A stretch of 64,000 nucleotides of DNA from an uncultured Opitutales bacterium (lineage in GTDB: Bacteria; Verrucomicrobiota; Verrucomicrobiia; Opitutales; UBA953). This document shows, piece by piece, positions 1 through 64,000 of the stretch (its first letter is position 1; every line of letters begins with the position of its first letter). Where the stretch lies: assembly GCA_934675585.1 (NCBI GenBank), contig CAKUQY010000003.1, forward strand, positions 1-64,000. Reading direction: 5' to 3'. A program made the translations under genes and the position numbers. The notes under the pieces were generated by a model, which saw only the letters and a list, made by a program, of their open reading frames with translations, had not been told where the DNA came from and ran no database searches.

Positions 1-145
1 GAGCGTCCGTTTCGGAAATTTTCCGATCGAACGCGTCAAAAACTGCGCTTGTTGCAACATTTCCCGGCAAGATTTGCGAAACGGGAACGCCGTCGATCGT
101 GCGTCTTATCAAACATATTAAATTATCATAGATGTAATTTTTCAT
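1..145 (-). pseudogene. Rhs/YD-repeat protein fragment, runs off the left edge
   Basis: The reverse strand is open from an ATG at 143-145 to the window edge without a stop. The translation ends in a stretch of the type VFDAFDRKISETDA, the usual form of an Rhs/YD repeat (D-A-F-x-R-x-I-x-E-T-D-A). It lies 21 bp downstream of the putative immunity gene and in the same orientation. That is what is expected when Rhs tips with immunity genes are strung out as displaced orphan modules. It carries one copy of the CGGGAAC motif, unlike the AT-rich toxin/immunity stretch beside it. The rest of the gene lies outside the window, so a full-length gene starting here cannot be excluded. Confidence 0.5.
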
Positions 146-166
146 TTGAATTCTAACTTATTCATT

Positions 167-595
167 TTAAATATCGTCAAAAATTTTTATTGGCCATTCA
201 CCAATTAAAACATTTCTATAAAACGGATCGAATGAATATAAATAAATTTTTTGAGGGTCAGAATATGAAACATAAAGAGTTGAATACGTATAATTAATTT
301 TCCAAAATTTTGGCCAATGGAATCCGTGTAATTTTATACCCTTACAAGCAATAAGATTACATTTTTTTGAAAAAGAAAAATCTATTCTTTTTTGCTCCAA
401 TATTTTCATTATCAACAAACTGTCTTCGTATGTTTCTTTTATCAAAAAATTTGAATCTGAATTAAAAAATAAATCGCACTCCAAAGCTTCAGTTTCTGAA
501 ATTTCACATAAAAATTTTGTATCTCCACTATGAATAAACATAGGAATAACAAATAATAAAATTAAAAATAATAACAAAAATAAAACAAATTTCAT
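167..595 (-). CDS. small membrane-anchored protein, putative immunity protein of the Rhs tip
   Basis: 142 residues, family not recognised. The N-terminus is a strongly hydrophobic segment (about residues 2-21, VLFLLLFLILLFVIP), a signal anchor or uncleaved signal peptide. The rest is polar, aromatic-rich and has two Cys close together (about 30 and 40). The start ATG shares one base with the stop of the upstream Rhs-tip gene (TAATG), so the two are probably translationally coupled. A gene immediately 3' of an Rhs toxin tip is classically its cognate immunity gene; that assignment rests on position only. The gene is very AT-rich and carries no copy of the GTTCCCG motif common elsewhere, which suggests recent acquisition. 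Confidence 0.55.
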   Translation of the reverse strand: MKFVLFLLLFLILLFVIPMFIHSGDTKFLCEISETEALECDLFFNSDSNFLIKETYEDSLLIMKILEQKRIDFSFSKKCNLIACKGIKLHGFHWPKFWKINYTYSTLYVSYSDPQKIYLYSFDPFYRNVLIGEWPIKIFDDI

Positions 596-1467
596 TATTT
601 TTCAGGATCAATTCTTGGATAACCTTTCCAGGGAAGAAAAAGTCTCCATTTATTTCCAATTGGGCCACGATTACCTTTAATTAAAATTTCTTTTATATTT
701 TCTTGCGTTTCATTTTTTTCGCTAATTATAGCTTTTAAAAACGAAACGAATGACTGCTTTTTCCCGTTTCGACAAATTTCTTTAGCTGCACGACAATGAT
801 AAAATTCTATTGTTGCTTTTTTATAAAAATCAAGTTCTGCAAAAATCTCAGCACTATATGATTGAGCAACGGTAGGTCCCGATTTAAAACCTGGTATTCC
901 AAATTTTATGTCCTGCCTCTTTCCCTCCGAATTTGTCCACCCTAACCACAATTCGCCAGGTCGCCCATGTCCAAAAGTTCCTAAATATTTAATTTCTTTT
1001 GTTTCTTGTAATTCTCTTACAGTTTCAATTCCAGCAGGCTTACAGGACACAACATCACTCTCATCAAACTCTACTTGAGAATCCAACGGAGTCGATTGTC
1101 CATTAATGATATCATCTTTTATGGCATTTGCCCATTGTTCAAACATTGAATCATCACCATCATAAACCAAAATTATATTTGCTATTCCAAATAAGTCAAA
1201 TAAAAATAATTTATTCCCGCAAAAGCAATACAAATTCAACCCGCCCATTTCTTCGATTGGGTCGCGGGAGAGCCAGCGGGCGGTGGTTGGAGAATAATGG
1301 CGGTAGTTGGAGTAAACGAGACCGAGTTCGGGGTCGTAAAACTCGCTTGACCATTGGAACGGTTGCTCGAGATCGCCCGTTGTGGCGACGTTCCCGAGAG
1401 TTGCGCTCATTAATTCAGAACGCGAATTATAGCCAAACGAATCATTTTGCGTTTTTATTGCAAACAT
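595..1467 (-). CDS. orphan Rhs C-terminal tip with caspase-like (His/Cys) toxin domain
   Basis: The first about 95 residues match the end of an Rhs core: EFYDPELGLVYSNYRHYSP, then TARWLSRDPIEE, then GGLNLYCFCGN, where Rhs proteins switch to a variable toxin. The toxin part holds YLGTFGHGRPGELWLG (His167) and, about 55 residues on, IEFYHCRAA (Cys225). That spacing and context resemble the His-Gly / Cys dyad of caspase-fold (clan CD) proteins such as DUF4347 and CHAT. I infer a cysteine-protease-like toxin. I chose the ATG at 1465-1467, where Rhs homology begins; a TTG at 1534-1536 would add 23 residues with no Rhs similarity. The large N-terminal Rhs shell is missing, so this is a displaced orphan tip, or a silent cassette waiting to recombine. 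It sits 73 bp after bioF in the same direction. Confidence 0.65.
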   Translation of the reverse strand: MFAIKTQNDSFGYNSRSELMSATLGNVATTGDLEQPFQWSSEFYDPELGLVYSNYRHYSPTTARWLSRDPIEEMGGLNLYCFCGNKLFLFDLFGIANIILVYDGDDSMFEQWANAIKDDIINGQSTPLDSQVEFDESDVVSCKPAGIETVRELQETKEIKYLGTFGHGRPGELWLGWTNSEGKRQDIKFGIPGFKSGPTVAQSYSAEIFAELDFYKKATIEFYHCRAAKEICRNGKKQSFVSFLKAIISEKNETQENIKEILIKGNRGPIGNKWRLFLPWKGYPRIDPEK

Positions 1468-1540
1468 TATTTCCAAATTTAGAGGTTTTAAAACACCAAC
1501 GACTATAACCGCGAAAAAATTATCTGTCAAACCCAAAAAT

Positions 1541-2689
1541 TTACAAAACAGATTTTAAAACGGCGCAAAAGCGTTCCCGCGAGGTGTCGCTCAAATTGCG
1601 ATTAAGCGAAATGCGCAAGCGTGATGTTCCCGCGGGAATGGTTGGCGGGCGAATTGCGCCCACGATAAAACCTGCATTTTTTAAAATTTTCGCCGCCTCG
1701 AGCATTTTATTTTCTTCTCCTAAAATAATCGAAATCACGGGTGATGTGAGCGTGCAATCGGTCGCGGGAACGATCGTGCGAATCGCCTCGCGCCACTTTT
1801 TTGAAAGCGCCGGCATGGCTTCGCGTTCCCGCGGCGAAAAATTTTTAACAACTTCGATCGCGCCAAGCGCCGCTCCCGCAGCAGCGGGTGGCAAATAAGT
1901 TGAATAAATAAATTCGGACGCAAAATTAATTAAATAGCGTCGCAAAATTTCATCATTAAAAAGCGTGTACGCTCCAGCCGCGCCGAGCGATTTGCCGAGC
2001 GTTCCCACCAAAATATCGACATTTTTTTGTAAGCCAAGCGCTTGGACGAGCCCGCCACCGTTTTCGCCAAACCAACCCGTTGCGTGCGCTTCATCGACAA
2101 TCAAAACAAATCCAAATTCCTCGCGCAAAATCGTGAGTTCCCGCAAATCTGGGCTATCGCCGTCCATCGAATAAACGCTTTCGACTGCGACAAAAATATT
2201 TTTATAATTTTGATTTTTTTCGAGCAATTGCCTCAAATGCGCCAAATCGTTGTGGCAAAAACGTTGAAAACGCGCGCCACTTTTTAAGATCCCGTTAATC
2301 ATACTATTATGAATTAAACGGTCAGCAAGAATTAAATCGTCACGTTGCGGGAGCGTTCCCAAAACCGCACAATTTGCCGCAAAACCAGTATTCCAAATCA
2401 AACCGCATTCAAAACCAATCCATTCGCAAAGTGCGCGTTCGAGTTGCGCGTGAATTGCCTTGTAGCCCGTAACCAGCGGCGATGCGCTTGCGCTCGCGCC
2501 CCATTTTTCGACGGCGGCGATCGCGCTCGCTTTCACGGCTTCATTTTGCGCCAAACACAAATAATCGTTGGTAGACAAATCAATCACGTTCCCGCAATCG
2601 CGTTCCCGTGCCACTAAAATGCGTTCCCGCGCAGACTTTGCGCGTTCGTCTAATTGCGTTTCAAATAATGAAAAATCTTGTTTTGCCAT
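1541..2689 (-). CDS. bioF: 8-amino-7-oxononanoate synthase
   Basis: PLP-dependent alpha-oxoamine synthase that condenses pimeloyl-ACP (or -CoA) with L-alanine in biotin synthesis. The 382 residues are the usual family length. Visible motifs: STNDYLCL near 39-46, the DEAH of IVDEAHATGWFG at 199-202 (cofactor contacts), and the PLP lysine in GTLGKSLGAAG (Lys233). It starts 9 bp after the bioC stop and closes a run bioG/H-like, bioC, bioF, so the pimeloyl branch is clustered. No Shine-Dalgarno sequence precedes the ATG, only an A/T-rich spacer. bioA and bioD are not in the window; bioB is far away near 58 kb. Many iterated-motif copies fall in the gene in different frames. Confidence 0.95.
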   Translation of the reverse strand: MAKQDFSLFETQLDERAKSARERILVARERDCGNVIDLSTNDYLCLAQNEAVKASAIAAVEKWGASASASPLVTGYKAIHAQLERALCEWIGFECGLIWNTGFAANCAVLGTLPQRDDLILADRLIHNSMINGILKSGARFQRFCHNDLAHLRQLLEKNQNYKNIFVAVESVYSMDGDSPDLRELTILREEFGFVLIVDEAHATGWFGENGGGLVQALGLQKNVDILVGTLGKSLGAAGAYTLFNDEILRRYLINFASEFIYSTYLPPAAAGAALGAIEVVKNFSPREREAMPALSKKWREAIRTIVPATDCTLTSPVISIILGEENKMLEAAKILKNAGFIVGAIRPPTIPAGTSRLRISLNRNLSDTSRERFCAVLKSVL

Positions 2690-2698
2690 TTTTTATAA

Positions 2699-3415
2699 TT
2701 AAATACATTCCACGCGCATCGCCGCCCAAGTCGCGAAAACGCCCGTTCCCGCGGGAACGCGAAATTGTTGATCGTAAATTTTAATAATGGCGCGCAATTT
2801 TTCCGGCACAAGCGTTCCCGCCGCGCTCGTAGCTCCCGTCGCGTGAATTTGCCGTAGCAACGCCAATGCCGACGGATAATTTTCTTTGATAATTTTTGTT
2901 TCGGCGCGCAAAATTTTTAATCCTGCATCCGCAAATGCTTTTCGCCAAATGGTTTCATCGCGCCACACAACGGGCGTTCCCGCGAGCGATGCCAATTCGC
3001 ACAATGTCGGCTCAATAAAAAACGCGTGCAACATTTTGCCATTTTTTCGCAAGGCATTTTTCATATTTTTTAAAACTCTTGGCAAATCGGACGCCCATTG
3101 CAACATACTTGACGAACACAAAAAATCGCAACATTTTTCTGGCAAATTCCAAGCGTCTTCTTTGCGCCAATGCGCATTTGGACAATTTATTTTGCCCTGC
3201 TCAATCATTGCGAATTCTAAATCTGTCGCGCAAACATTTTCAAAATAACGACACAATTTTTGCGTAAAAATTCCCGTTCCCGCGCCGACTTCCAAGACAT
3301 CGCCCGCGCTAAATTCAAGCCATTCCGCCAGCCATTCTGCCACGCGCATTTGCACGCTCGCGCCGCAATTATACGTTCCCGCGCGCAGCGCAAAATTTTG
3401 TAAATTGGCGCTCAT
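2699..3415 (-). CDS. bioC: malonyl-ACP O-methyltransferase (BioC)
   Basis: SAM-dependent class I methyltransferase, 238 residues. Motif I is VLEVGAGTGIFT near residues 40-51; motif II has the acidic residue in CATDLEFAMI; a DAWNLP segment and SSSMLQWASDL follow, as in BioC. BioC methylates malonyl-ACP so that a disguised pimeloyl chain can be built by fatty-acid enzymes. The neighbours support this: an alpha/beta hydrolase that could remove the methyl ester overlaps its start (ATGA, 3412-3415), and bioF follows 9 bp downstream. A generic class I methyltransferase is the alternative on sequence alone; context makes BioC likely. Confidence 0.85.
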   Translation of the reverse strand: MSANLQNFALRAGTYNCGASVQMRVAEWLAEWLEFSAGDVLEVGAGTGIFTQKLCRYFENVCATDLEFAMIEQGKINCPNAHWRKEDAWNLPEKCCDFLCSSSMLQWASDLPRVLKNMKNALRKNGKMLHAFFIEPTLCELASLAGTPVVWRDETIWRKAFADAGLKILRAETKIIKENYPSALALLRQIHATGATSAAGTLVPEKLRAIIKIYDQQFRVPAGTGVFATWAAMRVECI

Positions 3416-4032
3416 AACAGCGTTCCCAGATTATGCGTTCCCGCAGAAACAACAAGACAATTTTTTAGCGGGAACGGCAATTGTTTTAATTTTTCGCAAT
3501 CTAAAAGCGCGTCATTTTCGCCCCAAATAAAATGCCAATTTTTCGCGCTTGGCGGGAACGTTAAAACGCGTTCGTTTTGCAAAATTTCCAAGCCCGCGTC
3601 CAACGCTTCGAGCGATGCTGGCGGATTTTCGCCAAGCGTAAAATCAAGTTCCGCGCGTTGATAAAAATCTAAAATCGCTGCGCACCAATCTTTTTTTAGC
3701 CAACGGCGCAAAAATTTAATTTGCGTTCCCGCGATGCGTCCGCCTTGCTCTGCTTCGCGCGGGAACGCAAAAAATGGTGCAAATAAAAATGTGTTCCCGT
3801 GAACGAATTGATTTTTTTCGGCGGCTTTTAAAAGCAATAATGCGCCGAGCGAATAAGCGATGACGCAATCTTCGGGCGCGAGCGCGGGAACGACTTCGTT
3901 CAAAAATAATCCAAAATCTTCAGGCGTTGCGTTAAATGCAATAATTTGTTCGGCGGGAACGTTGCGCTTTTTTGCCAATACTTTCGCCGCTTGTTTTGCT
4001 TCAACCGCCCAGCCAGAAATTAGATAAATCAT
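3412..4032 (-). CDS. alpha/beta hydrolase, probable pimeloyl-ACP methyl ester esterase (BioG/BioH-like)
   Basis: 206 residues of a compact alpha/beta hydrolase. The N-terminal MIYLISGWAVEA resembles the oxyanion region of BioH/BioG. The nucleophile elbow is IAYSLGALLL (Ser61), the acid is probably Asp174 in WGENDALL, and the histidine is His200 in AGTHNLG. BioG and BioH are alternative, non-homologous-by-subfamily enzymes that hydrolyse pimeloyl-ACP methyl ester. The small size and lack of a large lid favour BioG, but I cannot decide from sequence alone, so I leave the symbol blank. Its stop overlaps the bioC start by 4 nt, implying coupled translation. It follows folP by 19 bp. Confidence 0.75.
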   Translation of the reverse strand: MIYLISGWAVEAKQAAKVLAKKRNVPAEQIIAFNATPEDFGLFLNEVVPALAPEDCVIAYSLGALLLLKAAEKNQFVHGNTFLFAPFFAFPREAEQGGRIAGTQIKFLRRWLKKDWCAAILDFYQRAELDFTLGENPPASLEALDAGLEILQNERVLTFPPSAKNWHFIWGENDALLDCEKLKQLPFPLKNCLVVSAGTHNLGTLL

Positions 4033-4051
4033 AAAATCGTTCCCGACAAAA

Positions 4052-4906
4052 TTATTTAACGCGCATCAACGCGTCGGCAGTGATTGCAACATCGCGAATT
4101 GCGGCGACATCGTGCACGCGCAACATCGCCGCGCCGCCAGCGATTCCAAGCGTGGCACAAGCCGCATCTGCGCCGCCGCGCTCTTTTGGCGGTTTGCCAG
4201 CGAGAATTTTTCCCAACGCGCTTTTGCGTGAAGTTCCCAATAAAACAGGAAATCCCAGCGCGACGATTTCGCGCATTTTCGTTACGATTTGCAAATTTTG
4301 TTCGAGCGATTTGCCAAAGCCGAATCCTGGGTCGAGCCAAATTTTTTCGGCGGGAACGCCAGCTTTCAAAATAATTTCAACGCCCGCGCGCAAATCGTTG
4401 AGCAATTCGCTCATAAAATCTTCGCCATAATTTTCATCGCCAAAACGGTTGTGCATCGCGATTAACGGTGCTCCCGTCGTCGCCGCCAAACGCGCCATTT
4501 CATAATCGCGTTCCCGCATTTTTGAAACAGAAAAAATTGCGCAAACGTCGTTAAGAATGTCCGCTCCCGCCGCGAGCGCTTGCTCAGCCACGCGCGCGTG
4601 ATAAGTATCAACGCTCACGGGAACGTCAGGCAACGCTTGGCGAATCGCTTTGAGCGCGGGCAAAAGTCGCGCCATTTCTTCATCTTCGTTAATTTTGCGC
4701 GAGCCCGGACGCGTACTTTCAGCGCCGAGATCGATGACATCAGCACCCTGCGCGACTAATTCTTGGGCGTGAGTGGCGGCGGCTTGCGGGTCGAGAAATT
4801 CGCCGCCATCGGAAAACGAATCGGGCGTCGCGTTGACAATGCCCATAATCAATGTGCGTTGCTCAGCGCGTGCTTTTGCAAAAATTGTTTCAAAACGATT
4901 AGCCAT
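4052..4906 (-). CDS. folP: dihydropteroate synthase
   Basis: 284 residues, usual length. It condenses p-aminobenzoate with dihydropterin pyrophosphate in folate synthesis. The family signature LIMGIVNATPDSFSDGGEF lies near residues 19-37, GADVIDLGAESTRPG near 54-68, the VSVDTYHARVA strand near 97-107, DPGFGFGKSLEQN near 192-204, and the C-terminal LRVHDVAAIRD is conserved. The start overlaps the rsmA stop by 8 nt (4899-4906). It is part of the minus-strand block der-rsmA-folP-bioG/H-bioC-bioF. Confidence 0.95.
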   Translation of the reverse strand: MANRFETIFAKARAEQRTLIMGIVNATPDSFSDGGEFLDPQAAATHAQELVAQGADVIDLGAESTRPGSRKINEDEEMARLLPALKAIRQALPDVPVSVDTYHARVAEQALAAGADILNDVCAIFSVSKMRERDYEMARLAATTGAPLIAMHNRFGDENYGEDFMSELLNDLRAGVEIILKAGVPAEKIWLDPGFGFGKSLEQNLQIVTKMREIVALGFPVLLGTSRKSALGKILAGKPPKERGGADAACATLGIAGGAAMLRVHDVAAIRDVAITADALMRVK

Positions 4907-5780
4907 TGTTTTTAATAATCATTTGATTGAGTGCTTGCCACGCCGCGGGAACGATATTTTCGGGACGATCAGTTTTTGCGCAAGCAAAGTTTGGCAACAA
5001 TTCAAGCCATTCTGCGACGAGCACGGGAGCAACTGTGGGCGGGAACGCAATTTGTTTCAACGCCGCGCCCAATTGTTTGCGACGATAAATAAAAATTTCG
5101 CGCACGATCTTTTTTGTCGCGGGAACGAATTTTTGTGGCTGTTTTTTCAAACGCAAATGCAACAAACAAGAATCAATTTTTGGCGGCGGGAAAAAACAAT
5201 TTGCGGAAACATTGTGCCCTGGCGCACGCTCGTAAACCGCATCAAGAAAAACGGAAAGCGCGCCATAATTTTTCGTGCCCGGCGTTCCCGTGAAACGATC
5301 GGCGGCTTCTTTTTGCAACATTAAAACAAGCGTTGTCGGCAAATTATCAAAGTCCAAAACCGCGTCCATCCACGGCGTCGAAATCGCGTAAGGCAGATTC
5401 GCGACAATTTTAAACGGCGTTCCCGCGGGCATTTTTTGTGGAAATTCAGCGAGCGGAAATTCCATCGCGTCGCCTTCAATCAGCGAAAAATTTTCAGGAT
5501 AATCGGGCGCGACGCGTTCCCGCAAATGCGCCGCCATTGTTGCATCGCGTTCGACAGCAAACACGCGCGTTCCCGCCTGCAAAAGCGTCGTTGTCAGCGT
5601 TCCCAGCCCTGGTCCGACTTCGACGACGACATCGCCCGCGTGAATTTCTGCCAATTCGAGCGATTTTTTGACAATGTTGCCGTCAATCAAATAATTTTGT
5701 CCTAACCATTTTTTCGGCGAATGCCCAAGCGATGCGAGCAATTCGCGCGTTTGCGAAAGATTGAAAGGTCCGGTCAACAT
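4899..5780 (-). CDS. rsmA: 16S rRNA (adenine1518/1519-N6)-dimethyltransferase
   Basis: KsgA family, 293 residues. It dimethylates two adjacent adenosines in the 3' hairpin of 16S rRNA. LGQNYLID (about 25-32) is the family entry motif, VVEVGPGLGTLT the SAM motif I, and VANLPYAIST the NLPY catalytic motif IV. The C-terminal domain contains FFPPPKIDSCLL as usual. The ATG at 5778-5780 follows a spacer holding two iterated-motif copies. The distance to the der stop is 53 bp, so read-through from der is plausible. Confidence 0.95.
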   Translation of the reverse strand: MLTGPFNLSQTRELLASLGHSPKKWLGQNYLIDGNIVKKSLELAEIHAGDVVVEVGPGLGTLTTTLLQAGTRVFAVERDATMAAHLRERVAPDYPENFSLIEGDAMEFPLAEFPQKMPAGTPFKIVANLPYAISTPWMDAVLDFDNLPTTLVLMLQKEAADRFTGTPGTKNYGALSVFLDAVYERAPGHNVSANCFFPPPKIDSCLLHLRLKKQPQKFVPATKKIVREIFIYRRKQLGAALKQIAFPPTVAPVLVAEWLELLPNFACAKTDRPENIVPAAWQALNQMIIKNNG

Positions 5781-5833
5781 TTTGCGGGAACGTGTTTTTG
5801 CGGGAACGGTTTAGCGTTCGGTTTTGCTCTTTT

Positions 5834-7270
5834 TTACGGGACGCTCTTTTTTGGTTTTCCCACAAAATCGAATTTTACGGGAACGCCGCCGAGATCGAAC
5901 GCTTCATAAAATTTTGCTTTGAGATAACGCTCGTAAGCTTCGTCGAGACGCTCTTCTGAATTGCAGTAAAGCGCGATGCGAATTGGCTTATTTTTTGTTT
6001 GCAAAGCGTAATAACATTTAAAGCGGCGACCACTCACAACGCGCGGCTCTTGCATTGCCATGGCTTTAGCGATTGCGCGATTAACTTGACCTGTCGGCAA
6101 ACGCACATTCATGCGTTCGTTAAGCTCAACGGCTTCTGCGAGCAAATCTTCGACGTGATAACCTTCGGTTGCCGAGGTAAAAATTACGCGCGATCCTGGC
6201 AAGAAAAAGAGTTCGCGATTGATTGCCTTAACAAATGCGCGACGAAATTCTTCTTCGTTTTCGTAATCGCCTGCCGATTTGCCGCCTTTGAAGTGTTTGC
6301 GCGCCAAATCCCATTTGTTGACGACAATCACCAAGCCGACGCCGAGATCAATAAGACTTCCCGCGAGTTGTTTGTCGAGGCGTGTCACGCCTGTTACGGC
6401 ATCAATCACCAAAAAACAAACATCCGCGCGCTGCATCGCTTCATCGGTGCGCAACGACGAAAAATATTCGAGCGTATCAAATTTATTTTTGGCGCGCTTT
6501 CCCGCGGTATCGACGAGCTCAAAGAAATGTTCGTTCCCGCCCTTGTCTGTCCAATTAAGACGTTTTTTAATGGGGTCGCGCGTCGTTCCCGCGACATCTG
6601 AAACAATCAAGCGTTCTTCTTTGAGCAAGCAATTGCCGAGCGAACTTTTGCCCACATTGGGCTTTCCCGCCAAGCAAATGCGAATCGGTTGCGGCTCTTT
6701 GGGCGCTTTGGGTTTTTCGATAACGTTCCCGTCTTCGTCGATGATTTCTTCGTCGTCTTCGGGCATGCCGATCACTTTGAGAATTTCTTGGCGCAAAAAT
6801 TCGAGTCCCAAATTGTGTTCCGCCGAAATCAAAATCGGCGTGCCAAACCCCAATTTAAAAAACTCGCCTTGATCCATTTTGCGATCATCGTTATCAACTT
6901 TATTGACGACGAGCACAACGCGTTTGTTAAATTTGCGCAAAGCGGCGGCGACTTCGAGATCGAGCGGCGTACAGCCCTGCGTAATGTCTGTCACCATGAC
7001 AACGCATTCTGCCGCGTTGATCGCAAAATTAACTTGCTCTTCAACCGCGTCGGCAATCACTTTGGGCGTCGATTCTTCGGTGAAAAGTCCAATTCCGCCC
7101 GTGTCCATCAACAAATAATCATCGCCCGCCACGCGCTCGGTAATCAAATCGCGCGTTACGCCTGGCATATCGTGGACAATCGAAATGCGCCGTCCAACCA
7201 AGCGGTTAAACAAGCGACTTTTACCGACGTTGGGTCTACCAACAATCGCAACAGAACGTGGAATGGTCAT
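5834..7270 (-). CDS. der: ribosome biogenesis GTPase Der (EngA)
   Basis: 478 residues with two tandem GTPase domains and a C-terminal KH-like domain, the diagnostic EngA layout. The first G1 is VGRPNVGKSRLFN near residues 10-22, with DTGG (G3) and NKVD (G4). The second G1 is LAGKPNVGKSSLG near 200-212, with DTAG and NKWD. An acidic linker (EDDEEIIDEDG) separates the domains. Needed for 50S assembly. No Shine-Dalgarno motif; a TAGAAT about 50 bp upstream is a candidate -10 box. The C-terminus ends in a basic KKSVP tail. Confidence 0.97.
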   Translation of the reverse strand: MTIPRSVAIVGRPNVGKSRLFNRLVGRRISIVHDMPGVTRDLITERVAGDDYLLMDTGGIGLFTEESTPKVIADAVEEQVNFAINAAECVVMVTDITQGCTPLDLEVAAALRKFNKRVVLVVNKVDNDDRKMDQGEFFKLGFGTPILISAEHNLGLEFLRQEILKVIGMPEDDEEIIDEDGNVIEKPKAPKEPQPIRICLAGKPNVGKSSLGNCLLKEERLIVSDVAGTTRDPIKKRLNWTDKGGNEHFFELVDTAGKRAKNKFDTLEYFSSLRTDEAMQRADVCFLVIDAVTGVTRLDKQLAGSLIDLGVGLVIVVNKWDLARKHFKGGKSAGDYENEEEFRRAFVKAINRELFFLPGSRVIFTSATEGYHVEDLLAEAVELNERMNVRLPTGQVNRAIAKAMAMQEPRVVSGRRFKCYYALQTKNKPIRIALYCNSEERLDEAYERYLKAKFYEAFDLGGVPVKFDFVGKPKKSVP

Positions 7271-7345
7271 AAGATTTTAATAAAGTTTAAATAAATTACG
7301 CGATGTAATAAATTCTATTAGTCTTGGCGCAAAGTGTAAACAAAA

Positions 7346-7402
7346 TAAAAAGCGCGTTCCCGCGAAAAAGCTCAAAGATTCTCGCGGGAACGCATTTTTT
7401 GA
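7346..7402. terminator. rho-independent terminator built from the iterated motif
   Basis: A 12-bp perfect stem, GCGTTCCCGCGA (7354-7365) with its complement at 7382-7393 and a 16-nt loop, is flanked by A/T runs on both sides, so it can work on either strand. It follows ridA on the minus strand and precedes der. The stem is simply two head-to-head copies of the motif that recurs throughout the window. Confidence 0.8.
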
Positions 7403-7413
7403 AGTGCTCAATT

Positions 7414-7878
7414 TTATTCGACTTCGAGAATTACTTGCACCTCTGCGGTTGCGTTTAAGGGAACGCCCGGCAAAGCGACCGCCGCACGCGCGTGCTTGCC
7501 CGCTTCTCCAAAAATTTCCACCAAAACATCAGACGCGCCATTGATGACTTTGGGAGCCATTTCAAAGCCCGCGGGAGCGTTTACAAAGCCGTTGACATTG
7601 ACGACGCGCTTGATTTTATCGAGCGAACCGAGCGCAGCTTTTGCGTTTGCCAAAGCCGCCAAAGCACAAGCTTTTGCCGCCGCGTAGCCATAATCGATGT
7701 CTTTTTCTGGCGCAGAACCAATCATGCCCGTGTAAGCCAATTTGCCATCAACCATCGGGAGCGTTCCCGCGATGAAAAGCAAATTGCCCGTGCGAACGCT
7801 TGGAACATACGAGCCCGCAGGCGCAGGCGGTGGAGGCAAAACCAAACCTAATGATGTAATTTTTTCTTCGATTGTCAT
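7414..7878 (-). CDS. RidA/YjgF-family protein
   Basis: 154 residues of the YjgF/YER057c/UK114 fold, a small trimeric enzyme family whose best-known member (RidA) hydrolyses reactive enamines/imines from PLP enzymes. Visible: SYVPSVRTGNLLFIAGTLP near 23-41, the central VVNVNGFVNAPAGF, and the C-terminal HARAAVALPGVPLNATAEVQVILEV with the conserved arginine (HARAAV) and a final Glu. It belongs to the longer RutC-like YjgF subgroup. The start codon lies 9 nt after a TATAAT box (7888-7893), so the mRNA is probably leaderless or nearly so. Confidence 0.85.
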   Translation of the reverse strand: MTIEEKITSLGLVLPPPPAPAGSYVPSVRTGNLLFIAGTLPMVDGKLAYTGMIGSAPEKDIDYGYAAAKACALAALANAKAALGSLDKIKRVVNVNGFVNAPAGFEMAPKVINGASDVLVEIFGEAGKHARAAVALPGVPLNATAEVQVILEVE

Positions 7879-7887
7879 AGTAAATTC

Positions 7888-7916
7888 ATTATAAAATCAA
7901 ACCCAAAAACAAGCAA
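7888..7916 (-). promoter_or_regulatory. promoter of the ridA-family gene
   Basis: On the minus strand TTGCTT (7911-7916), a 17-bp spacer and TATAAT (7888-7893) form a sigma-70-type promoter. Only 9 nt separate the -10 box from the ATG, leaving a leader of 2-3 nt at most. Confidence 0.65.
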
Positions 7917-7919
7917 GTG

Positions 7920-7966
7920 CAAGAAAAACGCGTTCCCGCAGAATTTCGCGGGAACGCGTTTTCAAA
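7920..7966 (-). terminator. terminator of argC, iterated-motif stem
   Basis: A 13-bp perfect inverted repeat (7927-7939 with 7948-7960; stem AACGCGTTCCCGC, 8-nt loop) is followed on the minus strand by TTTTTCTT. It lies just after argC. Again two opposed motif copies make the stem. Confidence 0.75.
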
Positions 7967-7979
7967 CTTCACTTCGACT

Positions 7980-9026
7980 TTACAAAATGCCAGCTGTTTC
8001 GTTGAAGCCAAGCGCGAGATTCATCAATTGCAAGGCTTGACCCGAAGCGCCTTTGACGACATTGTCGATGCACGAAGTGATGACAAAATTGCCCGTGCGT
8101 TTGTCAAAAACCGCCGAAATATCCGCGCGATTCGTTCCCGCGACATGAGCGGTGTCGGGGAATTTTCCGCTTGGCAAAATCGCGACAAATGGCTTGTCGT
8201 CATACGCTTTCATCCAGCAATTATAAAGTTGCTCGAGCGTTGCCCCGTTTGCGGGAACGGTAATAGTTGTCGAAATTCCGCGTTTCATTGGCGCGAGATG
8301 TGGACAAAATTGCACGATTATTGGCGTTCCCGCCGCGAGTGAAAGTTGCTCTTCGATTTCAGAAAGATGGCGATGTTTTGGCAAGCCGTAAGCTTTTGCC
8401 GATTCGTCGCGTTCGCAATAAGCATAAGCCAAGTCGGTTTTTTTGCCTGCGCCCGAAACACCCGAATAAGAATTGATAACGCAGGTTCCCGCGGCTGGGC
8501 GAATCAAACCTGCGCGCAATAATGGCACGAGCGGAATTTGAATGCTGGTTGGGTAGCAACCTGGGCAAGCCACGAGCGATGCTTTTTTCCAATTGTCATC
8601 TTTTGCAAGTTCGGGAACGACATACGGCGAAGCTTTCATCAATTCGACATCAGGATGCGGTTTGCCGTAATATTCTTCATAAATTGCGGGATCGTTCAAA
8701 CGAAAATCTGCCGACAAATCAAAAACACGTTTGCCTGCGGCAACGAGCGGACGTGCATATTCGGCGGCAACACCATGCGGGAGCGCCAAAAACCAAACAT
8801 CAATCGACTCGTTGCAAATCGCTTGCGGGTCAGCTTGGATAAAAGTCAGCCCGTGCGGTATGCTTTCGCGAAATTGTGGCATCACATCAGCCAAGAGCGT
8901 TCCCGCAAGCGAGCGGGAACACACGCAGGCCAATTCTGCATTTGGGTGGCGCGAGAGCAAGCGCACTAATTCTTCGCCTGCATAACCGCTCGCGCCAACA
9001 ATGCCTACTTTTACTTTCCTACTCAT
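7980..9026 (-). CDS. argC: N-acetyl-gamma-glutamyl-phosphate reductase
   Basis: NADP-dependent reductase of arginine synthesis (N-acetylglutamyl phosphate to the semialdehyde). The NAD(P)-binding start VKVGIVGASGYAGEELVRLL is followed by the catalytic Cys in ACPGCYPTSIQIPL and by the CPHLAPMKRGI histidine motif. I chose the ATG at 9024-9026 (MSRKVKVGIVGA), giving 348 residues; an ATG at 9036-9038 inside the last codons of the upstream galactosidase gene would add four. The overlap or near-overlap suggests one transcript with the GH35 gene, an odd pairing. argB is 48 kb away at 56931, so the arginine genes are dispersed. Confidence 0.95.
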   Translation of the reverse strand: MSRKVKVGIVGASGYAGEELVRLLSRHPNAELACVCSRSLAGTLLADVMPQFRESIPHGLTFIQADPQAICNESIDVWFLALPHGVAAEYARPLVAAGKRVFDLSADFRLNDPAIYEEYYGKPHPDVELMKASPYVVPELAKDDNWKKASLVACPGCYPTSIQIPLVPLLRAGLIRPAAGTCVINSYSGVSGAGKKTDLAYAYCERDESAKAYGLPKHRHLSEIEEQLSLAAGTPIIVQFCPHLAPMKRGISTTITVPANGATLEQLYNCWMKAYDDKPFVAILPSGKFPDTAHVAGTNRADISAVFDKRTGNFVITSCIDNVVKGASGQALQLMNLALGFNETAGIL

Positions 9027-9031
9027 TATTT

Positions 9032-10915
9032 TTACCATTCATTATTACGATTAATCGTCTTTTTGCCCGAATCGGTATTGCGGAATGGGAAACCTTTGAT
9101 TTCTGCCGGTTTTTCCATTGGGCAAAATTCGATCACATCAATAATATTTTTTCCTTTTTTCAAGAATGGCGCTGGACAATACAAGCGTTGTTGAGGTCCA
9201 ATTTCCCAATAACGACCAAGATTGCGACCATTCACAAACACAACGCCTTTATGCCAATTTGACATATCCAAGAACGTATCTTGAACTTTGGCGAGCGTCA
9301 ATGTTGCGCGATAATGTCCACCTGGGAATTTGTTCGCGGGAACGGGTTTTGCGGCAGCGATTTCAGAATATTCGAGCGGCTTACTAAGCACGGTCCAATT
9401 TTTGAGTTCCTTGCCATTAAGCGTTACTTTACCGTAAATGCCCTTGCGGTCTTTTTCCATTAAATTGCCGAAATTGATGTGTCCCATACCTTCGACGAGC
9501 ACTGTCAATTCAACAGGTTTATTGCGCTCGGGAACATTAACGGTCGCTTTTTTTACATCTTTACGATAAATGGTTGCGACGATTTTGCCATCGAGCATAA
9601 TTTGTGCCCAGTCGTTAAGATGCTCAAATTCAAGCGTTCCCGCAGGACCAATTGGCAATTTGGTTTTATAAATCGCGAGCCCTTGATTTTGTCCCCAAGC
9701 TTCAAAATAAGTCGGCTGACCTTTGGCTTTCACGGGAACGCAATAAGCGTCGAGTGGCGCAATGAATTTTGGCTTGAATGGACGCGTTTCCATCGCCGGA
9801 ATATCTTTTGGCGGCTTGGGAACGTTTTTAATATACTTGCAAATGATATTGCGATATTGTTCGTACTCGGGCATTAATTTACCATTTTCAGCGACAGGCG
9901 AGCCATAGTCATAGCTCGTCAAGTCTGCCGTATATTCGCCTGGACCTTCAGTATTTGCGCCCGCCGTGAAGCCAAAATTAGTTCCGCCATGGAAAACAAA
10001 CAAACTAAACGACTTATTATTTTGCATATACCATTCGATTGATTGCGATAAGTTTGTTGGCGACCAATTGCCCTCGCCCCAGTGGCGCAACCAACCTGGG
10101 TAAGTTTCTGATGAAAACGCGGGAGCGCCAGGATTATTGCGGCGCGCCGCGTCAAACTGCGCATCGTTCTGCGCGGGATCCATACCGACGGCAACGCCCG
10201 GCAAAACCACGCCGCGCATGTGGTAATCGCTTGCGCCGTCAGAAGTATAAAACGGTCCAAATCCTTCTTTTTCCCAAAATGATTTCAGCCATTTCATGTA
10301 TTCGGTTTCGCGACGGTAAAACGAGCCATATTCATTTTCGAGCTGTGTCATAATGATTGGGCCACCGTTTTGGACAAGAAATGGTTTTGCCACTTTAGCA
10401 ATTGCTTTTAACCAACGTGTTTGCGCTTTCATAAAATCAGGATCTTTCAATGTGCGCATACCCGTATCTGGTTTTTCGTAAAGATAAGTTGGAATGCCTC
10501 CTGCGTCCCATTCGCCGCAAACATAAGGCCCCGGACGGAAAAGCACCCACATTTCTTCTTCTTGGCAAAGCTTCAAAAATGCCGCGATATCATTTTCGCC
10601 TGACCAATCAAATTTGCCTTCTGTTTTCTCAATGCCGTTCCAAAAAATATAAAATGCAATCGTGTTCAAGCCCATTGCTTTTGCAGTTTGAATACGATGG
10701 CGCCAATATTCTTTAGGAATGCGTTGTGGGTGAATTTCTGCACCACGAATTTGGAAAGGTTTACCATTGAGCAAAAACTCGCCAAAATCTTTCCCGCCAT
10801 CTTTAAATGAAAATTTTTGAGGTTTGCCATTGGGAACGTCTTCTGCGGGAGCGGACCACGCAACGACTGGTGCCAAGGCCAGGACTGTCAACGCTAATAA
10901 TTTTGATAATTTCAT
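9032..10915 (-). CDS. GH35 beta-galactosidase, exported
   Basis: 627 residues. A signal peptide (KLSKLLALTVLALAPVVAWSA, cleavage near 21-24) is followed by a GH35 TIM barrel. Family motifs: GAEIHPQRIPKEYWRHRI (58-75), RPGPYVCGEWDAGGIP (127-142), the acid/base in QLENEYGSF (Glu195) and the nucleophile in SSETYPGW (Glu270). The C-terminal half holds beta-sandwich domains, including FVNGRNLGRYWEIGPQ typical of the last GH35 domain. It would release beta-linked galactose outside the cytoplasm. A TATAAT (10942-10947, minus strand) leaves a leader of about 20 nt. Confidence 0.92.
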   Translation of the reverse strand: MKLSKLLALTVLALAPVVAWSAPAEDVPNGKPQKFSFKDGGKDFGEFLLNGKPFQIRGAEIHPQRIPKEYWRHRIQTAKAMGLNTIAFYIFWNGIEKTEGKFDWSGENDIAAFLKLCQEEEMWVLFRPGPYVCGEWDAGGIPTYLYEKPDTGMRTLKDPDFMKAQTRWLKAIAKVAKPFLVQNGGPIIMTQLENEYGSFYRRETEYMKWLKSFWEKEGFGPFYTSDGASDYHMRGVVLPGVAVGMDPAQNDAQFDAARRNNPGAPAFSSETYPGWLRHWGEGNWSPTNLSQSIEWYMQNNKSFSLFVFHGGTNFGFTAGANTEGPGEYTADLTSYDYGSPVAENGKLMPEYEQYRNIICKYIKNVPKPPKDIPAMETRPFKPKFIAPLDAYCVPVKAKGQPTYFEAWGQNQGLAIYKTKLPIGPAGTLEFEHLNDWAQIMLDGKIVATIYRKDVKKATVNVPERNKPVELTVLVEGMGHINFGNLMEKDRKGIYGKVTLNGKELKNWTVLSKPLEYSEIAAAKPVPANKFPGGHYRATLTLAKVQDTFLDMSNWHKGVVFVNGRNLGRYWEIGPQQRLYCPAPFLKKGKNIIDVIEFCPMEKPAEIKGFPFRNTDSGKKTINRNNEW

Positions 10916-10974
10916 ATTTTTATAGTTAGGGTTATGTAACCATTATAAAGTCTAAATCACGTTCCCGCGAACAA

Positions 10975-11025
10975 AAAAAAAAAGCGTTCCCGCGAAGCAT
11001 TTTCACGGGAACGCCCTTTTTAAAC
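10975..11025 (-). terminator. terminator after the ROK kinase gene
   Basis: GCGTTCCCG (10984-10992) pairs with CGGGAACGC (11006-11014) around a short loop. On the minus strand the stem is followed by about 12 T. A strong intrinsic terminator again made from the iterated motif; weakly T-rich on the other side. Confidence 0.8.
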
Positions 11026-11035
11026 AAACGTTCAG

Positions 11036-12430
11036 TTATTTTTTAGGAATTGCAGGCAATGATGCAGCCGCAATTGCTTGGCCGTGGCGTTTATCTTTTT
11101 CGTCAGGTACAACGAGGTTAATGTTGAGTTCTGGGAACTCGCCTTTAAGCACTTCGTTTGCTTTGTCGATGATAATTGAACCACCTTCGCCCGAAGTTAC
11201 GCGGCCCATAATGAGCAAGTTTTCATACGCGTAAAATTCAGCAAAGTGTGCGAGCGTATAGCCAAAGCAAATACCAATAGCTTCGTAAACTTTACGAGCG
11301 CGTGGATCGTTGGCTTTCATCAATTTTTGCAATTCTTCAAGTTTTTCTGGCAAACGCATTTCTGCGGGAAGTTCAATGCCCGCGAGAGGAATCAAACGTC
11401 CCGTGCCTTGTTGCGAGAAATATTGAACACCGCAGCCAAGATCGCCCGACCATTCGTCTGCTGGACCGTTTTCGCGGTAATCCACGGGAACGAATGCGAG
11501 TTCAGAAATCCAATTCGTCATATGACCTTCTGGATCGACATAGCCAGCGGCAACCGATGTTCCCATCGCGATACCGAGAACGGCATTTTTGTTCATGCTC
11601 ATCGATCCCGCGAGTGCGGTAACGTCGCCGTCGTTGATCACTTCAAATGGCACGCCCCATTCTTTTGCGATGTCAACAAACATATTTTTCACGCGTTTTT
11701 CAAAAAGCACAGGGTCTTTCACGCCACGGAAAAGTGATGCGACACCCACACGATTATTGATATAGTCGCCAGCAGAAGAACCGCCAATTGCATCAACATG
11801 TGGCAAATGTGCCGCTGCGAGTTTGAGCGAATCCATAATGCCTGCGTAGTGATATTCTGGATCTGCTTGGAAATATGGGTCCCATTTTACTTCTTCTGAG
11901 AATACGACTTTGCCATCGATAAGTGCTGCGCATTTGCGGTCAGAACCACCAAGGTCAAATCCAATACGGCAACCATCAAGATTGCGGCCGAGTGGCAAGT
12001 GTGATGCAGCTTCTTTTGGCAAACCTGCTTCATCAACAGCGATGATTTCCAAATCTTCGCCGAAAAGTTGTTTTACAAAGCCAACATCAAATTCGCGTTC
12101 GCCGCCTTTGCAGTAACATTTTTTAAGCATATCAGCAATGCAATCTGCATATTTGCCCGAAACATAAACTTTTGTACCACCACGCGCCCAAAGCAAAAAC
12201 TTTACAAGGCGTTCAACATAAGTTTTATTCAATGGCGCAAATTCTGCCGTGCAAGGCAAACAAACCGTACGGAAAACCGAAGCGGTTCCGTCTGGGCGCT
12301 CAAGGCCAATCGCGAGCGGCGCTGCATCGGGCGTTCCCGCGGCGAGCTTGCGATATTCGCGGTTCCACAACACTGCGGGAACAAACGCTTTATCAATTTC
12401 TGGAACAAATTTTGGGCTAACTTTAATCAT
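11036..12430 (-). CDS. ROK/hexokinase-family sugar kinase
   Basis: 464 residues, about 150 more than a minimal ROK kinase because of an N-terminal extension. The ATPase core begins with CRIGFDLGGSDRKCAALIDG (phosphate-1 loop) and continues through GGSSAGDYINNR, VINDGDVTALAGS (catalytic Asp) and GIAMGTSVAAGYVDPEG (phosphate-2). No typical ROK zinc motif is obvious. It lies just downstream of nagB, so an amino-sugar or glucose kinase role is plausible. I preferred the ATG at 12428-12430 (MIKVSPKF) over an in-frame TTG at 12470-12472 that would fall inside a spacer hairpin. Confidence 0.8.
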   Translation of the reverse strand: MIKVSPKFVPEIDKAFVPAVLWNREYRKLAAGTPDAAPLAIGLERPDGTASVFRTVCLPCTAEFAPLNKTYVERLVKFLLWARGGTKVYVSGKYADCIADMLKKCYCKGGEREFDVGFVKQLFGEDLEIIAVDEAGLPKEAASHLPLGRNLDGCRIGFDLGGSDRKCAALIDGKVVFSEEVKWDPYFQADPEYHYAGIMDSLKLAAAHLPHVDAIGGSSAGDYINNRVGVASLFRGVKDPVLFEKRVKNMFVDIAKEWGVPFEVINDGDVTALAGSMSMNKNAVLGIAMGTSVAAGYVDPEGHMTNWISELAFVPVDYRENGPADEWSGDLGCGVQYFSQQGTGRLIPLAGIELPAEMRLPEKLEELQKLMKANDPRARKVYEAIGICFGYTLAHFAEFYAYENLLIMGRVTSGEGGSIIIDKANEVLKGEFPELNINLVVPDEKDKRHGQAIAAASLPAIPKK

Positions 12431-12461
12431 AATTTTTTTATTGAGTGGTTTAATTTGAGCA

Positions 12462-12500
12462 ACGCCCGCCAATCGTTTCTTGCGATTCGAAGACGGGCGT
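12462..12500 (-). other. hairpin in the nagB to ROK-kinase spacer
   Basis: ACGCCCG (12462-12468) pairs with CGGGCGT (12494-12500), with inner AATCG/CGATT pairing. No T-run follows on the minus strand, so it is not a classical terminator. It may protect or modulate the mRNA between the two cistrons. Confidence 0.4.
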
Positions 12501-12528
12501 ATGTTTTAAAATATCGTAATTCTAAGAA

Positions 12529-13284
12529 TTAGAGTTTTGCAGCTGCGGCTGTGTCGAGCACAAACTCGCAATCTGCGTGATTTTGCAACCAGCTTGCTGG
12601 GCACATTTCCGAAGGAGCGTCTTTTACCGAACGTTTGATAATGTCTGCCTTGCCTTCGCCCCAAGCGAGAAGAATGACTTTTTTCGCATCGAGAATCGTG
12701 CCAACACCCATTGTAACTGCTGAGGTTGGGACTTCTTCGATTTTGCCGTGGAAGAACAAACGCGCGTTGTCTTTGATAGTGAGTTCATCGAGTGTTACTT
12801 GGTGTGTGCGCGTTTCTGGTCCGCATGGAGGTTCATTAAAACCAATGTGTCCAGTGCGGCCAATTCCGAGAATTTGAATATCAACGCCACCCGCAGTTTT
12901 AATGTCTGCGTCGTATTGTGCGCAAGCAGCAGCAACTTGATCTTGTGGCACCATGCCGTTAGGAACGTGTGTTTTGTTTTTATCGATATCTACATGATCA
13001 AAAAGTTCGCTATTCATAAAATAACGATAGCTTTGGTCGTGTGTGCCTGGCAAACCATAATATTCATCGAGATTAAAAGTCGTCACATTTTTAAAGCTAA
13101 GACCTTCTTCTTTGTGCAAACGAATCAATTCTTTGTAAAGCACAACTGGAGTTGAACCCGTTGCTAAGCCAAGAATCGCTTCTTTGCCTTCGGCTGCGCG
13201 AGCGCGAATAAGAGCTGCAATCTCAGCCGCAACAGCTTTAACTGCTTGTTCTTTTGTTGGAGAAACTGTAACTTTGATACTCAT
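12529..13284 (-). CDS. nagB: glucosamine-6-phosphate deaminase
   Basis: 251 residues, aldose/ketose isomerase-like fold. It converts glucosamine-6-phosphate to fructose-6-phosphate and ammonia. LGLATGSTPVVLYKELI (phosphate loop), TFNLDEYYGLP (catalytic Asp), and LGIGRTGHIGFNEP with the ring-opening histidine are all present. Together with the adjacent sugar kinase it points to amino-sugar use. The leader is about 35 nt and has no Shine-Dalgarno sequence. Confidence 0.95.
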   Translation of the reverse strand: MSIKVTVSPTKEQAVKAVAAEIAALIRARAAEGKEAILGLATGSTPVVLYKELIRLHKEEGLSFKNVTTFNLDEYYGLPGTHDQSYRYFMNSELFDHVDIDKNKTHVPNGMVPQDQVAAACAQYDADIKTAGGVDIQILGIGRTGHIGFNEPPCGPETRTHQVTLDELTIKDNARLFFHGKIEEVPTSAVTMGVGTILDAKKVILLAWGEGKADIIKRSVKDAPSEMCPASWLQNHADCEFVLDTAAAAKL

Positions 13285-13324
13285 ATTTTTAATGTATTTG
13301 AAGTTAAAGAGGTATGTAGTTCAT

Positions 13325-13353
13325 ATTCTAATCATTTCGTTCCCGTAGCGCAA
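13325..13353 (-). promoter_or_regulatory. nagB promoter
   Basis: Minus-strand TTGCGC (13348-13353), 17-bp spacer, TAGAAT (13325-13330). Transcription would start near 13318, about 35 nt before the ATG. Confidence 0.55.
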
Positions 13354-13366
13354 ATATAAAAACAAA

Positions 13367-14335
13367 TTATCCGCGCGGATGAGATTTTTTATGAATGTTT
13401 TTAAGGCGCGCCAAAGTAATGTGCGTGTAAATTTGCGTTGTCGCGAGCGAGGCGTGCCCAAGTTGCTCTTGCACCACGCGAATATCTGCGCCATTATCGA
13501 GCATGTGCGTCGCGCAAGAATGTCGCAATTTGTGCGGCGTGATATCCATCGGCAATTGCGCTAATTTTAAATAACGTCGCAAATGCGCGCGCACCATCTC
13601 GGGCTCGATCGGATTTCCAATCGTTCCCGCAAAAACAAAAGTCGCGTTGGCGGGAACGTATTGATAATATTTTTTGAGAGCGTTCATTGCGGTTTGCCCA
13701 GCGGGAACGATGCGCTCTTTCTTGCCCTTGCCCAAAACTTTTATCAAGCTCGAAGAAAAATCAACGCGTTCCCGCCGCAAATTGCAAAGTTCACTAATGC
13801 GCAATCCCGCGCCGTAAAGCAACGTCAAAATCGCTTCATCGCGCGCGGCAACTTCTTCGCTAATCAATTCTTTTTTGAGCGCTTCACGCGGCATTTGCAT
13901 CAAGGTGAGCGCTTGTTTTTCGCTTAAAAATTTAGGGAGTGTTTTTGATAACTTTGGCAAAACAAGTCCCGTCAACGGCGAAACTTTTATGTAATTTTTT
14001 AAGCGCAAAAATTTATAAAACGAATGTAGCGCCGCCATCCAAAGTTTTATCGTTTTGCGCGCAAACGGCGTTTCGTTGGGTTTGCCATAAACTTCGCCAT
14101 TTTGACAATCAATTACAAATGTGCGAAAAGCACGCAATTTCAAACTTTCCCACTTGCCCTCAAAACCAAGTTCCCGCGACGCCCATAACGCAAATTGCGT
14201 CAGCGCATGTTCATAATTCAAAATCGTGCGCTCCGAAAAACGTCGCTCATTGCGCAAATAATCAATAAATTGATAAATGCGCCCACAACCTGGAATTTGC
14301 GGCGCATTTTCTTCGGAAACAACTTCGAGTCCCAT
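13367..14335 (-). CDS. XerC/XerD-type tyrosine recombinase
   Basis: 322 residues. An N-terminal SAM-like core-binding domain (IYQFIDYLRNERRFSERTILNYEHAL, about 20-45) is followed by the catalytic domain. The residues are complete: Arg in GAGLRISELCNL, Lys in LGKGKKERIVP, His-x-x-Arg in PHKLRHSCATH, His in LGHASLATTQ and Tyr in QIYTH. Length and domain order match chromosome-dimer-resolving XerC/D rather than a phage integrase. It starts directly after the queF stop (0 bp), as part of an eda-like / queF / xer run. No dif-like site was identified nearby. Confidence 0.88.
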   Translation of the reverse strand: MGLEVVSEENAPQIPGCGRIYQFIDYLRNERRFSERTILNYEHALTQFALWASRELGFEGKWESLKLRAFRTFVIDCQNGEVYGKPNETPFARKTIKLWMAALHSFYKFLRLKNYIKVSPLTGLVLPKLSKTLPKFLSEKQALTLMQMPREALKKELISEEVAARDEAILTLLYGAGLRISELCNLRRERVDFSSSLIKVLGKGKKERIVPAGQTAMNALKKYYQYVPANATFVFAGTIGNPIEPEMVRAHLRRYLKLAQLPMDITPHKLRHSCATHMLDNGADIRVVQEQLGHASLATTQIYTHITLARLKNIHKKSHPRG

Positions 14336-14755
14336 TTAACAATTGGCGGGCTTTTTGCCGTGCCGTGCAGTAACGGTAATCCCAATGCCACCGCGCGCAT
14401 TAAAATCGCCAATAACTTCACAATATTTTGGCTTTAACGCCGCCACCAAATCGTCGAGAATTTGATTCACCGTGTGTTCGTGAAACGCACCTTCATTGCG
14501 ATAGCTCCACAAATAAAGCTTGAGCGATTTTGATTCTACAATCTTTTTCGCGGGAACGTAACGAATAATAATCGTCGCAAAATCAGGTTGCCCCGTTGCC
14601 GGACAAACGCAAGTAAATTCGTTTGTTTTTAATTCAATCATATAATCGCGCTTAGCGTGGCTCGGGAACGCTTCTAACTTGCGCGTCGGAGCATTGCGCG
14701 CGGCTGGATTGGAACCAATGGAAAGTCCCGTTAAATCTTTTTTTGAAGTAATCAT
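14336..14755 (-). CDS. queF: NADPH-dependent 7-cyano-7-deazaguanine reductase
   Basis: 139 residues, unimodal (short) QueF of the T-fold. It reduces preQ0 to preQ1 in queuosine synthesis. The active-site Cys lies in EFTCVCPATGQPDFA, the QueF NADPH motif appears as ESKSLKLYLWSYRNEGAFHEH, and a C-terminal GDFNARGGIGITV follows. The ATG at 14753-14755 gives MITSKKDLTGLSIGSNP; upstream in-frame codons have no family similarity. It starts 1 bp after the upstream aldolase-like gene. Confidence 0.93.
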   Translation of the reverse strand: MITSKKDLTGLSIGSNPAARNAPTRKLEAFPSHAKRDYMIELKTNEFTCVCPATGQPDFATIIIRYVPAKKIVESKSLKLYLWSYRNEGAFHEHTVNQILDDLVAALKPKYCEVIGDFNARGGIGITVTARHGKKPANC

Positions 14756-14756
14756 T

Positions 14757-15389
14757 TTAAGAGTGTGCAATTGCAAGTGTTTCTTGTGTGCGGCGCGTAA
14801 TTTCAGCCCAATCTTCTGCCGCAATCAAATCTTCTGGGCAAATCCAAGCAGCGCCAACGCCCACCACTGACGGATGGTCAAGCCATTGCTTCATATTGCT
14901 ATTATTCAAACCGCCAGTCGCAATAATTTGTGGATTCATTTGGCTAAACGCAGCACATTCGGCACTCAACAAATTGATGCCCACCGCGTCCGCTGGGAAA
15001 AAGTTTAAAACATTGTAGCCACGAGCCAAAGCGCGCGACATATTCGAGGGCGTCATAATTCCGGGAATCATCGGCAAACCTTCTTCAGTAGCGCGATCGA
15101 GCACCAACGGGTCAAAACCTGTCGTAATCGCAAAACGCGCGCCGCACATATGCGCCGCACTCACTTGGTCGCAAGTAATAATATCTGCCACGCCCACAAA
15201 CATTTCTGGTAAATCTGTCGCAACCGTTTGAATCGCCGCATCAAATTCTTTTGAGCGCACCGTAATAGCAACCAAATCACAACCACCCGCCATCAACGCA
15301 TAACAAAGCGGCAACGCTTTTTCTGGACTATCAAGTGTCGCAAACGGCAACACGCGGATATTTTTAATGTGTTCAAGAATCGCTTCCAT
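14757..15389 (-). CDS. KDPG/KHG aldolase-like protein lacking the Schiff-base lysine
   Basis: 210 residues of the Eda family (class I aldolase barrel): ALPLCYALMAGGCDLVAITVRSKEF, IITCDQVSAAHMCGARFAITTGFDP, MTPSNMSRALARGYN and the final IATGGLNNSN phosphate loop. In E. coli Eda the Schiff-base lysine lies in FKFFPAE. Here the codon reads AAC, giving YNVLNFFPADAVG, with Asn129 in that position. So either the enzyme is inactive as a KDPG aldolase or it has another role. The ATG at 15387-15389 lies 7 nt after a TATAAT box, so the transcript is probably leaderless. Earlier in-frame codons (to 15434) would overlap the promoter. Confidence 0.85.
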   Translation of the reverse strand: MEAILEHIKNIRVLPFATLDSPEKALPLCYALMAGGCDLVAITVRSKEFDAAIQTVATDLPEMFVGVADIITCDQVSAAHMCGARFAITTGFDPLVLDRATEEGLPMIPGIMTPSNMSRALARGYNVLNFFPADAVGINLLSAECAAFSQMNPQIIATGGLNNSNMKQWLDHPSVVGVGAAWICPEDLIAAEDWAEITRRTQETLAIAHS

Positions 15390-15396
15390 AAGATTA

Positions 15397-15402
15397 ATTA
15401 TA
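15397..15402 (-). promoter_or_regulatory. -10 box of the aldolase-like / queF / xer transcript
   Basis: Minus-strand TATAAT, 7 nt from the ATG. No good -35 hexamer was found at 16-18 bp; an iterated-motif copy occupies that place. Confidence 0.5.
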
Positions 15403-15434
15403 AACAAAATTGCGCGGGAACGCGATAGTATCAT

Positions 15435-15788
15435 TGCACCAACAGCACTGCGGGAACGCGCTTTTGAAAAAAGTTAAGATTTAAAAGTTTAAAGTTAAAA
15501 TTAAGATTCCCTGCGTTGCCTTAGCAACGTAGCCAAAAAATCTTCGCGCCTTTGTATTCTTCGTGTGAGATTTTTCCGTTCCCGCAAAATAATACCCGCG
15601 GGAATGATTTTTTATCACCGAATTAACCGAATTAAACCCAATTTCTTCGGGTGAAAATTTCCCGTTCCCGCGCATCCTCAAAAATATTTGTGGTATTTGC
15701 GTTTCATTTGCGAAATCGGCGTTAAAATCAAGCGTCCCCGCGAGATAATGCCCGCGGGAACGCTTTTTTTTTAGTTTTCTATTTTCAA
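15435..15788. repeat. gene-free spacer with word-like repeats
   Basis: No convincing gene; the short open frame across it is made of repeat words. It holds a phrase of the type CACCGAATTAACCGAATTAAAC also found near 21645 and 42412, several iterated-motif copies, and near 15742-15772 an imperfect hairpin (GCGTCCCCGCG / CGCGGGAACGC) followed by nine T on the plus strand. The last may terminate the PEP-CTERM gene on the minus strand only weakly. Confidence 0.5.
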
Positions 15789-16562
15789 TTATTTGCGACG
15801 GCGGCGGCGCGTTCCCGCCAAAGCCAACGCAAGCGTTCCCGCAAGCAAACCAAACGCCGACGGCTCGGGAACATATTTGATCGAAATCGTCTTGCCGTCT
15901 TTGCTTTGCGTCGCGGTGTAATCGTTCACCACTTTCCCGTCAACCATAATCGCGATGTCTTTAAACCCAGAGTAAGATTCATAACTATCAACCTTCGTAT
16001 CCGCCGAAACCAAACGGATCGTCTGCTCTTTTAAAAGTTCTGCACTGCGAAAATTCAATGTAAACGTGTCTGACGAACTCATTCCGACCGTTCCCGCGCC
16101 ATCGACAAGCGGCTTGCCCAAATCCGCCGACGCAATATCCCAAATACACGAATAAAAATAAATGTTCGAATTTGAATCTATCGAAAAATGCGTTCCCGAA
16201 GACAAGTTGCTGTAAATATCAGTATCACCAAGATTCGAAAACACAATATTCCCGCCAAGAACCGAACCAACATTAGCACCAAAATAGCATCTGTTCACAC
16301 CATTGAAAGTAAATCCGTCAAAATTAACACCCGAACCAATCCTAACTTCAATAGCGTCAATAGAGGCGTTCGAATCAATTAGCACATCCTTATATGTTCC
16401 CTGATCTAATAAATTTAAACTATAAAAAGAGTCTGATTCTGCGTTAAACGTGAAGCTCCGCTTGTTCCCGCCTTCGTCTGTATACGTTCCCGTCGGCGCG
16501 TCAGCAAATGCGGCGAGCGTTCCCGCGGTGAAAAGTGTTGAAATAAAAATTAAATTTTTCAT
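15789..16562 (-). CDS. small PEP-CTERM-type surface protein
   Basis: 257 residues. A signal peptide (KNLIFISTLFTAGTLAAFA, cleavage near 20) is followed by a secreted beta-rich domain with many Ser, Asn, Gly and Asp. The C-terminus is a sorting tail: VPEPSAFGLLAG, a hydrophobic helix (TLALALAG) and a basic RRRRRK end. In the PEP-CTERM/exosortase system this tail is cut and the protein passed to the envelope. No exosortase gene is in the window. The passenger function is unknown; it looks like a short relative of the beta-strand-repeat proteins such as the one at 17474. The ATG lies in an A-rich stretch with TATTAT 5 nt upstream. Confidence 0.85.
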   Translation of the reverse strand: MKNLIFISTLFTAGTLAAFADAPTGTYTDEGGNKRSFTFNAESDSFYSLNLLDQGTYKDVLIDSNASIDAIEVRIGSGVNFDGFTFNGVNRCYFGANVGSVLGGNIVFSNLGDTDIYSNLSSGTHFSIDSNSNIYFYSCIWDIASADLGKPLVDGAGTVGMSSSDTFTLNFRSAELLKEQTIRLVSADTKVDSYESYSGFKDIAIMVDGKVVNDYTATQSKDGKTISIKYVPEPSAFGLLAGTLALALAGTRRRRRK

Positions 16563-17473
16563 TTTTTATAATAGGTTATTGTTTAAATTACCCCTAAATT
16601 CTAAAATCAAAAAAAAACGCAAGCATAAAATTAAATTCCCGTTCCCGCGCAAAGAAAGACTATGACGATGACCGAGCTTGTAAAAAATTTAAAATTTAAA
16701 AGTTGAAAGTTAAAATTCCCGTTCCCGCTCACTCTCAGCTTTTTTAGTTCACTCCCTTCGGGGCTGATTTTATTTTTAGCTACCCCCACACGCTCGCATT
16801 CGCTCGCTTTTGTGGGGGTTAGCCATCGCGGGAACGCGTTCCCGCGATTTTAGTGCCTTCGGCACAAGCAAAAAAGTGTAGGGTGTAGAGTGTAGAGTGT
16901 GGAGAGTTTTCAGTTTTCAGTTTTTAGTTATTTCCCGTTCCCGCTCACTCAAAAAAAATCTGTGAAATCTGTCAAAAATCTGTTTCATCTGTGTTCAAAA
17001 AAAAACCACTCCGCGTTCCCGCCCCCAAAATAATTCGTTTTAATCCGCGCGTCAGTTCGTAGTCGAAAAAAACTTCCCGCCGTTCCCGTAGAAAAAATTC
17101 TCGCCCGAAGGACAAAGGTTCCGAAGTTTCGGCGGTTTAAGCCGCCAAATAAATCAAAAAATTCTTTAGCGAGCTTCGCGAGCAGGTTCTCTTATTTTCT
17201 TTTTTTTTGTTCCCGTTCCCGCGCCCAAAAAAATAATTCGCGTAAATTAGTGCTTATTCGTAGTTGAAAAAATCCCGTTCCCGTCCCTAAATCCGCGAAC
17301 GTTAGTGAGCGAGCGTGAGCTACTCGCAATCGGTATTTAATAAAGTGGAGAGTGTAGGGTGGAGAGTGGAGAGATAACGTTTGCAAAATTCGATGTTAAA
17401 AAACGTTCCCGCAAAGTTACCTTTACGGGAACGCCAAAACAATATGAAAAATCTTTAAAGTATGTTTTGAAAT
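16563..17473. repeat. 900-bp gene-free spacer packed with intergenic repeats
   Basis: No gene seen. It contains repeat module A (16720-16914), GTGTAGGGTGTAGAG-type short tandem words (16877-16913 and 17345-17372), AATCTGTGAAATCTGTC words near 16960, and two phrases of the form AATTCG...CGTAGT(C/T)GAAAAAA (17029 and 17225). Copies of the GTTCCCG motif follow many of these phrases. The other side of the large PEP-CTERM gene carries the same mix. Confidence 0.7.
16720..16914. repeat. intergenic repeat module, copy A
   Basis: About 195 bp, nearly identical to 21381-21569. It contains three hairpins in a row. The first has arms ACCCCCACA / TGTGGGGGT around a loop of CGCTCGC repeats. The second is a 24-bp perfect palindrome (16825-16848) with centre GCGGGAACGCGTTCCCGC. 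The third is GTGCC-TTC-GGCAC. No open frame is conserved, so it is a structural or non-coding element. Confidence 0.8.
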
Positions 17474-20400
17474 TTATTTTGTCTTGCGACGACGACGCGC
17501 GCCAACCAACGCCAACGCGCCCAAGCCCGCCAACAAGCCAAACATCGACGGCTCGGGAACGCTGAGAGTAATTACGCCGTTAGCATAACTCGTAATAGTC
17601 CAGCCATCCCAGCCAGCACCAAGAGTAAAGCTATCTTGGCTAAACGAATTTGCAAAATTGGAATCTGCAACCGAGAAATTCAAAGAAGTTTCCGTCGCAA
17701 GATTCAATGCAAGAGTTTCCGATTTTGACAAAGTAATCTTGTTGCCATTAAGTGTAATCGAACCCGTTCCCGCAATCGCGGCAACGCTATTTTCTGCGCC
17801 TTGCTTATATTTGTCGCTCAAAACGATTTCAAGCGCAGAAACACTCAAAGAAACATCAGCCACGTTCAATTGACCGCCGTCGATTTTAACCGTTCCCGTG
17901 CCGAGAGCCGACGCGTTTCCTGCCTGAATCGTTCCCGCGTTGATCGTAACGCCGCCCGAGAATGTATTCACACCATTCAAAACGAGCGTGCCCAAACCTT
18001 CTTTCACCAAAGAAGCGGTTGCATCCGTCGCATTAGAAAGAACGCCCGACAGCGTTACGGTCGATCCCGTTTGACCAGAAACTTCCGTCGCTTTTCCCTT
18101 ATTAGAAATTTGTTTCTTAGTCGTGTCAACGGTGATTTGTCCGCCAAGTGCGAAATTCATCGACGAAGTCCAAGAATCCGCAAGCGAACCAATCGTTCCC
18201 GAATTTAAATTCACTTTGACATTGCTTTTTCCGTCCGTTGTAATTCCTTTCCAATCTCCAGTATCAGAAGAACCGACATTAAGAGTGCCACCGTTAAGAT
18301 TAAGTGTGTTTGTTCCCCAACCAGAATTGTTAATAACAAGTCGCAATCCCTTACCAAAATTCGCCTCGCCTCCAGTAGCAATATTCAATTCTGCATCGCC
18401 ATCACGAACAGAAAGACCCGCAGACGCAAGATTAAGCACACCTCCCTCTTGAATCGTAATAGTATTCTTTCCACTGCCGTTCGCCATCATAAAAGAAGCA
18501 GATTCCAGAGTGACTCCTGTTTTATCGCCCGTGATATTCAAAACACCAGCGATACTCATCGAATGGGTGCCTGTTGCAGAAAACGCTTTAACTGTCGAAA
18601 TCGAATTTTGACTAAAATTCAACGCGCTACCACTTTGATAATTCAATGTTCCAATTGTCGTTGAAGTGCTGGAAAAATTCGTCGTACCACCAGTAATATT
18701 CGCAGTTGTAATCGAAGTTTCTCCCTGAATGTTCGTCGTCGCAGAAGAATTCAACGTTCCAATTGTCGTATTCCCAAAGAGATTCGTTGTTCCCGCAGAG
18801 GCAGTCAATATAGCATTTGCGCCAGAGAGCGTTCCCGAAATCGTGACATTAGGATTTACCCCTCCAACAGTCAATGTTTTTCCATCTGCAATGGAGACAT
18901 TTCCTGAAAGTGTAAATGTTGTTCCACTTGAATCGCCAAGTTGGTAATTTGTTTTAAAGAGGACATCATTTGACAAAGTCCCATTACCCCACATTGAGGC
19001 TATTGTTCCCGCTGCACTCGACAACTCAATTTTTGCCGTGCTTCCAATTGTTACACTGCCTGTCGTATTAAATTTGCCTGTGTAATCGAGCGTTCCCGTG
19101 AATTCTGAACCAAGGTTCACTCCTCCTCCGTGTCCGCCCATCGTGCTTTCATATTTCACACGTCCTGCTCCCGCAATATTTTTTGTAATTGATGAGTTTG
19201 AAGCTCCTAAATCTAAGGTGATATCTTTACCAATGGTCATTTTTTCCGTAGTCGTCAAATTCGCAGCAGCAACCGTGATCGTTCCCGTTCCCGTAAAGGT
19301 GGTTGCTTTTGAGACGGTCATCGCTGTGGGATTAACTGCATCTTCAATAGTCACTGAAGCATTGTCGGTATTGAATGTCACCGAGTCGCCATTCGCAAAA
19401 TCAAAAGTTCCTTCTTGGCCAGGACGCGTCCAAGCTTTATTCGTAGCGGTTGTATTCCATGTGCCACTGCTCCAAACCAAATCGGAGTAAATTGTACCAA
19501 GCGTGATTTTTCCAACCGCTGAGAAATCAGAACGTCCGCCAATTGTAGCTCCAGTAAAGTTGTTTGCCGTCAAATCATTCCAACCATTAATTGTTCCGCC
19601 ATTGATCAATGTGTAAGTATCTCCACTCTTTAAAGCGTCTTTTAAATTAAACACTACTGTATTTTCAACTTTGACCGTTCCCGAATTTTGAATTGCGGAA
19701 GAGAGATCTACTCTTCCAGCAAGAACTGCCGTTCCTGCGCCAGAAACACTTAGCGACCCCTCACCTAAAAGAGCTCCACTAATTGTAATTCTTGCGCCTT
19801 CACTCCCTACGCTAATAGTTCCGTCTGAGGAATTAACGGTGTATTTTGTGGTGTCAATTGTCAGAGTTTTCCCTGATTGGATTGTCAAAGCATTTTGAAT
19901 TGCTGTTTCATTAGCGTAAGTACCAATAGTCGCAGTTTCAATCGATGAAGACCAGCCCTTAGCAACGTTAATACCATTGTCTCCCAAAATTAATTTACCA
20001 TTATCATTAAGATTTAAAGCGATTCCTTGGTTAGTCTTACTATCTTTTACTTGGGCGATTCCGAAACCTTTTGTTGCGAGAGAGCCTGAAATATTAAGTG
20101 TTGTTTTTTGGTCGCCTGTTTGAATTTTAGCCTCTGTTGCGATAAATGTTCCATTGATATCTATGGTTGTATTCCTTTCCCATTCACCCAAGAGAATTGA
20201 AGCGCTCCCATATCCAGATGTATTATTATTTCCTGTTACAACGAATGTTGATCCCGTTGAAATACTCAAATTAGTAGTTCCGCTACTGCCATCATCTCCC
20301 ATTTCAATGCGACCTGTTGTTACTTTTGTCACCTGACTATTAGTGCCAATGGTGATATTGCCAGCTGTTGTATAAAGTTGTTCAAAAGTAAGCGCGTTTG

Positions 20401-20581
20401 CACTTTCGAGCGTCAACGTGCCACTACTAACTTTATAGCCACCAACACTTTCGCTTTTTGTTGTATCGCTCGAAATTGTAGTCCAGTCACCCGTTGGTGC
20501 GGAAGCAGGTCCCGCGAATGCGGTTGTTGTCATCGCGGCTGCGGCGATGAGGGAGGTGATGAATAATTTATTGTTTTTCAT
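17474..20581 (-). CDS. large PEP-CTERM protein with autotransporter-associated beta-strand repeats
   Basis: 1035 residues. Signal peptide KNNKLFITSLIAAAAMTTTAFAG, cleaved near residue 24. A very long Ser/Thr/Gly/Asn-rich beta-helix passenger follows. Near 870-910 is the classic autotransporter-associated repeat (LVKEGLGTLVLNGVNTFSGG, then VTINAGTIQAGNASALGTG). The C-terminus is VPEPSMFGLLAG, a hydrophobic segment and RRRRKTK, a PEP-CTERM sorting tail, so it is probably surface-displayed by exosortase rather than by a barrel. Probably an adhesin or matrix protein; the ligand is unknown. Flanked on both sides by unusually long repeat-filled spacers. Confidence 0.88.
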   Translation of the reverse strand: MKNNKLFITSLIAAAAMTTTAFAGPASAPTGDWTTISSDTTKSESVGGYKVSSGTLTLESANALTFEQLYTTAGNITIGTNSQVTKVTTGRIEMGDDGSSGTTNLSISTGSTFVVTGNNNTSGYGSASILLGEWERNTTIDINGTFIATEAKIQTGDQKTTLNISGSLATKGFGIAQVKDSKTNQGIALNLNDNGKLILGDNGINVAKGWSSSIETATIGTYANETAIQNALTIQSGKTLTIDTTKYTVNSSDGTISVGSEGARITISGALLGEGSLSVSGAGTAVLAGRVDLSSAIQNSGTVKVENTVVFNLKDALKSGDTYTLINGGTINGWNDLTANNFTGATIGGRSDFSAVGKITLGTIYSDLVWSSGTWNTTATNKAWTRPGQEGTFDFANGDSVTFNTDNASVTIEDAVNPTAMTVSKATTFTGTGTITVAAANLTTTEKMTIGKDITLDLGASNSSITKNIAGAGRVKYESTMGGHGGGVNLGSEFTGTLDYTGKFNTTGSVTIGSTAKIELSSAAGTIASMWGNGTLSNDVLFKTNYQLGDSSGTTFTLSGNVSIADGKTLTVGGVNPNVTISGTLSGANAILTASAGTTNLFGNTTIGTLNSSATTNIQGETSITTANITGGTTNFSSTSTTIGTLNYQSGSALNFSQNSISTVKAFSATGTHSMSIAGVLNITGDKTGVTLESASFMMANGSGKNTITIQEGGVLNLASAGLSVRDGDAELNIATGGEANFGKGLRLVINNSGWGTNTLNLNGGTLNVGSSDTGDWKGITTDGKSNVKVNLNSGTIGSLADSWTSSMNFALGGQITVDTTKKQISNKGKATEVSGQTGSTVTLSGVLSNATDATASLVKEGLGTLVLNGVNTFSGGVTINAGTIQAGNASALGTGTVKIDGGQLNVADVSLSVSALEIVLSDKYKQGAENSVAAIAGTGSITLNGNKITLSKSETLALNLATETSLNFSVADSNFANSFSQDSFTLGAGWDGWTITSYANGVITLSVPEPSMFGLLAGLGALALVGARRRRKTK

Positions 20582-21792
20582 GATGTTTTTTAGTTATTAG
20601 TTAAAATATGGTTAAAAGTTTTTTAAGAATTGGTTAATACTTTTAAGAATTTTAAAACTCGAAAAAAAAAACGCAAGCATAATTTTGCGTTCCCGTTCCC
20701 GCGGGAAGTTGCGCCTTCCAGGCGTGTTATTATTTATTTCTTCCGCGAGTTAAAACCCACGGTTTCCCATGTTGCGCGTTTCACGCGCCATTAAAAAAAG
20801 TTAAAAGTTAAGTACCGAGCAAAGTAAGATGAAACCATTAAAAGTTAAAATTCGTTTTAATCTGCGTCAGTTCGTAGTCGAAAAAAACGTTCCCGTTCCC
20901 GCGGGATTGATATTTACGGAGAGAGTCGCCCTTTCAGGGCTGGTTATTTTTTATTTGCTACCCAGGGCTTGCGCCCTGGGCTAAAATAAAGTTGCGCCGT
21001 TGGCGCTTTGGATTTGTTTCAGAAAATAAAAAATAGAGCGGCTGGAAGCCGCTCCTCCCAAGTGCTTTACGCCGCAGGCGCTTTTTTTGCGGGAACGCGC
21101 TTTTCGCGAAGCACTTTTGAAATTTTGAGAGGTGGTTTTTCCGTTTCTGCCATAAAAAATAAAAAACAACCGTTGTCGTCGCTAACGACCTTTTCTAACG
21201 AAAACGATTAGGGGCGAAAATAAAATCTGTCGAAATATTTTATTGTTTTCGCGGGAACGCGAGCGTTAGCGAGCGACGTTAGTTGCGACAAAGGTTGTTT
21301 TGTTTTTTCGTTCCCGCGCCAATCAACAAAAATCTTAGTTTCCCTTAAATTTTTCGTAGTTTCCTTAGATGAAAAAATTCCGTTCCCGATCACTCTCAGC
21401 TTTTTTAGTTCACTCCCTTCGGGACTGATTTTATTTTTAGCAACCCCCACACGCTCGCCTTCGCTCGCTTTTGTGGGGGTTAGCCATCGCGGGAACGCGT
21501 TCCCGCGATTTTAGTGCCTTCGGCACAAGCAAAAAAGTGTGGAGTGTAGGGTGTAGAGTGTTTTCAGCTTTCTGTTATTTCCCGTTCCCGCCAATCTGCG
21601 TTCCCGCGCAACATCAAAAAAAATAATTCGCGAAATTCGTTTAATTCGGTGATAAAAATTAAATCCCGTTCCAGCCCCATCAACAAAAACCTTAGTTCCC
21701 TTAAATTTTCCCGAAGTTGCCTTAGATGAAAAAATCTTGTTCCCGCGAGTTTTTTTCATGAGAACGACAATTTCAACTTTCAACTTTTTTAA
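20582..21792. repeat. 1.2-kb gene-free spacer with intergenic repeats
   Basis: No gene seen. From left to right: an A/T-rich leader of the PEP-CTERM gene, a CGTAGTCGAAAAAA phrase (20860-20890), a hairpin ACCCAGGGC / GCCCTGGGC near 20960, GCGCC / GGCGC words, CTTAGTTTCCCTTAAATTT-type phrases (21330 and 21690), repeat module copy B (21381-21569), and ATTCGTTTAATTCGGTGAT near 21635. Several are close copies of words at 15.6, 16.9, 17.2, 33.7, 42.4 and 55.2 kb. Confidence 0.7.
21381..21569. repeat. intergenic repeat module, copy B
   Basis: Near-identical to 16720-16914, same orientation, same three hairpins; the 24-bp palindrome is at 21486-21509. The scattered differences (for example CGCATTCG against CGCCTTCG in the loop) leave all stems intact. 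Confidence 0.8.
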
Positions 21793-23211
21793 TCACACAC
21801 TTTCTGTAAAGCGTTTAATAATTCCGCCAAATGCGCCGTTTGAAAAGAAGACAACGAGCGTTGGACGTTCCCGCGAAGCCATTTTCGCTTCATCGATCAA
21901 CGCGTTCAAAATTTGTTCATTATCCGTTGCGGCGAGCGCTTGTTTACCTTGCGCGATGAGCGTTCCCGCGACTTCGGCGGTATTCATTTTTTCCGCGCCT
22001 TGCGAAGCGTGATGCACGGGCGCGAGCAATGCCGCGTCAGCTTTACTCAACGCTTCCGTAAACGCGTCCTGCATAATTTTGCGCACCGCCGTGTTTGAAC
22101 GCGGCTCAAACGCTGCCACAATTTTATGATGCGGATAGCGTTCCCGCAACGCTTCGAGCGTCAGGCGCAACGCTGTCGGGTGATGTCCAAAATCTTCAAT
22201 CGCCGTCAATGCTGGCTTATCAATCAAAATTTCACGACGACGTTTTACGCCTTCAAATTTTGACAACGCATCCAATGAAAATTCCCATTCGCTACGTTTG
22301 CCATTTTGATAAAGCGCGGCAGCCGTTCCCGCCATCGCGGCGTTGCGCGCGTTGAAAATGCCACTTTGCTTCCAATTAACCGTCGTCCATTCGCGACCTT
22401 TCCAAGTCAAGCGGAACGTCGATCCCGTCGGCGTTTCCTTGAAATCATAAATGCGCACATCGCAGTTTTCGCCGACGCCAACGCGAATAATCGGGCACCA
22501 CGTAACCGTCTCCAACAATGGCGAGATATTTTCGTCGTCGCCATTCGCGACAATGTAGCCCGAGCGAGGCACCAAACGAATCACGTGCGAGAACGTGCGC
22601 TGAACATCTTGCAAATCGCGGAAAATATCCGCGTGGTCAAATTCCAAATTATTCAACAACAAAATTTCAGGCATGTATTGAATAAATTTAGAACGCTTGT
22701 CAAAAAATGCCGTGTCGTATTCATCACCTTCAATTACAAACGGCGACGCATCAACACTCGCATGCGCGCCCATTGGCAAATCGCGCGGCACGCCACCAAT
22801 CAGCCAGCCTGGTTCTTCGCCTGCTTCTTTGAGCAAAAATGCCGCCAGCGTCGAAGTCGTCGTCTTCCCGTGCGTTCCCGCAACAACAATATTGTGCCGA
22901 CGACAAAGCAATTGCGTGCGCAACAATTCTGGCAACGAAACAATCGGGAACGCGCGCGATTCCAACAACCATTCAATTTCAGGATGCCCGCGCGAAACCA
23001 CGTTCCCGACAACTACCAAATCTGGATGCTCAGCCAACAATTTTTCTGCGCTATAACCTTCGCGAATTTTAATACCTTGCGCGTGCAAAAGATCAGACAT
23101 CGGCGGATAAATTCCCGTATCCGAACCGCTCACAACATGACCGAGTTCTCGCATTAACAACGCAGCATTGCCCATCGCCGTGCCGCAAATACCCATAAAA
23201 TAAATATGCAT
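21793..23211 (-). CDS. mpl: UDP-N-acetylmuramate:L-Ala-gamma-D-Glu-meso-DAP ligase
   Basis: 472 residues, Mur ligase family. It recycles the murein tripeptide by joining it to UDP-MurNAc. MHIYFMGICGTAMGNAALL is the N-terminal Rossmann start and VVAGTHGKTTTSTLAAFLL the ATP loop. FVIEGDEYDTAFFDKRSKF distinguishes Mpl from MurC, and DFGHHPTALRLTLEALR with FEPRSNTAVR is the C-terminal domain. The start is the ATG at 23209-23211, only 6 nt after TATAAT; the open frame extends 76 codons further upstream but those residues are not family-like and cross the promoter. Confidence 0.95.
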   Translation of the reverse strand: MHIYFMGICGTAMGNAALLMRELGHVVSGSDTGIYPPMSDLLHAQGIKIREGYSAEKLLAEHPDLVVVGNVVSRGHPEIEWLLESRAFPIVSLPELLRTQLLCRRHNIVVAGTHGKTTTSTLAAFLLKEAGEEPGWLIGGVPRDLPMGAHASVDASPFVIEGDEYDTAFFDKRSKFIQYMPEILLLNNLEFDHADIFRDLQDVQRTFSHVIRLVPRSGYIVANGDDENISPLLETVTWCPIIRVGVGENCDVRIYDFKETPTGSTFRLTWKGREWTTVNWKQSGIFNARNAAMAGTAAALYQNGKRSEWEFSLDALSKFEGVKRRREILIDKPALTAIEDFGHHPTALRLTLEALRERYPHHKIVAAFEPRSNTAVRKIMQDAFTEALSKADAALLAPVHHASQGAEKMNTAEVAGTLIAQGKQALAATDNEQILNALIDEAKMASRERPTLVVFFSNGAFGGIIKRFTESV

Positions 23212-23217
23212 GCAACC

Positions 23218-23246
23218 ATTATAAACAGAAAACAACAACCTGAAAA
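23218..23246 (-). promoter_or_regulatory. mpl promoter, leaderless start
   Basis: Minus-strand TTTTCA (23241-23246), 17 bp, TATAAT (23218-23223). Six nt separate it from the ATG, so the transcript should begin at or next to the start codon. Confidence 0.65.
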
Positions 23247-23397
23247 CCGAAAAACTTCCGCGGAAATAGGAAGAGCGAGCACGCGCGAATTTATCTCTCT
23301 CGCAGATTGCACAGATTTTATGGAAAAATGCGCGTCTCGAGTATCCCTTTTTTATTTTTTTACACACAATGTAACACATCCGAATTTGGCTTGCGCA

Positions 23398-23790
23398 AAC
23401 GAAAAAGAACTCGAAAAAATCACGCAATCTGCGGCGCAAGCTTATCTTGACCGTTGGGGAAATGAAACATTTTTTCGCGAATTAAAGCAAAATTTTAAAA
23501 TCGAAGAGGCGCGTCCGCGAACCTTTCGGGCGTTGAATAATTTATTTATGTTGTCGATTTTGGCGCATTATTTTGTGAAGGATTTTCGTTCCCGCCCAAG
23601 TCGAGAACTCTCGAAAATAACGAAATTGATAAAAGATAATTTTTCTCAAATAAATTCAAAAACTTTTTCTTTTTTGCAAAATTTACGTGCGCTCTTTTGT
23701 GAAAAATCCCTCAAATTCATCAGCGTCCGCCCGAAAAAACCTCCCAAAATCGCCCCAAAACAACTCATTTTTCCCTTTTATCCCGCATAA
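23398..23790 (+). pseudogene. IS4-like DDE transposase remnant, C-terminal part
   Basis: The open frame contains YLDRWGNETFFRELKQNFKIEE, which matches the last catalytic block of IS4-type DDE transposases (Y-x-x-R-W-x-E-x-x-F-x-x-L-K). It runs to a natural stop at 23788-23790, but the N-terminal two-thirds, with the first two acidic residues, are missing. The codons before about 23398 have no transposase similarity. After the stop comes the sequence AAAAATTGGGATTAGTCTGTT (23806-23826), which matches the inverted-repeat end of the element at 27391-27560. Confidence 0.75.
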
Positions 23791-23844
23791 ATCCTAATCA
23801 CAAACAAAAATTGGGATTAGTCTGTTTCTTTTTGAAACTTGCGA
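23555..23844 (+). repeat. 290-bp direct repeat, first copy
   Basis: Matches 23939-24228 over 290 bp with one difference seen (CTCTCGAAAA here, CTCTCAAAAA there). It covers the last part of the transposase remnant and the IS right end. Confidence 0.9.
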
Positions 23845-23938
23845 GAAGGCGTTCCCGCAAAAACATTTCTCATTAAAAATGGCAAAAATATTCGCGGAAG
23901 CGTTCGTTTCAAACTCGGACAAATGGCACTTACGGGAC

Positions 23939-24228
23939 CGATTTTGGCGCATTATTTTGTGAAGGATTTTCGTTCCCGCCCAAGTCGAGAACTCTCAAAA
24001 ATAACGAAATTGATAAAAGATAATTTTTCTCAAATAAATTCAAAAACTTTTTCTTTTTTGCAAAATTTACGTGCGCTCTTTTGTGAAAAATCCCTCAAAT
24101 TCATCAGCGTCCGCCCGAAAAAACCTCCCAAAATCGCCCCAAAACAACTCATTTTTCCCTTTTATCCCGCATAAATCCTAATCACAAACAAAAATTGGGA
24201 TTAGTCTGTTTCTTTTTGAAACTTGCGA
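23939..24228 (+). repeat. 290-bp direct repeat, second copy (truncated transposase tail)
   Basis: The second copy, offset by exactly 384 bp, carries the last about 78 codons of the transposase remnant (ILAHYFVKDFRSRP onward, stop at 24172-24174) and the same IS end (24190-24210). The 94-bp joint between the copies (23845-23938) is different sequence. The near-identity indicates recent duplication. Confidence 0.9.
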
Positions 24229-24293
24229 AGACGTTCCCGAAAGATTAAAATCAAAACTTGAACAACAAACAAAACACTAAAAATAAAAAAATT

Positions 24294-25619
24294 ATGAGTC
24301 AAAAAAATTTTAACCTCGGAAGCGAAGCGAATAATTATCACCAATTCCCACGTTGCGGAAAAGTCGAAGTGCTTCCCTGCAAATCCTGTTTTTCACAAAA
24401 AGATTTAACTTTGGCATACACGCCCGGCGTTGCGACGCCCTGCCTTGAAATCCAAGCCGATCCCGCAAAAGCCAACCTTTACACCGCGCGCGGCAATTTG
24501 GTCGCCGTCGTTTCAAACGGCACGGCAGTGCTTGGGCTCGGGAACATTGGTCCATTGGCAGGAAAACCTGTGATGGAAGGCAAAGGATTACTTTTTAAAG
24601 CATTCGCCGATGTCGATGTTTTTGATATTGAATTAAACGCAAAAACGCCCGATGAAGTCGTCGCCGCAGTCAAAGCGTTGGAACCAACTTTTGGCGCAAT
24701 CAATCTCGAAGACATCAAAGCGCCCGATTGTTTCGAAATCGAAACACGCTTGAAAAAAGAAATGAATATTCCCGTTTTTCACGACGACCAACACGGCACC
24801 GCCGTTATCACGGGAGCGGCTTTGATTAACGCCGCAGAAATGACAGGACGCAAAATTGAATCGATGAAAGTCGTCATCAGTGGCGCGGGAGCAGCCGCAA
24901 TCGCTTGCACCAATTTTTATCTCGCACTCGGCGTGCGCCGCGAAAATGTGTTTATGTTCGACTCAAAAGGAATCATTCACCAAGGTCGCACCGACATTCA
25001 CGAAAGCAAACGCAAATTCGCACAAGAAAAACCTTGCACAATGGCGGAAGCGCTCACGGGAGCGGATTTGTTCCTCGGACTTTCCAAAAAAGGTTTGCTC
25101 ACCCAAGATTTGATTAAATTAATGGCGCCTTCGCCAATTATTTTTGCTTGCGCAAATCCTGATCCTGAAATCACCTACACCGACGCCAAAGCCGCGCGCC
25201 CAGATTGCATTATGGGCTCAGGACGTTCAGATTGGCCCAACCAAATTAACAATGTTTCTTGTTTTCCATTCTTGTTCCGCGCAGCGCTCGACGTTCACGC
25301 GACACAAATTACAGAATCAATGAAAATCGCTGCGGCAAAAGCATTGGCAGCACTCGCAAAAGAACCCGTTCCCGAAAGCGTTATCAACGCCTACGGCGGC
25401 GAATATTTCACATTCGGCGCCGATTATGTTATCCCAAAACCATTAGACCCGCGCATCATTGAATGGGAAGCACTCGCTGTCGCAAAGGCAGCGATGGACG
25501 AAGGTGTAGCACAATCACCAATTCAAGATTTTGACGCATATAAAAAATCGCTCGTCGCTCGCGTCGCAAAAGTTCAAGAACGTATTCGCGCCGTCGTTGA
25601 AAACAACGCTCGCGCATAA
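24294..25619 (+). CDS. NAD(P)-dependent malic enzyme, short form
   Basis: 441 residues, oxidative decarboxylation of malate to pyruvate. N-terminal [16 protein letters not shown] with the catalytic Tyr, [41 protein letters not shown] and [19 protein letters not shown] (metal and catalytic Lys region), then the Rossmann motif [12 protein letters not shown]. It lacks the phosphotransacetylase-like C-terminal domain of MaeB. The ATG at 24294 is preceded by an A-rich, Shine-Dalgarno-free leader; an in-frame TTG at 24258 would add 12 residues. The IS duplication ends 65 bp upstream and may have displaced the original promoter. Confidence 0.93.
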
Positions 25620-25635
25620 AACGCGTTCCCGCAAA

Positions 25636-25685
25636 AACAAAAAGAACGTTCCCGTGAAAAATCTTCGCGGGAACGCTTTTTTTGC
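25636..25685 (+). terminator. terminator after malic enzyme gene
   Basis: CGTTCCCGTGAA (25647-25658) pairs with TTCGCGGGAACG (25664-25675), one G-T pair, followed by CTTTTTTTG. Iterated-motif stem. Confidence 0.85.
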
Positions 25686-25701
25686 AATTGTCAATTGTCA
25701 A

Positions 25702-26463
25702 TTAGTCTTTCTTTTGAAAGTTTCCGCCACGACGACGGAATTTTTTGTTGTAGCCGCCTTTACGGTAAGTGTTTTTACGATATTTATTGTTCCCGTAATA
25801 ACGTTTTTTACCGTCAAACTTTTTGCCATTTTTTTTGCCGTGCTTTTTTTGCTTTACGCCAAAAAGTTTGCAAACTTTAGACCAAAGTTTTGAAAAAAAC
25901 GACGGTTCTTTTTCTTGAACAGGAAGCGCCGCGGGCTCAATGTGCAATTTACCATTGCTATCAACAATATTCGATTGCGGATGGAATTTGCGCGGAGTCT
26001 CTGAAACAGGATCTTCAACGCGCCAATTGCCAGATTCGCGAGCTTGCTCAATATTTTTGTCAACCATTGCCGCGGGAACGCGTGGCTGACGCTGGCGACG
26101 TGGCTTCGGGCCATTACCCGAAAGCGTTTCTTTAACTTCGCTCGAATTATCAACCAAACCTGGTTGAGCACTTTGCGCGTTAAATTTAGGACCATTATTG
26201 CCGCGGTGCAAACCACGATGACCCTTGTTTTTGGTTTTAGCTGTTGCTGTTGTTGGTTTTTCTTCGCCCCCAATTTGACTAAGCGGGAGCGCATCTGCGT
26301 GTGACGATTCGAGTGCGTTTTCGGACAATGCCGCCTTAGGTGCCTCGACTTTCTCTTCTACCGCGGGAACGACTTCTGGAGTCGCCGCAGGAGCTGCATC
26401 TGATGCGGGAACGACTATCGCAGGTTTTTCCTCGACGCCGTTTACTGGTGTATTATCAGGCAT
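25702..26463 (-). CDS. low-complexity basic protein, unknown function
   Basis: 253 residues, family not recognised. The N-terminal third is Ala/Pro/Glu-rich and acidic; a middle linker has KPRRQRQPRVP. Near 185-200 is an amphipathic stretch (FFSKLWSKVCKLFG). The last 50 residues are Lys/Arg/Gly/Tyr/Asn-rich (KKRYYGNNKYRKN, YNKKFRRRGGNF), like RGG/YG-type RNA-binding tails. A nucleic-acid-associated or ribosome-associated role is possible but only inferred from composition. The leader (about 60 nt) carries two copies of GACTTAACC about 25 bp apart, a possible operator. It diverges from ssrA. Confidence 0.6.
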   Translation of the reverse strand: MPDNTPVNGVEEKPAIVVPASDAAPAATPEVVPAVEEKVEAPKAALSENALESSHADALPLSQIGGEEKPTTATAKTKNKGHRGLHRGNNGPKFNAQSAQPGLVDNSSEVKETLSGNGPKPRRQRQPRVPAAMVDKNIEQARESGNWRVEDPVSETPRKFHPQSNIVDSNGKLHIEPAALPVQEKEPSFFSKLWSKVCKLFGVKQKKHGKKNGKKFDGKKRYYGNNKYRKNTYRKGGYNKKFRRRGGNFQKKD

Positions 26464-26634
26464 AGTTTCTACTATTTTTGTGGTTAAGTCTTGCTTGCCG
26501 AATAAATTAGGTTAAGTCTATTGTATAAAAAGAAAATTCGGTAGTTCAAAGACGATAAATTTATAAAAATACCCTTCTAATTAAACCAAAAAATCGTTCC
26601 CGTGAAAAGTCTATTTTTAAAAACAAAAAAAATA

Positions 26635-26663
26635 TTTACTACTCAAAAACAAAATCGTATAAT
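26635..26663 (+). promoter_or_regulatory. ssrA promoter
   Basis: TTTACT (26635-26640), 17-bp spacer, TATAAT (26658-26663). This puts the start near 26670, about 18 nt before the mature 5' end, consistent with RNase P trimming. Confidence 0.75.
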
Positions 26664-26687
26664 ATTAATTGATATGTTCTTTCAAAT

Positions 26688-27058
26688 GGGGATGTTCCGG
26701 ATTCGATTTTTGCAAATAGGCCGTGACAGCATGCAGAGGATGACACTTACCTCTTTAATCATGTATCGCCGGTTAAATGGCAACTCTATCAACTTCGAAC
26801 GCCCAGCGTTCGCTGTTGCTGCTTAAGTTATAGCAGTCAGTCACAGGCGCCGACACCTACTACGCGCTTGGGCTGGTTAAAAAGTAGGCAAACTCGAGGT
26901 TGTTGACATTTTCTCGAGCCAAAACCAGAAAACGCCAATAGCAAATGAGCGCCGTGTCGCAACGACGTTCCCGCGCGAAATCTAACTTGCGACTAAGCAT
27001 GTAGCGGTTATTGCTGAAAGGTAAAAAGACGCGGGTTCAACTCCCGCCATCTCCACCA
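26688..27058 (+). ncRNA. ssrA: transfer-messenger RNA (tmRNA)
   Basis: About 371 nt. The 5' GGGGATG pairs with CATCTCC at the 3' end (one G-U), forming the tRNA-like acceptor stem; the T-arm GCGGGTTCAACTCCCGC and encoded CCA (27056-27058) are clear. The tag frame reads ...NSINFERPAFAVAA and stops at TAA 26824-26826, with the AVAA ending recognised by ClpXP-type proteases in this family. The exact resume codon is uncertain; the open frame goes back at least to AAT at 26776. A copy of the iterated motif (GTTCCCGCG, near 26967) lies in the pseudoknot region. The partner gene smpB is at 59114. Confidence 0.96.
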
Positions 27059-27390
27059 TTTGAAAAAACGAAAAAATGCGCTGTAAGTGCGGTGGTTGAC
27101 GCGTTTGGTGGTGTTTGGTTTATTTTTTAAAATTTTTAAAAAGTTTTAAAATAGCATAAAACAATACAAAAAACGATAAAAAAACACAAAAACGCCGACT
27201 ATTTTGATCGAGCCATCGCCAAGGCGCTCATTGACGGAATTAGCCCGTTCGACACTGTAAACGCAACGAAAAACGAAGCGGGAGACAAAGCGCGATTGCA
27301 AACAACGAAAAAAGGCAAAGTTTCAGGGTTTTCATAGCGTAAATATTTTAGTCAAAAAAAAAAAACAAAAATAATCAAATACTTTTACTA
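27059..27390. other. gene-poor stretch after ssrA with a coding remnant
   Basis: A/T-rich and mostly featureless. At 27194-27337 a frame reads ADYFDRAIAKALIDGISPFDT and ends at a TAG, but has no start. It looks like the C-terminal remnant of a lost gene of unknown family. The 3' end of ssrA is a common integration site for islands, so this may be the scar of an excised or decayed element. I found no clear duplicate of the ssrA 3' end to prove it. Confidence 0.4.
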
Positions 27391-27560
27391 AACAGACTAA
27401 TCCCAATTTTTTAGGCATCGTTTTGAAGGCGGAAATAGAAAAAGTGGCTTAAAAGCTTAGTTTTAGAGCGAAAAAATATTTATTTTGAGAGGAAAATTAA
27501 GGCAAAGACTTTTTTTTGAAGAAATTTTGGCGGGAACAAAAAAATTGGGATTAGTCTGTT
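27391..27560. mobile_element. 170-bp MITE-like element with 22-bp perfect inverted ends
   Basis: AACAGACTAATCCCAATTTTTT (27391-27412) is exactly repeated in inverted form at 27539-27560, enclosing about 126 bp with no gene. The same end follows the two transposase remnants at 23806-23826 and 24190-24210, so this is a non-autonomous derivative of that IS4-like element. No target-site duplication was obvious. Confidence 0.7.
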
Positions 27561-27573
27561 CCCGCGTTTCTTT

Positions 27574-27602
27574 TTGCGGGAACGCGCGCAAAGTGGTAGA
27601 AT
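27574..27602 (+). promoter_or_regulatory. proCBA promoter, motif-borne -35
   Basis: TTGCGG (27574-27579), 17 bp, TAGAAT (27597-27602), then 6 nt and the proC ATG. The -35 is the junction of a T-run with the GCGGGAACG motif. Confidence 0.65.
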
Positions 27603-27608
27603 GCTTTT

Positions 27609-28394
27609 ATGAAAGTCGCAATCATCGGTAGCGGAAACATGGGCGGCGCTTTGGCGCGGGCTTGGATTAAGCAAAAGATATTCCCAGCAGAAAACATTAC
27701 TTGCACGGCAAAAACGGCGGGAACGCTCGAAAAACTAAAAAACGAGTTCCCGACAATCAACACCACTGGCGACAACGCGGCAGCTGTCGTGGACGCTGAT
27801 TTGATTTTGCTTTGCGTAAAACCCTGGCTCATCGCATCAATTGCGCAAACAATCAGCAAACACGTGCGCGCGGGAACGACCATCGTTAGCGTTGCCGCGG
27901 GCGTTTCGTTAGACACGCTTGAATCACTTTTTGGCAACGAAAAAAAAATCAAATTTTATCGCGTCATTCCCAACACGGCGTTGGCTTGTGAACAAAGTAT
28001 GACATTTATTGCAACGCGCGACGGGAACGCAAAAACGGCACTTGACGTTCCCGCGCTTTTTGAAAAATTGGGCAAAGTTAAAATCATCGACGAATCAAAG
28101 ATGGCGGCGGGAACGGCGCTCGCGTCCTGCGGGATCGCCTACGGCATGCGCTACATTCGCGCGGCAAGCGAAGGCGGCGTCGAGCTCGGCTTCACGCCCA
28201 CCGAAGCGCGCGAAATCGTTTTGCAAACTTTGCGCGGCGCGGTAGAGCTTTTGGAAACAAGCGGACTTAATCCCGAAGCCGCAATCGACCAAGTAACCAC
28301 GCCTGGCGGGCTCACAATCCGCGGGCTCAACGCAATGGAAACAGCGGGTTTTACCGCGGCGGTCATCGCAGGTTTAAAAACATCGAACAAATAA
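27609..28394 (+). CDS. proC: pyrroline-5-carboxylate reductase
   Basis: 261 residues, last step of proline synthesis. The N-terminal Rossmann motif MKVAIIGSGNMGGALARAW, LILLCVKPW, SVAAGVS, RVIPNTALACEQSMTF and a C-terminal VTTPGGLTIRGLNAME (the ProC signature) are all present. First gene of a tight proC-proB-proA operon (3-bp and 6-bp gaps). Start directly after the -10 box: probably a leaderless mRNA. Confidence 0.96.
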   Translation: MKVAIIGSGNMGGALARAWIKQKIFPAENITCTAKTAGTLEKLKNEFPTINTTGDNAAAVVDADLILLCVKPWLIASIAQTISKHVRAGTTIVSVAAGVSLDTLESLFGNEKKIKFYRVIPNTALACEQSMTFIATRDGNAKTALDVPALFEKLGKVKIIDESKMAAGTALASCGIAYGMRYIRAASEGGVELGFTPTEAREIVLQTLRGAVELLETSGLNPEAAIDQVTTPGGLTIRGLNAMETAGFTAAVIAGLKTSNK

Positions 28395-28397
28395 AAA

Positions 28398-29459
28398 ATG
28401 AAACGCATTACGGTAAAAATCGGATCCAACGTTCTCGCGCGCGAGGACGGCACGCTCGATGTCACGCGCATGTCGGCGATTGTCGATCAAGTCGTCGCGC
28501 TCAATCGCCGCGGGATCGAAGTCGTCGTCATTTCTTCGGGAGCGGTCGCGTCGGGCCGCAGCGAACTGAAAATCTCCGCGGGAACGCTCGATTCTGTTGC
28601 CGAACGCCAGCTTTTTTCGGCAGTCGGTCAAGCCAAATTAATGAACCGCTATTTCGACTTTTTCAGAAGCAACGACAGTGCCTGCGGCCAAGTGCTGACG
28701 ACCAAAGACGAATTCACCAGCCGCACGCACTACCGCAATTTGAAACGCTGCATGGACGTAATGCTGGCGAACGGCGTCGTTCCCGTCGTCAACGAAAACG
28801 ACACAATTTCCATCAGCGAATTGATGTTCACGGACAACGACGAACTTTCCGGGCTGATTTCAGAAATGATGGAATCCGACATGCTGATCATTCTGTCAAA
28901 TGTCGAAGGAATTTTCACGAGCAATCCCGACGAGCCCGAATCGCGGCTCATCCGCGAAATCGCTCCCGGGAACGATGATTTTTCTGTCTGCATCACGCAT
29001 GGCAAATCGCGCTTCGGTCGCGGCGGCATGATGACCAAATGCAATATCGCGCGCCGCATCGCCAACGATGGAATTCCCGTCATTATCGCCTGCGGGAAAA
29101 AAGAAAATATTTTGTTGCGCCTCATCGACGATCCCGCGGGAACGCCCTGCACGCGCTTTCTTCCCGCAGAAAAACCCGCGCGCCAAAATCCAAATTATCC
29201 CAAACGCCAAATCGTCGTTGACGACGGCGCGCTCGCGGACATTCACGCGGGAACGCCGCGCGACCTGACTTCTAAAGATGTGCTGCGCTACTCGGGCGAA
29301 TTTTTCCGCGACGAAATCGTGCGCATTTTGAACGGCGCGGGCGAAATCGTCGGCTGCGGCAAAAGCGCGTGCAGCAGCGTCGAACTCGCCTCGCTCATCG
29401 AAAATCCCGACAGCGCGCCCCAAGCAGTAATCCGCTACGACTATCTTTTCTTAGACTAA
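28398..29459 (+). CDS. proB: glutamate 5-kinase
   Basis: 353 residues: an amino-acid kinase domain followed by a PUA-like C-terminal domain. TVKIGSNVLAREDGTLD (ATP/phosphate), VVISSGAVASGRSEL, VPVVNENDTISISEL and GRGGMMTKCNIARR are family motifs. It phosphorylates glutamate for ProA and is usually feedback-inhibited by proline. It begins 3 bp after proC. The gene is visibly richer in G+C than its neighbours but still carries the iterated motif. Confidence 0.95.
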   Translation: MKRITVKIGSNVLAREDGTLDVTRMSAIVDQVVALNRRGIEVVVISSGAVASGRSELKISAGTLDSVAERQLFSAVGQAKLMNRYFDFFRSNDSACGQVLTTKDEFTSRTHYRNLKRCMDVMLANGVVPVVNENDTISISELMFTDNDELSGLISEMMESDMLIILSNVEGIFTSNPDEPESRLIREIAPGNDDFSVCITHGKSRFGRGGMMTKCNIARRIANDGIPVIIACGKKENILLRLIDDPAGTPCTRFLPAEKPARQNPNYPKRQIVVDDGALADIHAGTPRDLTSKDVLRYSGEFFRDEIVRILNGAGEIVGCGKSACSSVELASLIENPDSAPQAVIRYDYLFLD

Positions 29460-29465
29460 AATTTT

Positions 29466-30725
29466 ATGAACGACGTTCCCGCCATTTGTGAAAAAATTTT
29501 TAATGAAGCCCAAACCGCCAGCCGCGAAATCGCAAATCTGAACGACGCGGCGATCGCGGGAACGCTCGTTGCCGTCGCCGATGCGCTCGATAAAAACTGC
29601 GAAAAAATTCTCGAAGCCAACGCGCAAGATTGCGCGAAAATGTCCAAGGAAAATCCAAAATTCGACCGACTTTTATTGACGCGGGAACGTTTGAAATCAA
29701 TCGCCGACGACATGCGAAAAGTCGCAAAACTGCCGTCACCTCTGGGAAAAATCATTTCGGAAAATCAACGACCGAACGGGCTCAAAATCCGCAAAATTTC
29801 CGTTCCCGTCGGCGTAATCGGTGTCATTTACGAAGCGCGCCCGAATGTAACCGCCGACGTTTTTTCGCTCTGTTTAAAAAGCGGGAACGTTTGCATTCTC
29901 AAAGGTTCGCACGATGCCGAAGCGACCAACGAAATTTTAGTTAAAATCATTCGCGAAACGCTCGCGGAACGCGGGCTCGATCCCGCGCTCTGCTCGCTGC
30001 TCCCGCCGTCGCGCGAAGCCGCGCTCGCCCTGCTCAACGCCATCGGGAACGTCGATTTGGTGATTCCGCGCGGCTCGCGCGCGCTCATCGATTTTGTGCG
30101 CGACAACGCGCGCGTTCCTGTCATCGAAACCGGCGCGGGTGTCTGCCATCTTTATTTTGACGAAAGCGGCGACGCGGCGATAGCGCGGGAACTCGTTTTC
30201 AACGCGAAAACGCGCCGCGTGAGCGTTTGCAACGCGCTTGATTGCTTGCTCGTTCACAAAAACCGCCTCACCGACGTTCCCGCGATTTGCGAAAAATTAG
30301 CGACAAAAAACGTTGCCATTTTTGCGGACGAAAAAGCATTTGCGACGTTGGAAAATCATTATCCCGCCACGCTCTTGCAAAAAGCCGTTCCCGTGCATTT
30401 CGGTATGGAATTTTTAGATTACAAAATCTGCGTCCACGTCGTCGATTCGCTAAACGACGCGCTCGAACACATCGCGCGCTACGGCTCGAAACACAGCGAA
30501 GCAATCGTCGCGAGCGTTCCCGCAACCATTGAAAAATTTCAAAAATTTGTTGACGCTTCTTGTGTTTACGCGAACGCTTCGACCGCATTCACAGACGGCG
30601 GCGAATTCGGTTTCGGCGCGGAAATCGGCATTTCGACGCAAAAACTCCACGCCCGCGGCCCGATGGGGCTTGAAGCGCTCACAACCTACAAATATCTCAT
30701 CGACGGGAACGGCCAAACGCGTTGA
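29466..30725 (+). CDS. proA: gamma-glutamyl phosphate reductase
   Basis: 419 residues, aldehyde-dehydrogenase superfamily. Reduces glutamyl-5-phosphate to the semialdehyde. VPVGVIGVIYEARPNVTADVF (NADP site), CILKGSHDAEATN, ETGAGVCHLYFDESGD and the catalytic Cys in RRVSVCNALDCLLVH are intact, as is TYKYLIDGNG at the end. Third gene of the operon, 6 bp after proB. It converges on the ZIP transporter gene with a 6-bp gap and no visible terminator. Confidence 0.96.
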   Translation: MNDVPAICEKIFNEAQTASREIANLNDAAIAGTLVAVADALDKNCEKILEANAQDCAKMSKENPKFDRLLLTRERLKSIADDMRKVAKLPSPLGKIISENQRPNGLKIRKISVPVGVIGVIYEARPNVTADVFSLCLKSGNVCILKGSHDAEATNEILVKIIRETLAERGLDPALCSLLPPSREAALALLNAIGNVDLVIPRGSRALIDFVRDNARVPVIETGAGVCHLYFDESGDAAIARELVFNAKTRRVSVCNALDCLLVHKNRLTDVPAICEKLATKNVAIFADEKAFATLENHYPATLLQKAVPVHFGMEFLDYKICVHVVDSLNDALEHIARYGSKHSEAIVASVPATIEKFQKFVDASCVYANASTAFTDGGEFGFGAEIGISTQKLHARGPMGLEALTTYKYLIDGNGQTR

Positions 30726-30731
30726 TTTAAA

Positions 30732-31517
30732 TTAAGCCAGCGCGACATCTAAAGCCATCATCAGCGCGAAACCGAGGGAAAACGCAACGACGCCGCTGTT
30801 GGAATGTTCGCCTGCGGACATTTCGGGAACGAGTTCCTCGACGACGACGTAAATCATCATTCCCGCCGCAAAACTCAGAAAATATGGCAGCACGGGAACG
30901 AAAAAACTCGCCGCCAAAAGAATGAGAATCGTTCCCGCCGGCTCGACGATTCCGGAAAACGCGCCGAACAAAAATGCTTTTTTTCGCTTCACGCCGTTCG
31001 CCGCGAGTGGCACAGAAATAATCGCGCCTTCTGGAAAATTTTGAATCGCGATCCCGAGCGCGAGCGCGATTCCAGCGCCGACGGTAATCAACGAATCGCC
31101 GACTTGGTTTGCCGCGAGCACAACGCCAACCGCCATACCTTCTGGGAAATTGTGAATTGTTACCGCCAAAAATAGCTTTGCCTTTTTGGAAAGTCCAGAC
31201 TTCAAGCCCTCCGTTTCTTCGTGGTTTGCGTGAATGTGCGGGACAAGATTGTCAACGGCGAGCATCATCGCGATGCCGATCAAAAAACCGACAACCGCGG
31301 GAACGAAAGACCATTTTCCCATCGCCGCCGACTGCTCCATCGACGGAATCAGCAAACTCCAAACCGAAGCCGCCGTCATAACGCCCGCGGCAAATCCTGA
31401 GAGAATTTTCGCCGCTTTCAGACTGAACGACTTGAAGAAAAAAACGCAGGCGGAGCCGAGCAGCGTTCCCAAAAACGGAAGGCAAATTCCGATAATTAAA
31501 CCCGATGAAACTGTCAT
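30732..31517 (-). CDS. ZIP-family metal (zinc) permease
   Basis: 261 residues with about eight membrane segments. The metal-binding helices carry TIHNFPEGMAVG (helix IV) and AIQNFPEGAIIS (helix V), the HNxPEG / xNxPEG pair of the ZIP family, and a short His-rich loop VPHIHANHEE. Similar in size to ZupT. It imports Zn(II) or related divalent ions into the cytoplasm. Eighteen bp downstream of uvrB, same strand. Confidence 0.9.
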   Translation of the reverse strand: MTVSSGLIIGICLPFLGTLLGSACVFFFKSFSLKAAKILSGFAAGVMTAASVWSLLIPSMEQSAAMGKWSFVPAVVGFLIGIAMMLAVDNLVPHIHANHEETEGLKSGLSKKAKLFLAVTIHNFPEGMAVGVVLAANQVGDSLITVGAGIALALGIAIQNFPEGAIISVPLAANGVKRKKAFLFGAFSGIVEPAGTILILLAASFFVPVLPYFLSFAAGMMIYVVVEELVPEMSAGEHSNSGVVAFSLGFALMMALDVALA

Positions 31518-31535
31518 AATTTTTGTGTTCCTGTA

Positions 31536-33512
31536 TTATTTTTGTTTTTTCAAAAGTGCGATTTGGTCGCGCAATAGCGCGGCTTTTTCAAATTGTAGCG
31601 CGTCGGCAGCGGCGAGCATTTCAGTTTGAAGCTCAGCGATAATCGTGGCGGTTTCGCTGGGTTTATTTTTACCAGTGTTGAGCAGCGTTTTTCCCAGCGC
31701 GCCTTTTTTCTCGCCGTAAGGCAAAAGGCTTTCTTGCACGGCGCGTTTAACGCCATGCGGGACGATCCCGTGTTCGCGGTTGTATTCCTCCTGCGCGTTG
31801 CGGCGCGTTTTGCAAATCGCAATCGCTCGGCGCAAAGAATCGGTCATCACGTCTGCGTAAAGAATGACGCGGCCGTTTTCGTGTCGCGCGGCGCGGCCTG
31901 CAGTTTGGACGAGCGCTGTTTGCGAACGCAAAAATCCCTCTTTGTCGGCATCGAGAATCGCAACGAGCGCGGCTTCTGGAATGTCGAGCCCTTCCCGCAA
32001 AAGATTGACACCAATCAACACATCAAAATCGCCTTGGCGCAAACGACGCAGAATTTCCACGCGCTCGATCGCGTCAATATCCGAATGCAAATAATCCGCG
32101 CGCAAACCGCGTTCTTTCATAAATTCGCAAATATCTTCGGACATTCGTTTTGTCAGCGTCGTCACCAGCGTGCGTTCGCCTTTTTTTGCGGCGAACACGG
32201 CTTCGTTGATAACATCTTCAACTTGACCTTCGATCGGGCGCACCTCCATCGCGGGATCGAGCAAACCCGTAGGACGAATAATTTGCTCGGCAACCACTGA
32301 CGAATGCTCTAATTCAAACGGCGCGGGCGTTGCCGAAACAAAAACAATTTGCTTGGCGACGGCGTTGAATTCTTCGGGACGCAACGGACGATTTTCGAGC
32401 GCGCTCGGCAAACGAAATCCAAATTCCACCAATTTTTCTTTGCGGGAACGGTCGCCGTGCGACATGCCGTAAATCTGCGGGAGCGTGACGTGCGATTCGT
32501 CAATAAACATCAAAAAATCGTTTGGGAAAAAGTCGAGCAAACACCACGGCCGCTGTTCGGGCGTGCGCCCGCCGATGTGCATCGAATAATTTTCAATGCC
32601 AAAACAAAATCCCGTTTCGCGTAACAGTTCCAAATCGTTTTCGGTGCGCATGCGAATGCGTTGAGCTTCGAGGAGTTTTCCGGCTTTTTCGAGCTCGACA
32701 ACGCGTTCTTCGAGTTCGGCTTTAATGCGTTTCATGCCACGTTCGAGGCGTTCCCGTGTCGTCACCCATTGCGTTGCGGGATACAAATCAAAACGCTCTA
32801 ATTTTTTGCCCGCTTTTGAAAGCACGGGATCGAGCTCGCGAATGCTTTCCACCTCGTCGTCAAAAAACACAATGCGAATCGCGGTTTCCATGTAGGCAGG
32901 AAAAATATCCACCGTGTCCCCGCGCACGCGAAACGTGCAACGCCCCAAATCGACATCGTTGCGCGTGTAAGCGTTCGCGACGAGTTTTTCGAGCAATTCC
33001 TCGCGATCAAGCCGCATGCCGACGCGCATCGGGATCATCATTTCCTTAAAATCTTCTGGCGAACCCAAGCCGTAAATGCAGGAAACCGAAGCGATGACGA
33101 TCACGTCCCGCCGCGAAATCAAAGCCGACGATGCCGCGATGCGCAAGCGTTCTAAATCGTCGTTGGTTTGCGAATCTTTTTCGATGTAAGTGTCTGTCGC
33201 GGGAACGTAAGCTTCGGGCTGATAATAATCGTAATAACTCGTAAAATATTCGACGGCGTTGTCGGGAAAAAAATGTTTAAATTCGCTGTAAAGTTGCGCG
33301 GCGAGCGTTTTGTTGTGCGAAATGATTAGCGTTGGACGTTGCACTTTTTGGATAATATTTGCCATCGTGAACGTTTTGCCCGATCCCGTCACGCCGAGCA
33401 GCGTTTGATAACGATTGCCCTGCTGCACACTGCGCACCAATTTATCAATCGCTTGCGGTTGGTCGCCCGTCGGTTGATAATCGGAATTTAACTGGAACTT
33501 TTTTTCTGCCAC
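31536..33512 (-). CDS. uvrB: excinuclease ABC subunit B
   Basis: 658 residues, full length. Walker A LLGVTGSGKTFTMANI near 38-53, the damage-probing beta-hairpin region TSYYDYYQPEAYVPATDTYIEKD, DEAD-like IDESHVTLPQ, helicase motifs TGLLDPAMEVRP and VQTAGRAARHENG, and a C-terminal UVR domain. The start is GTG at 33510-33512 (MAEKKFQL), 6 nt after TAGAAT. uvrA and uvrC are not in the window. Confidence 0.97.
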   Translation of the reverse strand: MAEKKFQLNSDYQPTGDQPQAIDKLVRSVQQGNRYQTLLGVTGSGKTFTMANIIQKVQRPTLIISHNKTLAAQLYSEFKHFFPDNAVEYFTSYYDYYQPEAYVPATDTYIEKDSQTNDDLERLRIAASSALISRRDVIVIASVSCIYGLGSPEDFKEMMIPMRVGMRLDREELLEKLVANAYTRNDVDLGRCTFRVRGDTVDIFPAYMETAIRIVFFDDEVESIRELDPVLSKAGKKLERFDLYPATQWVTTRERLERGMKRIKAELEERVVELEKAGKLLEAQRIRMRTENDLELLRETGFCFGIENYSMHIGGRTPEQRPWCLLDFFPNDFLMFIDESHVTLPQIYGMSHGDRSRKEKLVEFGFRLPSALENRPLRPEEFNAVAKQIVFVSATPAPFELEHSSVVAEQIIRPTGLLDPAMEVRPIEGQVEDVINEAVFAAKKGERTLVTTLTKRMSEDICEFMKERGLRADYLHSDIDAIERVEILRRLRQGDFDVLIGVNLLREGLDIPEAALVAILDADKEGFLRSQTALVQTAGRAARHENGRVILYADVMTDSLRRAIAICKTRRNAQEEYNREHGIVPHGVKRAVQESLLPYGEKKGALGKTLLNTGKNKPSETATIIAELQTEMLAAADALQFEKAALLRDQIALLKKQK

Positions 33513-33844
33513 AAAACTATTCTAATACAAAGCACAATGCGCGGGAACGCTTTTTTTTTGAATTTTAAAAGTTGAAAAATGAAACTTAAAAATGCTTCCA
33601 TCTCGCCTTGCTCGATATCGCCTCTTTGAAAATATTAAATGTCACTTTCGCTCGGTTCGCGTTTACTTCGAGTAAATTCGTAATTAAAAAATCCCGTTCC
33701 CGCCGTTCCCGCGCAACAAACAAAAATTCTTAGTTTCCTTTAATTTTCCCATTGTTAACTTAGATGAAAAATCCGCTGTTCCCGCTGTTCTCGCTTTTTA
33801 AATAATCATTGCGGGAACGCTTGTGGGCTTTTAAACTTATAATT
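33513..33844. repeat. divergent spacer uvrB / hprK with repeat phrases
   Basis: No gene. It carries the minus-strand uvrB -10 box (TAGAAT, 33519-33524), a CTTAGTTTCCTTTAATTTTC...ACTTAGATGAAAAA phrase also present at 21330, 21690 and (variant) 55260, several iterated-motif copies, and the hprK promoter region: TTGCGG (33809-33814), 17 bp, TAAACT (33832-33837), 7 nt to the ATG; a TATAAT directly before the ATG is another possibility. Confidence 0.55.
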
Positions 33845-34879
33845 ATGGAAAATGACATTACCCCCACGAACGACATTAGCGGACTTTTTGATGAAACGAT
33901 TGTTCACCCCATTACCGCGGTGCCTTCATTAGGCGGCTCACCTACGCAAACCAACATTGTGCGCGTGAGCGATTTTTATGAAGCAGGCAAAGATTTATTA
34001 AAACTCGAAATCGTTGCAGGCGAAAAAGGTATGGACAAAGTGATTGGCGAAAAAGTCGTCAATCGTCCCGCGCTCGCTTTGACGGGTTATTACAAATATT
34101 TTGCGAGTCGGCGTTTGCAACTTTTTGGCGCGGGCGAAATTGCCTACTTGGCGGATTTGCGCAACGAAATGCAAGAATCGGTTTTGGAAACATTTTTTCA
34201 AAAAGGCATTCCCGCGATTGTTGTTTCGCGCGACCTCGACCCGACGGTTACGATGATTCGTTTGGCGAACAAGCACAACATCACTATTTTCCGTTCCCGC
34301 GAGCATCTTTTTGCAACGACGGCGACGATTATTTTGAACGAACTTTTTGCGCCGCAAACTTCACTGCACGCAACTTTGATCGATGTCAATGGCGTAGGCG
34401 TTTTGCTTTGCGGGAACAGTGGCGCGGGCAAATCAGAATGCGCGCTGTCGCTCATTGAACGCAATAAATGCGCGCTCGTTGCCGACGATTTTGTCAAAGT
34501 GCGTTTAATCGATGACAAACGCTTAATCGGCACCGGCAAAGAAGTAGGATTTGGCTTTATGGAATGTCGCGGGATCGGCATCATCAATGTCGCCAGCATG
34601 TTTGGTATTCGCGCCGTTGAAAAAGAAAAATCTATCGATTTAGTCATCTCGTTTGTCGATTGGAAAGAGGGGCTCGACGAAGAACGCACGGGACTCGAAC
34701 AACAAGCCATCGAAATTTTGGGCAAAAAAGTGCCATGGGTGCAATTGGCGGTGCGCACAGGTCGCGATGTCGCACGCTTGGTAATGATCGCCGTCATGGC
34801 GCATTCGCTCCGCATCGAAGGCCACGATCCCGCCGTCGAATTTAACAATCGCCTCATCTCAAGTTTTGAAAAAAAATAA
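33845..34879 (+). CDS. hprK: HPr kinase/phosphorylase
   Basis: 344 residues. N-terminal HprK domain (VSDFYEAGKDLLKLEIVAGEKG) and C-terminal kinase with Walker A LLCGNSGAGKSECALSL, DDFVKVRL and the HprK signature GFGFMECRGIGIINVASMFG. It phosphorylates a serine of HPr and reverses the reaction, governing carbon regulation. No PTS genes are here, but HprK without a full sugar PTS is common outside Firmicutes. The ATG at 33845 is chosen over an in-frame TTG at 33809 which lies inside the putative -35 box. Confidence 0.94.
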   Translation: MENDITPTNDISGLFDETIVHPITAVPSLGGSPTQTNIVRVSDFYEAGKDLLKLEIVAGEKGMDKVIGEKVVNRPALALTGYYKYFASRRLQLFGAGEIAYLADLRNEMQESVLETFFQKGIPAIVVSRDLDPTVTMIRLANKHNITIFRSREHLFATTATIILNELFAPQTSLHATLIDVNGVGVLLCGNSGAGKSECALSLIERNKCALVADDFVKVRLIDDKRLIGTGKEVGFGFMECRGIGIINVASMFGIRAVEKEKSIDLVISFVDWKEGLDEERTGLEQQAIEILGKKVPWVQLAVRTGRDVARLVMIAVMAHSLRIEGHDPAVEFNNRLISSFEKK

Positions 34880-34928
34880 TCCGCGGGAACGCCATAAAAT
34901 CGACGATGACGATGAACGAATTTGAGTT

Positions 34929-34957
34929 TTGCGGGAACGGCTTTTCGGTAGTATCAT
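34929..34957 (+). promoter_or_regulatory. pyrC promoter, motif-borne -35
   Basis: TTGCGG (34929-34934), 17 bp, TATCAT (34952-34957), 10 nt to the ATG. As for proC, the -35 consists of T-T plus the beginning of a GCGGGAACG copy. Confidence 0.5.
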
Positions 34958-34967
34958 TGTTATTTGT

Positions 34968-36257
34968 ATGAGTTCTAATATTTTAGAAATTAAAAACGGC
35001 AGAGTAATCGATCCTGCCAACAATCGCGATGAATCGGGCGCAAGTATTTTTGTTGTCGATGGCATCATTGTTGAAAAATTAACCGACGAACAAAAACAAG
35101 CCGCAAAAGTAATCGACGCTCACGGTGCTGTTGTTTGCCCTGGCTTTGTTGATTTAAACGCTCACTTGTACCAACCTGGCAAAACCGCGCGCGAAACTCT
35201 CGAGACGGGAACGCAAGCGGCTGCCCACGGCGGAGTAACAACCGTTGTTTGCACGCCCGACGAAGGCACCGTTGTTGATAATTCGGGAACGATTCGTTTG
35301 GTCAAAGAATTGATTGATCAAGGCGCATGCGTCAAAGTGCTTCCCGTAGGCAATATCACTTTGGGCGGCAAAGGCGAAGCACTCGCGCCCACGGGAGCGC
35401 TCAAAAAAGCAGGTTGCGTTGCGCTTTCAGATAGTATTGGCGGCGTTTCCAACAACGAAATTATGCGTCGCGCATTGGAATATTCTTTGCTTTTTGATAT
35501 GCCAATTTTTGACCATTGCCAAGATAGTTCAATGTCCAAAACTGGCGTTATGCACGAAGGGCAAGTGAGTTTGCACCACGGTTTGCGCGGTATGCCACGC
35601 GCGAGCGAAGACATTATTGTTGGTGCAGACACCTTGCTCTCGCGCTTGACGGAAGCGCGTTTACACATTCAACACGTCAGCTCGTTCCGCGCCGTCGATA
35701 CCATTCGCGAAGCTAAAAAGCACAACGTTCACATCACGGCAGAAGTTTCGCCTGCGCACTTATTGCTCACCGACAACGACATTGGCGATTACGACACCAA
35801 CAAAAAAATAAATCCGCCGCTGCGCAATGAAAAAGACCGCGTCGCACTCATCGCAGGTTTAAAAGACGGCACCATCGACGCTATCGCGTCTGACCACTCA
35901 CCGCGCACGCCAACCGAAAAAGATTGCGAATTTGATTACGCGCCGTTTGGTGTTACCGGACTCGAAACCATGTTGCCCGCAGCGCTCGAAGCACTTTATC
36001 ACAGTGGCGCGCTCACGCTCAACGAAGTGGTCGCAAAACTCACTTGCGATCCCGCCAAAGTTATCAAAAGTTCCGCGGGAACGCTTTCTGCGGGAACGCC
36101 AGCGGATATCACGATTTTTGATCCTGACGCGGCGCAAACTTGGTCGCTCGACAAATTTGTTTCCAAATCAAAAAATTCACCTTTCATCGACAAAACCTTG
36201 CGCGGCAAAGTTTTAATGACGCTTGTCGCGGGAACGGTCGTTTACGAAAACAATTAA
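34968..36257 (+). CDS. pyrC: dihydroorotase
   Basis: 429 residues, class I (long) dihydroorotase of the amidohydrolase superfamily; third step of pyrimidine synthesis. In place of the usual D-x-H-x-H metal motif I read GFVDLNAHLYQPGKTARETLETG, with one His and a Tyr where the second His is normal. FDHCQD, LHIQHVS and AIASDHSPRTPTEKD follow. The degenerate first motif is like that of inactive PyrX/PyrC' paralogues, so activity deserves a check. The ATG at 34968 replaces a TTG 13 codons upstream. Followed 9 bp later by the cyclophilin gene. Confidence 0.85.
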   Translation: MSSNILEIKNGRVIDPANNRDESGASIFVVDGIIVEKLTDEQKQAAKVIDAHGAVVCPGFVDLNAHLYQPGKTARETLETGTQAAAHGGVTTVVCTPDEGTVVDNSGTIRLVKELIDQGACVKVLPVGNITLGGKGEALAPTGALKKAGCVALSDSIGGVSNNEIMRRALEYSLLFDMPIFDHCQDSSMSKTGVMHEGQVSLHHGLRGMPRASEDIIVGADTLLSRLTEARLHIQHVSSFRAVDTIREAKKHNVHITAEVSPAHLLLTDNDIGDYDTNKKINPPLRNEKDRVALIAGLKDGTIDAIASDHSPRTPTEKDCEFDYAPFGVTGLETMLPAALEALYHSGALTLNEVVAKLTCDPAKVIKSSAGTLSAGTPADITIFDPDAAQTWSLDKFVSKSKNSPFIDKTLRGKVLMTLVAGTVVYENN

Positions 36258-36266
36258 TAAAAATCT

Positions 36267-36887
36267 ATGAAAAAAATCTTTGCATTTTTATTCGCAGGCA
36301 TTGTGGCAACTATTTTGCTCGCTTGCGCACAACAAAAACCTTCAACCTCTAACGAAACAGAAAAAACTATGAATACAAAAGAACAATACGCAATTATCTC
36401 AACAGACGCTGGCGATATGGTCGTCAAATTCTACAACGATGTCGCCCCTGGCCACGTTGCAAATTTTAAAGAGCTCGCAGAAAAAGGTTTTTATGACGGA
36501 ACTTGTTTTCACCGTATTATCAAAGGATTTATGATCCAAGGCGGCGACCCGCTCACCAAAGATGATTCACAAAAATCACGTTGGGGCACCGGCGGACCCG
36601 GCTATTACATTAAAGCAGAATTTAATACCAAACCACACGTGCGCGGCGTGCTTTCGATGGCGCGCGCTGCACATCCAGACAGCGCGGGATCGCAATTCTT
36701 TATTTGCCACGACGACGCACGTTTTCTCGACCGCCAATACACAGCTTTTGGCGAATTGATTTCGGGCGATGACGTGCTCGAAACCATCGCAAACACACCT
36801 TGCACCGGTCCGGAGCGCAGCTCGCCAACCAAGCGAATCAACATCAAATCTGTTAAAATCGTTGACGAAATTCCAGCAAAAAAATAA
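36267..36887 (+). CDS. cyclophilin-type peptidyl-prolyl isomerase, lipoprotein
   Basis: 206 residues. Lipoprotein signal MKKIFAFLFAGIVATILLACAQQ with lipobox LLAC (Cys20). The cyclophilin core has FHRIIKGFMIQGGDP, GVLSMARAAHPDSAGSQFFICHDD and FGELISGDDVLETI. An internal Met (MNTKEQYAIIS, residue 35) could also start a cytoplasmic form. It would assist folding of envelope proteins, which fits a genome with large exported beta proteins. Confidence 0.92.
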   Translation: MKKIFAFLFAGIVATILLACAQQKPSTSNETEKTMNTKEQYAIISTDAGDMVVKFYNDVAPGHVANFKELAEKGFYDGTCFHRIIKGFMIQGGDPLTKDDSQKSRWGTGGPGYYIKAEFNTKPHVRGVLSMARAAHPDSAGSQFFICHDDARFLDRQYTAFGELISGDDVLETIANTPCTGPERSSPTKRINIKSVKIVDEIPAKK

Positions 36888-36908
36888 TTGCAAAGTTGAT
36901 TCAAATTC

Positions 36909-39110
36909 ATGGCAACAAAATTTCGTTTTTTCACAGCCGGCAACGTTGATCAGTTAAAAATCAGCGTTCCCGCGGATCTCGAAGCCGTTGAACAACTCGA
37001 CACAAAATTGTGGCTCGTAACCAGTATGCCAACCACAGGTATCGACTTCGACAGCGCAACGCTCGCGCTAATTGACAGCGACAACGACGGACGCATCCGC
37101 GTTCCCGAAGTGCGCGCCGCCGTCAAATTCGCGCGGGAACAACTCACTGACACCACCCCGCTCTTTGCTGAAACAGACAAAATTGAACTCGCAAATCTCA
37201 AAGATGACGAGCTCGTCAAAACTGCAAAATTGATTTTTGGTGATGTTAAAGAACTTGATCTCGCGACGCTTGAAAAAACGTTTGCCAATTTTGAAAAACA
37301 ACCATTTTGCGGGAACGGCACGCTTTCGAAAGCCGCCGCTGGCGACGATGCAACGCTCGCAACTTTGATTGACGACATCGCAAACGCTTGTGGCGGGAAC
37401 GAAATTTCTGCCGCACAAGTCGAACAATTTTTGGCTGACGCAGGCGCAAAAATCGCTTGGAACCAAACAATTACCGACGAAAACCGCGCAACGATTTTGC
37501 CACTCGGCGACAAAACCGTTCCCGCGGCAGCCGCTGTCAGCGCATTAACCGCAAAAATTGACGACTATTTTGCGCGCACACATTTGGCAAATTACGACAG
37601 TGCCAGCGTCGCAAAATTAAATCCAACCGAAACCGACATCGCAACAATCGCCGCAACGGGCGATCTTACGGGAACGGAAACTTCGGCGATGCCAATCGCG
37701 CACATCAATGTGGGTGACACAGCGCTCGCGCTCAATGCTGGCATCAATCCTGCTTGGGCTGCGGCAGTTGAAACATTTAAAACTGCGGTGCTCGCGCCGT
37801 TAAATCTTTCAACAAAAACATTAAGCGAAGCCGATTGGACAAAAATCAAAACGATATTCGCGCCATTTTTTGCGTATTCGGCGACCGAACCCAAAGCGTT
37901 GAAAAGCGACATCACTCCCGCGCGTTTGGCTGAAATTATTGCAGCAGATCCCAAAACATTGCTCGCGCCACTTTTTGCCAAAGACGCCGAAGCGACACCG
38001 CAACGCAACGCGCTCAAAACGCTCATCAAATTGGCGCGCTACTCACGCGATTTGGTGGCTCTTTTGCTCAACTTTGTTTCGTTTGAAAAGTTTTACAACC
38101 AAGATCCACAAACAGTTTTCTTGAATGGCAAACTTTACATCGATGGCCGCGCGCTTTCGCTTTGTATCAACGTCGCTGATGCGGGAGCGCACGCGAGTTT
38201 AGCGGGAACGCCCTCAAATGCTTACTTGATTTACGCAAAATGTGTGCGCAAAAGCGATGCCAAAACGCAAACTATTTGCGCAATGCTCGGCGACGGGAAC
38301 GACAATTTGCAAGTCGGGATGAACGGCATTTTCATTGACAAAAACGGCAACGACTACGACGCGACTATTGTCAAAATTATCGAACAATCAATTTCGTTGC
38401 GCCAAGCATTTTGGGCGCCTTACGTCAAAGTAGGAAAATTGATTGAAAAACAAATCAATAATTTTGCCGCCGAACGCGAAAAGAAAGTTGATAGCAATTT
38501 AATAGAAAAAATAACCAAAACCAACACTCCCGCGGGAACGCCACTGCCTGCCAAACTGCCATTCGACATTGGTAAATTTATGGGAATTATCGCGGCTGCG
38601 GGCTTAGCTTTGGGCGCGGTTGGCGCTGCGATTGCCACGATGGCAAAAGCGATTGCCGAGCAACCTTGGGTTTTGCCGATCGTCATCGTTGCGGTTATTT
38701 TGCTCATTTCGTTGCCATCGGTTTTCATCACTGCAATGAAATTGCGCAAGCGCACCATTTCGCCAATTCTCAACGCTAACAGTTGGGCAATCAACACCAA
38801 CGCGCGTTTGAGCATTACGCTTTGCAAAAACTACACAGAATTGCCGAAAAAACCTACAAATTCTAAAAATGAAAGCGCGTACACTACGCTCAAAATCACG
38901 GTTGCATTCATCTTGTTGTTCGCAATCGTCGCAGGACTCGCCCTCGCGTTTTGTCCGGTTTGTCGTCAAGCTTGTGGCTTAGAATGCAAAAAAGCCGAAC
39001 CGCAAACTTGCGTTGAAAAAACCGTTCCCGCGACGAAAATCGTTCCCGCAGAAAAAGCGGCAACGCCCGAAACGCCTGCTCCTGCAAGCGTTCCCGCAGC
39101 AATAAAATAA
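36909..39110 (+). CDS. EF-hand membrane protein, unknown function
   Basis: 733 residues, family not recognised. Near the N-terminus is a canonical EF-hand loop, DSDNDGRIRVPE (residues 56-67: Asp at 1, 3 and 5, Gly at 6, Ile at 8, Glu at 12). A long Ala/Thr/Asp-rich, mostly helical region follows (70-540), with a possible second Asp-rich loop, DKNGNDYDA. Then two hydrophobic segments (about 565-590 and 600-620), a loop, a third (about 665-690) and a Cys-rich tail (CPVCRQACGLEC). This suggests a large N-terminal domain anchored in the membrane and sensing Ca. Ends in VPA-rich sequence encoded by three iterated-motif copies. It follows the cyclophilin gene by 21 bp. Confidence 0.7.
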   Translation: MATKFRFFTAGNVDQLKISVPADLEAVEQLDTKLWLVTSMPTTGIDFDSATLALIDSDNDGRIRVPEVRAAVKFAREQLTDTTPLFAETDKIELANLKDDELVKTAKLIFGDVKELDLATLEKTFANFEKQPFCGNGTLSKAAAGDDATLATLIDDIANACGGNEISAAQVEQFLADAGAKIAWNQTITDENRATILPLGDKTVPAAAAVSALTAKIDDYFARTHLANYDSASVAKLNPTETDIATIAATGDLTGTETSAMPIAHINVGDTALALNAGINPAWAAAVETFKTAVLAPLNLSTKTLSEADWTKIKTIFAPFFAYSATEPKALKSDITPARLAEIIAADPKTLLAPLFAKDAEATPQRNALKTLIKLARYSRDLVALLLNFVSFEKFYNQDPQTVFLNGKLYIDGRALSLCINVADAGAHASLAGTPSNAYLIYAKCVRKSDAKTQTICAMLGDGNDNLQVGMNGIFIDKNGNDYDATIVKIIEQSISLRQAFWAPYVKVGKLIEKQINNFAAEREKKVDSNLIEKITKTNTPAGTPLPAKLPFDIGKFMGIIAAAGLALGAVGAAIATMAKAIAEQPWVLPIVIVAVILLISLPSVFITAMKLRKRTISPILNANSWAINTNARLSITLCKNYTELPKKPTNSKNESAYTTLKITVAFILLFAIVAGLALAFCPVCRQACGLECKKAEPQTCVEKTVPATKIVPAEKAATPETPAPASVPAAIK

Positions 39111-39120
39111 TTTGCAAACA

Positions 39121-39168
39121 GTAAAAAAATTGCCTCGAAGCTCAATGGTTTCGAGGCAATTTTTTTGT
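39121..39168. terminator. bidirectional terminator between convergent genes
   Basis: TTGCCTCGAA (39130-39139) pairs with TTCGAGGCAA, with A-run before and T-run after, so it serves both the EF-hand gene (+) and the phosphatase gene (-). One of the few terminators here not made from the iterated motif. Confidence 0.9.
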
Positions 39169-39177
39169 TGTTTTAAT

Positions 39178-39957
39178 TTATTGATTGCACAAAATTTCGA
39201 GCGCTTGTGCGTGCAATGTTGGATTTGCCGCAAGAATCGATGTTGCGTTCAGCGGGTCGTTCCCGCGCCAATCGGTAACCGTCGCTCCCGCGCCGCGCAA
39301 AATTGGCAATAGCGGATACAAATCCCACGGCGAAAGCACTGGATCTGCCATAATGTCGGCGTTCCCGTTCGCAACCATCATATACGCGTAGCAATCGCCC
39401 CAAGTGCGAAAAAGTTTTGCGCGATGCAAAAGCGCATTCCAATTCTCATTAGGATGTTCGTTTTCGCAATCGATCAAATCGGTAGTGAGCAAAAGTGCAT
39501 CTTCCACTTTTTGCGTTCCCGCGACGCGCACTTGTCTGCCGTTGTAAAAAGTTGTGTTCCCGTCGCCAATAATGCGTTCCCGCGAAACGGGCTGGTCAAT
39601 CACGCCCACGCAAGGTTTGCCTTCGTGCAACACGCCAAACAAAATGCCGTAAAGCGCGACGCGATGGACAAATGATTTTGTGCCGTCGATGGGGTCGAGC
39701 GACCAAACAAATTCCGCATCGGTATTTTCGTTGCCAAATTCTTCGCCGATGATGCCGTGATTAGGAAATTTTTTATTGATCATCGCGCGCAATTGTCGCT
39801 CGCATTCTTTGTCGGCGATCGTTACCGGCGAGCCATCGGGCTTGATTTCGATTTCTGTAAAACTTTTTGCGTGATAACTTGCAACGATTTCGCGCGCGCG
39901 ATCGGCGAGTTCGTTCGCAAAATTTTTCAATTCTTCAAGATATTTTTCGTTGAGCAT
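39178..39957 (-). CDS. inositol-monophosphatase-family enzyme, HisN-like histidinol-phosphatase
   Basis: 259 residues. Metal and catalytic motifs GIIGEEFG, WSLDPIDGTKSF and, near the C-terminus, DPVLSPWDLYPLLPILRGAGA. The sequence around VALYGILFGVLHEGKPCVGVIDQP fits the HisN-type histidinol-phosphatase subgroup better than SuhB or CysQ, but inositol or fructose bisphosphate substrates cannot be excluded. The start at 39955-39957 (MLNEKYLEEL) is 4 bp from the helicase stop; the longer frame would overlap the helicase gene. Confidence 0.85.
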   Translation of the reverse strand: MLNEKYLEELKNFANELADRAREIVASYHAKSFTEIEIKPDGSPVTIADKECERQLRAMINKKFPNHGIIGEEFGNENTDAEFVWSLDPIDGTKSFVHRVALYGILFGVLHEGKPCVGVIDQPVSRERIIGDGNTTFYNGRQVRVAGTQKVEDALLLTTDLIDCENEHPNENWNALLHRAKLFRTWGDCYAYMMVANGNADIMADPVLSPWDLYPLLPILRGAGATVTDWRGNDPLNATSILAANPTLHAQALEILCNQ

Positions 39958-39961
39958 TTTT

Positions 39962-41161
39962 TTAGCGATTGCGTTTTTTCTTTTTGGCGGGAACGGCGCA
40001 GCCATTGGCAAACATTAACGGCTCTTGGCGGTAGAAAAATCCGTCCAACTTTTTGCGCTCAATCATTTTGCCAAGCAAATTTTCGATGGCTTGCAATTGA
40101 GAAAGTTCGTCGGGCGAAAAAAGCGTGAACGCCTCGCCTTCGTTGCCTGCGCGCCCTGTTCTGCCAATGCGGTGAACATAATCTTCGGGATGCTCGGGAA
40201 CGTTGTAATTGATGACGTGCGAAACGCCCGAAATATCGAGTCCGCGGGACGCAATATCGGTCGCGACGAGCACATTAAATTTGCCTTCGCGAAAACCTTT
40301 GAGCGCGGCGATGCGTCCATTTTGTGAGCGGTCGGCGTGCATTGTCGTTACCGCGATTTTGTTGGCTTGAAGCCATTCGGTAATGCGATCGGCATCGTGT
40401 TTTGTGCGCGTAAAAACAATAACGCTGTTGTAATTGGTGCGTTCGAGCAACGCCAAAAGCAAATCATATTTTTGGAAAATCGGCACGGGGTAAATCGCGT
40501 GCGAAATTGTATCCGCCGTCAAAGCCGACGAACGCACATCGATTTCAAGCGGTTCCCGCAACGCCCAACCCGCGATTTCACGAATTGTTTTATTAATCGT
40601 TGCCGAAAAAAGCAATGTTTGGCGTTCCCGCGGACACAAGCGAATAATGCGCGAAACATCTTCAATAAATCCCATGTCGAGCATGCGATCGACTTCGTCC
40701 AAAATCAACACCTCAATTTTTGACAAATCGACCAAATGTTGTTCCCGCAAATCGAGCAAACGTCCAGGCGTTGCCACCACGACATTTGCGCCAGCTTTCA
40801 ACGCCGCGAGTTGTGCGCCATAGCCCACACCGCCGTAAAGCAATGCCAATTTTACCGACGTTCCCGCCGCAAATTTTTGAAACGCTTCATCAACTTGAAT
40901 CGCCAATTCGCGCGTCGGCAGCAAAATCAGCGCGCGCGGGAACGCTTTTTCGGCGGGCGTTCCCGTCGTCAAACGCACAATTGTCGGGAGCGCATAAGCG
41001 GCGGTTTTTCCCGTTCCCGTTTGCGCCGCGCCAATAATATCACGTCCGGCAAGCGCCGCGGGAATCGCCTGTTCTTGAATCGGCGTGGGCTCTTTGTAGC
41101 CGAGCGTTGCGACCGTTGCGAGAATCGTTTCGGGTAAATTTAATTCTGAAAAATGACTCAT
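39962..41161 (-). CDS. DEAD-box RNA helicase (RhlE-like)
   Basis: 399 residues. Q motif GYKEPTPIQEQAIPAAL, motif I AAQTGTGKTAAY, Ia PTRELAIQ, Ib TPGRLLDL, II LDEVDRML (DEVD instead of DEAD), III FSATI, IV-VI VFTRTKHDAD, ATDIASRGLDI, HRIGRTGRAG. The short basic tail PAKKKKRNR is RNA-binding. DEVD at motif II also occurs in some RhlE/Dbp relatives and keeps both acids. Presumably ribosome assembly or mRNA decay. Confidence 0.93.
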   Translation of the reverse strand: MSHFSELNLPETILATVATLGYKEPTPIQEQAIPAALAGRDIIGAAQTGTGKTAAYALPTIVRLTTGTPAEKAFPRALILLPTRELAIQVDEAFQKFAAGTSVKLALLYGGVGYGAQLAALKAGANVVVATPGRLLDLREQHLVDLSKIEVLILDEVDRMLDMGFIEDVSRIIRLCPRERQTLLFSATINKTIREIAGWALREPLEIDVRSSALTADTISHAIYPVPIFQKYDLLLALLERTNYNSVIVFTRTKHDADRITEWLQANKIAVTTMHADRSQNGRIAALKGFREGKFNVLVATDIASRGLDISGVSHVINYNVPEHPEDYVHRIGRTGRAGNEGEAFTLFSPDELSQLQAIENLLGKMIERKKLDGFFYRQEPLMFANGCAVPAKKKKRNR

Positions 41162-41164
41162 TTT

Positions 41165-42331
41165 TTATTTATTTACAAGCATCAACGCGCGGTAAAATTC
41201 GATTTCACTTTGCGTAATGCCACAAGTTTTTAAATAGCGTTCAATTTTAATGTAAAGTGGAGTTTCTTTGTCACCGTAAGCATCAAAGCCCGCGAGCAAA
41301 CTGAAAAAATCTTGATGGCGCAAATGTGGCAACGCGGTCAATTCCCAATCTTTTTGCAAAGTATCGACGGGAACGCCCAACAAGCCATTCAAAATAAACG
41401 CCAATGTTCCCGTGCGGTCGGCGCCTTGAGCGCCATGAAAAACGATTGGATAGTTTTCTTTTTTGCAAAACACACGAAACGCGCGCGCCATTGCTTGCTG
41501 AGTGGGGGAAAATTTTTCGCTAAAAATCGCGTTGTATTCAGGAATATAAATGCTCAAAAATTGCGCGCCGGGAACGACCGATTTTTTCAAATTGCCCAAC
41601 TCGCCATCGCTACGCAAATCAATTTCTGTTTTCCAATTTAAAACATTGCTCGCGTAATTTGCCGCCGCGGGAACAATCGCCGTTTTGCCACGCGCAAATT
41701 GAGTAATCGGCTTGCTTGGAGTTTGATTGTCCGCGACAAAATCAGGAGAATTTTCAACGAGCGCGCGGGAACGAAAAATCATACCTTGACGCACGCGCGC
41801 ACCTTGAAGCGCTTCACTGCCGCCCAAATCACGCACATTGCCGACGCCTTCAATGTACATCAAACGCGGCATTTTTTCATCGGTAAAAAATTGCGAAACC
41901 GAAGAAACCAACACATGGCCATCGGCTTTGCGACAACGAATTTGCCAAAAATAGCGCGTTCCCGCACGAAAATTCACCGCGCGAATCACGTTCCCGTCAA
42001 ATGTTTTTGGCAAAATCAAAACGTCTGTCGGCTCGCTCAAATCGGGCTTTGTAGAAATCAATAATTCAAACGCGCCCTTCTCGCCTTCGGTGCAACTCCA
42101 AGTAAATTCCGTCAAAATTGCATCGCGCAATTCATAAATTTTTTTGCGATAATCTTTGTTGTTAAACAACTCCAAACGCTCGGCTGTCGGCGTCAAAAGA
42201 AAACTTTTTAAAATCGGCGAAACCCCAGAAACCGCGTCCGTCTCGTGTGGCGTCACGGGAACAATCTCTGCACTCGCAGCCCACGGGAACGCCAAAAAAA
42301 TAGCACTAAGCAAAATCTTCTTAAAATTCAT
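41165..42331 (-). CDS. exported tyrosine-phosphatase-like protein without catalytic Cys
   Basis: 388 residues. Signal peptide NFKKILLSAIFLAFPWAASA. An N-terminal beta-sandwich-like region (about 30-155) precedes a Tyr_phosphatase-3-type domain beginning MLYIEGVGNVRDLGG-like (LMYIEGVGNVRDLGG) and containing AQFLSIYIPEY. The P-loop should be H-C-x5-R-T; here it is VFHGAQGADRTGTLAF, with Gly300 (codon GGC) where Cys is expected. One base change (TGC to GGC) would explain this. So it is predicted to be a pseudophosphatase that may still bind phosphorylated ligands. The start is the ATG at 42331; an upstream TTG is less likely. It starts 4 bp upstream of the helicase gene start region in the same operon. 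Confidence 0.8.
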   Translation of the reverse strand: MNFKKILLSAIFLAFPWAASAEIVPVTPHETDAVSGVSPILKSFLLTPTAERLELFNNKDYRKKIYELRDAILTEFTWSCTEGEKGAFELLISTKPDLSEPTDVLILPKTFDGNVIRAVNFRAGTRYFWQIRCRKADGHVLVSSVSQFFTDEKMPRLMYIEGVGNVRDLGGSEALQGARVRQGMIFRSRALVENSPDFVADNQTPSKPITQFARGKTAIVPAAANYASNVLNWKTEIDLRSDGELGNLKKSVVPGAQFLSIYIPEYNAIFSEKFSPTQQAMARAFRVFCKKENYPIVFHGAQGADRTGTLAFILNGLLGVPVDTLQKDWELTALPHLRHQDFFSLLAGFDAYGDKETPLYIKIERYLKTCGITQSEIEFYRALMLVNK

Positions 42332-42686
42332 ATTCGTATCTATCAATCATAAAGATGCACCAAAAAAATTACAAACAAAAAGCCGTTCCCGCGCGAACGA
42401 AAATTGTTTTGTCACCGAATTAACCGAAACCAACCGACCAACAAAACAAAAAATCTCCCGCGAAATCACGTTCCCAAAATTCCAAACGCCGAAATAATCG
42501 CCGCGATGGAAGAAGAGACCAAATGCTCGCCAAAAACAAAACTCTGCGCCACTGCGCCTCTGCATTTGTAAAAAATAACGCAGAGACGCAGTGGCGCAGA
42601 GTTTTTTCGCGAAATTCGGTGATAAAAAACGGCGTCCTCGTATGTTCTTTATTCTTGTTCTTGCATTTGTTATACTTGATTTTATT
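42332..42686. other. divergent spacer with a 23-bp-stem hairpin
   Basis: No gene. Arms 42541-42563 and 42580-42602 (begin ACTCTGCGCCACTGCG) pair over 23 bp with one G-T, loop 16 nt, T-run after. Since both neighbours point away, it is not an ordinary terminator. CGCAGAGACGCAGTGGCGCAGAG-type words occur as interspersed repeats in other bacteria. The CACCGAATTAACCGAA phrase is near 42412. The terC promoter is TTTATT (42648-42653), 17 bp, TATACT (42671-42676). Confidence 0.6.
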
Positions 42687-44111
42687 ATGGAAATGACAAC
42701 TATTTGGTCTTTATTTATTGCGTTTGTCGTCATTATGTTGACGTTGGACCTTTTTGTTTTTCACCGCAAAGATGAATCGATTTCATTGAAAAATGCGCTG
42801 GCTTGGAGTGCGGTTTGGATTGGTTTGGCGGGAGCGGCGACAGTAGCGATCGGATTTTGGAAAGGCGCGGGTGTCGCCACGATTTTTGCGACAGGTTATC
42901 TGCTCGAATTTTCACTGAGTGTTGACAATTTGTTTGTGTTTTTAGTAATTTTTTCATTTTTTTCCGTTCCCGAAAAATACATGCACCGTGTTTTATTTTG
43001 GGGCATTTTGGGCGCGGTCGTTTTTCGCGCGCTTTTCATTCTTGGCGGCGTGGCAATTGTTTCCAAATTTTCTTGGGTGATGTATTTCTTCTCGGCGTTT
43101 TTGATTTACACGGGAATCAAATTATTTTTCAGCGGCGAAAACGACGATACCGCGCTCGAAAAAAAGCCGATTGTAAAATTGTTTTCAAAATGGAAACGCT
43201 TTTCGAAAGAACTTCACGGGCACGACTTTTTCTTCCTCAAAGACGGCGTTTGGATGATGACACCGCTGATGCTGGTTTTGATTGTGATTGAATTTTCGGA
43301 CGTTCTTTTCGCGATCGACAGCGTTCCCGCAATTCTCGGCGTTTTGCCAAAAGAATGGGACGAATCGCTCAAAATGTTCATCGCGTTTAGCTCAAATATT
43401 TTTGCAATTTTGGGCTTGCGTTCATTCTTCTTTGCGCTCGCGGGCATTATAAAAATGTTGCGCTTTTTGCGTTATGGTTTAGCGGTGGTGCTCGCGTTTA
43501 TCGGCGTAAAATTGGGTTTAGCAGAAGCCGGTGTTTATCATTTTAACACCGCAGTTTCGCTCGGCGTTTTGGTCGGCATTTTGGGATTTTCTGTTTTGCT
43601 TTCATTCATCGTTCCCGAAAAAGCAGACACAAAATCGGAACTTAAAGATGAGGCACTTCCAAATAAAACTCCAGAATTTAACTGCGAGCAAACGCGTTCC
43701 CGCAAGCCCTGGATTGGCGTTGATTTTGACGGCACGTTGGCGCAATACACGAGTGCGAAAAATTTAAATAAGCTTGGCAAGCCCGTTCCCGTGATGCTCG
43801 AGCGCGTTAAATATTGGCTTGAAAAAGGTTACACGGTTAAGATTTTCACGGCGCGCGCAAGTCTGGGCGAAGAAGGCATTGCGCCAGTCAAAAAATGGCT
43901 CGCAGAAAATGGTTTGCCCGATTTGGAAGTCACCAATCAAAAAGATTTTTCGATGGTTGAACTTTGGGACGATCGTGCAATTCAAGTGGTGCAAAACACG
44001 GGCAAACCGTTCCTTTGCCAATCGATGATTGGACGTCCGGCAGCGCCAATTTTACCCAACGAAAAAACGACGGAAACGTTTTATTTATTGAAAATGCACA
44101 GCGAAAACTAA
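42687..44111 (+). CDS. TerC-family membrane protein fused to a HAD-like phosphatase domain
   Basis: 474 residues. Residues 1 to about 320 are a TerC integral membrane domain with eight or so helices and both acidic signatures (EFSLSVDNLFVFLVIF and EFSDVLFAIDSVPAILG). After a polar linker, a second domain starts at RKPWIGVDFDGTLAQY (about 341) and continues MLERVKYWLEKGYTVKIFTAR, then VTNQKDFSMVELWDDRAIQV. That is the small HAD-like fold (DxDGT) known as a free-standing bacterial or phage protein. The joint is in one open frame with no stop. TerC proteins are linked to metal export (Mn) and co-translational metalation. Start ATG at 42687, 10 nt after the -10 box. Confidence 0.88.
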   Translation: MEMTTIWSLFIAFVVIMLTLDLFVFHRKDESISLKNALAWSAVWIGLAGAATVAIGFWKGAGVATIFATGYLLEFSLSVDNLFVFLVIFSFFSVPEKYMHRVLFWGILGAVVFRALFILGGVAIVSKFSWVMYFFSAFLIYTGIKLFFSGENDDTALEKKPIVKLFSKWKRFSKELHGHDFFFLKDGVWMMTPLMLVLIVIEFSDVLFAIDSVPAILGVLPKEWDESLKMFIAFSSNIFAILGLRSFFFALAGIIKMLRFLRYGLAVVLAFIGVKLGLAEAGVYHFNTAVSLGVLVGILGFSVLLSFIVPEKADTKSELKDEALPNKTPEFNCEQTRSRKPWIGVDFDGTLAQYTSAKNLNKLGKPVPVMLERVKYWLEKGYTVKIFTARASLGEEGIAPVKKWLAENGLPDLEVTNQKDFSMVELWDDRAIQVVQNTGKPFLCQSMIGRPAAPILPNEKTTETFYLLKMHSEN

Positions 44112-44112
44112 A

Positions 44113-45123
44113 ATGTATTTTGAAAGAGAATCTAAAAAATTTTTGGCGCTTTTAAACGCGTTGCAAAATAAAAAAGTGGCGGTCATTGGGCACGTGCGTC
44201 CCGATGGCGATTGCATTGGTTCGCAAATTGCGCTCTGTCGCGTTTTGCGTTCCCGCGGGATCGATGCGGTTTGTGTCAACCAACACAAAGTGCCGTTTTA
44301 TTTGCAAGATTTTGTTGAAGATACACCTTTTTTTTCGTTAGAAAATTTTCAAAATGACGGACGTGAAATTATTGCGGTTGATTGTGGCGATCGCTTGCGT
44401 TTAGGCGCAGAATTGCTGGAAAAATATTTTGCGGGAACGTCCATTTCGGCGGTCATCGATCACCACCAAAGCAATAGCAATTTTGCGCCCTGTTCGATTG
44501 TCGTTCCCGCCGCAGCCGCGACCTGTTTTTTGATCGCGGCGATGTTGATTGATTGCGAAATCGAATTCGACCTCTGCACCGCGCGCGCGCTTTACGCGGG
44601 AATCGTTACCGACACGGGCTGTTTTCAATATTCATCAACGACTTGCGCTGTATTTGCAGTTGCGGGAACGCTGGTTTGCAAAGGCGTCAAGCCCGATTTA
44701 ATTTCACATCGCATTTACGAACAAGAAAAATTTGCAAAAATTGATTTATTGCAACGTTATTTGGTGACCGCAGAATTGCGCGGGAACGGCAAACTCGCGT
44801 TCGGCTACATTCCTAAAAACGCCTACGCGGAAACGGGAACGAGCCACGAAGATGCCGAATCGTTTGTTAATTATTTACGCAATCTCGCGGGAGTCAAAAT
44901 CGCTTGCCAATTAGAACAATCGTCTGTCGGCATCAAAGGTTCTTTACGCGCCAACGATGACGACTCGCGCGTCGATTTGCTCGCAGCAGAACTCGCAAAA
45001 ACTTTTGGCGGGAACGGCGGCGGGCACATTCGCGCGGCTGGATTTTCTTTGCCAAATCTCGATCTCGACAACGACCGCGAAGCTGTTTTTGCGGTCATTC
45101 AAAGCTGGCTTCAAAAACGCTAA
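44113..45123 (+). CDS. nrnA: DHH-family nano-RNase / pAp phosphatase
   Basis: 336 residues. DHH motifs: VIGHVRPDGDCIGSQIAL, AVDCGDRLRLG, AVIDHHQSNSNFAP (DHH), and the DHHA1 domain ending FGGNGGGHIRAAGFSL. It degrades 2-5-mer RNA and removes the 3' phosphate of pAp. It begins 1 bp after the TerC-HAD stop and ends 3 bp before the SPOUT-like gene, so the three form an operon. Confidence 0.9.
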   Translation: MYFERESKKFLALLNALQNKKVAVIGHVRPDGDCIGSQIALCRVLRSRGIDAVCVNQHKVPFYLQDFVEDTPFFSLENFQNDGREIIAVDCGDRLRLGAELLEKYFAGTSISAVIDHHQSNSNFAPCSIVVPAAAATCFLIAAMLIDCEIEFDLCTARALYAGIVTDTGCFQYSSTTCAVFAVAGTLVCKGVKPDLISHRIYEQEKFAKIDLLQRYLVTAELRGNGKLAFGYIPKNAYAETGTSHEDAESFVNYLRNLAGVKIACQLEQSSVGIKGSLRANDDDSRVDLLAAELAKTFGGNGGGHIRAAGFSLPNLDLDNDREAVFAVIQSWLQKR

Positions 45124-45126
45124 ACT

Positions 45127-45672
45127 ATGAACGAAAATCAAATTTTCAAACCATTTATTCCTGGGAAAATAAAACCCAGTATGCGTGACGAATGGGCCGC
45201 CGCGCGCGAAAAAATTTTGTTTATCGACAACGCAATTGACGCAATCGATTTCGGAAAAATCGCTCACACCGCTGCCGTTGCGGGAATTACAAGAATTATC
45301 GTTCCCGAAAACGCACTCGAAAAATTGCTTTGCCAAAACGCTTGGACAGCCGCCGCGGGAGCGCTCGGCGCAATCAAAATTTATTCAACCGAAAATATGC
45401 GCAACGCGTTAGGAATGTTTTCGGAACGCTTTTTTATTCTCGGCTTGGTGCGTGAAGGCGGTCGGCGCATTGATTACAACAAGCAAATCGTGTTCCCCGG
45501 AAAAACCGTTGCGCTTTATTTGAGCGGCGACAACAACGGCGTTCCCGCAGAAAATATTTCGCGCTGTGATTATCTTTTGCACATTCCAGAAACGGCGGGA
45601 ACGAATTTTCGCTACACGCCGTGCGAACTGGCGGCGCACATTTTGCCCTGGCTTTACTTTAAGAAAAAATAA
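45127..45672 (+). CDS. SPOUT-like (TrmH/SpoU-related) protein
   Basis: 181 residues. The C-terminal half looks like a SPOUT methyltransferase knot: FILGLVREGGRRIDYN, TVALYLSGDNNGVPAENISRCDYLLHIPE. This parallels the G-x-E-x-x-G-x-x and cD-x-x-x-x-I-P motifs of TrmH. The usual third motif (S-L-N-V-S) is not seen; NFRYTPCELAAHI stands in its place. So it is a divergent or non-catalytic member. Placement after nrnA suggests RNA metabolism. Moderate confidence only. Confidence 0.55.
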   Translation: MNENQIFKPFIPGKIKPSMRDEWAAAREKILFIDNAIDAIDFGKIAHTAAVAGITRIIVPENALEKLLCQNAWTAAAGALGAIKIYSTENMRNALGMFSERFFILGLVREGGRRIDYNKQIVFPGKTVALYLSGDNNGVPAENISRCDYLLHIPETAGTNFRYTPCELAAHILPWLYFKKK

Positions 45673-45786
45673 AACGGGAAACAGAACGCTGTTTTTTTTT
45701 TTGACTACGAATTAAACAAATTTTACGAATTAAGAGAATGATTTTTAACCCGCAATCACAAACGTTTAACGCTTAAAAAAACAAAA

Positions 45787-47037
45787 ATGAAAAAATCGTT
45801 CAAATGGATAATTTACGATCTCGGCCACACGGGGTTTACGATGATCGTGATGGCAATGCTGTTTCCGATTTTGTTTAATCAATTTTATGCCGCATCGTTG
45901 AGCGAAACCGCCAAAACATCGTACTACGGCTTAACGATTGGCTGCGCGAGCATTTTGGTTGCAATTGCGTCGCCATTTTTGGCAGCATTTGCACAAGCGA
46001 GCGGGCTGAGAATGAAACTGATGCGTGCATTTGCGGGAACGGGAATTTTGGGCACGGCGGCGCTTTATTTCGTTGAGCAAAACCAATGGCAATTAGCCGC
46101 GCTCGTTTACATTATCGCGGCGGTTGGTTTTTACGGCGCTAATTTATTTTACGATTCGCTCTTGCTCGATTTTTCAAACGAAAAAAATCGCCATACCGTG
46201 AGCGGCGCCGCATTTTCGCTGGGCTATTTTGGCGGCGTAATTTTGTTGTTTTTAATTGGTTTTTGGACGATGAAAACAACGTTCCCGCCGCAAGCACTTT
46301 TTGCGATTGGCGCGCTTTGGTGGCTCGTTTTTGCCTTGCCGCTACTCGCTCATCGCGAAACAAAATCGCTTGACGGGAACGCCACTTTTGCAAACGCGTT
46401 CAAAGAATTAAAATCAACCACCTACGCATTTTGGCAAAACAAACAATTGCGCTATTTTATTCTCGCGTATTTTCTTTACATCGATGGCGTGGGAACGGTG
46501 GTGACTTCAGCGGTGCGTTACGGGAACGCCTTAGGTTTTTCGCAAATGCAACTTTTTATCGCGTTGTTTTTAGTGCAAATTTTTGGCATTCCTTGCGCAT
46601 TGATTTTTGGTTGGCTTGGTAAAAAATATGGCGCAAAACCCGTGTTGCTCATCGCCCTCGCGCTTTATGTCGGCATCACGTTTTTTGGAGCGATTATTCC
46701 GACAACACCGCTCATTATTTGCGGGAACGCGCTTTCGCCAATGTTTATTTTGGCAGCGGGAATCGGTATGGTGCAAGGCGGCGTGCAAGCACTTTCGCGC
46801 TCGTATTTTTCAACCATCGTTCCCGCCGAAAAAGAAGTCGCGTTTTTCGGATTTTACAGCATGATTGGCCGCTGTTCAACGGTGATTGGACCTTTTATTT
46901 TGAGCGCGGCAGCAATCGCGTTTGACCGCCCTGGCGAACCTCTTTTTTCAACGCGCGCAGGATTCGCCTGTCTCGCATTACTTTTCGTCGCGGGAGCAAT
47001 TTTTTTGATTCGCGTTCCCGCAAAAAATCATTCGTAA
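45787..47037 (+). CDS. MFS transporter, UMF1/Atg22-like
   Basis: 416 residues, about twelve membrane helices. The beginning KWIIYDLGHTGFTMIVMAMLFPILF matches the UMF1 opening (W-x-x-Y-D-x-A-x-x-x-F), and GGVQALSRSYFSTIVPAEKEVAFFGFYSM is the typical UMF1 mid-C-terminal motif. The substrate is not predictable; some UMF1 members export amino acids from vacuoles. It is 4 bp from sdaAB. Confidence 0.85.
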   Translation: MKKSFKWIIYDLGHTGFTMIVMAMLFPILFNQFYAASLSETAKTSYYGLTIGCASILVAIASPFLAAFAQASGLRMKLMRAFAGTGILGTAALYFVEQNQWQLAALVYIIAAVGFYGANLFYDSLLLDFSNEKNRHTVSGAAFSLGYFGGVILLFLIGFWTMKTTFPPQALFAIGALWWLVFALPLLAHRETKSLDGNATFANAFKELKSTTYAFWQNKQLRYFILAYFLYIDGVGTVVTSAVRYGNALGFSQMQLFIALFLVQIFGIPCALIFGWLGKKYGAKPVLLIALALYVGITFFGAIIPTTPLIICGNALSPMFILAAGIGMVQGGVQALSRSYFSTIVPAEKEVAFFGFYSMIGRCSTVIGPFILSAAAIAFDRPGEPLFSTRAGFACLALLFVAGAIFLIRVPAKNHS

Positions 47038-47041
47038 ATTT

Positions 47042-47725
47042 ATGGAAACTTCAGCATTTGACGTTATCGGTCCCGCAATGGTCGGGCCTTCAAGCTCTCA
47101 CACCGCTGGCGCGGTGCGTATCGGCCTACTCGCCCATCACATCATCAAAGAATTCCCAACAATCGATAACACTCTGATCGAATTGCACGGCTCATTTGCG
47201 GCAACGGGACGCGGCCACGCAACCGATCGCGGGCTCGTCGCGGGATTGATGGGTTTTGCACCCGATGACGAACGCATCAAAGACGCGCTCAAAATCGCCG
47301 AAGAAAAAGGTTTTAAAGTCGAAATCAAAAACACCGATCTCGGTATGGACGCGCATCCAAACACCGCACGATTAACGTTTAATTTTGGCGGACATTTTGC
47401 AGGACAATCGCTAACAATCATCGGCGCGAGCATCGGCGGCGGGAACGTCGAATTGCAAGAAATTGATAATTATAAAACAAACATCACGGGAGCGCTCGAC
47501 GCGCTCGTTATTTGGCACCTCGACCGCCCTGGATTCCTCGCGCGTGTTACCGCACTGCTCGCTTGCGTCGAGCTGAACATCGCGACGATTCTCACTGGAC
47601 GTCGCATGCGCGACAGCGAAGCCCTCACCGTCATCAAAACCGACACGCCCGTTCCCGACGATTGTTTGAGCATGATGAAACGCATCCCTATCGTCAATCG
47701 CGTCGCGCGAATTCCAAAATTTTAG
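47042..47725 (+). CDS. sdaAB: L-serine dehydratase, beta subunit
   Basis: 227 residues. FDVIGPAMVGPSSSHTAGAVRIG is the SdaAB signature, followed by GSFAATGRGHATDRGLVAGLMGF and a C-terminal ACT domain (HLDRPGFLARVTALLACVELNIATI). Two-subunit serine dehydratases need an iron-sulfur alpha subunit (SdaAA), which is not found downstream; tRNA-Cys follows instead. Its partner must be elsewhere or be lost. Translation is probably coupled with the MFS gene. Confidence 0.92.
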   Translation: METSAFDVIGPAMVGPSSSHTAGAVRIGLLAHHIIKEFPTIDNTLIELHGSFAATGRGHATDRGLVAGLMGFAPDDERIKDALKIAEEKGFKVEIKNTDLGMDAHPNTARLTFNFGGHFAGQSLTIIGASIGGGNVELQEIDNYKTNITGALDALVIWHLDRPGFLARVTALLACVELNIATILTGRRMRDSEALTVIKTDTPVPDDCLSMMKRIPIVNRVARIPKF

Positions 47726-47874
47726 CGCGGGAACGGGAATGCGGGAACGGAGCGTGGATTTTTTCGACTACGAATTGGCGCGAAATAAACGCGAATTGTT
47801 TTTTAGGTAAAATTACTAACTTGGTTTTTAGTCTTGGCATTAGTCAATTCTTGGCGGGAACGCAATTTTTTTGC

Positions 47875-47903
47875 TTGATTTATCGGCGACAAAATGGTTT
47901 AAT
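47875..47903 (+). promoter_or_regulatory. tRNA-Cys promoter
   Basis: TTGATT (47875-47880), 17 bp, TTTAAT (47898-47903), 14 nt before the tRNA 5' end. Confidence 0.6.
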
Positions 47904-47917
47904 AGATTCTACGACAC

Positions 47918-47992
47918 GGTGCGGTAGCCAAGTGGTAAGGCCTCGGTTTGCAAAACCGCCATTCGTCGGTTCGATTCCGACCCGCACCTCCA
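47918..47992 (+). tRNA. tRNA-Cys (GCA)
   Basis: 75 nt with encoded CCA. Acceptor GGTGCGG pairs with CCGCACC; discriminator U73, the main Cys identity base. The anticodon GCA is at 47950-47952 in the loop TTGCAAA; T-loop TTCGATT. A terminator follows at once. Confidence 0.97.
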
Positions 47993-47998
47993 ATTTAA

Positions 47999-48041
47999 AA
48001 ACCGTTCCCGCGAAAATTATTTCACGGGAACGGTTTTTTTG
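47999..48041 (+). terminator. terminator after tRNA-Cys
   Basis: AAACCGTTCCCG (47999-48010) pairs with CGGGAACGGTTT (48025-48036), then a T-run. Iterated-motif stem. Confidence 0.9.
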
Positions 48042-48063
48042 TCGCGGGAACGCAGATTTCAAA

Positions 48064-48567
48064 TTATTCTTTTTCGCGTTTGAGCTTGAAATATGCCTGA
48101 ATCAATTCGCGGCATTTTTCTTCGAGAACGCCAGAAACGACTTGCGGATGATGATTAGATTTTGGCAAATCTTGCAACGCGGTAGCGCCACCGAGACAGC
48201 CCATTTTAGGATCGCCCCAGGCAAAAACAACACGTCCCAAACGCGCCATAATTGTCGCGCCCGAACACATTGGACACGGCTCTTTTGTTACGTAAAGCGT
48301 GCAATTATTTAATCGCCAATCGCCAATCGCGTTTGCGGCTTGCGTGATTGCTAAAATTTCGGCATGCGCGGTGGGGTCGCAAGTCGCAATGGTGCGATTG
48401 TGCGCAGCCGCGATAATTTGACCGTCATCATTATTCACAATAATCGCGCCGATGGGAACTTCGTCTTCTGCCCACGCCTTCAACGCCTCGTTGTATGCCA
48501 ACGACATAAAATAATCGTCATCGCGATTAAGTTCGGACGGGAAAATTGGCGGGAACGGACAATTCAT
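48064..48567 (-). CDS. tadA: tRNA-specific adenosine deaminase
   Basis: 167 residues. The zinc cytidine-deaminase motifs are present: HAE in DPTAHAEILAI and PCPMCSGATIMARLGRVVFAW. DPKMGCLGG also matches TadA. It makes inosine at the wobble position of tRNA-Arg(ACG). The spacer upstream (48568-48648) is a run of AGAGTTGAAAGTTAAGAATTG words that form an imperfect hairpin with TTAACTCTCAACT. Confidence 0.94.
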   Translation of the reverse strand: MNCPFPPIFPSELNRDDDYFMSLAYNEALKAWAEDEVPIGAIIVNNDDGQIIAAAHNRTIATCDPTAHAEILAITQAANAIGDWRLNNCTLYVTKEPCPMCSGATIMARLGRVVFAWGDPKMGCLGGATALQDLPKSNHHPQVVSGVLEEKCRELIQAYFKLKREKE

Positions 48568-48648
48568 AGAGAGTTGAAAGTTAAGAATTGAGAGTTGGGA
48601 GTTGAAAATTTGCGAAAACTCTTAACTCTCAACTATAAACTATAAACT

Positions 48649-49134
48649 TTATTTAATTCTTTGCTCATCAAAATCGATCATATCGGCGAATGAAATAATA
48701 TCGCTGGCGCGTTCGGGACAGCCCATTTTCGTGAGCGATTGCAAAAGCGCTTCGCGGCCCATTTCGCTCATGCCTTTTTGGACGAGTTCGCGATTCCATT
48801 TTGCGACGCGCAAATCTTGCGGGAACAGTTTTAAAAGCGCTTGATCAAGCGCGGCATTATCGTTCCCGTGAATTTTCACGAGTTCGACGACTGCCTGCGG
48901 GTCAATGCCCAAATGCATGCAAAGAAAACGGTCAAAACCTTTACAAAAATTGCGCTGATAAGATTTCGGGAGCATTCCCGCGAGATGTTTGCGAATTTTT
49001 GCGAGAAAACGTGGCAAATGAAGCAATCCGGTTGCGGCGTGCGGAATGTAAGGCGAAGGCAAATCGAGGCAAATTTCGCCGGTCGCTTCGCTGTAAAGCA
49101 TTTGCGGATTGTCGGTTGGTTTTGGTTCGATCAT
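48649..49134 (-). CDS. DUF5069-like protein
   Basis: 161 residues, function unknown. Conserved-looking parts: GLLHLPRFLAKIRKHLAGMLPKSYQRNFCKGFDRFLCMHLGID, then NDNAALDQALL and VAKWNREL. These resemble DUF5069, a family I associate with Verrucomicrobiota and Planctomycetota. It lies 6 bp after the PqiC-like gene in the Mla-type operon. Identification is from memory of the family pattern, so moderate. Confidence 0.5.
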   Translation of the reverse strand: MIEPKPTDNPQMLYSEATGEICLDLPSPYIPHAATGLLHLPRFLAKIRKHLAGMLPKSYQRNFCKGFDRFLCMHLGIDPQAVVELVKIHGNDNAALDQALLKLFPQDLRVAKWNRELVQKGMSEMGREALLQSLTKMGCPERASDIISFADMIDFDEQRIK

Positions 49135-49140
49135 TTTAAA

Positions 49141-49707
49141 TTATTCTTCAATGATAATTGCAATGCTTTGCGCGAGCATTTCAATCGCGGCAGAAACTGC
49201 ATTTGAGTAATTAACAAACGCGTCATTCCCGTTATTTTGCGCGACGGGAACGTTTTTTTCAATGAAAAATACTTGCGCGGGAACGCTTGTTTTGGCAGTT
49301 TTCAAATTGTTTAAAGTGATACTTGCAGAAACTTTGACGACGCCGTTTAATTCGCCATCAAGTTGTGCGACAGCCAAATTGATACTCGAAAACTCTTTTA
49401 ACGCTTTGTATTTGAGCAAGACTGAAATGCGCTCGGGCAATTGACGTTTAAGCGTGCGCACGAGCGGCTCTGCCCAACGATTTTTATCAGAATATTTAAT
49501 CGTGTTGTTTTCGGTGCGATACGCGATTTGTTGTTGGTCGAGATATAATGGCGCGGTAATGCGGTTGAGCTCGATGAGTGCGCACGACTCGTTGTTTGCG
49601 GTCGCGGGAACGCTCACGGCGTAATATTTATTTGCTTGCACACAAGCGCCCCCAAAAAGCGTTCCCACGGCAAGTATTGTAGCGATTAAAATTTGAGATT
49701 TTTTCAT
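49141..49707 (-). CDS. PqiC/ABC-auxiliary-type outer-membrane lipoprotein
   Basis: 188 residues. The signal ends in FGGAC (lipobox, Cys22). The body begins NKYYAVSVP and contains LYLDQQQIAYRTENNTIKYSDKNRWAEPLVRTLKRQL, the typical core of PqiC/YmbA-type ABC_trans_aux proteins. It probably couples the MCE protein to the outer membrane. Last but one in the operon; 5 bp after mlaD. Confidence 0.82.
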   Translation of the reverse strand: MKKSQILIATILAVGTLFGGACVQANKYYAVSVPATANNESCALIELNRITAPLYLDQQQIAYRTENNTIKYSDKNRWAEPLVRTLKRQLPERISVLLKYKALKEFSSINLAVAQLDGELNGVVKVSASITLNNLKTAKTSVPAQVFFIEKNVPVAQNNGNDAFVNYSNAVSAAIEMLAQSIAIIIEE

Positions 49708-49712
49708 AAGAT

Positions 49713-50690
49713 TTATTCGTTAGGATTGCCCCAAATAATTTTATCGGGATTGTTGTTTAAATGATCGGCGAGATTGCGAATCGCACGCATTGCATCATTA
49801 ATTTGTTCGAGCGTTTCGTAAAGTTCGCCGCCGATGCCGCCTTCTCGATTGCCGACAGCGCCGTTAAATTCTGCCATTGTTTTTCCCATTTGTGTTGTGA
49901 GAGAATTAACACAGATAATTGTTTTGCGCAATTCGATCAATGTTGGGTCGAGATTATTTTCGAGCGACTTTGAAATGCTATTCAAATTTTTAGAAAATGC
50001 ATTAAGATTTTTTACGAGTTCTCGTGTTTCGGGAGCTTCCAAAATTGCGCGTGCCGAAGCTGAAGCACCCACCAAATTTTTGTTAATTCCCTCAAAATCA
50101 AATTGGTCAAGCGCGCGATTTAAGCGTTTTGAAATTTCAATCGATTGATTTGCTATTCCTGCAAAATCAACTTTTGCAAGGTTTGAAAAAATTTTTGACG
50201 CGGACGCGGTAATTTCTGCGATGCTCGAATTAACGGTTGGGATTTCGGGATATTTACCAGGTTCGTGCCATTTTACTGGCGTTCCCGGGAAGATGTTTAA
50301 ATCGATATAAAGCATTCCCGTCAGCAAATTTTCAGGTTTGAGCATTGCGCGATAACCCGATTCTTCGACAAGTTGTATTGTTTTTTCATCGCGCGAAGAT
50401 AAACTGGCAACCGAATAATCGTCGGCAAATACGGAATCGATTTCGACGATTACGGGAACGTCTTCATTGCCGTGACGCAACGGAATTTCGCGCACATAGC
50501 CAATTTTTACACCTTTATATTTAACCGCAGAATTGATGGACAAACCGCTAACAGAATCTGAAAAATACAAAATAAACGGCTGCGTTTTTTTATTAAACGA
50601 CAGCGAGCTGAAAGCAATGACACTAAATATCAAAATGCCAATTGCAACCAGCACAAAGATTCCAACTAACGTATAATTTACTTTTTTCAT
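49713..50690 (-). CDS. MlaD-family MCE protein
   Basis: 325 residues: one N-terminal membrane helix (YTLVGIFVLVAIGILIFSVIAF), an MCE domain (FILYFSDSVSGLSINSAVKYKGVKIGYV...), and a long helical C-terminal part. It is the periplasmic lipid-carrying subunit of a phospholipid ABC transporter. The start overlaps the mlaF stop by 4 nt and is preceded by a clear AGGAAG Shine-Dalgarno sequence 7 nt before the ATG, unlike most first genes here. Confidence 0.9.
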   Translation of the reverse strand: MKKVNYTLVGIFVLVAIGILIFSVIAFSSLSFNKKTQPFILYFSDSVSGLSINSAVKYKGVKIGYVREIPLRHGNEDVPVIVEIDSVFADDYSVASLSSRDEKTIQLVEESGYRAMLKPENLLTGMLYIDLNIFPGTPVKWHEPGKYPEIPTVNSSIAEITASASKIFSNLAKVDFAGIANQSIEISKRLNRALDQFDFEGINKNLVGASASARAILEAPETRELVKNLNAFSKNLNSISKSLENNLDPTLIELRKTIICVNSLTTQMGKTMAEFNGAVGNREGGIGGELYETLEQINDAMRAIRNLADHLNNNPDKIIWGNPNE

Positions 50691-51436
50691 TTTTTACTTC
50701 CTGCCCTCGTTAAAAATTCATAAATTGCCTCACTTGGCGGATTTTTCAAAAGCGTGTATGGATTATCGAGCGCGCCCGTTGTTTTGGTTTTTATATCAAG
50801 ATAAAGCGCGCGATCGCCAACCGCAAAAATGCTATCAAGCTCGTGCGTGACAATCACAATCGACGTTCCCAGCGAATCGCGAATTGACTTAATTAAATCG
50901 TCCAAACGTTTAGAGCTCAACGGGTCGAGCCCTGCTCCTGGTTCATCAAAAAACAAAATTTCTGGGTCGAGTGCCAATGCCCGAGCAATACTCGCGCGCT
51001 TGATCATACCGCCTGAAATTTCCGCCGGATAATAATCTTCCGTTCCCGCGAGCCCGACGAGCGACAATTTATAGCTTGCCAATTCGCGCGCTTCTTTAGG
51101 CGACAACTCGCTGTATTCTTCGATTGGCAACATTACATTTTCGAGCAATGTCATCGACGACCACAACGCGCCGCCTTGATACATCACGCCCACGCGACGC
51201 AACAACGCATCGCGCTCGGCGGGAACGGCATCGTTAAGCGATTTTCCGAGCAATTTTATCGTTCCCGCGGCGGGTGTTTGCAAGCCGATTAAATGGCGCA
51301 ACAACGTTGATTTGCCGCAACCGCTCCCACCCATAATAATAAAAATTTCACCCGCTTTAATTGTAAAATTTAAATCTTGCATCACGACATTGTTGCCGTA
51401 TGCCATCGTAAGATTTTCAACTTCAATTGGGTCCAT
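50687..51436 (-). CDS. Mla-type ABC transporter ATP-binding protein
   Basis: 249 residues. Walker A IMGGSGCGKSTLLRHL, signature EISGGMIKRASIARAL, Walker B EILFFDEPGAGLDPLSS, switch histidine in IVIVTHEL. EISGGM and the DPLSS stretch are typical of MlaF. 3 bp from the permease gene. Confidence 0.93.
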   Translation of the reverse strand: MDPIEVENLTMAYGNNVVMQDLNFTIKAGEIFIIMGGSGCGKSTLLRHLIGLQTPAAGTIKLLGKSLNDAVPAERDALLRRVGVMYQGGALWSSMTLLENVMLPIEEYSELSPKEARELASYKLSLVGLAGTEDYYPAEISGGMIKRASIARALALDPEILFFDEPGAGLDPLSSKRLDDLIKSIRDSLGTSIVIVTHELDSIFAVGDRALYLDIKTKTTGALDNPYTLLKNPPSEAIYEFLTRAGSKK

Positions 51437-51439
51437 TTT

Positions 51440-52594
51440 TTAAAATCCTAACGCGTTATAAATGACAGCGAAAATGCCGTCGCCAATGCAAAGCAAAACC
51501 ATGCCAAGCACCGCAGCAGAAGTCGCGGCGTTGCCAACGTCGAGCGAATTTTTGCCCGCCACCATACCGCGATAACAACCCGCCCACGCGACTAACCAGC
51601 CAAAAAACACACTCTTAATTAAGCCCGAAAAAATATGGTTCATATTCAATGTTGCCACGACTTGTTCCCAAAACTGCTCAATTGTAATGCCCATCGTTCC
51701 CGTCACAAAAAGTCCGCCCAAAATACCAATACAATCCGCGTAAATTGTCAGCAATGGCAACATCAACGAAAGCGCCACCAAGCGCGGGAGCACTAAATAT
51801 TCGACGGGATTAATTCCAAGCACGCGCAATGCCGAGATTTCTTCGCTTGCCTGCATACTGCCGATTTGCGCCGCGTAAGCCGCTCCCGTGCGGCCGCACA
51901 TAATTACGCCCGCCATAATTACGCCCATTTCGCGCACCATGGCAATCGCGATACCGTTGGCGATATAAATAATTGCGCCAAAACGTTGCAATTGCATTGC
52001 GCCGACAAATGCCAAAATCACGCCCGTAATAAAAGAAATTAGCGTAATAATCGCCAACGCATCAACACCGGCTGACTGAATAAAATACATACAATCGCGC
52101 CAGCGCATCTGGGCTTTCCCGCAAAATAATTTTCCTAACGCAACAATCGTTTCGCCCAAAAAACTAAGCGCGCGCAAAGTATCGCTCACAATATTTTCGC
52201 TCCAACGTCCAACGCGATAAAAAAATCCCACTTGATTGCCCGCAACTTGCGGTGGGTATTTTCCGCTGGTTGTTGCCAATTCGTAAAGCTGCAAAACGCG
52301 TTTCGGCAAATGATTTGTTTCAAAGGCAATATTGCGTTCCCGCGCCCAACTTGCAATTTTTACCACAAAGCAAACCAAGCTCGAATCACATTCGCCCAAA
52401 TTTTGACAATCAAATTCGAGGCGTTCAATGCGCGTTCCCGCGGGAACGGTTTTTATCGCATTTTCGAGCGCAGACAAATCTTCCAAACCTTCGCTCAATT
52501 TCCACGTTCCCGCCAAAGTAACACACAATTCGCGCGCCATCGGCGTTGTTGCCAATGGTTGCGTTGACACAATAATTTCGCGTTGTTTTTTCAT
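51440..52594 (-). CDS. Mla-type permease with N-terminal STAS-like domain
   Basis: 384 residues. About 20-115 is STAS-like (CVTLAGTWKLSEGLEDLSALE ... LEFDCQNLGECDSSLV), fused to a MlaE permease (FVGAMQLQRFGAIIYIANGIAIAMVREMGVIMAGVIMCGRTGAAYAAQIGSMQASEEISALRVLGINPVEYLVLPRL spans the core). In E. coli the STAS unit is the separate MlaB; here it is fused. It begins 1 bp after slyX. Confidence 0.9.
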   Translation of the reverse strand: MKKQREIIVSTQPLATTPMARELCVTLAGTWKLSEGLEDLSALENAIKTVPAGTRIERLEFDCQNLGECDSSLVCFVVKIASWARERNIAFETNHLPKRVLQLYELATTSGKYPPQVAGNQVGFFYRVGRWSENIVSDTLRALSFLGETIVALGKLFCGKAQMRWRDCMYFIQSAGVDALAIITLISFITGVILAFVGAMQLQRFGAIIYIANGIAIAMVREMGVIMAGVIMCGRTGAAYAAQIGSMQASEEISALRVLGINPVEYLVLPRLVALSLMLPLLTIYADCIGILGGLFVTGTMGITIEQFWEQVVATLNMNHIFSGLIKSVFFGWLVAWAGCYRGMVAGKNSLDVGNAATSAAVLGMVLLCIGDGIFAVIYNALGF

Positions 52595-52595
52595 T

Positions 52596-52793
52596 TTACC
52601 AATGTGGCGGTTTTTCGTTGGCGGGAGCGCTGTTGGGGTCGCTCCAACTTTCAGATTTTTCGGCTAATGCTTTAATGGCTTTTGTCAATTTATCAATTTG
52701 CTTGCCTTGCTCGATAATGACTTCGTTTTGTTGCGCGACGTAATTTTCAAGAAAGGTAATTTTTTCTTCCAATTTGATAATTTGCTCGTTCAT
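52596..52793 (-). CDS. slyX: SlyX-like coiled-coil protein
   Basis: 65 residues. One heptad coiled coil (EQIIKLEEKITFLENYVAQQ...) and a C-terminal NEKPPHW, the SlyX hallmark (PPHY/W). Function of the family is unknown. The frame is open further upstream (to 52841) but those residues overlap the end of the autotransporter gene; the ATG at 52793 is 5 bp after its stop. Confidence 0.8.
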   Translation of the reverse strand: MNEQIIKLEEKITFLENYVAQQNEVIIEQGKQIDKLTKAIKALAEKSESWSDPNSAPANEKPPHW

Positions 52794-52798
52794 TTTTA

Positions 52799-54904
52799 TT
52801 AAAATTGTGTGGTAACGCCCGCAGAAATTGCATGACTCCAATCGTTCGTTCCCGTGAGGCGCGCGCGATAAACCAGATCAAATCGCCAATCGTGTGGCAA
52901 AACCAAGCGCAAATGTGGCGCGAGTTCCAGCGCAAAATCGTCTTCAACATACGCTTTAATCGATGTATTTGAATAGCCATATTTTGTAAAACGAGAATTC
53001 AAATGCGTGTTTGATTGCGCCGCATTCATCAACGCCAAATCGATGCCAAAATAGGAATCTACATTTTTGTGGCTCGTCGCAAATTGCTTGTCGATGCCAA
53101 GACCAACGCGCGTTTGCCAAGTAGAATAACCAAACGCATTCACTTCCAACGCCGACGCGTTCCCGCGCTCGCGAATCGTGTCCACGCGCACATAATTAAA
53201 ATCCATGCGCGCAAACGGCGAAACCACCCAGCCATCGCCCAAATCGCATTTCATATTCCACGAAACAAAAAATCCCATGTCAAAACCGCGCTCGTTGGCA
53301 TCGTTTACGCCAAGTGCAGTTGGACGATTGATGTCATAATAATGTCCGCCCGCGCTCGCGCCAAAAATCAAATTCCAATTTGTCCACGCAGGCATCATTC
53401 CCGCAAAAATGCGCAAGCGAAATGCGCTGTCGTTGATATTATCGTCATCACGCGAAGTGCCGTGCGCCCAAGCCGAAGCTTGATAAACGCTCAACGACGC
53501 TCCCGCCAAACGTTCGCCATCAATCCACGAATAAACGCCCGCCAAAATGCCCAAACTTTGATAATCAAAAGTCGGACTCGAACGCGAATCGCGATTAGCG
53601 GAACTTTCATATTGAAAATTGCTAAACCATTGCAAATTATTTACCACGCGAATGCCATCTTCCGATTTTGGCGCGCTCAAACCCACTTCCAAAACGCGAC
53701 GCAAATAATCGACTTCGCTCACCGATTGTGCCACCGCAATTGCTGGAAACGCCGAATAAACCGATGGCGAAAACGCGTTGATCGTGTTTGCCAAATCATC
53801 GCCACTCGACGCAAGCGCGACCGCCTGAGCAACCTCGTTGAGCTTTCCATCATAGCGATTCGATTCGTTCGCCAAATAATTAATAAAACTGTCAAAACCG
53901 TTATGACGCGTAAATTCGCGGGAATGCAGTTTTTTGCTTTCCACGCGCGCAACACCAAATTCATTTTCACCAATACCAGCCACGCCCGCGGTAACGAGCA
54001 AAGTATTGTCCGACGCAACAACATAATCCCAATTACCTTCAATTTTTCCCGCTTTAAAAACTTTGTAAACCTGCCCCTGCGGCAAATTCGAATAAGTCGT
54101 CAACAATAGCGTTCCCGCGAGATTTGCCGTTCCCGTGACTTCAAGCATATTCAACGCTTTCAATTCAACGATCGAGCCGTAATGCGCGATGCCAACATTC
54201 CCTTCGGAGTCCTCCGCATATTCAAGTGGTGAACAATTTAAATCGCCGTTGATTTTTAAAGTTACACCGTAATCCGAGGAATTTCTATCGCTATACCAAG
54301 TCAATTGTCCACCATTTTGCCAAGCGCCATCGCGATAAACGTTCCCGCCAGCGATGTTAACCGTTCCCGTGATTTCTGTCGTTTTGTTCGTTCCCGCCAC
54401 GACAAACGCGCCACCCGCGACAATGTTCACCGTTCCCGTGATGTTCGCGCCTTCAAAATTTGTCTTGTTAGCGATTTCGACAATTCCCGTGCCCGACTCT
54501 GTTTCAATCTTGCTGATGTTTCCCCTAAAAGTTGCATTCGGCGCGGAAAAAATAAATTTACCATTTTCTGAAATTTGAATTTCAAGTTCCGCTGCAATTG
54601 TAGTTGCCGCTGCACCAAATTTAAACGCACCCGATTCGACAACCAGTTTTCCCGTTCCCGCAATTGAATTGTTAATCGAAGTTGTTCCCGTGCCAGAATT
54701 ATAAAGCGCACCATTTACGGTAAAATCAGCAACTTCACTAATTTCCAAACTATTATTACTCGCAATTTTTATTATTTGGTCAGCGTTAATTGTCGCAGGC
54801 AAAGCACTTAGATTATGAATAATCTGCGTTTCCGCATTCGCGACTGCCGAGAACGTTCCCGCGGCAGCCAAAAGCATTGAAAAAAACTGAACTGATTTCG
54901 TCAT
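52799..54904 (-). CDS. autotransporter with C-terminal beta-barrel
   Basis: 701 residues. Signal MTKSVQFFSMLLAAAGTFSAVANA (24 residues). The passenger (25 to about 400) is a beta-helix rich in V-N-I-A-G-G / I-T-G-T repeats. The final about 270 residues form an autotransporter barrel, with alternating aromatic strands and a terminal F (VTTQF). It is self-displayed through its own barrel, unlike the PEP-CTERM proteins. The barrel function needs Bam, and its position ahead of an Mla operon is unusual. The start is the ATG at 54904; 24 in-frame codons upstream cross the promoter. Confidence 0.88.
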   Translation of the reverse strand: MTKSVQFFSMLLAAAGTFSAVANAETQIIHNLSALPATINADQIIKIASNNSLEISEVADFTVNGALYNSGTGTTSINNSIAGTGKLVVESGAFKFGAAATTIAAELEIQISENGKFIFSAPNATFRGNISKIETESGTGIVEIANKTNFEGANITGTVNIVAGGAFVVAGTNKTTEITGTVNIAGGNVYRDGAWQNGGQLTWYSDRNSSDYGVTLKINGDLNCSPLEYAEDSEGNVGIAHYGSIVELKALNMLEVTGTANLAGTLLLTTYSNLPQGQVYKVFKAGKIEGNWDYVVASDNTLLVTAGVAGIGENEFGVARVESKKLHSREFTRHNGFDSFINYLANESNRYDGKLNEVAQAVALASSGDDLANTINAFSPSVYSAFPAIAVAQSVSEVDYLRRVLEVGLSAPKSEDGIRVVNNLQWFSNFQYESSANRDSRSSPTFDYQSLGILAGVYSWIDGERLAGASLSVYQASAWAHGTSRDDDNINDSAFRLRIFAGMMPAWTNWNLIFGASAGGHYYDINRPTALGVNDANERGFDMGFFVSWNMKCDLGDGWVVSPFARMDFNYVRVDTIRERGNASALEVNAFGYSTWQTRVGLGIDKQFATSHKNVDSYFGIDLALMNAAQSNTHLNSRFTKYGYSNTSIKAYVEDDFALELAPHLRLVLPHDWRFDLVYRARLTGTNDWSHAISAGVTTQF

Positions 54905-55348
54905 ATTTATCTTACTATTATCTACGAAAAAACACGTTCCCGCAAAGCTATTTTGCCAACGGGAACACGGAAACAAAAAAAGAGAAATTAAGAAAACCTA
55001 CTCGCATTCGCTCGTTAGAGAAACAAAAGAGAGTTAAAAGTTTATGATTTATAGTTGAGAATTTGCGGGAACGGGTTTTGATTTTTTATCACCGAATGAA
55101 GCTAATTTAAACGAATTTATTTTTCGAGCGAAGAACTCGGCGGATTTACCGCCGACGCTTCGGCGCTTGGTTCTTCGGGCGAAAAATTTCAGAGTCAACC
55201 AAGCCGAGGGGAACACTTTTGTTTCCGTTAATTTTAATTAATTTCTGTTCCCGCGCCTTAGATTCCTGAAATAATTTCCTTAGTTCCCATAGTTGAAAAA
55301 AATGCGTTCCCGCGAGGCTTTCACGGGAACGCAATTGATTTTTTTTGA
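54905..55348. repeat. spacer autotransporter / proS with repeat phrases
   Basis: No gene. Words include CACCGAATGAAGCTAATTT (55090), nested GGCGG/CCGCC and CGAAG/CTTCG stems (55120-55185), and CCTTAGTTCCCATAGTTGAAAAA (55278). Ends in the proS terminator. Confidence 0.5.
55297..55336 (-). terminator. proS terminator
   Basis: GCGTTCCCG / CGGGAACGC stem (55304-55332), T-run on the minus strand. Iterated-motif stem. Confidence 0.8.
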
Positions 55349-56875
55349 TTAATAACTTTTTGCGAAAACGACGCGACGCGGTGAAGGTTCGCCTGTGAAT
55401 GGACAAATGCCCGGCTCTGGCGGGAACTCTTTATCATCAAGCGGAATGCAACGAATTGTCACGTTCAAATCGGCTTTGATTTTTGCCTCGACTTCGGGAG
55501 AGCCGTTCCAGTGGCAAAGCGCGAAACCGCCGTGAATTTCTGGCTTTTCTTTATTTTGAGGTGTAAAGAATGCGTAGAAATCTTCTTTGTTGTCGATGAT
55601 TTTTGTATTGTCCGCGCGGAATTTTTTTGCGCGCGCCAAAAGATTATCTTGAATTGTTTGCAATTGTTCGGCGATGGTTGCGACAAAGGTGTCGCGATTC
55701 ATCGTTGATTTTTCCATCGTATCGCGGCGCGCCACAAAAACATTGTTTTCGGCAATGTCGCGCGGACCGATTTCAACGCGCAACGGAACGCCTTTTTTAA
55801 CCCAGCCCCAAGCTTTTTCGCCGCCGCGAATGTCGCGATTGTCGATTTTGACTAAAATTTTGCGGTCGGCATAACGCTGAGCTGAGAGTTCTGCGCGCAA
55901 TTTTTCGCAATATTCATCGACAGAGGCTCTGCTTTCTTCGCCACGATAAACAGGCAAAATCACAACGTGCAACGGCGCTAAACGTGGCGGGACGATGAAG
56001 CCATCGTCATCCGAATGCGTCATAATCATACCACCAATAAGACGTGTCGAAACGCCCCACGAAGTCGTCCAAGCGTATTGAAGCGCTCCCGTTTCGGTTT
56101 GAAATTGAATATTACAACTTTTTGCAAAATTTTGTCCAAGAAAATGTGACGTTCCCGCCTGCAACGCTTTGCGGTCTTGCATCATGGCTTCGATGCAAAG
56201 TGTATCAACGGCGCCAGGGAAACGTTCGTTTGCGGTTTTGTGTCCGCGAATCACCGGCATCGCCATAAATTCTTCGGCAAATTGTGCGTAAACGTCGAGC
56301 ATTTTGCGCGTTTCTTCTTCGGCTTCGGCGGCAGTTGCGTGAACGGTGTGGCCTTCTTGCCACAAAAATTCAGCAGTGCGCAAAAACAAGCGTGTGCGCA
56401 TTTCCCAACGAACAACGTTTGCCCATTGATTAACCAAAATTGGCAAATCGCGATAACTTTGCACCCATTTTGAATAAGTCGCGCCGATGATAGTTTCAGA
56501 CGTTGGGCGCACAATGAGTGGCTCGTCAAGTTCGCCCGCGGGAACGAGTTTGCCTTCTTCGTTTGCTTCCAAACGCGAATGCGTAACCACCGCACATTCT
56601 TTAGCAAAACCATCGACATGCTCGGCTTCTTTTTCGATAAAACTTTTGGGAATAAAAAGTGGAAAATAAGCGTTTACGTGGCCAGTTTCTTTAAACATCG
56701 CGTCCAAGCCGTCGTGAATATTTTCCCAAAGCGTGTAGCCCCAAGGTTTAATCACCATGCAGCCGCGCACAGGCGAATTTTCTGCCAAGTCAGCGGCTTT
56801 AATCACTTGTTGGTACCATTCTGGATAATCTTCAGAACGGCGTGGTGAAATTGCGTTTTTTGCTGGTTTTGCCAT
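55349..56875 (-). CDS. proS: prolyl-tRNA synthetase, archaeal/eukaryotic type
   Basis: 508 residues. It lacks the editing insertion of E. coli-type ProRS and starts SPRRSEDYPEWYQQVIKAADLAENSPVRGCMVIKPWGY. Class II motifs: PLIVRPTSETIIG and RWEMRTRLFLRTAEFLWQEGHT (motif 2), and a C-terminal zinc-less extension ending VVFAKSY. The sequence belongs to the archaeal/eukaryotic ProRS branch found in scattered bacteria. Essential. Confidence 0.95.
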   Translation of the reverse strand: MAKPAKNAISPRRSEDYPEWYQQVIKAADLAENSPVRGCMVIKPWGYTLWENIHDGLDAMFKETGHVNAYFPLFIPKSFIEKEAEHVDGFAKECAVVTHSRLEANEEGKLVPAGELDEPLIVRPTSETIIGATYSKWVQSYRDLPILVNQWANVVRWEMRTRLFLRTAEFLWQEGHTVHATAAEAEEETRKMLDVYAQFAEEFMAMPVIRGHKTANERFPGAVDTLCIEAMMQDRKALQAGTSHFLGQNFAKSCNIQFQTETGALQYAWTTSWGVSTRLIGGMIMTHSDDDGFIVPPRLAPLHVVILPVYRGEESRASVDEYCEKLRAELSAQRYADRKILVKIDNRDIRGGEKAWGWVKKGVPLRVEIGPRDIAENNVFVARRDTMEKSTMNRDTFVATIAEQLQTIQDNLLARAKKFRADNTKIIDNKEDFYAFFTPQNKEKPEIHGGFALCHWNGSPEVEAKIKADLNVTIRCIPLDDKEFPPEPGICPFTGEPSPRRVVFAKSY

Positions 56876-56930
56876 TTTTTTAGTTTTAAAAATTCAATTG
56901 ATAAAAGTGCGTTCCCGCGAAAGCGCAAAA

Positions 56931-57851
56931 TTAAACTTGCACTTCAGGATTAAAAAGTTGCACGTCTGGATGAATGATTTCTGTGCCAACGCCTGCTTTG
57001 GTAAAGATTTCAAGCAAAAGCGAGTGCGGTGTGCGGCCATCAATAAAGTGAACGCGGCGAACACCCGATTGGAGCGCTTTGACGGCAGAATCAACTTTTG
57101 GAATCATACCTTTTGAAATCACGCCCGTTTTTTTGAGATGATCAACTTCACTGACTGGCAACGTTGAAATGAGCGACGCGGGATCACTTGGGTCGGCGAG
57201 TAAACCAGGAACATCAGACATAAAAATCAAACGACGCGCTTTAAGCGCCGAAGCCACTGCTGCTGCTGCCGCATCAGCGTTGGTGTTGTAAGGATGATCG
57301 TCATCGTCAACCGCGATTGGCGAAATGACAGGAATTTTCCCTTCGTTCAACGCTTTTTTGATCAACTTTGTTTTAACAGATTTGATGTTCCCGACAAAGC
57401 CAATATCGATTGGCTCGCCGTTTTCATCATATTGCAATAATTTGGTACAAACATTAACATTGTTGCCAGGCATCCCTTGCGCTGAGCCATTTTTGCGCTC
57501 AATAGTCTTGCAAATATCAACATTGATTTCTTCATTAAGCGTTTTTTCGACGATTTTTACCACCTGCTCGTCGGTAACGCGCATGCCGTTTTTCCATTGT
57601 GGAACGATTGCCGATTTTTCCATCGCACGCGTAATCGCTTTGCCGCCACCGTGAACAACGACAACTTTGATTCCCACCGCATTTAAAAACACAATATCGG
57701 CAGCCACGCGTTCCCGCACAACAGGATCGTCAGAATCCATAAAACTGCCGCCGTATTTTACGACAAAAACAGAATCGTGGAAGCGTTGAATATAAGGAAG
57801 TGCCTCGAGGAGCACGCCCGCCTTTGCAATCAATTCAGACTCGTTAATCAT
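56931..57851 (-). CDS. argB: acetylglutamate kinase
   Basis: 306 residues. [10 protein letters not shown] (phosphate loop Lys-Tyr-Gly-Gly), [20 protein letters not shown] and the C-terminal [18 protein letters not shown]. The extra linker and the ADHPYN-like [15 protein letters not shown] insert are as in the arginine-sensitive group, so feedback inhibition is possible. The ATG at 57851 (MINESEL) is chosen over the TTG four codons upstream. Confidence 0.95.
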
Positions 57852-57908
57852 TTCTAAAAACAAACTTATTTTTATGATAATCTTTCACGTTCCCGCGAGC
57901 AATCATTT

Positions 57909-59090
57909 TTAGTGGTGATGATCGCCGTTGCAGGCGCGGCCCCAAGTTCCGTTTTCGTCCATCTCATTTTCGTGTCCTTTGACAAGCGCGGGATCAAGTT
58001 CTGACGGATTTTCATCTGGCGCGGGAACGTTTTCCACGGGAACGCTTTCCGCGGGAACGTGATCGTGATGATGATCGTGGTGATGTTCTCCGCCGCAGGT
58101 GCAAACTTCGCAAGTGCCGTCGCCCTTGCAACCGCTCATTTTTTTCTTATGCTCCAACGGGTCGAGCGGACTCAAGCCGAATTTTTTCAACATCAAATAA
58201 TCTTTGTCAATGCCCGAATTCTCGCGCGTCAGCAAGCGTTCGCCCAAGAAAATTGAGTTCGCTCCCGCACAAAAACAAAGTGCCTGCGCTTCCTCGCTCA
58301 TATTCGCGCGTCCCGCTGAAATACGGATAATCGCCTTGGGAACGATAATGCGCGCTACCGCGACGATGCGCACAAATTCGATGACATCGACGGGCGGACG
58401 GCCTTCGAGCGGCGTTCCCGGACAAGGAATCAGCGCGTTGATTGGAATGCTTTCGGGTGGCGTTTCCATATTTGCCAATTCACAAAGCATTTTCAAGCGG
58501 TCATCGAGCGTTTCGCCCATGCCTAAAATGCCGCCGCTGCAAACGCCCATTCCCGACTCTTGAACATTGCGGATCGTTTCGAGGCGATCATCGTAAGTGC
58601 GCGTCGTGATGATTTCTGGATAAAATTCGCGCGAAGTATCAAGATTGTGATTATAAATATCACAGCCCGCGTCTTTGAGACGTTTTGCTTGGTCGAGCGT
58701 CAAAAGTCCAAGCGTGCAACAAACCTGCAAGCCGAGCGCTTTCACTTGGCGCACCGTTTCGAGCACCGATTCAAATTGCGGACCTTCTACAGGTTTACGC
58801 CAAGCCGCGCCCATGCAAAAACGTCCTGCTCCCGCAGCTTTTGCCTTGCGTGCGGCTTCGACGATTTTTTCAGTCGCCATCAACGGCTCTGGCTTGCAAG
58901 AAGAATGGCGCGATGATTGCGGGCAATACGCGCAATCTTCGGGGCAAGCACCCGTCTTGATCGATTGCAACATATTTAACTGCACGGTATTTGGCACTTG
59001 CGCTTGTTGATGCACTTCTTGTGCATAATAAACCAGCGAAGTCAGTGGCAAATTATAAAGTTTTCTAACGTCATCTAAATAATAAATCAT
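57909..59090 (-). CDS. bioB: biotin synthase with His/Cys-rich C-terminal tail
   Basis: 393 residues; the family is usually about 320-350. Radical-SAM cluster in KTGACPEDCAYCPQS; second [2Fe-2S] residues NHNLDTS and RISAGRAN are in place. After about 320 comes an unusual tail: KGDGTCEVCTCGG, then HHHDHHHDH, then a Val-Pro-Ala-rich linker encoded by three motif copies spaced exactly 15 bp apart (58022, 58037, 58052), and a final CNGDHHH. It looks like a metal-binding appendix. Preceded by a good Shine-Dalgarno sequence (AGGAG, 9 nt). Confidence 0.95.
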   Translation of the reverse strand: MIYYLDDVRKLYNLPLTSLVYYAQEVHQQAQVPNTVQLNMLQSIKTGACPEDCAYCPQSSRHSSCKPEPLMATEKIVEAARKAKAAGAGRFCMGAAWRKPVEGPQFESVLETVRQVKALGLQVCCTLGLLTLDQAKRLKDAGCDIYNHNLDTSREFYPEIITTRTYDDRLETIRNVQESGMGVCSGGILGMGETLDDRLKMLCELANMETPPESIPINALIPCPGTPLEGRPPVDVIEFVRIVAVARIIVPKAIIRISAGRANMSEEAQALCFCAGANSIFLGERLLTRENSGIDKDYLMLKKFGLSPLDPLEHKKKMSGCKGDGTCEVCTCGGEHHHDHHHDHVPAESVPVENVPAPDENPSELDPALVKGHENEMDENGTWGRACNGDHHH

Positions 59091-59113
59091 TATCGTTTTC
59101 TCCTAAAAAAATT

Positions 59114-59587
59114 TTAATAACGGCGACGCATCGCGCGATCAATTTCGCGTTTTGCCTCGCGCTTTTTAATATCGGCGCGCTTGTCGTAAAGTTTTTTGCC
59201 CTTGCCCAGCGCAATCGTAATCTTCGCCAAACCATGAGCAAAATGAATATTGAGCGGCACAATACTCATGCCACCCGCCTGCACCGCTTGCTTTAACTCG
59301 CGCACTTCTTTCGCGTGCAACAGCAAATGGCGCGGACGATACGGATTGTGATTGCTCGCGTTCCCGAAACCATATTCCGAAATGTGAGCGTGATAAAGCG
59401 TCGGGCGATTATCAAAATCAATGCGCACAAACGAATCGGCAATGTTCGCGCGCCCTTCCCGCAACGCCTTAACTTCCGTTCCCGTCAATACAAGTCCCGC
59501 CTCAAAGCGTTTCAGCAATTCATAATCGCGCGACGCTTTAGGATTCCGCACTTCTGCGGCAACTTTATTGTCTTTGTGTTTGCTCAT
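59114..59587 (-). CDS. smpB: SsrA-binding protein
   Basis: 157 residues. KVAAEVRNPKASRDYELLKRFEAGLVLTGTEVKALREGRANIADSFVRI is the SmpB beta-barrel and KKLYDKRADIKKREAKREIDRAMRRRY the C-terminal helix that reads the empty mRNA channel. The partner of ssrA at 26688. The ATG at 59587 (MSKHKDNK) is chosen; the open frame extends ten codons upstream. 23 bp ahead of bioB. Confidence 0.96.
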   Translation of the reverse strand: MSKHKDNKVAAEVRNPKASRDYELLKRFEAGLVLTGTEVKALREGRANIADSFVRIDFDNRPTLYHAHISEYGFGNASNHNPYRPRHLLLHAKEVRELKQAVQAGGMSIVPLNIHFAHGLAKITIALGKGKKLYDKRADIKKREAKREIDRAMRRRY

Positions 59588-59651
59588 TATTAAAAAAGCA
59601 GCCCGAGACGCTAACACGCACCACAGACTGCTTCTCGAAAAAAATTAAAAA

Positions 59652-59891
59652 TTAGTCGAGATTGGGCAATTCATAAGATAATTTACCCGCCACGATCTCT
59701 GCGAGAGCAATATCTTCAGCTTCCCACGATGAAACACCTGCCACCAAAGGACCTGGCACCGAGCACGGTTCATGTTTTTTCAATGCCTTATTATGACGGT
59801 GCAAATCATGGACGCGCTTTGAAACAACATTCACGAGAATGTTTGGATCGGTAATAATTTTTGAGGCCTGATCTAAAAGTTCTTGATTCAT
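59652..59891 (-). CDS. rpoZ: RNA polymerase omega subunit
   Basis: 79 residues. VNVVSKRVHDLHRHNKAL and EDIALAEIVAGKLSYEL match the omega core (V-N-V-V-S-x-R and E-I-A-x-x-E-I-x-x-G-K). Short but complete. Nine nt separate TATAAT from the ATG. Confidence 0.85.
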   Translation of the reverse strand: MNQELLDQASKIITDPNILVNVVSKRVHDLHRHNKALKKHEPCSVPGPLVAGVSSWEAEDIALAEIVAGKLSYELPNLD

Positions 59892-59900
59892 AGTTCAAAG

Positions 59901-59929
59901 ATTATAACATTTTGAAGATTTTAATGCAA
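59901..59929 (-). promoter_or_regulatory. rpoZ promoter
   Basis: Minus-strand TTGCAT (59924-59929), 17 bp, TATAAT (59901-59906), then 9 nt to the ATG. Confidence 0.65.
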
Positions 59930-59961
59930 ACGCTTTTCGGCAAACTCCGCGGGAACGCTTT

Positions 59962-62900
59962 TCATCCGTTGTATTTCTTAAAATTTTCCGCCTGCTCAAA
60001 AATTTCTGTAAAAACCTCATCATGAGTAACGGGCGGATAGCAGTGTTTCGCGAGAACGAGAATTAAATCCATTTTTAACTCTGCTTTGATATCATCACGC
60101 TTTGCCCAATCTGTATATTTCGATTTATCATCGACAATTTTACGGATTTCAGCCGCAAGTATTTTAATTTTATCTTCAGGATATTCAAAGCCGAATTGCT
60201 TGGCAACACTTTTCAAAATATCGTAGAATGCTTTTTCTTCATAAGAAATTCCCATTTCTTTGAAAGAACGTTTTTCTTTATTAACCTCTTTCAAAAGTTC
60301 TGCCATTTGATTTGCCACTTCCGTAAGCACTTCATTTGCAAAAATCGCGCTGTCTTTTCGTTCGTTGTATTTCGCCACCAAATCATTTAATTTCTTGGTA
60401 AAATCAACTCCTTGCTTTCGATTTACTTTAGAAAAATCGCCAATCACCGTTTTTATCAAACGCTCCATAAGCTTAACTTTGGTATTGGGCAATTTTAATT
60501 TTTTCAAACGCTCCATATAAATTTCGCTCAACACATCTAAGTTTTCCTTGTCGTCGCCAATTTGAATTATCTCTTCAACCGAATCGGATAAAATCGCAGC
60601 TTCAACCATCTTTTTTACTCGATTGTTCATTTGGACAATATCTGGCAAATCGCCCTTTGTTAATTTATAAACGACAGAACGAACACCGCAAAAGAAATGA
60701 ATATCTTCACGTTCCCGCAAAGTAATTGCTTCGCTGTTAGCACAAAGATTAAATGCGGATTTCATCTTTTTTGCATGCCCCATAAAATTATTTTCAAATT
60801 CTTTAGTGGCTTGCACATATTCTGCGGCACAATTCAAACAATCCAATTGCTCCAAAGGCGTTCCCGCCAAAAATGACGAATAATTAAATGACAAAAACAT
60901 TCGTCTAAGAATATCCAACTCATCTTTCACAATTGCAACAGATTGTTCAAGGTCTTCAACCGATTCGTTATTAAATTCTCCATTGGCATAACGCTTCAAC
61001 GCCACATTCATATTATTTTTAATGCCAATATAATCGACAACCAATCCCTTCTCTTTGCCAGGATAAACACGATTCACGCGCGAAATCGTCTGAACCAAAG
61101 TGTGTTGCTGCAACGGTTTGTCAATATACATTGTATCCAAACACGGCACATCAAATCCCGTAATCCACATATCCACCACAATCGCAATTTTAAAATTGGA
61201 TTTTGGATTTTTAAATTGCAAATCAAATTTCTTGCGATCATCATCGTTCCCGAGAAGATTATACAAATCGGGTTCATCGTCTTTATTGCGCGTCATTATC
61301 AATTTTATTCGTTCCGACGGCAATACTTCGTTCCCGTAACTCGCCATTGGTTCCGCAGCTCGCGAAAAACACTCCATACTTGCGACATTGTCTACATTGG
61401 GCATTTTAGCCCATTCTGGTCTCAACGCAATAATCTTTTTGTATAATTTGTAAGCAATCTGACGGTTTGAGCAAACAAACATCGCCTTGCCTTCAACCGT
61501 GGCACCTTCTTCAATTCGTTTTTCATAATGGGCGACGAAATCTTCGGCGACGGCTTGCAAACGATCGTCATCGCCAAGAATTTGTTCCATATTAACAACG
61601 GCTTTTTTGCTCGCTTCGATCTGATACTCATTCGCGCCCGCCTCTGCGCATTCTTTGTAATAATTTTCAATTGCCTTCAATTTTTCATTATCGAGCAAAA
61701 CTTTCGCGGCGCGCCCTTCGTAAACAATGCGGCGCGTAATACCGTCCGCCACCGATTCGGTCATCGTATAAGTATCGACTACTTCGCCAAAAACATCAAT
61801 CGTCGCGTCAATCGGCGTTCCCGTAAAACCGACATATGTCGCATTCGGCAACGAATCATGCAAATATTTCGCAAAACCGTAACTGCGCTTTACGCCTGTT
61901 TCCGTCTGCCGCATCTGCAAATTTAAATTCGTCTGCGAACGGTGCGCTTCGTCCGAAATGCAAATAATATTCGTGCGCTCGGAAAGCAATTGCGTATCTT
62001 CGGTAAACTTATGAATTGTTGTCAAAAATACACCACCGCTACTGCGATTTGACAAATGTTCCCGTAGCGCCGTGCGATTTTCCACTGCAATCACGCAATC
62101 GTCCCCGATAAATGTTTTCGCGCGCCCGAATTGTCCTGCCAATTGCGCATCAAGATCTGTACGATCTGTAATTAACAAAATTGTTGGACTCGCAAATTCG
62201 CGGGAACGCATCAGCATCCGCGTCAAAAAAAGCATCGTATAACTTTTTCCGCAACCTGTCGCGCCAAAATAAGTTCCGCCCTTGCCGTCTCCGTCGGTAT
62301 TTAATTTGCAGTGGCGGCGAATATTTTCAAATAATTTATGCGTCGCAAAAAATTGCGGATAACGGCAACCGATCTTTTCTTCTTTTTTCGAGCTGTCGGG
62401 AAAAAATACAAAATCTTTAACAACGCTCAAAAGTCGTTCTTTTTTAAAAAGTCCCTGCACCATCGTCAAAAGCGAACTGATGCCGTCTGCCACGCGCTCG
62501 TTTGCGTTCACTTTTCGCCAAGCATAGAAAAAATCATACGGCGTAAACAACGAACCGTATTTACTGTTCACCCCGTCACTGATGACGACAAAAGCGTTAT
62601 ATTTAAAAAGTTCAGGAATATCGCGGCGATAACGCACCGTTAACTGCGTGTAAGCGTTCCCAATCGTTGTCTCCTCTTTTATCGCGCTTTTAAATTCCAA
62701 AACAACCAACGGCAAGCCGTTAACATAAACGATCCCGTCGGGAATTCGTTTTTGTTCGCCTTGTATCTCCAATTGATTAACAATGCGAAAAATATTATTG
62801 CTTTTGTTTTCAAAATCAATCGGTTCGATAAAAAGATCGGACAATGTCGTATCTTCGCGTTTAAGCGAAAATCCTTCGGCAATCAGCCGATACGTCGCAA

Positions 62901-63141
62901 CATTTTGTTCATAAAGCGGCAGACCGTTATCGGCAGACAAGCGCGCAATCACGCTTTCAATTTCTAATTCTGTTATCCCTTGCGAAGAATAGCGTTCCCG
63001 CAAATACAACCGCAAATCATCGCGCAACAAAACATCATGAACTTCTTTATGAATTTCTTCACCGCTGCTATAAATGTAGCCCTCATTTTGAAAGAGCTCC
63101 ATTATCGCCATCTCGAGACTGTGTTCGTTAAAGTGAGGCAT
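59962..63141 (-). CDS. hsdR: type I restriction enzyme, R subunit
   Basis: 1059 residues. Nuclease domain PD-(D/E)xK: Asp135, Glu149, Lys151 in RIPDGIVYVNGLPLVVLEFKSA. Then the translocase: Walker A YFGATGCGKSYTML, DEAH in ICISDEAHRSQ, VGFTGTPID, and motif VI TLVQTISRVNRVYPG. The C-terminal helical region binds the methylase core. hsdM and hsdS are not visible; they may lie beyond the right edge. Eight iterated-motif copies occur in the gene, so it has been resident for some time. Confidence 0.95.
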   Translation of the reverse strand: MPHFNEHSLEMAIMELFQNEGYIYSSGEEIHKEVHDVLLRDDLRLYLRERYSSQGITELEIESVIARLSADNGLPLYEQNVATYRLIAEGFSLKREDTTLSDLFIEPIDFENKSNNIFRIVNQLEIQGEQKRIPDGIVYVNGLPLVVLEFKSAIKEETTIGNAYTQLTVRYRRDIPELFKYNAFVVISDGVNSKYGSLFTPYDFFYAWRKVNANERVADGISSLLTMVQGLFKKERLLSVVKDFVFFPDSSKKEEKIGCRYPQFFATHKLFENIRRHCKLNTDGDGKGGTYFGATGCGKSYTMLFLTRMLMRSREFASPTILLITDRTDLDAQLAGQFGRAKTFIGDDCVIAVENRTALREHLSNRSSGGVFLTTIHKFTEDTQLLSERTNIICISDEAHRSQTNLNLQMRQTETGVKRSYGFAKYLHDSLPNATYVGFTGTPIDATIDVFGEVVDTYTMTESVADGITRRIVYEGRAAKVLLDNEKLKAIENYYKECAEAGANEYQIEASKKAVVNMEQILGDDDRLQAVAEDFVAHYEKRIEEGATVEGKAMFVCSNRQIAYKLYKKIIALRPEWAKMPNVDNVASMECFSRAAEPMASYGNEVLPSERIKLIMTRNKDDEPDLYNLLGNDDDRKKFDLQFKNPKSNFKIAIVVDMWITGFDVPCLDTMYIDKPLQQHTLVQTISRVNRVYPGKEKGLVVDYIGIKNNMNVALKRYANGEFNNESVEDLEQSVAIVKDELDILRRMFLSFNYSSFLAGTPLEQLDCLNCAAEYVQATKEFENNFMGHAKKMKSAFNLCANSEAITLREREDIHFFCGVRSVVYKLTKGDLPDIVQMNNRVKKMVEAAILSDSVEEIIQIGDDKENLDVLSEIYMERLKKLKLPNTKVKLMERLIKTVIGDFSKVNRKQGVDFTKKLNDLVAKYNERKDSAIFANEVLTEVANQMAELLKEVNKEKRSFKEMGISYEEKAFYDILKSVAKQFGFEYPEDKIKILAAEIRKIVDDKSKYTDWAKRDDIKAELKMDLILVLAKHCYPPVTHDEVFTEIFEQAENFKKYNG

Positions 63142-63182
63142 AATTTTGTTTTTAAGGTTTAGGAGTTTAGCCGTTTAAACTA

Positions 63183-63962
63183 TTAATCATTTTTGTGTTG
63201 GTGAAAATCAATATTTCGCGTTCCGCGACAGCCAGTTGCAAGATAATTGCTACAACTCCAAAATTCCGTTCCCGCGCGCACGCCTTTTTTAGCCATTTTC
63301 TTAATCATTGGCGCGCCACATTTGGGACAAATCGGAGCCGTGGGATCGCTCGCACTCTTTTGTTTAATCGCCTCCAAGCGTTCCGCTGTCATATTTTCAG
63401 TAAAACCGCCTTGGTCACGAAATTCACCCAACAATTTCGCAATATATGCTTCTAACATATTAATCGCTCTCAAACACAAAAACAATAATGTATTCGCCAC
63501 CGTTTCCGCGTTCCCGCTACAAAAATACTTATCAAATTTTGATTTCTCCGACAAAACATGCTGAGCCGATTCGCGCAACCAATCATCTTTATAAATCGCG
63601 CGCTCAAAAGCCATACCATAAATTTCGCGCGCTGCTTCACTTTCTTTCGCCCACGGAATCATTTTGCGATGCAACAAATAATTATAATAATCGCCCATCA
63701 ACTCTGCCAAACTCGCACGCGCAACATCAAGCAATTTCATTTCCGTTTCACGCGAAGTTTGATGCCGTGAATATCCCTCCGCAATATTTGCAACGCCACT
63801 GCGCGCCGCCTGTGTCATTTGGTCAAATTGCCGCCCACACGGATCTGTCTTTGAAGAAAGAAAGCGCTCGCAAAAATCTTGAGTGCCCAATTGAATAATG
63901 TTGGTCAAAACCCACACATTCAAACTTAAATAACCCATCGTGCTATAAATGCGAACACCCAT
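63183..63962 (-). CDS. four-helix-bundle protein with C-terminal zinc ribbon
   Basis: 259 residues. The N-terminal about 200 are of the S23/four-helix-bundle type (FDQMTQAARSGVANIAEGYSRHQTSRETEMKLLDVARASLAEL). The C-terminal about 50 are a topoisomerase-type zinc ribbon (CPKCGAPM ... FWSCSNYLATGCRG). Such proteins, annotated as four helix bundle suffix domain, are often found inside type I restriction loci. It starts with ATG at 63962; an internal Met (MGYLSLNV, residue 9) fits the family start equally well. 41 bp upstream of hsdR, same strand. Role unknown. Confidence 0.85.
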   Translation of the reverse strand: MGVRIYSTMGYLSLNVWVLTNIIQLGTQDFCERFLSSKTDPCGRQFDQMTQAARSGVANIAEGYSRHQTSRETEMKLLDVARASLAELMGDYYNYLLHRKMIPWAKESEAAREIYGMAFERAIYKDDWLRESAQHVLSEKSKFDKYFCSGNAETVANTLLFLCLRAINMLEAYIAKLLGEFRDQGGFTENMTAERLEAIKQKSASDPTAPICPKCGAPMIKKMAKKGVRAGTEFWSCSNYLATGCRGTRNIDFHQHKND

Positions 63963-64000
63963 AATTTTTTGCCTTTCTTAAATTGTTTTTCCTTATCCGT

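Follow-up and report, generated by a model that had tools for sequence, protein, structure and literature searches.

A densely iterated nine-base word as a probable third DNA uptake sequence in little-known bacteria close to the Opitutae

The surface receptors of DNA uptake words are ComP, the basic minor pilin that reads the DNA uptake sequence (DUS) of the Neisseriaceae, and, by prediction, ComN. According to passages of a 2025 paper, no families besides the Neisseriaceae and the Pasteurellaceae are known to recognize self DNA through a short word in the genome (PMC12616744). The densest DUS cited is the kingDUS, with 5,918 copies in 2.4 Mb (PMC3630211), and passages on the Pasteurellaceae word, the USS, describe it as keeping its density after a recent inactivation of competence genes (PMC1626085). 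HIP1 of the cyanobacteria is described, in passages of a further paper, as a palindrome tied to orphan methylases and present at 300-2,700 copies per Mb in most cyanobacteria (PMC4390886).

The word that we analyzed is carried by little-known bacteria that lie close to the Opitutae by protein similarity, and it shows the anatomy of the DUS and USS uptake sequences. Like the DUS it is non-palindromic, is present in thousands of copies per genome, has an inner core with variable ends, occurs clade-wide with sublineage variants and forms inverted pairs of the kind that act as terminators. With the USS it shares a nine-base core, AT-rich flanks, terminator-like inverted pairs and, as in the passages on inactivated competence genes, persistence in genomes of the clade that would have lost specificity. 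Its letters, however, are unrelated to those of either (the USS core is AAGTGCGGT), and the phylum is another than that of the DUS. It also differs from the USS in having A-rich blocks on both sides, which in coding copies are confined to the sublineage of the window and genome G088, and from the DUS in its density, the 8-mer being denser per kb in the window (277/64 kb) and in a sample of genome G162 (1,098/360 kb) than the kingDUS, a comparison of words of different length. Other traits have printed parallels in passages on the known systems, namely a higher density outside genes, an origin by point mutation and molecular drive (PMC7811141), inverted repeats acting as terminators (PMC12616744; PMC13020248) and an orientation bias within genes (PMC2346458). 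We infer that the word is probably a third, independent DNA uptake sequence that labels self DNA. We lean, a little less firmly, towards an independent third origin of sequence-tagged bacterial sex, with another phylum, an unrelated word, the densest tag per kb among those we found cited, a rewritten proteome and species that lose the tag yet keep the uptake machine.

The window, which is the whole stretch of 64,000 bases that was analyzed, holds 313 copies of GTTCCCG/CGGGAAC on its two strands, against a mean of 7.87 and a maximum of 16 in 100 dinucleotide shuffles. A sequence-only reading had described a dense motif iterated through genes and spacers; the motif is real and was understated, and the hand counts given there (23 copies in 1561-4080 and 24 in 27541-30725) are exact. 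The 8-mer CGTTCCCG is found 277 times and the 9-mer CGTTCCCGC 192 times, where a first-order Markov model predicts 3.1 and 1.1, respectively. A maximum-order Markov model absorbs the motif, as it inevitably must. Two copies head to head had been said to make a perfect palindrome, and the window contains two such palindromes. The main features are as follows.

82..63516, both strands: the word CGTTCCCG(C)/(G)CGGGAACG, iterated; the 8-mer occurs 277 times, 163 times on the + strand and 114 times on the - strand.
2744..2759, no strand assigned: two copies that meet head to head in a perfect palindrome (CGTTCCCGCGGGAACG).
52433..52448, no strand assigned: second perfect head-to-head palindrome.
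3412..4032, - strand: densest of the 50 called ORFs, with 7 copies (11.3/kb) and no Pfam match.

The ORFs are greedy picks made with no trained gene finder; inside them the 8-mer has a density of 3.84/kb in the window and outside them 7.69/kb, and the corresponding values in three relatives are 2.91/4.00, 2.90/4.88 and 3.02/3.92 per kb, so that the word, like uptake sequences, is denser between genes than within them. Dinucleotide shuffles, Markov expectation and codon shuffling (below) together rule out chance, base composition and codon usage as its cause. A mobile repeat or inserted element is also ruled out since the flanks of the copies have nothing in common beyond weak base preferences and many copies lie one substitution away in relatives.

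Genome-wide counts come from relatives, with the strain of the window represented through its sister genome. Among 79 genomes of the family, six, termed strong, carry 3,060-4,396 copies of CGTTCCCGC against 44-60 of a reversed control (59-100 times), and two, termed thin (G172 and G226), carry 743 and 336 copies against 62 and 37 (about 10 times), while the other 71 have no enrichment (at most about 1.6 times the reversed control). GCGTTCCCGC was counted in 372 sampled genomes of the order. Six of them, 1.6-2.1 Mb in size, have 1,586-2,359 copies apiece where the reversed control has 9-20, two further ones have 332 and 135, and each of the remaining 364 has 66 or fewer. The excess is thus not a peculiarity of the window. 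A locus that ranked second in a first ranking (L055, Oligoflexales) turned out to be a local repeat, and a search of IMG/VR phages with an 18-base double palindrome matched two contigs; both have 3 copies, where 0.95 and 0.53 would be expected. The literature search gave no report for Verrucomicrobia among the papers listed, in agreement with the earlier statement that no such word is described for this kind of organism; one match, a review of gene transfer in metagenomes, mentions the two subjects apart from each other. When the word itself was searched, all of the matches listed were unrelated by title.

The word is non-palindromic, the opposite strand of CGTTCCCG reading CGGGAACG. In seven strong sets, one-mismatch forms occur at 19 times expectation at position 9, at 3.2-5.4 times at positions 1-3 and at 2.3 times at position 5, compared to 0.8, 1.0, 1.4 and 1.1 times at positions 4, 6, 7 and 8; positions 4, 6 and 8, where such forms are no commoner than chance, delimit a conserved inner core. 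The coding copies are flanked by A-rich positions at -8..-4 and +10 in the window and G088 and lack them in G162 and G044. The core positions and this flank difference together give the conserved core, clade-wide word and sublineage variants of an uptake sequence. In favor of a HIP-like word, made and kept by a DNA methylase and methylation-directed repair as proposed for HIP1, the density is of the HIP1 order (that of HIP1 is similar to or lower than that of our word), one-mismatch forms are most frequent at the ends, as in HIP1, and PF01555 methylases are present in 6/6 strong genomes. However, HIPs are palindromic and CGTTCCCG is not, the PF00145 methylase is missing from the strong genomes G109 and G219 and the PF02384 methylase from the strong genome G088, and the PF01555 methylases occur in both thin genomes as well, in frames of unlike length (orthology was taken from hit lists rather than trees). 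A cognate methylase, the counterpart of the HIP1 orphan methylase, was not found in these three families, and a HIP-like origin seems unlikely. The likeness to HIP1 or to DUS and USS that had been proposed from the sequence is supported, with DUS and USS the better fit because the word is non-palindromic, two of the three methylase families are missing from one or two of the strong genomes, and both thin genomes carry the third.

The word is short, non-palindromic and very frequent, and the G-rich strand of all four contigs carries CGGGAACG more often than the other form. It could therefore also be taken for a hotspot of recombination or repair, Chi-like or otherwise, or for a motif directed by replication. 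Yet its strand ratio equals the base-skew expectation in 4/4 contigs (p 0.59-1), whereas polar motifs should surpass it, and Chi- or KOPS-like polarity is ruled out. The copies are nearly randomly placed, with no regular spacing seen (CV 1.03-1.30), and known Chi sites are much rarer than this word, which makes such a hotspot or directed motif quite improbable. As in uptake sequences, then, the word is non-palindromic and lies on both strands without replication polarity.

When synonymous codons were shuffled in the 50 called ORFs of the window, the 216 copies observed fell to a mean of 16.5 and a maximum of 22 (30 shuffles), and in three relatives the observed and shuffled counts were 913 and 95.6, 495 and 45.2, and 427 and 50.5. 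Two motif-free relatives gave 1 against 4.2 and 4 against 2.3. Codon usage therefore fails to explain the count. All six frame and orientation classes are used (21/84/30 and 8/10/63), as the sequence-only reading had it; the coding-strand preference of about 2:1 that it reported is right in direction (135:81 in the window) but too large, at 1.7:1 there and 1.2-1.4:1 in three relatives. The word imposes Ala-Gly-Thr and Val-Pro-Ala on proteins, Ala-Gly-Thr being present 64 times where 8.3 are expected. The window and its sister, which are 75% identical in DNA, have 42/68 copies (62%) in common, compared to 16% of control 8-mers. From G162 to G044, 173/185 copies (94%) are kept against 61% of controls, and from G162 to G059, 72/111 (65%) against 28%; the G219 sample had no excess retention (1/7, 1/6). 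Because codon shuffling explains few copies and sites are kept between species, the claim that the word is maintained at the level of DNA rather than protein is supported.

Coverage of both genes and spacers, together with A-rich flanks in one sublineage, might suggest the binding site of an abundant chromosome-organizing protein that coats the whole genome, but two relatives manage with few copies and we know of no nucleoid protein that requires thousands of strict 8-9-mer copies, so we consider this very improbable. Bias in mutation or gene conversion could, with no reader involved, also spread the word across genes and spacers as a neutral by-product, but this is barely credible given the lack of near-miss excess at inner positions, the retention of 62% against 16% and the distortion of the proteome, and to our knowledge no context-dependent mutation bias matches such core, retention and proteome effects.

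If the word is an uptake sequence, biased uptake and recombination would be the drive that makes and keeps its copies, and its reader would be a surface pilus protein. ComEC, DprA and PilB/PilT-type ATPases are each encoded in 8/8 genomes of the clade, and G162 has PilC-PilB-PilT-PilB-like genes and DprA inside 15 kb. None of the ComEC, DprA or type IV pilus genes lies in the window, whose strain would share the traits of the clade, judging from its sister genome. Across the family, ComEC (73/79) and DprA (74/79) are as frequent in motif-free relatives, so their presence does not discriminate. No clear ComEA was found, the above-cut-off matches to PF12836 all falling in long frames (471-1,263 aa) and weaker, below-cut-off ones in shorter frames (from 186 aa). 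Of the 42 pilin-like proteins that the six strong genomes encode, 21 were examined, and none of them is basic as ComP is (pI of the globular part 4.2-5.5). A pilin restricted to strong genomes was not found among those examined either, with 7/7 pilin kinds having a counterpart in the thin genome G172 and 6/7 in G226.

Both thin genomes retain ComEC, DprA and the ATPases, so that no simple loss of competence genes is observed; they may have lost uptake specificity rather than the whole machine. Their sparse copies are likely the product of decay after this loss. Aligned copies coincide with those of strong relatives at 13/14 sites in G172 and 5/8 in G226, and 31/89 and 15/55 strong sites are one mismatch off in the thin genomes. 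The same near-misses number 1/20 and 5/19 in the motif-free genomes G254 and G230, and G230, with one shared copy as well despite no enrichment, counts against the uptake-sequence reading. That the thin genomes represent a starting state is disfavored because of these shared copies and because near-misses at inner position 4 reach about 3 and 3.8 times expectation in them, although few sites are available for G226. For G172, an origin as a chimera, part strong and part motif-free, is disfavored, as 16/16 tested loci have a low density (0-1.2/kb). The gene histories of G172 conflict, with ProRS and Tex placed with the G162 group and pilins and DprA nearer G226. Of the trees used, one covered 22 of 30 fetched ProRS loci, three others and the window, and a second covered 12/14 genomes, with matches shorter than half of the query dropped. 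Some G172 totals are inflated by a 10-kb overlap between two of its pieces, L100 and L259, but the site counts are unchanged when the overlap is removed. Neither thin genome has a clear replacement word.

If true, a third case, found in another phylum, would mean that self-tagging arises repeatedly, and the molecular-drive model could be tested on it independently. It would also imply that these uncultured bacteria swap genes by transformation, that their protein sequences are partly set by a DNA tag and, with no examined pilin resembling ComP, that a new kind of DNA receptor is possibly involved. The six strong and two thin genomes form a natural series for finding the reader.

Inverted pairs of the word recur between genes. 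In seven genomes, 57 intergenic pairs have the order CGTTCCCG..CGGGAACG against 14 in the opposite order; A- plus T-runs accompany 29/57 of the former and 0/14 and 0/30 of the other pair types, and 5/57 lie between divergent ORFs. Intergenic pairs with A- and T-tracts resemble terminators and are predicted to act as intrinsic ones. Those in the window (no strand assigned) are as follows.

7355..7392: inverted pair flanked by an A-tract and a T-tract, likely a bidirectional intrinsic terminator, outside called ORFs.
7931..7956: inverted pair with A/T-tract flanks, likely terminator, outside called ORFs.
10985..11013: inverted pair with A/T-tract flanks, likely terminator, outside called ORFs; its RNA folds with -21.1 kcal/mol (z -4.87).
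17404..17433: inverted pair with an upstream A-tract and without a downstream T-tract, outside called ORFs.
25647..25675: inverted pair with A/T-tract flanks, likely terminator, outside called ORFs.
55305..55331: inverted pair with A/T-tract flanks, likely terminator, outside called ORFs.

The pair at 10985..11013 is listed first among the 36 matches of a mechanical terminator scan of 5001-25000, a scan with no overall excess of matches (shuffle mean 34.0).

Two stretches of the window are poor in the word.

90..1388, no strand assigned: longest 8-mer-free stretch, over an ORF without a Pfam match, possibly acquired DNA.
59962..63141, - strand: type I restriction HsdR gene with 7 copies (2.2/kb), a density below average.

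The ORF under the first has what we take to be an RHS-like look. Support for a lack of the word in acquired DNA is thin: HsdR still carries its 7 copies, and among the nine motif-free genes of at least 900 bp, two have no match, three match core families and four match phage, defense or methylase-associated families.

We counted 313 copies of the 7-base core GTTCCCG/CGGGAAC in the window, compared with a mean of 7.87 and a maximum of 16 in 100 dinucleotide shuffles, and our recount of the two intervals tallied by hand in the sequence-only reading gave exactly the same numbers. The best-defined unit of this word is the 8-mer CGTTCCCG, with 277 copies in the window (3.1 expected; 4.3 copies/kb). 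The base after it is mostly C, and the resulting 9-mer CGTTCCCGC occurs 192 times in the window against 1.1 expected. The gene content is that of a piece of bacterial chromosome carrying ordinary housekeeping genes, with a tmRNA and one tRNA-Cys. Because the top named match of its ProRS is 'uncultured Opitutae bacterium' (76%; best 80 of 590 loci), the window most likely comes from an Opitutae-type Verrucomicrobiota, judging by this protein sequence. Four further features were noted:

26967-26973: one 7-base core copy, falling within the tmRNA gene (26688-27058)
595-1536: ORF with a single word copy, in the motif-poor stretch at the window's edge
17474-20581 and 52799-54976: surface proteins of the PEP-CTERM/PATR and autotransporter types, with 10 and 11 word copies
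about 180.8-185.4 kb of contig G162:C11 (locus L167) in the word-rich relative G162: 4.6 kb without the 8-mer, over RexA-like and HSDR_N-like genes

The first of these indicates that a structured RNA tolerates the core. The ORF at 595-1536, which gave no Pfam match, has what we take to be an RHS-repeat-associated look, and the stretch in G162 is likely a recent defence island. An Acido-Lenti-1 RNA was also called at 20961-21007, at 37.3 bits barely above the gathering score of 37.

Selection on the word had been proposed to act on DNA rather than on protein, with copies in every reading frame, and both claims were supported: all frames are used in the called ORFs, and synonymous shuffling of the window genes leaves 16.5 of 216 copies. 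The same was found for genes of the word-rich relatives G162 (913 observed vs 95.6), G088 (495 vs 45.2) and G044 (427 vs 50.5), whereas two motif-free relatives had no such excess (1 vs 4.2 and 4 vs 2.3). Further, the proteome is bent by the word: Ala-Gly-Thr reaches 7.7 times its expected number in window proteins (three relatives: 4.9-6.1 times), and Val-Pro-Ala ranks second among tripeptides in all four. By our crude gene calls, the word is 1.3 to 2 times as dense outside ORFs as within them.

Our search of 372 sampled genomes of the order revealed massive enrichment of GCGTTCCCGC in six (1,586-2,359 copies per 1.6-2.1 Mb, against 9-20 of its reversed control), mild enrichment in two (332 and 135 copies) and at most 66 copies in each of the remaining 364. 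Within the family's 79 genomes, CGTTCCCGC picks out the identical eight, at 59-100 times its reversed control in the six and 12 and 9 times in the two; the other 71 reach no more than about 1.6 times. These pattern counts are genome-wide, for genomes of unstated completeness, while the strong relatives were otherwise sampled at 38 to 420 kb each. ProRS, matched in 65 of the 79 genomes, gave its eight best-scoring matches to the window in the eight word-bearing genomes (82-90% identity), the next full-length matches being at 80%. The ProRS tree groups these eight with the window at a support of 88/98, below the tool's star mark, and places G088 as sister of the window (100/100).

Word copies are also conserved in place. 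Between the window and G088 (75% DNA identity), 42 of 68 copies are identical, compared with 16% of 2,177 control 8-mers of equal GC containing a CG. From G162, 173 of 185 copies (94%) are retained in G044 (controls 61%) and 72 of 111 (65%) in G059 (28%), and 19 of 39 window copies (49%) are retained in G162 (12%); comparisons with G219, a small sample, gave no retention excess (1/7 and 1/6). One-mismatch forms in seven strong sets (1.04 Mb total) show that the word is strict inside and tolerant at its ends. At position 9 they stand at 19-fold expectation, at positions 1-3 at 3.2- to 5.4-fold, at position 5 at 2.3-fold and at position 7 at 1.4-fold, while positions 4, 6 and 8 give ratios of 0.8-1.1.

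The two mildly enriched genomes, G172 and G226, have few copies, G172 being sparse at all sixteen loci tested (0-1.2/kb). Aligned copies coincide with a strong-relative copy in 13 of 14 cases in G172 (17% for control 8-mers) and 5 of 8 in G226 (13%). Sites of strong genomes lie one mismatch off in 31 of 89 cases in G172 and 15 of 55 in G226, and 6 of 46 aligned G162 copies are kept in G172, with 17 more at one mismatch. Near-misses at position 4 reach 3.0 and 3.8 times expectation in the thin genomes, with no excess there in the strong ones. Among motif-free relatives, G254 has 1 of 20 strong sites at one mismatch, and G230 has 5 of 19, with a single intact site besides. We read the thin genomes, from these alignments, as probable relics of a tag that their ancestor carried. 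The word may have been lost once or twice, as gene trees place G172 differently: its Tex is 95% to G162 and its ProRS falls within the G162 group (loci L111, L231), in conflict with a DprA at only 58% and pilins at 52-56% (loci L245, L150), reflecting either recombination or a mixed assembly. The fetched G226 loci also carry very frequent CACCACCAACC-type repeats unrelated to the word (ACCACCAAC occurs 56 times in 91 kb, where 0.2 copies are expected).

The strand ratio matches the base-skew expectation in four contigs (p = 0.59, 1, 0.69, 0.86), and spacing is near random (CV 1.03-1.30). Outside ORFs, close inverted pairs favor the CGTTCCCG..CGGGAACG order (57 vs 14 in the opposite order). Of the 57, 17 are placed between convergent, 35 between tandem and 5 between divergent ORFs. 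AAAA precedes and TTTT follows 29 of these 57, but none of the 14 pairs in the opposite order and none of 30 pairs with both copies on one strand. One inverted pair has a predicted fold of -21.1 kcal/mol (z -4.87); a general terminator scan gave no excess over shuffles. In the window and G088, copies within genes, too, are flanked by A-rich sequence at -8 to -4 and by A at +10; those of G162 and G044 show neither.

The word is short and non-palindromic, restricted to one clade and neutral as to strand; it forms terminator-like pairs, burdens proteins, is conserved in place and can be lost. Since this combination is, to our knowledge, otherwise known only for DUS and USS, the uptake sequences of Neisseriaceae and Pasteurellaceae, we propose that the word may be a third uptake sequence, and we infer a reader protein for it and word-driven uptake itself. 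Biased uptake with recombination is the proposed drive behind DUS and USS (PMC7811141), and Neisseriaceae and Pasteurellaceae are the only families named for uptake sequences in the literature consulted (PMC12616744, PMC5031613). Among the matches listed, literature searches gave nothing relevant on uptake sequences with Verrucomicrobia or Opitut-, and none pertinent by title on natural competence and type IV pili with Verrucomicrob-.

No competence genes were seen within the window, no clear ComEA was seen, no basic pilin was found among 21 of the 42 prepilins in strong genomes, and three methylase families (PF00145, PF02384, PF01555) yielded no common candidate. ComEC, DprA and PilB/PilT-type ATPases are present in all eight clade genomes, with a PilC-PilB-PilT-PilB-like run near DprA in G162; ComEC and DprA are common in motif-free relatives too (73 and 74 of 79 genomes in all). 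Prepilin matches number 7 in each strong genome (G044, G059, G088, G109, G162 and G219), 11 in each of G172 and G226 and 6-11 in six motif-free relatives, and pilus/secretion ATPase family matches 4 in each strong and 5 in each thin genome. Judged by size and order, the four extra prepilins of the thin genomes resemble pseudopilins of type II secretion, and their extra ATPase match likewise looks like part of such a system. Strong tagging coincides with an apparent loss of the type II secretion system (six strong vs two thin genomes).
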